DNA of 27,195 nucleotides. Origin: Planctomycetota bacterium. GTDB lineage: Bacteria > Planctomycetota > Brocadiia > JAJRTI01. Positions within the stretch are counted from its first letter, which is position 1. The number at the start of each line of letters is the position of its first letter. The stretch spans positions 1 to 27,195 of the forward strand of contig JAJRTI010000596.1 of NCBI GenBank assembly GCA_024278415.1. The letters are read 5' to 3'. The notes beneath the pieces are model-generated. The model was given only the letters and a program-made list of their open reading frames with translations. It was not told the DNA's origin and did not search any database. Below, piece after piece: positions 1 to 27,195 of the stretch. The translations under genes and the position numbers were made by a program.

Positions 1-117
1 CGGAGTGACCTTCGACGCGGCATAGCCCTCGCCCACACCGCTCCCGATCGCGCCAAAGCCCATGGCGATGGCCGCACCCAGATACGAAGCTGCTTGCGTG
101 AATTCAGCGACGGTCAT
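1..117 (-). CDS. atpE: ATP synthase F0 subunit c, 5' part only
   Basis: This is the first 39 codons of the proteolipid subunit c, which forms the rotor ring of F-type ATP synthase in the inner membrane. The gene reads leftwards and is cut by the window edge. The N-terminal hydrophobic helix has the glycine ladder expected of subunit c (GFGAIGSGVGEG, about residues 20-31). The position that is often Gln in Na+-binding c rings appears to be Glu30 here; the second helix with the essential carboxylate lies outside the window. It follows atpB, as in standard atp operons. The start codon at 117 is preceded directly by a seven-base tandem repeat and no Shine-Dalgarno sequence is visible. Confidence 0.9.
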   Translation of the reverse strand, partial: MTVAEFTQAASYLGAAIAMGFGAIGSGVGEGYAASKVTP

Positions 118-166
118 AGAGGTCAGAGGTCAGAGGTCAGAGGTCAGAAGTCAGAAGTCAGAAGTT
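118..166. repeat. Seven-base tandem array filling the atpB-atpE gap
   Basis: Seven consecutive units on the plus strand: four AGAGGTC, two AGAAGTC and one AGAAGTT. The array fills nearly all of the 50 bases between the atpB stop (168-170) and the atpE start (117). Read in the direction of the genes, the units contain TGA, so stops fall in all three frames. Confidence 0.95.
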
Positions 167-167
167 C

Positions 168-1082
168 TCAGCCGTCACTTTCCTCGTCTTCTGCCAACGC
201 TACCGAGATGTACGTCATGGACAGCATGGCAAACACAAACGCCTGCACCGCACCCACAAACAGGCCGAAGAAAACCATAATGACGAGCGGGATGCCAACG
301 AACACCGGCAGGAAAAACTTCGAGTAAATCAGCCACGAGATGACGACGAAAATCACCGCGCCGCCAAAGATATTCCCATACAACCGAAACGGCAGCGACA
401 CGCTCTTGCCCACCTCGCCCACAAAGTTCAGCGGAGCCATGGGAAGGTTCGGCACTTGCTTCTTCTGGAACCCCAACACCGCGGTGAACACGATCCCCGC
501 GGCCAGCAACCCGAGAACGGCGAAGGTCGCGGCCTTGCCCGTGGCCGACGCGGTCGGCAGCACGGCCGCGCACACCTCCGACGCCACCCACGCGTACAGC
601 CCCACCGTGATCAGGCCGAACACCGCCGCGATGATCTTGCCGCCCAGGCCCTCGGCCGGGAACGCCGGCTCGAAAAACTCCCACCACCACGTGCGAAAGC
701 CCTTCACCACGATGCAAGACAGATGCGCCGTAGCAATGGCCAGCACCGCCAAGGACAGGGGGGTATTCAGATCTTTCGTGGGCTCGTGGAACCCTGGCAC
801 CAACCCGATCATATTGCTGAACCACACGAACAGGAAGATGGTGCCCACAAACGGCAAATACTTCCGGCCCCGCTCGCCCAAGGCTTGCTGCGTCAGGGAA
901 TCGAAGAAATCCACCAACAACTCCATCGCCAACTGCCACCGCCCTGGCACCTCCGTCATGCGCCGGGTCGCCATCCACCCTCCAAACACCAGCACGGCCC
1001 CCACCAGCCAAGACATGTACAGGGTCATCATATTAAATGACAACCCAAACAACTCCACCGGGGCATGAGGGGCGATCTGCAT
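168..1082 (-). CDS. atpB: ATP synthase F0 subunit a with internal hydrophobic insertion
   Basis: Subunit a (304 aa) forms the proton or sodium half-channels against the c ring. The start at 1082 lies two bases after the stop of the upstream atpI-like gene and gives MQIAPHAPVELFGLSFN; a longer frame continues upstream but overlaps that gene. Hallmarks are the essential arginine in LPFRLYGN (Arg233) and the C-terminal helix GAVQAFVFAMLSMTYISVAL. Family members are usually about 230-270 aa. Between FFEPAFP (about 137-142) and the PLNFVGEVGKSVSLPFR segment (about 217-233) there are roughly 65 extra residues with two hydrophobic stretches (about 148-175 and 184-204), as if one hairpin of helices had been added. 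Identity is secure; the role of the insertion is unknown. Confidence 0.95.
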   Translation of the reverse strand: MQIAPHAPVELFGLSFNMMTLYMSWLVGAVLVFGGWMATRRMTEVPGRWQLAMELLVDFFDSLTQQALGERGRKYLPFVGTIFLFVWFSNMIGLVPGFHEPTKDLNTPLSLAVLAIATAHLSCIVVKGFRTWWWEFFEPAFPAEGLGGKIIAAVFGLITVGLYAWVASEVCAAVLPTASATGKAATFAVLGLLAAGIVFTAVLGFQKKQVPNLPMAPLNFVGEVGKSVSLPFRLYGNIFGGAVIFVVISWLIYSKFFLPVFVGIPLVIMVFFGLFVGAVQAFVFAMLSMTYISVALAEDEESDG

Positions 1083-1084
1083 GG

Positions 1085-1483
1085 CTAGGGGATCAGGGGC
1101 CGAGACGAGGCGGCCGTAGTCACAATCACAATCACGTTGACAATAAACAGGCTGAGGAAGGCCGCCAAATTCTGGACTTGCTCGAGTGAGAATGCCAAGG
1201 CAATGGCGACCGCTGCGAGAAGGAACGACTCGACGCGGCCGCGCACCAAAATGCGCTTCTGCTCGCCATCGTCGGCGTTTGCGAAGCGGATGAGGTAATA
1301 CGCGCGCCGGCGAAACCTGGCGATGCTGCATGCCGCGCCGAGCGCGATGCCAAGCGCGACGGGCTGCCCCGCTTGGGTCCACACCAGACTTCCCAGCGCC
1401 AAAGCGATGCTGACCCACAGTGCGCGGCGGGTGACCTCGCGCACGTACGCGTCAAACTCAGCGTGTGAAGCAGCCTGGGGCAT
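1085..1483 (-). CDS. atpI: AtpI-like small membrane protein of the ATP synthase operon
   Basis: A 132-aa protein with four predicted hydrophobic segments (about residues 22-36, 41-54, 84-101 and 108-125). Its size, topology and position directly before atpB match the ATP synthase I (AtpI) family, a poorly conserved group thought to help c-ring assembly or Mg2+ supply. The stop (1085-1087) is two bases from the atpB start, so the two are probably translationally coupled. A strongly basic loop (RFRRRAYYLIRF) follows the second segment. The assignment rests on context and topology because sequence signatures in this family are weak. Confidence 0.7.
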   Translation of the reverse strand: MPQAASHAEFDAYVREVTRRALWVSIALALGSLVWTQAGQPVALGIALGAACSIARFRRRAYYLIRFANADDGEQKRILVRGRVESFLLAAVAIALAFSLEQVQNLAAFLSLFIVNVIVIVTTAASSRPLIP

Positions 1484-1514
1484 GGCGGGCGCTGGATGCG
1501 GAGTTCTCGATGGG

Positions 1515-1763
1515 CTATCGTGTCGCCTTCATGATGAGGACGTACGCGCGCCAGAAGCCGCCGGCAATGCCGGCAACCAGGCACACGATCAGCAGCACAG
1601 GAAACGTGCCAAGCAGCCGGTCGAGGTATAGGCCCAAGCCGAATCCTCCGAGGATGCATGCGAGCACCACGAAACCGAGTTGGCTCACGATCGCCAGCGT
1701 TCGGCCTAGGTCGTCGCGGTTTGAGGGCTCTTTCGACACGGCGTCTTTGTGGCACCCCATCAA
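1515..1763 (-). CDS. atpZ: AtpZ/AtpQ-type F0F1 accessory protein
   Basis: An 82-aa protein with two hydrophobic helices (about residues 24-45 and 54-78) separated by a short GLYLDRLLGTFP loop. The G-x-G-x-x-L-D-x-x-x-G-T-x-P pattern is characteristic of the small 'ATPase gene 1' family encoded first in many atp operons, with AtpI next, as here. It is the promoter-proximal gene of the leftward operon. A second Met directly follows the first (1760), so the start is uncertain by one codon. The proposed Mg2+/Ca2+ transport or assembly role is family knowledge and is not visible in the sequence. Confidence 0.75.
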   Translation of the reverse strand: MMGCHKDAVSKEPSNRDDLGRTLAIVSQLGFVVLACILGGFGLGLYLDRLLGTFPVLLIVCLVAGIAGGFWRAYVLIMKATR

Positions 1764-1838
1764 GTCGGTCCGCCCGGCTCAGCCTGCCCCAACAGAGGCG
1801 GCAATCCAACCTTGCCGGTTGACCGACAAACTAGAGAG

Positions 1839-1865
1839 ATTATCATCCGTGCCCCGTCAAGTCAA
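1839..1865 (-). promoter_or_regulatory. Candidate promoter of the atp operon
   Basis: On the minus strand, TTGACT (1865-1860) and GATAAT (1844-1839) are separated by 15 bases. The -10 matches TATAAT at five of six positions, but the spacer is short. It lies about 75 bases upstream of atpZ. This is plausible, not proven. Confidence 0.4.
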
Positions 1866-1887
1866 GGGGGCAACGCCGCGCCGCGCC

Positions 1888-1916
1888 TTGACTGCCCGAT
1901 GGGTCGCCGCTACACT
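1888..1916 (+). promoter_or_regulatory. Candidate sigma70-type promoter of the ABC operon
   Basis: TTGACT (1888-1893) and TACACT (1911-1916) are separated by exactly 17 bases, the optimal spacing for the housekeeping sigma factor. Transcription would begin near 1923 and run through the rightward ABC, GldG and DUF4340 genes. Confidence 0.55.
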
Positions 1917-2097
1917 CTTGGGCTCCCACTTGATCCCCAAATGAACAAATGAGACCCGGAAGCAGTGGCGAAAAAACGTCAAACGCTTCCCACAGTACAG
2001 CGTATCTAGCCATACGTCCCGGCGCCAGCGCGCCATCTTAAACTGCTTTGCAATCCGCGGCATTCCACCGGTCCTCAATATGGGAGGTCATTGACCC

Positions 2098-3045
2098 GTG
2101 GCCATTATTGAAGTTCGAGACCTCACCAAGCGCTACGGCGACAACCTGGCCGTAGACAACGTCTCGTTCGACGCCAACGAAGGCGAGATCATGGGCCTGC
2201 TCGGGCCCAACGGCGCCGGCAAGACCACGACCATGCGCATCCTCACGTGCTTCATGCCGGCCACCTCCGGCACGGTCAAGGTCGCCGGCTACGACGTGTT
2301 CTCGCAATCGCTCGACGTGCGCAAGCGGATCGGGTACATGCCCGAGAACGTGCCGCTTTACAACGAGATGCGGGTGGCCGAGTATCTGCTCTTTCGCACC
2401 AAGATCAAAAAAGTGCCGCGCGCCAAGCGCCGGGCCACGATTGAATCCGCCATGGAAAAGTGCGGCATCACCAACGTGACCGGCCAGGTCATTGGTACGC
2501 TGTCTCGCGGGTATCGCCAGCGCGTGGGCCTGGCGGACGCGCTGCTTGGCGAGCCGCCCATTCTGATCTTCGACGAGCCGCTCGTCAGCCTGGACCCCAA
2601 CCAGCAAACCGAGGCCAAAAACCTCATCACCGGGCTGCGCAAGAACCACACCGTCATCTTCTCCAGCCACATCCTCCACGACGTGGAAGAGGTCTGCGAC
2701 CGGCTCGTCATCATTAGCGAGGGCCGCATCGTGGGCAAGGGCACGCCGGAGGAGTTGACGCAGCAATTCGTCAAGGGCGCGACCGTCATCGCCGAAGTGC
2801 GCGGCCCGGCCAACGAGGTGAAGGCCGAGATTGAGAAGACGCCGGGCGTGAAGGAAGTCGTGGTCGAGGGTGCGGGCGATACGGCGGCGTTCCACGTGGT
2901 GGCCAACGACGGCGCAGACCCACGCGAGGCCATTGCCCAAGCGGTCGTGGGCAAGGGATGGGGCCTGCGTGACATCCGATCGGCCAAAATGGACCTCTCC
3001 CAGATCTTCGCTCGCCTGACCCTTGGGTCACAGGAGGCCAAGTAG
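2098..3045 (+). CDS. ABC transporter ATP-binding protein, GldA-like
   Basis: This 315-aa ATPase drives the ABC-2 permease encoded immediately downstream. Walker A GPNGAGKT is at residues 36-43, the signature LSRGYRQRVGLA at about 135-146 and Walker B ILIFDEP at 155-161, followed by LVSLDPNQ and the switch histidine in SSHILHDVEE. LSxGYRQR in place of LSGGQ is typical of the GldA/NatA-like branch. The C-terminal ~90 residues form the accessory domain common in this branch. The GTG start at 2098 is supported by GGGAGG ten bases upstream. Neighbours (permease, GldG-like protein, DUF4340 protein) match a widely shared gene cluster. The substrate is unknown; in Bacteroidetes the homologues are needed for gliding, which cannot be assumed here. 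Confidence 0.92.
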   Translation: MAIIEVRDLTKRYGDNLAVDNVSFDANEGEIMGLLGPNGAGKTTTMRILTCFMPATSGTVKVAGYDVFSQSLDVRKRIGYMPENVPLYNEMRVAEYLLFRTKIKKVPRAKRRATIESAMEKCGITNVTGQVIGTLSRGYRQRVGLADALLGEPPILIFDEPLVSLDPNQQTEAKNLITGLRKNHTVIFSSHILHDVEEVCDRLVIISEGRIVGKGTPEELTQQFVKGATVIAEVRGPANEVKAEIEKTPGVKEVVVEGAGDTAAFHVVANDGADPREAIAQAVVGKGWGLRDIRSAKMDLSQIFARLTLGSQEAK

Positions 3046-3047
3046 CC

Positions 3048-3764
3048 ATGACAGCCGTTCCCCCTCTCCTCAGGCGTGAAGCCAACGCCATTCTGCTCTC
3101 GCCCATTGCGTATGTGGTGACGGCGGTGTTCCTGCTGCTGTCTGGCTTCTTCTTTTACATGATCACCGTCAGCTCCCGCGAGCCCAACCTCCGCGGGGTC
3201 ATGGAGATCATGGGGCAGACGCTGATGTTCATCACGCCCATGATCACCATGCGTCTGCTGTCGGAAGAGGCCAAGTCGGGCACGCTCCAGACGCTCATGA
3301 CCGCGCCGGTGACCGACTTCGAGGTCGTTTTCTCCAAGTACCTGGCGGGCATGCTCTTCTTCTGCGTCATGATCGCACCGACGATTGTGTACGGCATCAT
3401 CCTCTACGTGCTCGCGGAGCCCAACCCCGACTTGGGCCAGATGATCGCCGGCTACATCGGCCTTTTCCTCTTGGGCAGCTTGTTCATATCCATCGGGCTG
3501 CTCTTCTCGTCGCTGACGCAGAATCAGGTCGTTGCCGCAATCAGCACGCTGGTGGCGCTGCTGCTGCTGTGGGTGATTGGTTGGGCCTCGTCGCAGACGG
3601 CCGGTGTGATGAAGAACGTACTAGAGTACATCAGCGTCTTCAAACACATGGCCTCGTTCAGCAAAGGCCTCATCGACACTCGTGACGTGATCTATTACGT
3701 GAGTGTCACCGCGTTCGCGCTGTTCCTCACTGTGCGCTCCGTTGAGAGCCGGAAGTGGAGGTAA
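3048..3764 (+). CDS. ABC-2 type permease, GldF-like
   Basis: A 238-aa integral membrane protein with about six predicted helices (around residues 19-40, 57-70, 98-122, 132-155, 161-180 and 215-230). The cytoplasmic segment MRLLSEEAKSGTLQTLMTAPV is the conserved coupling motif of ABC-2 permeases of the GldF/CcmB-like group. It starts two bases after the ATPase stop and AGGAGG lies ten bases upstream, inside the end of the previous gene, so translation is likely coupled. It is the membrane partner of the ATPase; the large protein that follows probably supplies the periplasmic part. Confidence 0.9.
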   Translation: MTAVPPLLRREANAILLSPIAYVVTAVFLLLSGFFFYMITVSSREPNLRGVMEIMGQTLMFITPMITMRLLSEEAKSGTLQTLMTAPVTDFEVVFSKYLAGMLFFCVMIAPTIVYGIILYVLAEPNPDLGQMIAGYIGLFLLGSLFISIGLLFSSLTQNQVVAAISTLVALLLLWVIGWASSQTAGVMKNVLEYISVFKHMASFSKGLIDTRDVIYYVSVTAFALFLTVRSVESRKWR

Positions 3765-3772
3765 TCGGGCCC

Positions 3773-6700
3773 ATGCAACGCCAAGGCACGACATTATGGC
3801 AACTGCTGACTCGCTGGCTTGTGCTCGTGGGCCTCTTGGCTACGCTGTCCGGCGTGGTGGGCATGGCGTACGCGGACCAATGGGAGTCCGTGGCCGGCTG
3901 GGCCACGTTCGGCGCGGGCTTTGTGGTCATGGTCGTCTGCGCGGTCATGAACATGGGCTGGCTCATAGCGGCCCTCGTGAGCAAGCGCGCGCTCATCGCG
4001 CTCAACGTGTTCGTCATGAGCGTACTTGCCGGCGCGATCATGGTCGGCGCCAACTACCTCGCGGAACGCCGCCTGCCGCTCAAGCTGCGGCGCATTGACA
4101 TCACGTCGCGCGGGCTGAACAAGCTCAGTTCCAAGACGCGTAATCTGCTCGAAGGCCTGGACAAGAAGGTGCAGGTGTGCGCGCTGCTCTCTCGGCCCGA
4201 TATCGCGGAGAAGCTCCAAGACTTCCCGTTTGCGGCCGAAGTGCGGGATCTGCTCGACGAATACGCCGCCAGCTCGCCCAACCTGAGCGTGCGCTACATC
4301 GACATGATGCAGGACCCCAAGGCGGCCTGGGAGTTCATTATCTGGATCAAGCTGCCCACCGTGCTCAAAGAGCACGGCGTCGACGCGGCCGCGTTCAAGA
4401 AGGCGTTCAGCAAGGCGAAGGTCGACACGCTCGACGGCTTCAACCTGTTGCGCACGATCAAGACATGGGACGACGCGGAGGGCAAGATTCAAGAGATCGT
4501 GAACCGGCGCACGGGCCCCACGCTCGAAGAATTGCTGCTCGGCAAGAAGAAGGACGCAGACGCAAAGCAGGAGCAAAAGAAGGAGGCCGACCAGCTCAAG
4601 AAGAAGCTCACGAATTTCCTCGCCAACGTCACGGCCGTGCTCGACAAAGCGAAGCTCGACACGGACCAGAAGGAAAAGCTCCTCAAGGCGATCCAGGACG
4701 TTGACATCCCCGAGCCCGAGGCCAATTCGGTCATCTTCGTGTGCGGCAAGAAGAGCAAGCACGTGAAGCCGTATGACATGGTGAACACGGACTACGGCAA
4801 TGGGATGAACACGAGCCGCGAGCCGACCAAGACGCTCAAGGCGGAGGACGCGTTCACGGCCGCGATCATGGAAGTGCTCGACCAGAAGCAGAAGAAGGTC
4901 TACTTCGTCGAGGGCTTTGGCGAGCATCGCACAAGCGAATGGGGCAACAAGGGGTATTCCCAGATCAAGAGCGAGATCGAAAAAGCGAACATGGAGGTCA
5001 AGACGCTCGACCTGGCCCGCGAGGGCAAAGTGCCCGACGATTGTGACGTGCTTGTGTCGGCCGGGCCGAGGGTGCCGTACGGCATGGCCTCGATCATGGC
5101 GATACGCAAGTACCTCGCGCGCGGCGGCGCTCTGCTCGCACTCGGGGAGCCGCTCGAGCCGAATCTCGAGCGCTTCGAGCGCAAGCCTTCGGGCATGGCG
5201 CCGTTGCTCAAGCAGTACAACATCGATATGCGCGAAGACGTAAGCGCGCTCGACGTGACGTACGTGCCCGTGCTGACCAACAAGGGCATCGGCCGGCAGG
5301 CCCAACTGTCTTACTCCGTGCTCACGGCCAAGTACCCCAAACACCGCATCGTCGAAGACATGCAAGGCCGCATCACCCAGTTCAGCGGCGCGTGCTTCGT
5401 GGACGCGGCCGCGAAGCCGGCCAATGCCGATTTCGTGGCGACGCGCATCGTGCAAGGCTCGAAGGACGGCTGGGGTGAAACCGACCTGGCCGCGCTGCGC
5501 AAGGGCCGTGCAAGCAAGGATCCGGCCACGGACGTGATGCCGCCCGTGCCGATCGGCGCGGCCGCACAGCGCAAGGTAGAGAAGGAAGGCGAGAAGAGCG
5601 CGCGCATCGTCGCAATCGGCGACTCGGACTTCGTGACCAATGCCGCGCTCAAAGCCGCGCGCAACAACGGCGACCTGCTGGTCAACGCGGTCGCGTGGCT
5701 GGCGCACAAGGAATCCCGCATCGGCATCGGTCCCTCCGCCGGCAAGGTGGCGAAGCTCGTCCTCTCCAAAGAAGACCGCAACGGCATCTTCTACGCGGCT
5801 GTCGTGGGCCTGCCTTGCGCCTGGGTTCTCTTCGGCCTGTTCGTGCTGCTCATGCGCAGTCTGCGCAATGTGGGCCTGACCCGATCCAGCCTGACCAGGC
5901 TTGGCCTGCCCGTGGGCCTGCTGCTGGTGGTCGTAGGCGCGGTGGCGGGCAAGCTGGGGGCGGCCGCCGCCCTGGCGAGGGGCTTCGAGGCCGCGGGCGC
6001 AATCGTGTTTGTCCTCGCCCTCATTGCGGGCCGCGGTTTCGTCAAGGGCCTCTTCAGCCGGCGCCGCATGGCCGGCGCGAACACGCTTGTCATGGTCGTG
6101 CTCGGTTTCGCGATCGTAGCGATGGTCTGCTTCGTGTCCACTCGGCGCTACCTCCGCTTCGACTGGACGAAGGGCCACTCGTTGGCCCTGTCGGACGCCG
6201 CGGCCCAGGTCGTGAAGGGCGTGAAAAAGTGGATTACGATCTACGCGATGTATCCTGAAGCCGTGGCGAACCAGTACCCTATCTTGTCCAAGATCAACAA
6301 CGACTTGGAGGAGTTCGCCTACAACTCGCCGTACGTCAACATCAAGTTCGTGCCCCACGATCCTGACAAGCGCAAGGCATTCTTCCAGGCGCTCAAGCTG
6401 GAGCCTGATGAGCGCACCATCGTGGTGTTCCAACGGGCTGACGCGGACGAGACGAAGGTGCGGTACCTCACGTTCGAAGACATGATCCAGCAGGACATGG
6501 ACCAGCGCATGATGATGCAGATGCGCATGCAAGGCATGCCGCCTCCACCGCCCAAGTACAAGGGCGAGCAGGCGCTGACCAATGCGCTCAAGTTCGTGGC
6601 TGAGGACAAGGACACCACCCTCTACTTCACCACCGGCCACGGCGAACGCAACATCGAGAAGCGCAAAGGCGACGGCTTCGGCGATGCACACGACGCGCTC

Positions 6701-7654
6701 CGCCGCGGCGGCTACCGGGTCAAGACCGTGAACCTCCTGGAAGCCGGCGAAGTGCCTGAGGACTGCGACGTGCTCATCGTCGCCGCGCCCACGAAGCCGT
6801 TCGAGCCTGAGGCCATCGACATCCTGCGCCGCTACTGCAAGAACAACGGCCGGCTATTCGTGATGCTCGAACCCGCCATCCGAGGCCAGGCGCCTTCGGG
6901 CCTGGCCGGGTTGCTGGCCGATTACAAGATCAACGTCGACGAATCCGTGCTCGTGGTCGATTCGGCCGAACGGGCGCGTCTGACACGCGACATGCGGCTG
7001 GTGCGCGTGAAGCAACCGAGCGTGAAGATTCGCGTGACTGGGAGCGGCTACTCGTTCCCCGAGGTGACCGAGAAGCTCCGCAGCATGGGCCTGCCGACGG
7101 TCTTCTACGTGGCGTGCAAGGTCGCGGCCGTGGAATCTCCCAAGCCGCCACCATACGGCGGCCCGCCGCCAGACGACGGCTCGCCCTACAAAGCGTCGAA
7201 GTTGCTCGAAGCCTCGCCCGATGGCTGGGGCGAAACCAACGTCAGCGCCGATGGCATGGCCCAGAAGGGCGACGACGACATGAACGGCCCCATCCCGTTC
7301 GCCGCGGTCGAGGAGCCCAAGCCCAAGCCGCGCCAGCCTTGGATGCCGCCAGAGGCGACAAAGGAGGCCGCCGGCCCGCGTATCGTGTGCGTGGGCGACG
7401 CGGACTGGCTGTCGAGCTACTTCCTCAAGGCCGGCAACAATGCCAACGAAGACCTGCTCATGCGCTGCGTGAGTTGGCTCGCGAAGGACGAGGGCGAGAT
7501 CAAGATCTACCCCGTGCCTCTCCAGCCCACGCGCATGCCTGAACTCAAGCCAAATCAAAAACGCTGGACGTTCGCTGTTTCCATGATCGGCCTGCCGCTG
7601 TTCTGGATCGCGATCGGCTTGCTCGTCTGGGGCATGAGGCGGCTCAGGGGGTAA
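3773..7654 (+). CDS. Double-length GldG-like ABC transporter auxiliary protein
   Basis: A 1293-aa membrane protein built from two GldG-like halves. Half one has about three N-terminal helices (residues ~10-100), a periplasmic domain with a charged coiled stretch near 260-285, the VEGFGEHRTSEW segment near 378, and a closing helix at ~677-696 (GLPCAWVLFGLFVLLM). Half two repeats the plan: helices at ~710-795, a periplasmic domain with TTGHGERNIEK near 951, and a closing helix at ~1272-1290 (GLPLFWIAIGLLVWGM). Proline-rich linkers occur near 921-930 and 1120-1195. The ATG at 3773 is chosen because GGAGG lies 11 bases upstream; an upstream start at 3755 would overlap the permease. GldG proteins are usually about 500-600 aa single copies. 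The likely role is the extracytoplasmic partner of the ABC-2 transporter; the substrate is unknown. Confidence 0.88.
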   Translation: MQRQGTTLWQLLTRWLVLVGLLATLSGVVGMAYADQWESVAGWATFGAGFVVMVVCAVMNMGWLIAALVSKRALIALNVFVMSVLAGAIMVGANYLAERRLPLKLRRIDITSRGLNKLSSKTRNLLEGLDKKVQVCALLSRPDIAEKLQDFPFAAEVRDLLDEYAASSPNLSVRYIDMMQDPKAAWEFIIWIKLPTVLKEHGVDAAAFKKAFSKAKVDTLDGFNLLRTIKTWDDAEGKIQEIVNRRTGPTLEELLLGKKKDADAKQEQKKEADQLKKKLTNFLANVTAVLDKAKLDTDQKEKLLKAIQDVDIPEPEANSVIFVCGKKSKHVKPYDMVNTDYGNGMNTSREPTKTLKAEDAFTAAIMEVLDQKQKKVYFVEGFGEHRTSEWGNKGYSQIKSEIEKANMEVKTLDLAREGKVPDDCDVLVSAGPRVPYGMASIMAIRKYLARGGALLALGEPLEPNLERFERKPSGMAPLLKQYNIDMREDVSALDVTYVPVLTNKGIGRQAQLSYSVLTAKYPKHRIVEDMQGRITQFSGACFVDAAAKPANADFVATRIVQGSKDGWGETDLAALRKGRASKDPATDVMPPVPIGAAAQRKVEKEGEKSARIVAIGDSDFVTNAALKAARNNGDLLVNAVAWLAHKESRIGIGPSAGKVAKLVLSKEDRNGIFYAAVVGLPCAWVLFGLFVLLMRSLRNVGLTRSSLTRLGLPVGLLLVVVGAVAGKLGAAAALARGFEAAGAIVFVLALIAGRGFVKGLFSRRRMAGANTLVMVVLGFAIVAMVCFVSTRRYLRFDWTKGHSLALSDAAAQVVKGVKKWITIYAMYPEAVANQYPILSKINNDLEEFAYNSPYVNIKFVPHDPDKRKAFFQALKLEPDERTIVVFQRADADETKVRYLTFEDMIQQDMDQRMMMQMRMQGMPPPPPKYKGEQALTNALKFVAEDKDTTLYFTTGHGERNIEKRKGDGFGDAHDALRRGGYRVKTVNLLEAGEVPEDCDVLIVAAPTKPFEPEAIDILRRYCKNNGRLFVMLEPAIRGQAPSGLAGLLADYKINVDESVLVVDSAERARLTRDMRLVRVKQPSVKIRVTGSGYSFPEVTEKLRSMGLPTVFYVACKVAAVESPKPPPYGGPPPDDGSPYKASKLLEASPDGWGETNVSADGMAQKGDDDMNGPIPFAAVEEPKPKPRQPWMPPEATKEAAGPRIVCVGDADWLSSYFLKAGNNANEDLLMRCVSWLAKDEGEIKIYPVPLQPTRMPELKPNQKRWTFAVSMIGLPLFWIAIGLLVWGMRRLRG

Positions 7655-7750
7655 GACGTAAGGAGTAAAGCGTAAAACGCAAATGCGCGGAGTTCATGGC
7701 GGTCGCGCAACTCTCTGCTTACGTTTGACGTTTGACGTTTGACGTTTCAA
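7652..7750. repeat. Facing seven-base arrays between gldG-like and DUF4340 genes
   Basis: The left arm starts in the stop codon of the preceding gene: TAAGACG, TAAGGAG, TAAAGCG, TAAAACG, CAAATGC (7652-7686). The right arm, 7718-7750, reads CTTACGT, TTGACGT three times, then TTCAA. ACGTAAG at 7656-7662 is exactly complementary to CTTACGT at 7718-7724, so the arms can form a hairpin. From 7751 to 7828 there is AC-rich sequence with no gene, ending in the ribosome-binding site of the next gene. Confidence 0.9.
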
Positions 7751-7828
7751 GCCCCACGCCCTGAATTGCCAAGACACACGACCCACCCACCACCCAACCA
7801 CCGCACAGCACAGCCGGAGGTCCCATCC

Positions 7829-10108
7829 ATGAATTTCCGAACCACCATCATCCTTCTCGTGATCGTGGTCGCAGGAGGCCTGTACATCGGCCTCGTGGAG
7901 CGCAAGCAAAAGAGCGCGGAGGATATTGAGAAGGCGTCCAAGAAAGTCGTGGGCATCGAAAACCTTGCCGACAAGGCTACTAAGATCCGCATCCAGGCCG
8001 AGGCCGGCGAGGCGATCGTGTGCGAACGCAACGGCGAAGGCGCTGACGCCAAGTGGACCATCTCCAAGCCGCGCAAGCTGCGCGCGGACAAGTCCGACGT
8101 GCGCAGTATCCTCAGCGACCTGGAGTTCCTGGAGAAGAAGGGCGTCGCAGACAAGCCCGACCTCGCCAAGTACGGCCTCGACAAGCCCCGCGGCAGCATC
8201 GCCTTCTGGATCGGAAAGGACAAGAAGACTCTGCTCATTGGCTCGAAAGCGCCTGACGGAAACAACGTGTGGGCCAAGATGGACGGCGTCGACCAAGTCT
8301 ACCTCGTCGGCAAATCCATCTTCGACAAGGCCAAGAAGGGCGTGAACGACCTGCGCGACCGCAAGATCTTCAGCGTGAAGAAGGACGACGTGACCCGCAT
8401 CGTGATCAAGCCTTCCAAGGGCGCGGAGATCGAATGCGCCATGGAGGCGACGGGCTGGGCGCTCAAGAAACCCGTGGCCGACCAGGCCAACAAGAAAGAG
8501 GTCGATAAGATCATCGACAAGCTCAAAGACCTCACCGTGGACAAGGAAGACTTCATCGATGAAGAGGGCAAAAACCTGGCCAAGTACGGCCTGGACAAGC
8601 CGCAACTCGTGGCCGAGATCTACCAAGGCGACGTGGCGCAGACGATGCTCGTGGGCAAGGTGGTCGATGGCAAGAGCGACAAGGTCTACGCCAAACGCAA
8701 AACCGAGCCCGCGATTGTCGAACTCAAGAAGGACTTCCTCGACGACGTGAAGAAGAAGCCCCAAGACCTGCGCGACAAGAAGCTGGCGCGGTTCGAAAAG
8801 GCGGACGTGACCGCGGCTGAGATCAAGGTGGCCGGCAAAGACATCTCCCTGAAGAAGGAAGAAGGCGACTGGAAGATGTCCAAGCCCAAGGAGATGAAGG
8901 CCGACACCACGGAAACCGAGAACCTCTTCGGCGACGTGAGCAAGCTCGAAGTGGCCGAGTTCGTCAACGACGCGCCCAAGGACAAGGACCTGGCCGCGTA
9001 CGGGCTCGACAAGCCCCAGGCCGAAATCGCGCTCACGCTCAAGGACGGCAAGGCCGCGCCCAAGCTGCTCGTGGGCGCCAAAAAGAAGGACTCGGACCAG
9101 TACTACATGAAGCGAGACGGCCAGGCCCCCGTGTTCCTCGTCGACGCGAAGGATCTCATGGAAAAGCTCGGCGCGGGCTACCTGACCTTCCGCAAGCACC
9201 TCGTGCTTGAATTCACCAAGGTCAACACCAAGAAGCTCACAGTCAAGCGCAAGGACAAGACGTTTGTCTGTGAGGCCGACCCGAAAGAGGCCGGCAAGTG
9301 GAACCTGACCCAGCCGATCAAGGCTGAGGGCGACAAGACGGACATCGACAACATCCTGTGGGATATCTCGTACCTGCGCGCAAAGACGTTCGTGGCCGAG
9401 AATCCCAAGGATCTGAAGCCGTACGGCCTCGACGCCCCCGCCATCGTGGTTACGGTCGTGTATGACAAGGAGATGAAGGGCGAGGCCGGCAAGAAGGACA
9501 AGGACAAGAAGAAGGAAAAGGTCTCCGTGACCAAGGTCCTCATGATCGGCAAGAAGGCCGGCGACGCGTACTACGCCAAGCTCGGCGATAGCGGGCTCGT
9601 GTTCAAGATCGGCGAGTCATACGTGAAGAACCTCCAGGCCGAACTGGCTTCCAAGACGATCATGGAGACCACCAAAGCCAACGTGAAGGCCGTGACCCTC
9701 GCGTACGCGGCCAAGACTGTGAAGTTCGAGAAGAAGGACGACAAGTGGCAACTCGGCGGCAAGAACTATGACAAAGACAAGGTCGACGAGATCTTGGACA
9801 AGCTGTCCTCGTTCCGCGCCAAATCCATCGCAGCCTACTCGGCCAAGGATCTGAAGCCTTACGGCCTGGACAAGCCTTACCTCACCGTGGGCCTCGCGGT
9901 GGGCGATGGTGAGAAGACGGTCATGATCGGCGCCAAGAAGGGCGACGACGCGTACTACGTCAAGGCCGGAGGCAAGGATTTCATCTACGTGGCCGACAAA
10001 GCTGACGTGGAGAAGCTCGAAAAGGAGAAGCCTGAGGCGCCGAAGCCGGTCCGGGCTGAGGCCAAGAAGCCAGCCAAGACCGGAGCCAAGGCTGCGGACA
10101 AGAAGTAG
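7829..10108 (+). CDS. DUF4340 protein with five tandem repeats
   Basis: A 759-aa protein with one N-terminal membrane anchor (about residues 5-24) and a long, lysine- and aspartate-rich extracytoplasmic part. The motif YGLDxP recurs at residues 115, 253, 391, 532 and 678, giving five units of 138-146 residues. Each unit has a stretch like RKLRADKSDVRSILSDLEFL before the motif and a VxLIGK/IGAKKxxxxxYYxK stretch after it, as in the DUF4340 family. Single DUF4340 proteins are about 300-500 aa. The tail is Ala/Lys/Pro-rich. The start at 7829 has CGGAGG eight bases upstream; a longer frame to 7739 reads through repeat sequence and is rejected. DUF4340 genes commonly follow GldF/GldG genes, so it is probably part of the same envelope complex. 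Its molecular activity is unknown. Confidence 0.88.
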   Translation: MNFRTTIILLVIVVAGGLYIGLVERKQKSAEDIEKASKKVVGIENLADKATKIRIQAEAGEAIVCERNGEGADAKWTISKPRKLRADKSDVRSILSDLEFLEKKGVADKPDLAKYGLDKPRGSIAFWIGKDKKTLLIGSKAPDGNNVWAKMDGVDQVYLVGKSIFDKAKKGVNDLRDRKIFSVKKDDVTRIVIKPSKGAEIECAMEATGWALKKPVADQANKKEVDKIIDKLKDLTVDKEDFIDEEGKNLAKYGLDKPQLVAEIYQGDVAQTMLVGKVVDGKSDKVYAKRKTEPAIVELKKDFLDDVKKKPQDLRDKKLARFEKADVTAAEIKVAGKDISLKKEEGDWKMSKPKEMKADTTETENLFGDVSKLEVAEFVNDAPKDKDLAAYGLDKPQAEIALTLKDGKAAPKLLVGAKKKDSDQYYMKRDGQAPVFLVDAKDLMEKLGAGYLTFRKHLVLEFTKVNTKKLTVKRKDKTFVCEADPKEAGKWNLTQPIKAEGDKTDIDNILWDISYLRAKTFVAENPKDLKPYGLDAPAIVVTVVYDKEMKGEAGKKDKDKKKEKVSVTKVLMIGKKAGDAYYAKLGDSGLVFKIGESYVKNLQAELASKTIMETTKANVKAVTLAYAAKTVKFEKKDDKWQLGGKNYDKDKVDEILDKLSSFRAKSIAAYSAKDLKPYGLDKPYLTVGLAVGDGEKTVMIGAKKGDDAYYVKAGGKDFIYVADKADVEKLEKEKPEAPKPVRAEAKKPAKTGAKAADKK

Positions 10109-10126
10109 CCCCACGCGACTACCCTA

Positions 10127-10154
10127 TGCCGCGGTTCCAGGCCGCGGCACTTTT
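10127..10154 (+). terminator. Rho-independent terminator after the DUF4340 gene
   Basis: An 8-bp perfect stem, TGCCGCGG (10127-10134) and CCGCGGCA (10142-10149), with a 7-base loop is followed by CTTTT. It sits 19 bases after the stop and closes the ABC operon. The T-run is short. Confidence 0.75.
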
Positions 10155-10188
10155 CGTTTACGGACGCTGTTCTGCCATACGGGAGGCC

Positions 10189-10367
10189 TCCAACGAATTC
10201 AGATAGACAACGAATAGGGAGGAAGGGCGGATTGGCCACGCATGTTGGCCTCCATGGTGTGGGGCCCATTCCGAACCAATGGCTCTTGGGCGCCAGCAAC
10301 CGTGGCGCGTCCGGGAGCGTTGTCCGTCGTCTTGTCTGTCATTCGTTGTCTATCTGAATTCGTTGGA
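10189..10367. repeat. 27-bp perfect inverted repeat framing the htrA upstream region
   Basis: Arms at 10189-10215 and 10341-10367 are perfect inverted copies (the left arm begins TCCAACGAATTCAGATAG). They enclose 125 bases that show no gene I recognise. No flanking target duplication is visible. The core GAATTCGTTG/CAACGAATT recurs upstream of thiL (26187-26225), suggesting a dispersed element family. Confidence 0.85.
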
Positions 10368-10394
10368 AGCTTCCGAAGGGAAGGAGACACCGCC

Positions 10395-11756
10395 ATGACC
10401 CATCACGCGAGACGGTTTGTCGCCGCGGCCATCGTGGCCACAGTGCTCCCCTGTGCGCAGGCCAGCCGCGCGACGCGGCGCACGCCGGTCGTCGTGGCCG
10501 TGGAAAAGACGGCCCCCGCCGTGGCGAACATCAGCACCGAAGAGGTCGTCATCCAGGGCTACCGCGATCCCTACTGGGGCTCTCGCGATCGCTTCTTCCA
10601 CGACATGTTCGACGACTTCTTCGGCCGCTACTACTACCGCAAGGCCAAGGTGGCTAAGCCCCTTGGGTCCGGCGTGCTCATCGACCCCGATGGCTATGCC
10701 GTCACCAACGAACACGTCATCAGCCGTGCGACGAACATCAAGGTGCACCTCTCGGGTTCGAAGACCATTTACGACGCGACGCTCGTGAGTTCCGACGCGG
10801 AGCAGGATCTCGCGGTCATCAAGATCAACTCCGACAAGCCGCTGCCGTTCATCCGCATGGGCACGTCGAAGGATCTCATGCCCGGCGAGACGGTCGTAGC
10901 CATCGGCAACCCCTTCGGCTACGAAAGCTCCGTCACCACCGGCGTGCTGAGCGCCACAGGCCGCGACATCCAAGTGCCCACGAGCAAGGGCAACATCGTC
11001 TACAAGAACCTCATCCAGACAACCGCGCTCATCAACCCTGGCAACAGCGGCGGCCCCCTCATCAATATGGACGGCGAGCTGATCGGCATCAACACGGCGA
11101 TTCGCGCCGACGCGCAAGGCATCGGTTTCGCCATCCCGGTCGACAAGGTCCGCGAGGTGGTCGCGACGCTATTCAGCTTCCAGGTCAAGAAGAAGCTTTG
11201 GCTCGGCGCGACAGTCGAGGCTGGCAAGGCCGGCGTCGTCGTGAAGTCGGTGTACGACCAGAGCCCGGCCCAAGCGGCCGGCCTGCGCAAGGGCGACGTG
11301 ATCGTGCAGGCCGATGGTGCGTCTGTGCGCGACCTGTTTGGCTATGCGAAGTACATGTTCAAACGCCGCGTGGGCGACACCGTGCGCCTGGCGGTTGACC
11401 GCCACGGCAAACGGCGCACGGTCGCCGTCAAGCTTCAAGCCGTGCCCAAGCCCTCGGGCGAAAAACTGGCCCAGAAGAAGCTAGGCCTCACCGTGCAGAC
11501 GCTCACTCCCGCGCTCGCCCGAAGGCTGCGCATGCGGCTGGGCGAAGGCGTGCTGACCGTCGACTTGCAGCCTGGCAGCCCAGGCGACGAGGCCGGCCTC
11601 AAGAGCGGCGACGTGATCGTGCAAATCGGGCGCTACCTCGTTCGCAACGTCGATGAGTTAGGCACCGTGCTGGAGGCCATTCCGGCCGGCGCCGTCGTGC
11701 AAGTCATTGTGGTCCGCCAAGGCAGCCTCGGCCGCACCAGGATCCAAGTGAGGTAA
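10395..11756 (+). CDS. htrA: HtrA/DegP-type periplasmic serine protease with two PDZ domains
   Basis: A 453-aa secreted protease/chaperone that degrades misfolded envelope proteins. A signal peptide covers about residues 1-24. The trypsin-like domain carries the full triad: His107 (TNEHVIS), Asp138 (DAEQDLAVIKI) and Ser218 (NPGNSGGPL). An aromatic, charged loop (about 53-80, RFFHDMFDDFFGRYYYRK) precedes it, as in DegP LA loops. PDZ1 covers about 265-350 and PDZ2 about 360-453, each with an (A/S)GLxxGDVI-type motif. The ATG at 10395 has AAGGAG eight bases upstream; the frame is open farther upstream but runs through an inverted-repeat element. It heads the operon leading into moxR and bat genes, which supports an envelope quality-control role. 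Confidence 0.95.
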   Translation: MTHHARRFVAAAIVATVLPCAQASRATRRTPVVVAVEKTAPAVANISTEEVVIQGYRDPYWGSRDRFFHDMFDDFFGRYYYRKAKVAKPLGSGVLIDPDGYAVTNEHVISRATNIKVHLSGSKTIYDATLVSSDAEQDLAVIKINSDKPLPFIRMGTSKDLMPGETVVAIGNPFGYESSVTTGVLSATGRDIQVPTSKGNIVYKNLIQTTALINPGNSGGPLINMDGELIGINTAIRADAQGIGFAIPVDKVREVVATLFSFQVKKKLWLGATVEAGKAGVVVKSVYDQSPAQAAGLRKGDVIVQADGASVRDLFGYAKYMFKRRVGDTVRLAVDRHGKRRTVAVKLQAVPKPSGEKLAQKKLGLTVQTLTPALARRLRMRLGEGVLTVDLQPGSPGDEAGLKSGDVIVQIGRYLVRNVDELGTVLEAIPAGAVVQVIVVRQGSLGRTRIQVR

Positions 11757-11761
11757 CCCAC

Positions 11762-12697
11762 ATGGCGCCGCGAACGTGGCAATGGCTAATGCTTGTGCTG
11801 GCGGCGCCCTTGCCCGCGTTCGCACAGGCGCAACCCACCTTCACGGCCAAGCTCGTGGCGAGCGAGATCGCCACCGACGGCCGCGCGGTCGTGGTGATTG
11901 ACGTGTCGTGGGTCGAGGTGGCCGGCCGCAGCCTCCGCGTACTCACGCCCCGCGCGCCTTCGCCGAAAAACTTGGAGCTGGAAAACGTCGCAACCGAAAT
12001 CACCAGTGCGCCGGCCCCGGACGGCACGCACCACCGCGTGCGGCTCACGTGCGCGTTCAAGCCCCTTGAGCCCGGCGACGCCGAGACCGGCCCCATCGAG
12101 GTGCGCTACCTGTCGACCGATCTCGCGCAGATCGTGTCCGGCCACGGCGTCAATGCGGACGGCCGGCAGCACTTCACGCACACGGTCAAGTCCATGTCCG
12201 TGTACGTCGCCAACCGCTCGCGCACGGTGCTGCTGATCGTGCTGGCCGCGCTGGCCCTGGTGCTGGTGGCCGCGTCCGTCGCCATTGTGGCCGCGCTCGT
12301 GAAACAATCAAAAACCCCAGCCGCGGAGCCGGCCTTGGACGCGGCCGCGAGCGCAGAGAAAGCCGCACTCGACCGGCTGCATGCCTTGCGGACGCTTCGC
12401 ATCGAGGGCGACACGAAAGGCTATGTGGGCCGCGTGGCCGAGTTGCTCTCGCAGTACGTGGCAGACAAGTTCGGCGCCGACGCCGCGGACGCGGCAGCCC
12501 TGGCAGCACACCTAGACGAACACGCCGCGCGGCGCCTCGCCGAACTCGTCGAGCGCGCCGAAAAGATCCAATACGCCGGCGACCCACCGACCGACGACGA
12601 GCTGAATCGCATCGCCGCATTCGCCGAGGATCTGCTGCGCAAGCAGATGCCTGACGCAGATGTGGACCTGCGAAGCAAGATTCGGATGAAGGAGTGA
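11762..12697 (+). CDS. Signal-peptide, single-TM protein related to BatD/DUF4381 proteins
   Basis: A 311-aa protein of uncertain function. It has a signal peptide (about 1-23), a beta-rich extracytoplasmic domain (24-150), one membrane helix (about 156-177) and a cytoplasmic alpha-helical tail. The tail, with LRIEGDTKGYVGRVAELLSQ and the later PTDDELNRIAAFAEDLL, resembles the tail of the 316-aa protein at 16751 (GQGKVKEFYYRLSNIVRHY and PTDDEINAACDAAVQLV), so the two look like paralogues. The layout is that of DUF4381/BatD-like proteins found with MoxR-vWA genes. It starts five bases after htrA, with GAGGTAA just upstream, so it is co-translated with it. Confidence 0.75.
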   Translation: MAPRTWQWLMLVLAAPLPAFAQAQPTFTAKLVASEIATDGRAVVVIDVSWVEVAGRSLRVLTPRAPSPKNLELENVATEITSAPAPDGTHHRVRLTCAFKPLEPGDAETGPIEVRYLSTDLAQIVSGHGVNADGRQHFTHTVKSMSVYVANRSRTVLLIVLAALALVLVAASVAIVAALVKQSKTPAAEPALDAAASAEKAALDRLHALRTLRIEGDTKGYVGRVAELLSQYVADKFGADAADAAALAAHLDEHAARRLAELVERAEKIQYAGDPPTDDELNRIAAFAEDLLRKQMPDADVDLRSKIRMKE

Positions 12698-12799
12698 TAC
12701 GTGAGGCGTGAAGCGTGAAACGTAAGCGGAGGCGCTTGCGGAGAGTAGCGCCCCCCCCTTACGTTTTACGCTCTCACGTTTCACTCCTTACGTTTTAGG
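12694..12799. repeat. Facing seven-base arrays upstream of moxR
   Basis: The left arm overlaps the stop codon of the preceding gene: GTGATAC, GTGAGGC, GTGAAGC, GTGAAAC, GTAAGCG (12694-12728). The right arm reads CTTACGT, TTTACGC, TCTCACG, TTTCACT, CCTTACG, TTTTAGG (12758-12799). Bases 12712-12726 can pair with 12758-12772 with one mismatch, and an inner 6-bp stem GGCGCT/AGCGCC (12731-12736, 12747-12752) sits in the loop. The moxR ribosome-binding site AGGAG (12797-12801) lies at the edge of the right arm. Confidence 0.92.
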
Positions 12800-12807
12800 A
12801 GTCCCCC

Positions 12808-13800
12808 ATGACCCACGACGTTGAACAAATCCGCGAGATAGTCGAGGAAGCCAGCCAGCACACGCAGCGTGTGATCGAGCAAGTGAGCCAAGTCATTGTC
12901 GGCCAGCAGTATATGGTCGAGCGTCTGCTCATGGGCATGCTCACCAGTGGCCACGTGTTGCTCGAAGGTGTGCCGGGCTTGGCCAAGACGCTTTGCGTCA
13001 CCACGCTCGCCCAGTGCCTCGAAGCCAAGTTCCAGCGCCTTCAGTTCACGCCGGACCTGCTGCCCGCAGACCTCGTGGGCACACAGATTTACCACCCTAG
13101 CACCGGCGAGTTTACGCCCAAGAAGGGCCCCATCTTCGCCAACATCGTGCTCGCGGACGAGATCAACCGCGCGCCGGCCAAGGTGCAGAGCGCGCTGCTC
13201 GAAGCCATGCAGGAGCGGCAGGTCACCATTGGCGACGACACCTTCCCACTCGAGGAGCCGTTCCTCGTGCTCGCCACACAAAACCCCATCGAGCAAGAAG
13301 GCACGTACCCGCTGCCCGAAGCGCAGGTCGACCGCTTCATGCTCAAGCTCAAGATTACCTATCCCAACAAGCAAGAAGAGCGTGAGATCCTCGACCGCAT
13401 GGCCAGCACGGCTCCCAAGGTCGGCGTCGAGCCGGTCATCACGCCCGCCGACGTGCTGCATCTGCGGTCCGTCGTCGACCAGATCTACATCGACGACAAG
13501 ATCAAGGACTATATCGTCGACGTGGTCTTCGCCACGCGCGAGCCCGAGGCGTACGGCCTGGAGGACTTGGTCAAGTTCATCCAATACGGCGCGTCGCCTC
13601 GCGCAACGATCTACCTCACGCTCGCGGCCAAGGCCCACGCCTTCCTCCGCGGCCGCGGCTACGTCTCGCCGCAGGACGTGAAGTCCATCGGCATGGACGT
13701 GCTGCGCCACCGCGTCATCATCACGTACGAAGCCGAAGCCGAAAACAAGACGGCCGAGGACGTGGTGCAGACCGTGTTTGACCACGTGGAAGTGCCGTGA
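12808..13800 (+). CDS. moxR: MoxR-family AAA+ ATPase
   Basis: A 330-aa AAA+ ATPase of the MoxR/ATPase_3 family, cytoplasmic chaperones that act with vWA-domain proteins. Walker A is GVPGLAKT (about 53-60), Walker B is IVLADEINRAPAKVQSALLEAMQE (about 114-137; D118-E119), sensor 1 is VLATQNPIEQEGTYPLPEAQVDRF, and the C-terminal lid follows. The ATG has AGGAG six bases upstream. The next gene is DUF58 and the bat genes follow, the classical MoxR context. The stop TGA at 13798 is directly followed by another seven-base array. Confidence 0.95.
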   Translation: MTHDVEQIREIVEEASQHTQRVIEQVSQVIVGQQYMVERLLMGMLTSGHVLLEGVPGLAKTLCVTTLAQCLEAKFQRLQFTPDLLPADLVGTQIYHPSTGEFTPKKGPIFANIVLADEINRAPAKVQSALLEAMQERQVTIGDDTFPLEEPFLVLATQNPIEQEGTYPLPEAQVDRFMLKLKITYPNKQEEREILDRMASTAPKVGVEPVITPADVLHLRSVVDQIYIDDKIKDYIVDVVFATREPEAYGLEDLVKFIQYGASPRATIYLTLAAKAHAFLRGRGYVSPQDVKSIGMDVLRHRVIITYEAEAENKTAEDVVQTVFDHVEVP

Positions 13801-13866
13801 GTGAAACGTAAAACGTGAAGCGTGAAGCGTGAAGCCGACAGCACTGCGCCGTCAACCATCAACCAT
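13801..13866. repeat. Mixed seven-base arrays between moxR and the DUF58 gene
   Basis: Directly after the moxR stop come GTGAAAC, GTAAAAC and three GTGAAGC (13801-13835). After a short spacer come two CAACCAT units (13853-13866), then a C-run and the DUF58 start. The two sides belong to different families, so no long hairpin can form. Confidence 0.9.
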
Positions 13867-13878
13867 TCCGCCCCCCCC

Positions 13879-15075
13879 GTGTCTCCCATCCCCAAAGAAG
13901 ACCTCCTCGCCCTGCTCGAAGAAGCCGCTGCCGACTTCTTGGCCGGTCTCGCGCCTGAGGGCGAGATGCCGGACGTGCTGCGACAGCAGATCCCCGACGC
14001 GGTCGAGAAGGCGCTGCCCGTGGGCATGGAGAGGCAGGAGCTGGAGGCGGACATTCTGGAGGAGCGCCAGCGGCAGGAGGACATCTTCCGCCGCGTGCAG
14101 CGCATCCAGATCAACGCCAGCCGCGCGGTCAACGACGTGCTCGCGGGCGAGTACGTGAGCGTGTTCAAGGGCCGAGGCATGGAGTTCGAGGAGGTGCGCG
14201 AATACCAGCCCGGCGACGAAGTGCGCACCATCGACTGGAACGTGACTGCGCGCATGGGCCACCCGTTTGTGAAGCGTTTCGTCGAGGAGCGCGAGTTGTC
14301 CGTCATGCTGCTCGTGGACGCAAGTTCGTCCGGCGACTTCGGCACGGCTGAGAAACTCAAGAACGACGTGGCCGCGGAGGTGTGCGGCATTCTCGCCTTC
14401 TCCGCGATCCGCAACAACGACAAAGTCGGCCTCATCATCTTCTCCGACGGCATCGAGAAGTTCGTGCCGCCGAAGAAGGGCAAGTCGCACGTGCTGCGCG
14501 TGATTCGCGAGCTGCTCGTGCTCGGCGCGAGGCGGCCCATGTCGCCGGCGCGCCGGCGCGCGCTCAGCCGCATCGTGAAGGCCGTGCCTCACTGGCCCGT
14601 AGGCTACCCCAAGCGCCGGGAAGCGCTCCAACGCGCCAAGCGGCTCGATTCGCCCGGCTCCCAGCGCGTGGAGACCGACATCGCCGGCGCGCTGGAGTAC
14701 CTGAGCACAATCAGCAAGCGCCGCGCGGTCGTGTTCCTCGTATCCGACTTCCTCGCCGAGGGCTACGAGCAGCAGCTCCGCATCGCGAACAAGCGCTTCG
14801 ACATCGTCGCGATCACGATCCGCGACCCGCGCGAGATCACCATGCCCAGCGTGGGCATGATCGAACTCCAGGACGCGGAGACCGGCGAGGTGCTGCTCGT
14901 GGACACGCGCGACGCGAACGTGCTCAAAGGCTTCGAGGTCCTCAATGCGGAACAGGCCCAAGAGCACTCGCGGCTGTTCAGATCCATGAACGTGGACGAG
15001 ATCCCCATTCGCACGGATGAGTCCCCCGTCGATCCCATCATGCGATTCTTCCGCCTGCGCGAACGCCGGCTGTAG
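13879..15075 (+). CDS. DUF58 (vWA-like) protein with N-terminal extension and insertion
   Basis: A 398-aa DUF58 protein, the usual partner of MoxR ATPases. The hallmark block FKGRGMEFEEVREYQPGDE, followed by RTIDWN, is at about residues 96-121 and the vWA-type metal site begins at D147-S149-S151. Two features are unusual. About 65 acidic, helical residues precede the normal family start (near FRRVQRIQI, residue 70). A basic Arg-rich insertion of about 40 residues (near 217-262) lies where most members pass directly from the LL loop to TDIAGALEYL. The GTG at 13879 is inferred because upstream starts (13822) would translate the seven-base repeats; no Shine-Dalgarno is visible. It is soluble by sequence. 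Confidence 0.85.
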   Translation: MSPIPKEDLLALLEEAAADFLAGLAPEGEMPDVLRQQIPDAVEKALPVGMERQELEADILEERQRQEDIFRRVQRIQINASRAVNDVLAGEYVSVFKGRGMEFEEVREYQPGDEVRTIDWNVTARMGHPFVKRFVEERELSVMLLVDASSSGDFGTAEKLKNDVAAEVCGILAFSAIRNNDKVGLIIFSDGIEKFVPPKKGKSHVLRVIRELLVLGARRPMSPARRRALSRIVKAVPHWPVGYPKRREALQRAKRLDSPGSQRVETDIAGALEYLSTISKRRAVVFLVSDFLAEGYEQQLRIANKRFDIVAITIRDPREITMPSVGMIELQDAETGEVLLVDTRDANVLKGFEVLNAEQAQEHSRLFRSMNVDEIPIRTDESPVDPIMRFFRLRERRL

Positions 15076-15082
15076 CCAGGTC

Positions 15083-15165
15083 GTAGTCATTAGTCATTAG
15101 TTGCTGGTCATTGGTGGATGTGGCACGCACAACGCACAATGACCAATGACCAATGACCAATAACC
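15083..15165. repeat. Facing seven-base arrays between the DUF58 and PpiC genes
   Basis: The left arm reads GTAGTCA, TTAGTCA, TTAGTTG, CTGGTCA, TTGGTGG (15083-15117). The right arm reads AATGACC three times, then AATAACC (15138-15165). GGTCATTGG at 15106-15114 is perfectly complementary to CCAATGACC at 15150-15158, giving a hairpin across about 35 bases. The next start follows ten bases after the array. Confidence 0.93.
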
Positions 15166-15175
15166 AGGTCCGCCC

Positions 15176-16537
15176 ATGCCCGAACTCTCCCGAGACCAAC
15201 TGCTCGAAGACCTCCAGGCCAAGCGCGCGGCCGGCGAGCGCGGGCAGCGCATCTTCACCAAGCGCACCGCGTTCTTCTCCGCGTGCGTGCTCGTGATGTT
15301 CGGCATGCTCGTCGCGCTTCTCGTGCGCCGACCCACGGCGCCGACGCGCGCCGCGCCGGCCGACCGCGTCGCGCATCTCAAGCGCGTGGCCGACCGCCTC
15401 AAGGTGCAGAGCCTGCCCGGGCCGGCCATGCGCTACTACGCGCGCTACCTCGACGCGGCCGACATCCCGCCCGCCGAACGGGCGAACGTGTGCTACATCA
15501 TTGCCGACCTTGCGGTGCAAGCCGGCCGCTACGAGGACGCGCTGGGGTGGCTCGCGAGCGCGGAGCAATGGGGCCCCGCGGACTCGCTCAAACCGGAGGT
15601 CGGCAAGCTCCAGCGCCTCTGCTTCGAGCGCCTCGGCCGGCCCCTGGACGCGGATTATCAACTGGCGTCCACCGCGGCGCTCGACCGCGTGGACGGCAAC
15701 CCGCGCGGCGCAGTTGTCGCCATGATCGGCAAAGAGAAGATCACCATGGGCGACATCGACGACGCAATCCAGGCGTTGCCGAAGTACGCGCGGGATCTGT
15801 ACTCCAAGCCTGGGCGCAAGCTCCAGTTCGTGCAGCAGTACGTCAACACGCGCATCCTCTACCGCAAGGCGCAGAACCTGGGCTTCGACAAGAAGCCCCA
15901 GGTGCGCAAGCGCGCGGAGGCCGCGCTCGCAGACCTTGTGGTGCAGGCTTTCCTCCAAGAGGAGGTGCGCAGCAAGGTCCAGGTGTCGGACTCGGAGCTG
16001 AAGCTCTACTACCAGGTGCACCAGACCAACTACGGCGAGCCCGCGCAGGTTCGGCTGGCGCACATCGTCGTGGGGTCGCAGAAGCTCGCCGCGGAACTCA
16101 TCGGCCAACTGAAGGCCGGCGCAGACTTCGCCACCCTGGCCAAGCAGCACTCGAAGGACTCGGCTACGAAGGACTCCGGCGGCGAGATTCCCGGCTGGAT
16201 CGCGCAGGGCCAAGGGACCCCGGCCATGCCCGGCGCCAAGGGCCTCGACGATGCCGTCCTCGCGCTCAAGCCGGGCGACGTGGCCGCCACGCCCGTGAAG
16301 AGCCAGCGCGGCTTCCACGTCGTGAAGCTGATCCAGAAGAAAGATGCGCGCATCAAGCCCCTCAGCGAAGTGCGCAAGCAAGTCGAAGCCGCATACCGAG
16401 CCCAGAAGGAACAGGAACGGCTCGGGCAAGTCCTCAAGGACGCACACAAGCAACTGAATGTGCAAATTTTCCTCGAAGCCCTCGCCACGGACGCGCCGGC
16501 CGATTCCGCCGCGCCGAAGAAGGTGCAAGTGAAGTAG
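15176..16537 (+). CDS. Membrane-anchored PpiC/SurA-type peptidyl-prolyl isomerase
   Basis: A 453-aa parvulin-type foldase. A signal anchor lies at about residues 31-50 after a basic N-terminal tail, so the rest is extracytoplasmic. Residues ~65-170 are TPR-like helices (GPAMRYYARYLDAADIPPAE, then AGRYEDALGWLASAEQWGP). Residues ~185-285 resemble the SurA N-terminal helical region. The rotamase domain is at ~288-387, with VRLAHIVVGSQ, FATLAKQHSKDSATKDSGGE and the closing RGFHVVKLIQKKDA. It lies inside the moxR-bat operon, an unusual neighbour that suggests a role in folding envelope or secreted Bat components. The start follows a repeat array; only a weak AGGT lies upstream. Confidence 0.88.
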   Translation: MPELSRDQLLEDLQAKRAAGERGQRIFTKRTAFFSACVLVMFGMLVALLVRRPTAPTRAAPADRVAHLKRVADRLKVQSLPGPAMRYYARYLDAADIPPAERANVCYIIADLAVQAGRYEDALGWLASAEQWGPADSLKPEVGKLQRLCFERLGRPLDADYQLASTAALDRVDGNPRGAVVAMIGKEKITMGDIDDAIQALPKYARDLYSKPGRKLQFVQQYVNTRILYRKAQNLGFDKKPQVRKRAEAALADLVVQAFLQEEVRSKVQVSDSELKLYYQVHQTNYGEPAQVRLAHIVVGSQKLAAELIGQLKAGADFATLAKQHSKDSATKDSGGEIPGWIAQGQGTPAMPGAKGLDDAVLALKPGDVAATPVKSQRGFHVVKLIQKKDARIKPLSEVRKQVEAAYRAQKEQERLGQVLKDAHKQLNVQIFLEALATDAPADSAAPKKVQVK

Positions 16538-16543
16538 GACGGA

Positions 16544-16621
16544 GGTAGCCGCATGCGCCAGCATGCGGGCGGCCGGTGAGCCACTCGTCAGTTGGCCCGC
16601 ATGCTGGCGCATGCGGCTACC
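16544..16621. repeat. 27-bp perfect palindrome element in the intergenic gap
   Basis: Arms at 16544-16570 and 16595-16621 are perfect inverted copies (the left arm begins GGTAGCCGCATGCGCCAG) with a 24-base loop. It starts six bases after the PpiC-type gene's stop. It lacks a T-run, so it is more like a REP-type element or mRNA-end hairpin than a terminator. Confidence 0.93.
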
Positions 16622-16638
16622 GCGGACGTCTCGTCCGC
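16622..16638. repeat. Short hairpin adjoining the palindrome
   Basis: GCGGACG and CGTCCGC, 7 bp each, with a TCT loop, lie immediately after the 27-bp palindrome. Confidence 0.7.
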
Positions 16639-16651
16639 TCGAGTCTCCCAG

Positions 16652-16717
16652 CTTGTAGTAGGCCCGTAAGGGCCTTTCCGCCTGTGGCTCCGGCGCCCTT
16701 ACGGTCGCCATTACAAG
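16652..16717. repeat. Second imperfect palindrome element
   Basis: CTTGTA (16652) with TACAAG (16717) and CCGTAAGGGC (16664-16673) with GCCCTTACGG (16695-16704) form an imperfect stem of about 22 bp with a 21-base loop. Its sequence is unrelated to the preceding palindrome. The start of the next gene lies 34 bases downstream. Confidence 0.8.
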
Positions 16718-16750
16718 CCCCAGCGCACGCCAATCCCACGTCCATACGCC

Positions 16751-17701
16751 ATGATGCACGCACCCATCGCCATACTCCTTGCCTGCCTGGCCGCAGCGGC
16801 TCCAGCGAAGAAGCCGCCCGTGGAAGTGCGCGTCGACTGCAACAAGGTTCTGGCTCGGGTGGGCGACACAATCCGCTACACAGTGACGGTCGAGCACGAC
16901 GCCAATGTCGCGGTGAAGTACCCCGACTACCCCAGCTCCATCGCCGGCTTCGCGGTCACCGGGTTCGGGCCGCTCGTGGAGCGCGAGGCCAACGGCCGGC
17001 AAGTGATCTCGCGTTGGTACGACCTGCGGCACTTCCTGGCCGGCGCGTACACCATTCCCGGCGTCGCAGTCGAGTACCAGATCCCCGGCAAGCCCAAGGC
17101 GCTCGTGCGCTCGGCCGACCTGTTCGTGGAGATCGAGAGCGTCATGGGCCCAGACGCGCTGGGCGACATCCGCGATATCCAGGAGCCCCTCGCGGCGCAG
17201 TCGCGCTACGCCAAGTACTACCTCTGGGCCGGCGTGGGAGCGCTCGTGCTCATTGCGGCAATCGTTGGCATCATCGTCTTCGAGGGCCGGCGCCGGCAGG
17301 CCGTGCTCGCGCCGCCGCCTGTGCCGGCACACGAACTCGCGTACGCAGAGCTGGAGCAGTTGCTCAAGCTCGACCTGATCGGCCAGGGCAAGGTCAAAGA
17401 GTTCTACTACCGCCTCTCCAACATCGTGCGCCACTACATCGAGAACCGCTTCGGCCTCATGGCCCCGGAGCGCACGACCGAGGAGTTTCTCATGGAGATG
17501 GCGGACACGGACTTGCTCGCGCCCGCACACAAGGGCCTCGTCTCGCAGTTCCTCGAACGTTGCGATCTCGTCAAGTACGCCAAGCACACTCCCACCGACG
17601 ACGAGATCAACGCGGCTTGTGACGCGGCCGTGCAACTCGTCGACGAGACGCGCTCGCGCGGCGAGACGGCGGCAGTATCAAGTGAGGCTGGCGAGGAGTG
17701 A
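16751..17701 (+). CDS. BatD/DUF4381-like single-TM protein, paralogue of the 11762 gene
   Basis: A 316-aa protein with a signal peptide (about 1-18), an extracytoplasmic beta domain resembling the BatD N-terminal fold (VEVRVDCNKVLARVGDTIRY; VISRWYDLRHFLAGAYTIPG), one membrane helix (about 157-176) and a cytoplasmic helical tail. The tail has GQGKVKEFYYRLSNIVRHYI and ends near PTDDEINAACDAAVQLVDE, matching the tail of the gene at 11762. DUF4381-type proteins commonly sit between DUF58 and batA genes, as here. Two adjacent Met codons make the start uncertain by one residue, and no Shine-Dalgarno is visible. Function in the Bat complex is inferred from context. Confidence 0.8.
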   Translation: MMHAPIAILLACLAAAAPAKKPPVEVRVDCNKVLARVGDTIRYTVTVEHDANVAVKYPDYPSSIAGFAVTGFGPLVEREANGRQVISRWYDLRHFLAGAYTIPGVAVEYQIPGKPKALVRSADLFVEIESVMGPDALGDIRDIQEPLAAQSRYAKYYLWAGVGALVLIAAIVGIIVFEGRRRQAVLAPPPVPAHELAYAELEQLLKLDLIGQGKVKEFYYRLSNIVRHYIENRFGLMAPERTTEEFLMEMADTDLLAPAHKGLVSQFLERCDLVKYAKHTPTDDEINAACDAAVQLVDETRSRGETAAVSSEAGEE

Positions 17702-17710
17702 CGCCCCCGT

Positions 17711-17745
17711 CAGCAACCATGAACCACCACCCATCAACCATTCTG
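17711..17745. repeat. Degenerate seven-base array upstream of batA
   Basis: Units CAGCAAC, CATGAAC, CACCACC, CATCAAC, CATTCTG (17711-17745) lie between the preceding stop and the batA GTG. There is only one orientation and no facing arm. The units carry no stop codon in the forward direction. Confidence 0.8.
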
Positions 17746-17753
17746 CCACGCCT

Positions 17754-18809
17754 GTGCCACTAGCCTTCACATCTCTCGGAACCATCTTCCGCTACCCGGC
17801 GCTGCTGCTATTGCTGCTGCTGTTGCCGCTCGTGGTGTGGCAGCGCCTGGCGCGCGGCCAGGGCGCGGCGGTGCGGTTTTCGAGCTTGCGCAACCTCAAG
17901 CGGCTGGCGCCCACGTGGACGCTCCAGGCGCGGCATGTGCTCGTGCTGCTGCGCGTGTCGGCGATCGGCCTCGCCATCATCGGCCTCGCCCGGCCCCAGT
18001 GGGGCAAGGAAGACGCCAAGATCACCACGCTCGGCATCGACATCATGCTCGCGGTCGACATCTCGCCCAGCATGGAAGCGCTTGACTTCAAGATCGACGG
18101 CAAGCCCGCCAACCGGCTTGCGGTGGCCAAGATGGCCGTCGAGCAGTTTGTGAAGCACCGCGAGAACGACCGCCTGGGGCTCGTTGTGTTCGCCAAGCGC
18201 GCCTACCTCCAATGCCCGTTGACGCTGGACTACGACATTCTGCTCGAGTTCCTGCGCCGGGTCGAGATCACGCGCGACCCGGACGAGAACGGCACCGCGA
18301 TTGGCGCGGCCATCGGCACGAGTGTGGCCCGGCTTGTGGACGTGACCAAGGGCAAGGACAACGAAGATCGGCCGCAGGGCAAGGTGATCATTCTGCTCAC
18401 CGATGGCCGCAACAACGTGTCCTATCCCATCAAACCCGAACAGGCGGTCGAGATCGCCAAGAGCTTCGGCGTGCGCATCTACACCATCGGCGCCGGCACC
18501 AAGGGCAACGCCCCCTTCCCGGTGAAGGACTGGTTTGGCAACATACGCTACCAACTGATGCCGGTGGACATTGATGACGATGGCCTGAGGAAGATCGCCG
18601 AGGCCTGCGGCGGCCAGTACTTCCGAGCCACAGACACGAAGTCGCTGCAAAGGGTGTACAAACAGATCGACAAGTTGGAGCGTACGAAGAAGGAAGTGAC
18701 GAAGTACGCGGAGTATGACGAACTCTTCGGCTACTTCTGCCTGCCGGCGCTCTTGCTCCTCCTGCTGGAAATCGGGCTCGCCAACACCGTCTTCCGAAAG
18801 ATACCGTGA
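17754..18809 (+). CDS. batA: BatA, vWA-domain membrane protein
   Basis: A 351-aa membrane protein of the Bat (Bacteroides aerotolerance) set. Two N-terminal helices (about 9-30 and 62-79) flank the family's basic loop, and the typical ARPQWG follows. The vWA domain has an intact metal site: D102-x-S104-x-S106, T181 and D217 (LLTDGRNN). A C-terminal helix (about 324-345) returns through the membrane. The GTG at 17754 gives a normal BatA N-terminus (PLAFTSLGTIFRYP); the frame is open farther upstream to 17619 but overlaps the previous gene and the repeat array. No Shine-Dalgarno is visible. It probably works with MoxR, DUF58 and BatB-E in envelope stress or metal-dependent protein maturation. 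Confidence 0.92.
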   Translation: MPLAFTSLGTIFRYPALLLLLLLLPLVVWQRLARGQGAAVRFSSLRNLKRLAPTWTLQARHVLVLLRVSAIGLAIIGLARPQWGKEDAKITTLGIDIMLAVDISPSMEALDFKIDGKPANRLAVAKMAVEQFVKHRENDRLGLVVFAKRAYLQCPLTLDYDILLEFLRRVEITRDPDENGTAIGAAIGTSVARLVDVTKGKDNEDRPQGKVIILLTDGRNNVSYPIKPEQAVEIAKSFGVRIYTIGAGTKGNAPFPVKDWFGNIRYQLMPVDIDDDGLRKIAEACGGQYFRATDTKSLQRVYKQIDKLERTKKEVTKYAEYDELFGYFCLPALLLLLLEIGLANTVFRKIP

Positions 18810-18897
18810 GGAATGGAGGAATGGTTGATGGCCTATGGTTAATGGTTGATGAGCGGAAGCCCCTCGGCCCATTGACCATTGACCATTAACCATCTGC
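18808..18897. repeat. Facing seven-base arrays between batA and batB
   Basis: The left side starts at the batA stop: GAGGAAT twice (one base apart), GGTTGAT, GGCCTAT, GGTTAAT, GGTTGAT. The right side is CATTGAC, CATTGAC, CATTAAC, CATCTGC (18870-18897). ATGGTTAATGGT (18835-18846) pairs perfectly with ACCATTAACCAT (18882-18893), and the helix can extend inward with wobble pairs to 18851/18877. Confidence 0.93.
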
Positions 18898-18903
18898 TCT
18901 CCC

Positions 18904-19590
18904 ATGCGCTACACCCTCGGCCATATTCTCGCTTTGCTCTCGCCGATCGTGCCCATGGCCATTGGCGTCGTGCTCGCGTTCCATATGCAGTGCGCGAAGC
19001 GCGCGTTCCTGTGGCTTTCGCCGCTGGTGGTGCTGGTGGCGCTGCTCTATATATGGGCACTGCGCCGCAAGGAGGCCATGCTCGAACGTTTTGCGAGCCC
19101 GGCCCTGCTGCGGCATATCCTGCTGGGCGTGAGTCCGACGCGGCAGGTGGTCAAGGCGGTGCTGCTCATGCTCGCAATCGTCTTCATGATCCTGGCGCTC
19201 ATCGAGCCCCAGTTTGGATACAAATGGCACGAGCTGAAGCGCACCGGGGTGGACATCATGATCGCGCTCGACACCTCGCGCAGCATGCTCGCGAGCGACG
19301 TGAAGCCCACGCGGCTCTCCACGGCCAAGCGCAAGATTGAGGACCTGCTCAACATCCTGGACGGCGACCGCATCGGCTTGGTCGCGTTTGCCGGGCAGGC
19401 GTTCGTGCAATGCCCGCTCACGCTCGACTACGGAGCGTTCCGCACGATCCTCGATAGCGTCGACACGGAGAGCATTCCTCTGCCCGGCACGGCCATTGGC
19501 CGGGCCATCGACAAATGCCTCTCCGCGTTCGACCAGAAAGAACGCAAGTACAAGGTCATCATCCTCATCACCGATGGCGAGGACCACTAA
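18904..19590 (+). CDS. batB: BatB, N-terminal part, ended by an in-frame TAA
   Basis: The first 228 residues of a BatB-type vWA membrane protein. Helices lie at about 8-26, 36-52 and 85-101, then IEPQFGYKW (the BatB/BatA 'PQ' motif) and a vWA domain with D123-x-S125-x-S127, T196 (LPGTAIGR) and D224 (ITDGEDH). At 19588-19590 a TAA directly follows ITDGEDH. The same frame then continues with EKALDVAAAARDAGVPVYTV, which is exactly what a BatB protein should contain next. The gene is therefore broken by one nonsense codon, read through, or misread in the assembly. The stop removes the last part of the vWA domain and the C-terminal helix. There is no Shine-Dalgarno at the ATG. Confidence 0.88.
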   Translation: MRYTLGHILALLSPIVPMAIGVVLAFHMQCAKRAFLWLSPLVVLVALLYIWALRRKEAMLERFASPALLRHILLGVSPTRQVVKAVLLMLAIVFMILALIEPQFGYKWHELKRTGVDIMIALDTSRSMLASDVKPTRLSTAKRKIEDLLNILDGDRIGLVAFAGQAFVQCPLTLDYGAFRTILDSVDTESIPLPGTAIGRAIDKCLSAFDQKERKYKVIILITDGEDH

Positions 19591-19605
19591 GAGAAAGCGC
19601 TCGAC

Positions 19606-19986
19606 GTGGCCGCAGCCGCCCGGGACGCCGGAGTGCCCGTGTACACGGTCGGAGTGGGCACCCGTGCAGGCTCGTACATCATGATCACCGACGAGAAAGG
19701 CAACCAAGTGCATCTGAAAGCCCGCGACGGCAGCCCGGTCAAGTCGCGGCTTGACGAAAAGACACTCCAAGAGATCGCGGTGCGCACCGGCGGCAAGTTC
19801 GCCCGGGCCGACGACCAGGACTGGCCGCTGGAGCGGATCTACCGCGAGAAAATCGAGGAGATGGAGAAGCGCGAGCTGTCGGCCAAGAAGCTCAAGCGCT
19901 ACGAGCACCGGTTCCAATACCCCTTGGCGCTCGCGATCCTGTTGCTCTTCATCGAGCCGTTCGTGAGCGAGCGTCGGAAGGTGTAA
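19606..19986 (+). CDS. batB: BatB, C-terminal part, same frame after the TAA
   Basis: This segment is the continuation of batB in the same reading frame; homology resumes immediately after the stop at 19591. It covers the last strands and helices of the vWA domain (VPVYTVGVGTRAGSYIMITD; LQEIAVRTGGKFARADD) and the C-terminal membrane helix (PLALAILLLFIEPF). The coordinates given begin at a GTG that could serve as a restart, with a weak GAGAAAG upstream. A separate functional product is unlikely because the vWA fold would be split. No frameshift or decay is visible, so the nonsense codon is recent, suppressed or an error. Confidence 0.75.
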   Translation: MAAAARDAGVPVYTVGVGTRAGSYIMITDEKGNQVHLKARDGSPVKSRLDEKTLQEIAVRTGGKFARADDQDWPLERIYREKIEEMEKRELSAKKLKRYEHRFQYPLALAILLLFIEPFVSERRKV

Positions 19987-22077
19987 ATGCAAGTGCAAGT
20001 CACCCGACGCCCATCAACCATCTGCCATCTGCCATCTGCCATGCCGCCCGCTAAACACATCTTGCCGCCCGCCTTCGCCCGCGCGGCTGTGGCGCTGTGC
20101 ATCGCCGCGGCCTGCGTCGCATGGCGCGATCCCTTCGCGCGGAAGGTGAATCAAGGCAATGCGCTCTACGCGGACGGCAAGTACGACGAGGCGCTGAGCC
20201 GCTATGCCGACGCGCAGTCCAATGCGCCCAAGTCGCCGCTCGTGCTGTTCAACATGGGCGCCGCACACTTCCGCGAAGGCAAGTTCGACGACGCGGCCAA
20301 GCTCTTCCAACAGGTGACGGCATCCAACGAGGCCGACCTGATCCTGCGCGCAAAGGCCAACTACAACATCGGCAACTGCCTGGTGCGCAAGGGCAACTAC
20401 AAGGAGGCCCTGTTCCGATACCAGACCGCCCTCGACCTCACCCAGGACAAAGAGGGGCAGCCCATTCCCGGTTCCGCCCGCGTCCGAGCCGACGCCAAGT
20501 TCAACGCCGAGTGGGTGCAGCGCAAGATCCTGGAGGTGATGAACAAGGACCTTCGCAACCGGATGCCGGACTACCTCGCAATCTCCCCGGCCCGCCCGAC
20601 CGCGGTGGTGGGCCAGGAGCTGCCCATCAAGGCCGCCGGGTACGCGTTCGGCAAGAACCGCAAGCGCGACGGTGTGAAGGACGACGGCAGCCCCAAGGCC
20701 GACGACATCGGGCCCATCCCCATCGAGCCGGCTTGGGCCACGGACGTGCCCGAAGCCGTGGGCAAGATCGACGCACAGTCCGGCATCTTCAAGGCCGGCG
20801 GCCAAGTCGGAGCGGGCAAGGTGGTCGTGGAGGACCGCACGCAGGGCCGTTGGCCGTTGCGCGCAAGCGCGGAGCTTCGCGTCGTCATGCCCGACCGGCT
20901 CGTCGTCGGGCCGGCCACGGTCACCGTCTCGGCCGGCAGCTCGGCGGTTTTAGCCGCCAGCGCGTACTGGAACGGCCCGGACGGCATCCCCGACGACAAG
21001 GCCAAGGCCATCGCACAGAAGCAGCCCAAGGCCGGCAAAGCCCCCGCGTTCAAAGGCGACGACGTGGGGCCGCTGCCGATCGCGGTCGAGTGGTTCATCA
21101 AGTCCGGCAAGGACTTGGGCGTCATGGACGCGCAGACGGGCAAGTTCATTGCGGGCCCGAAGGCCGGCAAGGTCGTCGTCGCCGCGCGGCCGGTCCATGC
21201 GTCGTGCCGCGGCATGGAGGCCACGGCCGAGGTATTCATCGTCAAGCCTGATTACCTGCGCATCTGGCCGGCCCAGGCCGCGGTCGGCCTGGGCGACGAG
21301 CGCGTGTTCTCCGCGCGCGCATACGCGAAGGGGCCCAACGGCAAGATCGACGGCGTCGACCCCATGGGCAAGCCGCGGGGCGACGACTATGGCCCGCTCG
21401 ATGTCGAAGTCGCATGGAGCGTCGATGCGCCGGCCGACGTGGGCACAATCGACGCGGGCTCGGGCCTCTTCACCGCCGGCAAGACCAAGGGCAAGGCCAC
21501 GGTCAGGGCGCGATGCAAAGCGCCCGGAGTGAAACTCGACGACGCCACTGCCACGGTCGTGGTCACGTCGCTCGACTACATCCGCGTGTTCCCGCCCAAG
21601 GCCAAGATGGGCCTGAAGGACAACAAGCAGTTCGTCGCGCACGGCTACAGCATGGGCGCGAACGACAAGATCGACGGGGTGGACGAGAAGGGCAAGCCCA
21701 AGGGCGACGACATCGGCCCCCTGCCCGCGGTAGTGAAATGGAGCACGGATCTGAAGCCGAACGTCGCGGTCATCAATACGCAGACCGGCCTGTTGCGTTC
21801 GCTGGACACGCCCGGCCAGGGCAGCGTCTTTGCCGCCACGCAAGGTTCTGGTACGATACGAGAAGCTTCTGCCAAGGTGCAGATACAAGACAAGAAGAAG
21901 AAGCAGAAACAGAAACAGAAGAAGAAAAAGCAGAAGCAGAAACAGAAGCAACAAAAGCAGCGGCTGTCGAAGAAGGACGCCATGCGGTTGCTCAAGATGC
22001 TCGAAGAAGAACAGCGCAAACGCAAACGCAAACGCCGCGCCGCGTTCCAAGGGGATTACGTGGACAAAGCGTGGTAG
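19987..22077 (+). CDS. batC: BatC-like TPR protein with four inserted Ig-like repeats
   Basis: A protein of 696 aa (678 if it starts at 20041). From the 20041 start, a signal sequence (about 1-29) is followed by TPR repeats (NQGNALYADGKYDEALSRY; LFNMGAAHFREGKFDDAAKL; ANYNIGNCLVRKGNYKEALF). Then come four repeats of roughly 100 residues with the pattern (Y/R)LxxxPxxxxVxxG... DDxGPxP...W...VGxIDxxxGxFxAG, resembling Ig-like domains of quinohemoprotein amine dehydrogenase alpha subunits. A Lys/Gln-rich tract and a BatC tail (LSKKDAMRLLKMLEEEQRKR, ending DYVDKAW) close it. The 19987 ATG abuts the batB stop and has GGAAGG five bases upstream, but would translate a repeat array; 20041 follows that array. 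Position between batB and batD supports BatC. Confidence 0.85.
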   Translation: MQVQVTRRPSTICHLPSAMPPAKHILPPAFARAAVALCIAAACVAWRDPFARKVNQGNALYADGKYDEALSRYADAQSNAPKSPLVLFNMGAAHFREGKFDDAAKLFQQVTASNEADLILRAKANYNIGNCLVRKGNYKEALFRYQTALDLTQDKEGQPIPGSARVRADAKFNAEWVQRKILEVMNKDLRNRMPDYLAISPARPTAVVGQELPIKAAGYAFGKNRKRDGVKDDGSPKADDIGPIPIEPAWATDVPEAVGKIDAQSGIFKAGGQVGAGKVVVEDRTQGRWPLRASAELRVVMPDRLVVGPATVTVSAGSSAVLAASAYWNGPDGIPDDKAKAIAQKQPKAGKAPAFKGDDVGPLPIAVEWFIKSGKDLGVMDAQTGKFIAGPKAGKVVVAARPVHASCRGMEATAEVFIVKPDYLRIWPAQAAVGLGDERVFSARAYAKGPNGKIDGVDPMGKPRGDDYGPLDVEVAWSVDAPADVGTIDAGSGLFTAGKTKGKATVRARCKAPGVKLDDATATVVVTSLDYIRVFPPKAKMGLKDNKQFVAHGYSMGANDKIDGVDEKGKPKGDDIGPLPAVVKWSTDLKPNVAVINTQTGLLRSLDTPGQGSVFAATQGSGTIREASAKVQIQDKKKKQKQKQKKKKQKQKQKQQKQRLSKKDAMRLLKMLEEEQRKRKRKRRAAFQGDYVDKAW
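20012..20039. repeat. Seven-base array at the batC start
   Basis: CATCAAC then three CATCTGC (20012-20039), followed by CATG, whose ATG is the likely batC start at 20041. These units contain no forward stop codon, so the upstream ATG at 19987 stays in frame through them. Confidence 0.85.
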
Positions 22078-22080
22078 TGC

Positions 22081-22128
22081 GGAATGGTTGATGGCGGAAC
22101 GGACCATTGGTCACTGATTACTGATTAC
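22081..22128. repeat. Seven-base arrays between batC and batD
   Basis: GGAATGG and TTGATGG (22081-22094) are followed by a small palindrome GACCATTGGTC (22102-22112) and two CTGATTA units (22114-22127). The batD ATG follows nine bases later after GCGTCCCC. Confidence 0.8.
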
Positions 22129-22136
22129 GCGTCCCC

Positions 22137-22667
22137 ATGTCACGTCTCGTCACAATCATGAGCCTCACACTGGCCTGCGCGGCCGCGGCCGCGCAGGGCG
22201 TGCGCGTGTCCGCGAGTGTGGACTCGGCCACGGTGACTCCGCTCGGGACGTTTACGTTGACCATCAAGATCGAGGGAGAAGCCAAGACGTTCCCCCTGAG
22301 GCTGCCCCGACTGACGAACTTCGACGTGCTCGCGGGGCCCTCCACTGGCGTATCGACGCAGTTCATCAACGGCCGCGTGTCTCGATCCGTGAGCTACAGC
22401 TACACCCTGCGCGCCAAGCGCGCGGGCGCATACGTGATCCCCGCACTCAAGATCTCCATTCGTGGCAAGCAATACTCCACAAAGCCGATCCCGATCAAGG
22501 TGGTGAAAAGCTCCGGCAAGCGGGACCTCACGCTCGACCAGGCCGCGTTCGTCGAGTGGGCGCCAAGCAAGACCGAGGCCTACGTCTACGAACAGATCGA
22601 ACTCGCAATACGGCTCTACGTCTACAAGAACTTCCAGGCGCGGAACCTGGGCATGAGCGAGTTCTAG
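22137..22667 (+). CDS. batD: BatD, N-terminal part, ended by an in-frame TAG
   Basis: The first 176 residues of a BatD-type protein. A signal peptide (about 1-20) precedes beta-sandwich sequence typical of BatD (VDSATVTPLGTFTLTIKIEG; VSYSYTLRAKRAGAYVIPAL; KTEAYVYEQIELAIRLYV). At 22665-22667 a TAG follows MSEF; the frame continues with AGKHFLEENLGEQGP, which is normal BatD sequence. The TAG may replace a TGG (Trp) codon, which would give SEFWAGKHFLEE. The gene is thus interrupted by one nonsense codon, as batB is. No Shine-Dalgarno; the start follows CGTCCCC. Confidence 0.85.
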   Translation: MSRLVTIMSLTLACAAAAAQGVRVSASVDSATVTPLGTFTLTIKIEGEAKTFPLRLPRLTNFDVLAGPSTGVSTQFINGRVSRSVSYSYTLRAKRAGAYVIPALKISIRGKQYSTKPIPIKVVKSSGKRDLTLDQAAFVEWAPSKTEAYVYEQIELAIRLYVYKNFQARNLGMSEF

Positions 22668-22727
22668 GCGGGCAAGCACTTCCTCGAAGAGAACCTCGGC
22701 GAGCAGGGGCCGCGTGAGGACCAGGTC

Positions 22728-23951
22728 GTGCGGAACGGACTCGTCTACGACGTCCGTGAGTTCCCGTTGCGCGCGTTGTTCCCAGTCGTGCCCGGCAAGC
22801 AGACAATACCGGAGGCGACCATGCACGGCCGGCTGCTCGTGCCGCGGCGCGGCCGGCGGGGGAGGGACGTGTTCAATGACCCCTTCTTCAATGCGCCCTT
22901 CGGCGGCATGCTCGACAGCAACTACGATACGCACCGGCTTACGATGAAAGCCCCGCCGGTCACCATCACCGTGAAGCCCCTCCCCGAGGAAGGGCGCCCC
23001 GCAGACTTCGGCGGCGTCGTGGGCACATACGACCTCCAAGTCTCCATCGCGCCCAAGAAGGTCGCCCTTGGCGACGGCGTGACGCTGACCATGGTCGTGT
23101 CGGGCCAAGGCTACATCAAGGCCGTGGGCGAGCCACAGTTGGAGAGCGAAGACGGCTTCAAGGTCTATCGGTCGGAAGTGACGAGCGAGCCGACGCTCCA
23201 GGACGGCATCGTCGGAGGGCGCAAAGTCTTCAAGAAGATCATCGAACCGACGCGGGCGGACCTCACCCAAGTGCCGGCCGTGGTCTTCAGCTTCTTCGAC
23301 CCCAAGGCGGGCAAGTACGTCACGCTACGCCGCGGCCCGTTCCCGCTGACCGTGGAGAAGCGGGAAAAAGAGCAGGCGCTTGTGATCGCGCCTGTGCCCA
23401 CGGATCGCGAATCCAAGCAAGAGGTGGCCATTCAGACGGAAGACATCGTGCCGATCATGGCCGCGTACTCGTCGTTCCCCAACCAAGCGGAACGGCTGTA
23501 TCGGAACCCCATCGTGCTCGCCGTGGTGGCCTTGCCGCCGTTCATTCTGCTGGTGAGCCTGCTCGTGCAGCGCCGGCGCGAGCGCCTGGTCACCGACACC
23601 GGCTATGCACGCGCACACCGCGCACTGGCATCCGCCAAAGAACGCCTGGCCCAGGCCAAGCGCATGCTCAACTCCGAGTCCGCGCAGGAGGCGTCGGGCA
23701 AGCTCGCACAGGCGCTCAGATCGTTCATCGCGGACAAGCTCGACGTGCCGCCCGCGAGCGTGTCGCCCATGTCCCTAGACGATCTGCTCACGGAGGCCCG
23801 CGTTGGCGCCAGCCTCATCGCGCGCACGCGCGACGCGCTCGAAGCGTGCGACCAGGCGCGCTTCTCGGCCGGCGCGGAGGGGCACAAGCCTCTCGACAAG
23901 CTGTACGACGCCGTCGCGCACCTGGTCCGCGAACTCGACAAACAACTCTGA
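22728..23951 (+). CDS. batD: BatD, C-terminal part, same frame after the TAG
   Basis: The remaining ~427 residues of batD in the same frame; homology resumes at 22668, while the coordinates start at a GTG with an AGG-type site upstream. The segment contains VYDVREFPLRALFPVVPGKQ, a Phe/Asn/Gly-rich linker, a second BatD beta domain (YDLQVSIAPKKVALGDGVTL; SGQGYIKAVGEPQLESEDGF), a membrane helix (residues ~457-476 of the full frame) and a cytoplasmic helical tail with SGKLAQALRSFIADKLDVPP. BatD is the membrane-bound, largely extracytoplasmic member of the Bat complex. Without read-through this part lacks a signal peptide and could not be exported normally. Confidence 0.85.
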   Translation: MRNGLVYDVREFPLRALFPVVPGKQTIPEATMHGRLLVPRRGRRGRDVFNDPFFNAPFGGMLDSNYDTHRLTMKAPPVTITVKPLPEEGRPADFGGVVGTYDLQVSIAPKKVALGDGVTLTMVVSGQGYIKAVGEPQLESEDGFKVYRSEVTSEPTLQDGIVGGRKVFKKIIEPTRADLTQVPAVVFSFFDPKAGKYVTLRRGPFPLTVEKREKEQALVIAPVPTDRESKQEVAIQTEDIVPIMAAYSSFPNQAERLYRNPIVLAVVALPPFILLVSLLVQRRRERLVTDTGYARAHRALASAKERLAQAKRMLNSESAQEASGKLAQALRSFIADKLDVPPASVSPMSLDDLLTEARVGASLIARTRDALEACDQARFSAGAEGHKPLDKLYDAVAHLVRELDKQL

Positions 23952-23969
23952 CCCGCGACGGGAGCGCGG

Positions 23970-24908
23970 TTGGCGATCATGGCATCCCTATCACATCTGG
24001 ACCGGGCCGCGGCGCCCTGCTTCGTGCTGCTCGCGCTCGCCGCGCACGCTCTGGCCGCGGCAGGCCTGACGACGGACGAAGCCATCAAACGCTTCAAGGA
24101 TGCCAACGATCTGTACGACCAGGGCGAAGCCGCTGCCGCCGCCCAAAAGCCCGCCCAGGCGCGCAAGCTCTTCCAGCAAGCCGTGGCTCAATACGAGGCC
24201 ATCCTCGACGCCGGCCACCACAACGGCCAGATCTTCTTCAACCTCGGCAACGCCTACTACCGCCTGGGCAAGATCGGCAAGGCCATCGCCAACTACCTGC
24301 GCGCACAGCGCCTCATGCCGCGCAGCGCATCCGTCGAGGAAAACCTGCGCCAAGCATTGCGCCTGGCCGAGGACAAAACGGCCACGCGCCGCGTCCCGGA
24401 GCTGGTCTCGGTCATGTTCTTCTGGTACTTCCTCCTCAACTTCGACGAGTTACTCGTGGCCACGCTTGTGGCGTACACGGTGCTCGCGGGGCTGCTCCTC
24501 ATTATGATCTTCAAGCGCCGCGTTTGGCTCAAGCACATGAGCCTCTGGTGCGGCGTCATCTTCGCGGTGCTGGCCGTGTCCCTCGCCGCCAAGTTCCAGC
24601 GCGACGTGCTCACCCAGCGCGGCGTGGTGACCGCGAAGGAGGTCACGGTGCGCTATGGCAACGGCGCACATTACACGGTGAAGTTCACCGTCCACGAAGG
24701 CGCCCAGTGCGTGCTGCTCGATGAACAGCCCGATGGCGACGGCCGGCCGTGGCTGAAAGCAACCTTCCTCGTCGAGATGCGCAAGACGGGCGAAGACGAG
24801 GCCGCGCCCGCGGAGCAGCGCACAGGCTGGGTGCCCGCGAGCGCGGTCGAGACGCTCGCGTGGCGCGCGCACAACGCCGGCGCAGGCGCGGGGGGAGGCA
24901 AGTCGTGA
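23970..24908 (+). CDS. batE: BatE, TPR and SH3-like membrane protein
   Basis: A 312-aa protein with a signal peptide (about residues 4-29), TPR repeats (about 35-135; IFFNLGNAYYRLGKIGKAIA), two membrane helices (about 152-180 and 190-208) and an SH3-like C-terminal domain (about 215-300) with VTVRYGNGAHYTVKFTVHEG and the closing GWVPASAVETL. This is the standard BatE architecture and it follows batD, completing batABCDE. The TTG at 23970 has GGGAG five bases upstream; an ATG three codons later (23979) is an alternative. Its stop overlaps the next gene's start (GTGA). Confidence 0.9.
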   Translation: MAIMASLSHLDRAAAPCFVLLALAAHALAAAGLTTDEAIKRFKDANDLYDQGEAAAAAQKPAQARKLFQQAVAQYEAILDAGHHNGQIFFNLGNAYYRLGKIGKAIANYLRAQRLMPRSASVEENLRQALRLAEDKTATRRVPELVSVMFFWYFLLNFDELLVATLVAYTVLAGLLLIMIFKRRVWLKHMSLWCGVIFAVLAVSLAAKFQRDVLTQRGVVTAKEVTVRYGNGAHYTVKFTVHEGAQCVLLDEQPDGDGRPWLKATFLVEMRKTGEDEAAPAEQRTGWVPASAVETLAWRAHNAGAGAGGGKS

Positions 24909-26038
24909 AGGTCGTCATCGCGCCTGACTCGCTCAAGGAGTGCATGAGCGCGCTCCAAGTCGCGCAGGCCATCGAGGCCGGTGTGCGCCGCGGGGCCCCA
25001 GACGCGGAAACGGTGCTGGTGCCCATGGCCGATGGCGGCGAGGGCACGGTCGATGCACTCGTGGCCGCGACCGACGGCGAAACCGTAGCGACAGAGGTCG
25101 TCGGCCCGTTGGGCAAGCCTGTGGACGCGGTGTGGGGCATGCTCGGCGACCGCGCGACCGCGGTGATCGAGATGGCCGCGGCCTCGGGGCTGCCGCTCGT
25201 GCCGCCACAGGAGCGCAACCCCCTCGTGGCATCGACTTTCGGCACCGGCGAGTTGGTCCGCGCCGCGCTCGACCGCGGCGCCAAGAAGATCATCATCGGC
25301 ATCGGAGGCAGCGCGACCGTGGACGCCGGCGCCGGCATGGCGCAGGCCCTCGGTGCGAAGCTGCTCGACGACGCGGGCGAGTCTCTGGGCCCGGGCGGCG
25401 GCCAACTCGACCGGCTGGCTCGTATCGACCTGGCCGGGCTCGACGACCGCGTCGCCAGCCTCGAGGTGCTCGTCGCGTCGGACGTGAACAACCCTCTGCT
25501 TGGCGACGACGGCGCGGCGCGCACCTTCGGCCCGCAGAAGGGCGCCACGCCCGAGATGGTCGAGACGCTCGAAAGCAACTTGCGCCACTTCGCGGACGTC
25601 GTCGAGCGCAACCTCGGCGTGCGCGTGCACGACGTGCCCGGCGCCGGCGCAGCCGGCGGACTGGGCGCAGGCCTCATCGTATTCCTCGACGCGAAGCTCC
25701 GGCTTGGCATTGATATCGTCCTCGACGCGGTCGGCTTCGACCAGCGCATCGCCGGCGCAGACCTCGTCATCACAGGCGAAGGCATGATGGACTGGCAGTC
25801 CGCGTTCGGCAAGACGCCCATTGGCGTGGCTAAGGCCGCGAAGCGGCAAGCCATCCCGGTGGTGGCCATTGTCGGCGCGCTTGGCAAGGACCGGAGCCGC
25901 GTGCTCGACGCCGGCATCGACGCGTACTTCGCCATCGCAGACGGCCCCATCACGCTCGAACAGTCCATGGCCCGCGCGGCCGAATTGCTGGCCGAAACGG
26001 CCGAGCAAGCCGTGCGCACGTTCCTGCTTGGCGGCTAG
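24905..26038 (+). CDS. glxK: Glycerate kinase (GarK/GlxK family)
   Basis: A 377-aa cytoplasmic kinase phosphorylating glycerate. Motifs of the family are present: APDSLKECMSALQVAQAIE at the N-terminus, PMADGGEGTVDAL (about 40-52), IGIGGSATVDAGAGMAQALG (about 130-149), GAGAAGGLGAGL (about 247-258) and DLVITGEGMMDWQSAFGKTP. The GTG at 24905 overlaps the batE stop and has GGGGAGG six bases upstream, so it is probably co-translated although its metabolic role seems unrelated. Length matches the family (about 375-385 aa). Whether it makes 2- or 3-phosphoglycerate cannot be told from sequence alone. Confidence 0.95.
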   Translation: MKVVIAPDSLKECMSALQVAQAIEAGVRRGAPDAETVLVPMADGGEGTVDALVAATDGETVATEVVGPLGKPVDAVWGMLGDRATAVIEMAAASGLPLVPPQERNPLVASTFGTGELVRAALDRGAKKIIIGIGGSATVDAGAGMAQALGAKLLDDAGESLGPGGGQLDRLARIDLAGLDDRVASLEVLVASDVNNPLLGDDGAARTFGPQKGATPEMVETLESNLRHFADVVERNLGVRVHDVPGAGAAGGLGAGLIVFLDAKLRLGIDIVLDAVGFDQRIAGADLVITGEGMMDWQSAFGKTPIGVAKAAKRQAIPVVAIVGALGKDRSRVLDAGIDAYFAIADGPITLEQSMARAAELLAETAEQAVRTFLLGG

Positions 26039-26067
26039 GGAACGCGGGGACGTGGCGCCCTTGGAGT

Positions 26068-26089
26068 GCGCCGGCTTGACGGCGCTTTT
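26068..26089 (+). terminator. Hairpin-T terminator after glycerate kinase
   Basis: GCGCCG (26068-26073) and CGGCGC (26080-26085) with a GCTTGA loop are followed by TTTT. It lies 30 bases after the stop. Confidence 0.65.
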
Positions 26090-26094
26090 CTGGC

Positions 26095-26116
26095 GCGGCA
26101 GCTTGGCGCCGCTTTT
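26095..26116 (+). terminator. Second hairpin-T structure in tandem
   Basis: GCGGC (26095-26099) and GCCGC (26108-26112), extended by an inner GC/GC pair past a bulged A, are followed by TTTT. The layout and core GGC-TTG-GC resemble the preceding hairpin, suggesting two related units. Confidence 0.55.
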
Positions 26117-26186
26117 GTCGGGATCCGCGTCGGACACATTGACATGCGTGCTGTGGCGTCCTTCCGCTGATTCGTCGCGTCCCATG

Positions 26187-26225
26187 AATTCGTTGCTATT
26201 CCCACAAGAGGAGAGGCAACGAATT
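26187..26225. repeat. Inverted repeat enclosing a strong ribosome-binding site
   Basis: AATTCGTTGC (26187-26196) and GCAACGAATT (26216-26225) are perfect inverted copies. The loop contains GAGGAGAGG (26208-26216), a strong Shine-Dalgarno sequence. A TTG at 26224 lies seven bases after it, in frame with thiL. The core matches the inverted repeat upstream of htrA. Confidence 0.75.
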
Positions 26226-26331
26226 GATAGAACGCAACGAACCCTCAACCAATCCTCCCTTCCGCATCCGTGGGCCATTACTGGTCACGGACGTGGACAT
26301 CCTGCGCCAGTCACCTTTGTCGTTCCTCACC

Positions 26332-27195
26332 ATGCCCAAGCGCAAAACGGAATTCGAACTGATCGAGTGGATCCGGCGCCAGCGCAAGCACGCCGGCCGC
26401 ACGCGTATTGGCATCGGCGACGACTGTGCGGCGCTCGATTTCCGGGACGGCGAGACGTGCCTCGTCACCACGGACGCGCTGGTGGACGGAGTCCACTTCG
26501 ACCTGGCCGCGGCGAAGCCGGAGCTTGTGGGCCGCAAGGCGATCGCGGTGAGCGTCAGCGACGTGGCGGCCATGGCCGGCCGGCCCGTTGCGGCCGTGGT
26601 CACGACCGCGTTCCCCCATGACGCGCCGGCCGCCCTGCCCGAGCGCCTGTGCAAAGGCCTCGCGGCCGCGTGCGACGAGTTTGGCGTCGATCTCGTCGGC
26701 GGCGACGTGGTTGGCGCGCCAGGGCCGCTCACCATCACGTCGACGGTCATCGGCGCGGTGAAGAAAGGGCAGGAACTGCGCCGCAGTGGCGCGAAGGTCG
26801 GCGACGCGATCCTCGTGACCGGCGAGTTGGGCGGCTCGATCCTCGGCAAGCATCTCAGCTTCACCCCGCGCGTGCGCGAGGCGCGGTCGCTCGCGCGGCG
26901 CTTCAAGATTCATTCGATGATCGACCTCAGCGACGGCCTCTCCCGCGACCTCGGCCATATCCTCGACGAGTCCGGCGGCCTCGCGGCGCAACTCGACGCG
27001 GCCGCGATCCCATGCGCCAACGCGGCGCGTGAGCTGTCCAAGCAATCGGGCCGCCCCGCGCTGTGGCACGCGCTGAACGACGGGGAGGACTTCGAACTGC
27101 TCTTCACTGCGAGCCAAGCCGAGGCCGAGCGCATCGCGAAGCGCTGGCGCGGCGAGCCGCGCGTGCGCATCATCGGCGAGATCGTGAAAGGCCGC
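26332..27195 (+). CDS. thiL: Thiamine-monophosphate kinase, 3' end missing
   Basis: The first 288 codons of ThiL, which phosphorylates thiamine monophosphate to the diphosphate cofactor; the frame is open to the window edge. Motifs are GIGDDCAAL (Asp30-Asp31, Mg/ATP site), TTDALVDGVHFD, SVSDVAAMAGRP, VGGDVVG (about 122-128), VTGELGGS, MIDLSDGLSRDLGHI and NDGEDFELLF. The ATG at 26332 gives a normal ThiL N-terminus (KTEFELIEWIRR) but has no Shine-Dalgarno. The same frame is open upstream to a TTG at 26224 with GAGGAGAGG at optimal distance, which would add 36 residues not usual in the family. It is separated from the bat operon by terminator-like hairpins, so probably has its own promoter. Confidence 0.92.
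   Translation, partial: MPKRKTEFELIEWIRRQRKHAGRTRIGIGDDCAALDFRDGETCLVTTDALVDGVHFDLAAAKPELVGRKAIAVSVSDVAAMAGRPVAAVVTTAFPHDAPAALPERLCKGLAAACDEFGVDLVGGDVVGAPGPLTITSTVIGAVKKGQELRRSGAKVGDAILVTGELGGSILGKHLSFTPRVREARSLARRFKIHSMIDLSDGLSRDLGHILDESGGLAAQLDAAAIPCANAARELSKQSGRPALWHALNDGEDFELLFTASQAEAERIAKRWRGEPRVRIIGEIVKGR

Follow-up and report, generated by a model that had tools for sequence, protein, structure and literature searches.

Seven-base tandem arrays, often paired as hairpin arms, in the intergenic gaps of a Planctomycetota contig and of other bacteria

Arrays in the Gaps of the Window

The window, that is, the whole stretch of 27,195 nt analysed here (Planctomycetota contig JAJRTI010000596.1), carries a minus-strand gene for ATP synthase A (168–1418), after whose stop a first array is found (115–167), and a region with genes for, among others, DUF4340, HtrA, MoxR, DUF58, BatA, and TPR proteins; the other arrays lie between 7652 and 22128 (Table 1).

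Table 1. Heptanucleotide arrays and hairpin arms in the window.
Feature	Positions	Strand	Units and placement
AGAGGTC/AGAAGTC array	115–167	.	Directly 3′ of the stop (168–170) of the minus-strand ATP synthase A gene
Gap 2, left arm	7652–7681	+	GTAAGAC, GTAAGGA, GTAAAGC, GTAAAAC; begins inside the TAA stop of the upstream gene
Gap 2, right arm	7719–7748	+	(ACGTTTG)n, of the type complementary to the left arm
Gap 3, left arm	12694–12726	+	GTGATAC GTGAGGC GTGAAGC GTGAAAC GTAAG; TGA stop of the upstream gene within the first unit
Gap 3, right arm	12758–12799	+	CTTACGTTTTACGCTCTCACGTTTCAC..., pairing with the left arm; period imperfect
Gap 4, left array	13801–13836	+	GTGAAAC GTAAAAC GTGAAGC x3, immediately 3′ of the moxR stop
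Gap 4, right array	13850–13868	+	CAACCAT; group differs from the left array (mismatched pair)
Gap 5, left arm	15083–15103	+	(TAGTCAT)n, starting ~8 nt past the TAG stop of the DUF58 gene (15073–15075)
Gap 5, right arm	15136–15169	+	(CAATGAC)n, forming an inverted pair with the left arm
Single array CAACCAT	17714–17741	+	Upstream of batA
Gap 7, left arm	18808–18853	+	Irregular, of the ATGGTTG/ATGGTTA type; begins at the batA stop
Gap 7, right arm	18866–18894	+	(CCATTGA)n, inverted partner of the left arm
Single array CCATCTG	20015–20043	+	Closes with an ATG (20041–20043) that shares the frame of the TPR gene, itself called from 19987
Gap 9, left piece	22084–22097	+	ATGGTTGATGG
Gap 9, right piece	22104–22128	+	CCATTGGTCACTGATTACTGATTA

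Period-7 repeats had been described in nine gaps by the first-pass annotation, and this observation is confirmed. The maximum of lag-7 matches per 21 positions was 15–21 in each gap, and all nine exceeded 500 dinucleotide shuffles (p ≤ 0.002), the observed value being equalled by none of the shuffles in eight gaps and by 0.2 % in the ninth (17702–17750). At a threshold of 17/21, six runs of period 7 were found in ten gaps chosen by us (1,073 nt in total, starting a few bases upstream in each case and excluding 115–167) and none in seventeen likewise chosen gene spans (21,843 nt; starts set downstream of the arrays), while periods 4 to 15 other than 7 gave zero runs in the same gaps. The chosen spans thus bear out the claim that coding regions are free of arrays; as an alternative, a home-made gene predictor placed four of the six runs outside and two inside genes, because start codons were called within or before the arrays.

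Two further statements of the annotation hold in part. Judged by eye, the arrays begin at a stop codon and end near the next start in most gaps, but some 80 nt separate the right arm at 7719–7748 from the ATG at 7829. Likewise, several different units are present, but many of them are complementary arms or members of three groups that recur in the window (again by eye, and besides AGAGGTC at 115–167): GTRAARC (7652–7748, 12694–12799, and 13801–13836), CCATYRA/ATGGTTG (13850–13868, 17714–17741, 18808–18894, 20015–20043, and 22084–22097), and RGTCATT (15083–15169, with a related array at 22104–22128). Several apparent families are complements of one another because the arrays are often inverted partners, i. 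e., hairpin arms, a feature missed at first pass.

Compared with shuffles, strong hairpins form on both strands in three of the nine gaps, namely gap 3 (MFE z −8.6 sense, −5.9 antisense), gap 5 (−3.3 and −4.9), and gap 7 (−5.9 and −5.1), a low proportion that we count against the explanation preferred below. The remaining gaps include several single or mismatched arrays; gap 2 as a whole does not fold beyond shuffles, and the array at 115–167 does so on the minus strand only (z −4.3). The DUF4340–htrA gap (10109–10394) is not heptameric (shuffle p 0.66), yet contains a large hairpin (MFE z −7.1). Rfam covariance models gave zero matches at gathering score, and a terminator scan of 7600–22200, limited to loops of 3–8, returned 18 sites as compared to 13.8 expected, the sole plus-strand site (10127–10149) lying outside the heptamer gaps. 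Around DUF4340 homologues in 20 Planctomycetota genomes, stretches compared irrespective of gene order, period-7 arrays were present in two (L159 and L160), which suggests that the arrays of the window are not ancestral.

Period 7 in Other Bacteria

In the window together with 80 loci from many phyla (1.21 Mb), 30 runs of period 7 were found (six from the window), with no other period between 5 and 16 exceeding 13. In 400 kb of genome G006 (Anaerolineales), 27 runs of period 7 stand against eight of period 14 and five of period 8. The genome-wide count suggested at first pass was made on other genomes only: in G006, 17 of the 27 runs lie outside predicted genes, and confinement to gaps with a constant period of 7, which holds in the window, extends beyond it with the qualification that some arrays (10 of 27 in G006) fall inside predicted genes. 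Both in repeating a 7-base unit in tandem above chance and in being mainly intergenic (six runs versus none in the window), the arrays behave as bacterial heptanucleotide simple sequence repeats do. The STRR of cyanobacteria are such heptanucleotide simple repeats, and the earlier comparison with them was judged apt.

Of 57 arrays, 22 are part of an inverted repeat, as compared to 9 of 285 positions drawn at random and, when the flanks were reversed, 3 of 57. Some genomes are array-poor despite matches in pattern searches (G480, one run in 400 kb; G478, none in 126 kb; G461, none in 100 kb), and these, too, are counted against the preferred explanation.

The 114 arrays represent 74 different units, 46 of which contain a stop codon (40.8 when shuffled; counts only), and genomes do not clearly share more units than expected from letter-shuffled ones (4 versus 1.8, p 0.10). 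Patterns of the GTGAAAC type matched in 9 of 50 genomes and, in a set made up of G006 and its relatives, in 22 of 41; those of the GTCATT type matched in 11 of 50; the reversed control pattern matched too (GTGAAAC type: 51/52 in G017; GTCATT type: 34/34 in G455 and 23/31 in G006). Because sharing is not clearly above chance, these matches are not read as transfer, and unit sharing between phyla was discarded as a sign of it.

This diversity of little-shared units favors purely local replication slippage, by which each array would have formed in place, with 7 favored for matching the length of DNA in contact with the polymerase and hairpins arising as by-products at small pre-existing ones. The cited portions of two later papers attribute to Mrazek et al. 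2007 both the finding that, in most genomes of that study, no repeat class was commoner than heptamers and the proposal that polymerase contact length is the reason for 7 (PMC4679880, PMC4692102).

Placement and Turnover

The position of the first array was recorded in 106 array-bearing gaps, chosen partly by pattern matches and read at a lenient threshold that makes starts uncertain by a few bases. In 37 of them, it begins no later than the last base of the stop codon, as if seeded by local sequence, which again agrees with local slippage; it begins 1–10 nt after the stop in 29, at 11–30 nt in 8, and later in 32. Gaps with arrays lie between co-directional genes in 20 of 21 cases, as compared to 294 of 387 gaps without arrays. 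Both this orientation and the nearness to stop codons would suit intercistronic RNA hairpins under selection (for mRNA processing, stabilisation, attenuation, or translational coupling), heptamers being an easy route to a long stem. However, stability shows no strand preference (9 of 20 gaps favor sense, 10 of 20 antisense), which also speaks for the explanation preferred below, and wobble-type mismatches are equally frequent on the two strands (97 G·T/T·G versus 102 A·C/C·A in 44 hairpins, one of them under two locus names; per-element polarisation p 0.11); sense-RNA selection found no support by either measure and was set aside. Furthermore, the arms of one element are not generally matched (see below), and no plus-strand terminator occurs at the heptamer gaps of the window, although a scan restricted to loops of 3–8 says little here. 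Finally, 32 orthologous gaps were compared between G006 and G013 (both Anaerolineales; median gene identity 79 %), and neither genome has an array in 22 of them, which likewise argues against a selected RNA function, and we regard such a function as unlikely. Of the other orthologous gaps, five have an array only in G013, one only in G006, and four in both; in three of these four, the units differ (by eye).

Dispersed Families

The GATTGAC hairpin of locus L053 has approximately 42 matching places in G004 (Acidobacteria), itself included, a number that we counted from 89 listed pieces, with 40 of 90 candidates scored and some places matching by one arm only. All non-self pieces fall within positions 53–160 of the query of 211, the hairpin spanning 59–147, and loops and flanks at these places mostly differ. 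The GGGAGTA hairpin of L093 has many matching places in G013, G015, G016, and G017, and all 20 that we picked from the list fold as hairpins. In addition, the same arm comes first in 51 of 51 inverted pairs, which occur in 9 of 11 families (5, 14, 20, 1, 1, 3, 4, 1, and 2 pairs); as the direction of the unit was read off the data, this agreement counts only in the six families with at least two pairs (48 pairs). Independent origins at so many places of G004 and, for GGGAGTA, in several genomes are hard to reconcile with slippage in place, as is the uniform polarity within families, and purely local slippage appears to us a possible but doubtful account.

Head-to-head polarity is also what would be expected of two extended 3′ ends if a telomerase-like reverse transcriptase added heptamers to broken ends that were then joined into unit, loop, and complement; the mismatched pair of gap 4 retains this polarity. 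A bacterial precedent for RNA-templated synthesis of short repeats is DRT10, whose repeats are, however, described in the cited part of that work as protein-primed and variable in length, leaving the constant 7 unexplained (PMC12632851). A match to RVT_1 is present in 8 of 18 genomes and absent from the array-rich drafts G003, G005, G015, G025, and G027, so that a reverse transcriptase as a requirement is not supported, and we deem this mechanism very improbable.

As dispersed palindromic gap elements in other genomes, the hairpins also recall REP/REPIN, miniature elements mobilised by a Y1 (RAYT) transposase: they are small, intergenic, palindromic, dispersed, located between co-directional genes, and of several families per genome. 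Y1_Tnp was detected in 8 of 12 genomes (seven above cut-off), and the three relatives of G006 that lack GTGAAAC-type arrays (G022, G024, and G026) have none above cut-off. In contrast, the draft genomes G015 and G027, both rich in such arrays, gave no Y1 match. Among 30 Y1 loci, none has the RAYT gene flanked by the same element, and 27 are without a period-7 array within ~1.5 kb, the three with arrays (L221, L228, and L234) having no scored hairpin. As described in the cited parts of PMC3733652 and PMC3116915, REP/REPIN likewise are small dispersed palindromes downstream of genes, with several families and inverted doublets, but differ in having no period 7 and in the palindromic nature of a single REP, whereas here single arms are non-palindromic and loops mostly differ. 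REPs carry a GTAG or CGTC tag, the GTAG type being linked to RAYT genes. The REP/REPIN–RAYT reading is disfavored and, in our estimation, very unlikely.

Copying of hairpins, if acting, would keep arms alike, and the arms of one element should therefore agree unit by unit. They do so in GATTGAC (0.74 versus 0.53, p 0.003, n=20), whereas GGGAGTA (p 0.56, n=9; p 0.998, n=12) and GATTCGA (p 1.0, n=5) show no such agreement, a discrepancy that we hold against the preferred explanation. Comparison of whole arms gave 0.939 for own versus 0.919 for cross pairs (own best in 5 of 14) and 0.869 versus 0.885 (1 of 19). Loops are somewhat more alike than shuffled ones in both families compared (score −1.85 versus −3.10, sd 0.20; −2.15 versus −3.68, sd 0.10), a likeness that is compatible with whole-hairpin copying but does not establish it. 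A unit order shared from the loop outward (p 0.002) was withdrawn, as it disappeared with each element counted once (p 0.70 and 0.09). A G-rich 5′ arm was also rejected as a general rule: 39 of 44 hairpins fit, but 20 of the 44 (L192–L211) belong to one family, and TTTCCCG (L259) and GACCGCC (L092, L101) are C-rich first. Gaps without arrays have G>C in 23, C>G in 21, and equality in 6 cases, gaps with arrays in 9, 4, and 1; arms in gaps without arrays lean toward purine (29 versus 16).

Relation to Known Repeats

The following comparisons refer to the cited parts of each source. The TAACTGA repeats of Beggiatoaceae, with a 7-base unit, lie mostly just upstream of starts and mostly as direct arrays, with one inverted set of 170 (PMC4679880); the GGGAATC-type repeats of Xanthomonas and GGGGAYT-type repeats of Nostoc are heptanucleotide as well, with convergent pairs and potential stem-loops in Xanthomonas (PMC4692102). 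All three resemble the present arrays in having a unit of 7, in being mostly intergenic, and in mixing related units per array; however, these two studies follow one unit type each, mostly direct, whereas several units per genome occur here, commonly as inverted arms between stop and start. Heptamer repeats (TDNGATT or NNTGAGT) likewise build a stem, P6b, in the trnL group I intron of Nostoc, with repeated unit shifts at one site and indels of 7, but at one intron position in cyanobacteria rather than in protein-gene gaps of other phyla (PMC4476775). In Geobacter metallireducens, multicopy elements with four tandem GGGACCG occur at 49 places, and five tandem MTYCTGA are present in 15 of 16 'class 3 global regulator sites'; these are dispersed heptamer arrays too, and the site classes are said to be mostly paired and are drawn folded two-sided, but the GGGACCG elements are also located within genes, and that study reads the elements as regulatory (PMC2700814). 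The (GATAGRA)n heptamers of Chloroflexus aurantiacus (Chloroflexota) resemble GGATAGA-type arrays in G013 (L221) but are described as satellites only (PMC6749651), and in the cited part of PMC12699852, bacteria are reported to show, on average, no excess of short tandem repeats. Thus, the bacterial heptamer excess, heptamer stems at one Nostoc locus, and paired heptamer sites in Geobacter are already published; the genome-wide, multi-family form of gap-filling hairpins, within-family polarity, and unit replacement at fixed sites are seemingly new, as far as literature searches show.

A Possible Origin

The explanation that we prefer, and to which we give about an even chance, is that the arrays are dispersed non-coding hairpin-repeat pieces whose arms grow in 7-nt steps, which are tolerated in gaps, and whose unit is often replaced. 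A hairpin or single arm would settle in a short intergenic gap, often right 3′ of a stop, where it would do little harm; placement near stop codons and the inverted arrangement are observed. Its arms would then lengthen or shorten in 7-nt steps through replication slippage, presumably assisted by the hairpin. Ectopic copying, which would involve the arms more than the loop, would carry a unit family to further gaps within a genome, in keeping with the dispersal of families, their polarity, and the mostly different loops. The hairpin at a given gap would often be swapped for one of another unit, as the differing units at the same gap of two related species illustrate, and near-neutrality of hairpins in gaps is presumed throughout.

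A different and rather improbable reading is that a dedicated process across several phyla writes head-to-head 7-base arms around a loop, switching the unit at a site with period and polarity retained. In that case, the uniform 7 would reflect not sequence but the geometry of one conserved enzyme or of a hairpin intermediate.

Implications

These observations hint that bacterial intergenic DNA is perhaps built in seven-base steps by a poorly understood process, the preference for exactly 7 bases being explained, in the portions of the literature cited here, only by the suggested polymerase contact length. In genomes such as G006/G013 and G004, with their many polar families and with units that differ between related species at one site, step size, seed, copying route, and fitness effect become testable in one strain collection. 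Moreover, because hairpins occupy much of some gaps between operon genes, they matter for start and stop calling and for the search for regulatory RNAs in these phyla.

Period-7 Arrays in the Window

Period-7 repetition is present at all nine places listed in the first-pass annotation (Tandem Repeats Finder and a count of lag-7 matches), and the lag-7 score was reached by none of 500 dinucleotide-preserving shuffles in eight of the gaps and by 0.2 % in the ninth. The accompanying claim that the arrays are confined to gaps is supported within the window: no period-7 run occurs in 17 coding spans (21,843 nt), as compared to six in ten gaps (1,073 nt), spans and gaps having been picked by us from an ORF list with gene starts set downstream of the arrays. 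With a gene predictor that places starts further upstream, two of six runs fall within genes. Runs of any other period from 4 to 15 are absent from the same ten gaps. The units had also been described as differing from gap to gap, but this variety reduces to about four groups (grouped by eye), and several arrays are inverted partners (gaps 3, 5, and 7). In gap 4, following moxR, the left array comes from one unit group and the right array from another.

Folding is stronger than in shuffles on both strands in gaps 3, 5, and 7, but only on the minus strand for the array directly downstream of the minus-strand ATP synthase A gene; for gap 4, z is -2.6 on one strand. No fold beyond shuffles was found in gaps 2, 6, 8, and 9, although gap 2 does have complementary arms. 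The DUF4340–htrA gap is filled by a large hairpin that lacks period 7.

Features of the window, with fold z scores against shuffles
Feature	Position	Content	Fold z
Array after ATP synthase A gene	115–167	AGAGGTC type	-4.3 (minus strand)
Gap 3	12694–12799	left GTGAGGC GTGAAGC GTGAAAC GTAAG, right complement type	-8.6/-5.9
Gap 4	13801–13868		-2.6 (one strand)
Gap 5	15083–15169	(TAGTCAT)n + (CAATGAC)n	-3.3/-4.9
Gap 7	18808–18894	ATGGTTA-type units + (CCATTGA)n	-5.9/-5.1
DUF4340–htrA hairpin	10182–10215 + 10341–10374	34-nt arms, 94 % complementary, 125 nt between	
BatB-like VWA frame	18904–19986	one in-frame TAA, 19588–19590	
BatD-like frame	22137–23951	one in-frame TAG, 22665–22667	

According to Pfam, the operon-like gene run comprises ABC transporter genes, an ABC_transp_aux protein, a DUF4340 protein, an HtrA-type protease (so named on our reading of its trypsin-like and PDZ domains), MoxR, a DUF58 protein, a PPIase-domain protein, BatA, a BatB-like VWA protein, a TPR protein, and BatD-like frames. 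The TAA in the BatB-like frame may reflect sequencing error, decay, or readthrough alike; the interrupted BatD-like frame belongs to the same run. Neither the MoxR search nor the DUF4340 search of 392 Planctomycetota genomes found a close relative; the nearest MoxR, from Scalindua, is 72 % identical at best, and the top-scoring DUF4340 homologue 39 %.

Occurrence in Other Genomes

Period-7 arrays are not peculiar to the window. The comparison set consisted of 80 loci from the MoxR search, covering many phyla, and of samples of other genomes. Together, the window and the 80 loci contain 30 period-7 runs, followed by period 6 with 13, and a 400 kb sample of the Anaerolineales genome G006 has 27 as compared to eight of period 14 and five of period 8. 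Placement between genes carries over to G006 in part: 17 of the 27 runs fall in the 17 % of the sequence that a home-made predictor leaves outside genes, the remainder inside predicted genes. Genomes of Acidobacteria (G004), Lentisphaerae, and Omnitrophota appear array-rich in stretches taken mostly from contigs with pattern hits. Others are array-poor, namely a Kiritimatiellae genome (no runs in 120 kb, yet two in its locus L025), a second Acidobacteria genome (none in 100 kb), and two of Poribacteria (one in 400 kb; none in 126 kb). Around the DUF4340 homologue, arrays occur in two of 20 Planctomycetota genomes. A Scalindua stretch chosen at pattern hits (L155) has six within 20 kb, several with TGACCAA/TGACAAA-type units that resemble the RGTCATT group of the window; a hairpin was scored for none of the six. 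Three tandem GTGAWRC units were also seen in 44 viral-contig stretches.

Hairpins, Polarity, and Dispersal

When the arrays of the window are pooled with those of the 80 loci and of the G006 sample, inverted repeats hold 22 of 57, as compared to 9 of 285 random positions; with flanks reversed but uncomplemented, the count is 3 of 57. Arm order is constant within each of the nine families having inverted pairs (51/51, 48 of them in six families with at least two pairs). When the two arms of each element are compared unit by unit, agreement is above chance in one family and not in two others.

The hairpin beside moxR in locus L053 (GATTGAC family) has about 42 places in G004, its own included, as counted by us from the listed matches, some of which match by one arm only. 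These matches are confined to the hairpin, and the loops of 14 elements of this family (12–26 nt) are mostly different, resembling each other somewhat more than shuffled loops do. The GGGAGTA hairpin of L093 recurs in G013 (Anaerolineales), G015, G016, and G017. Several G016 copies (L193, L195, L196, L198–L200) have flanks in common, CCAGAACCAAACAGG ... CCTGAATTTTCTTG or close variants, and thus belong to a longer dispersed repeat.

Placement and Turnover

Among 106 gaps with arrays, drawn from six sources and partly chosen by pattern hits, the first array starts no later than the last base of the stop codon in 37, and at most 10 nt past it in 29. Gaps with arrays lie between co-directional genes in 20 of 21 cases, as compared to 294 of 387 without, which would suit a role as sense RNA hairpins. 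Two comparisons speak against such a role: among 20 gaps, the sense transcript folds better in nine and the antisense in ten, and mismatches are balanced (97 G.U, 102 A.C).

Comparison of G006 with G013 yielded 41 orthologous genes (median identity 79 %) and 35 adjacent pairs, of which three were excluded by gap length. The remaining 32 gaps have no array in either genome (22), one in G013 only (five) or G006 only (one), or arrays in both (four). Where both have arrays, units differ by eye in three of four, the fourth having related outer-arm units; among the five gaps scored for G013 alone, two have a weaker, below-threshold heptamer-like hairpin in G006. At one orthologous gap, further relatives carry yet other hairpins, or none. 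Two of the compared gaps (L322, G013) also carry, alongside heptamer arrays, a second dispersed hairpin, AGTTCCTACGAGTTCCC...GGGAACT..GTAGGAACT, that is not heptameric.

Precedents and Possible Mode of Spread

Both PMC4679880 and PMC4692102 cite a published heptamer excess among bacterial repeats, with 7 suggested to be the polymerase contact length; a survey of 117,861 genomes states that short tandem repeats are not enriched on average in bacteria (PMC12699852). A stem built of heptamers, one site shifting between two units, has been described for the Nostoc trnL intron (PMC4476775), and heptamer elements that are dispersed, along with heptamer sites occurring in pairs, for Geobacter (PMC2700814); a heptamer satellite is mentioned for Chloroflexus (PMC6749651). 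Search listings of the open-access library showed no precedent for intercistronic hairpins that occur genome-wide in several families, share a common polarity within them, and differ in unit at orthologous gaps.

Among 30 Y1 transposase loci, three have a period-7 array nearby and none a scored hairpin. Five array-rich genomes gave no reverse transcriptase match, a weak absence given their draft state. We give roughly even weight to the reading that the arrays are dispersed hairpin repeats, whose arms would lengthen in 7-nt steps, which would spread one arm at a time, and which may survive at the sites where they do least harm.
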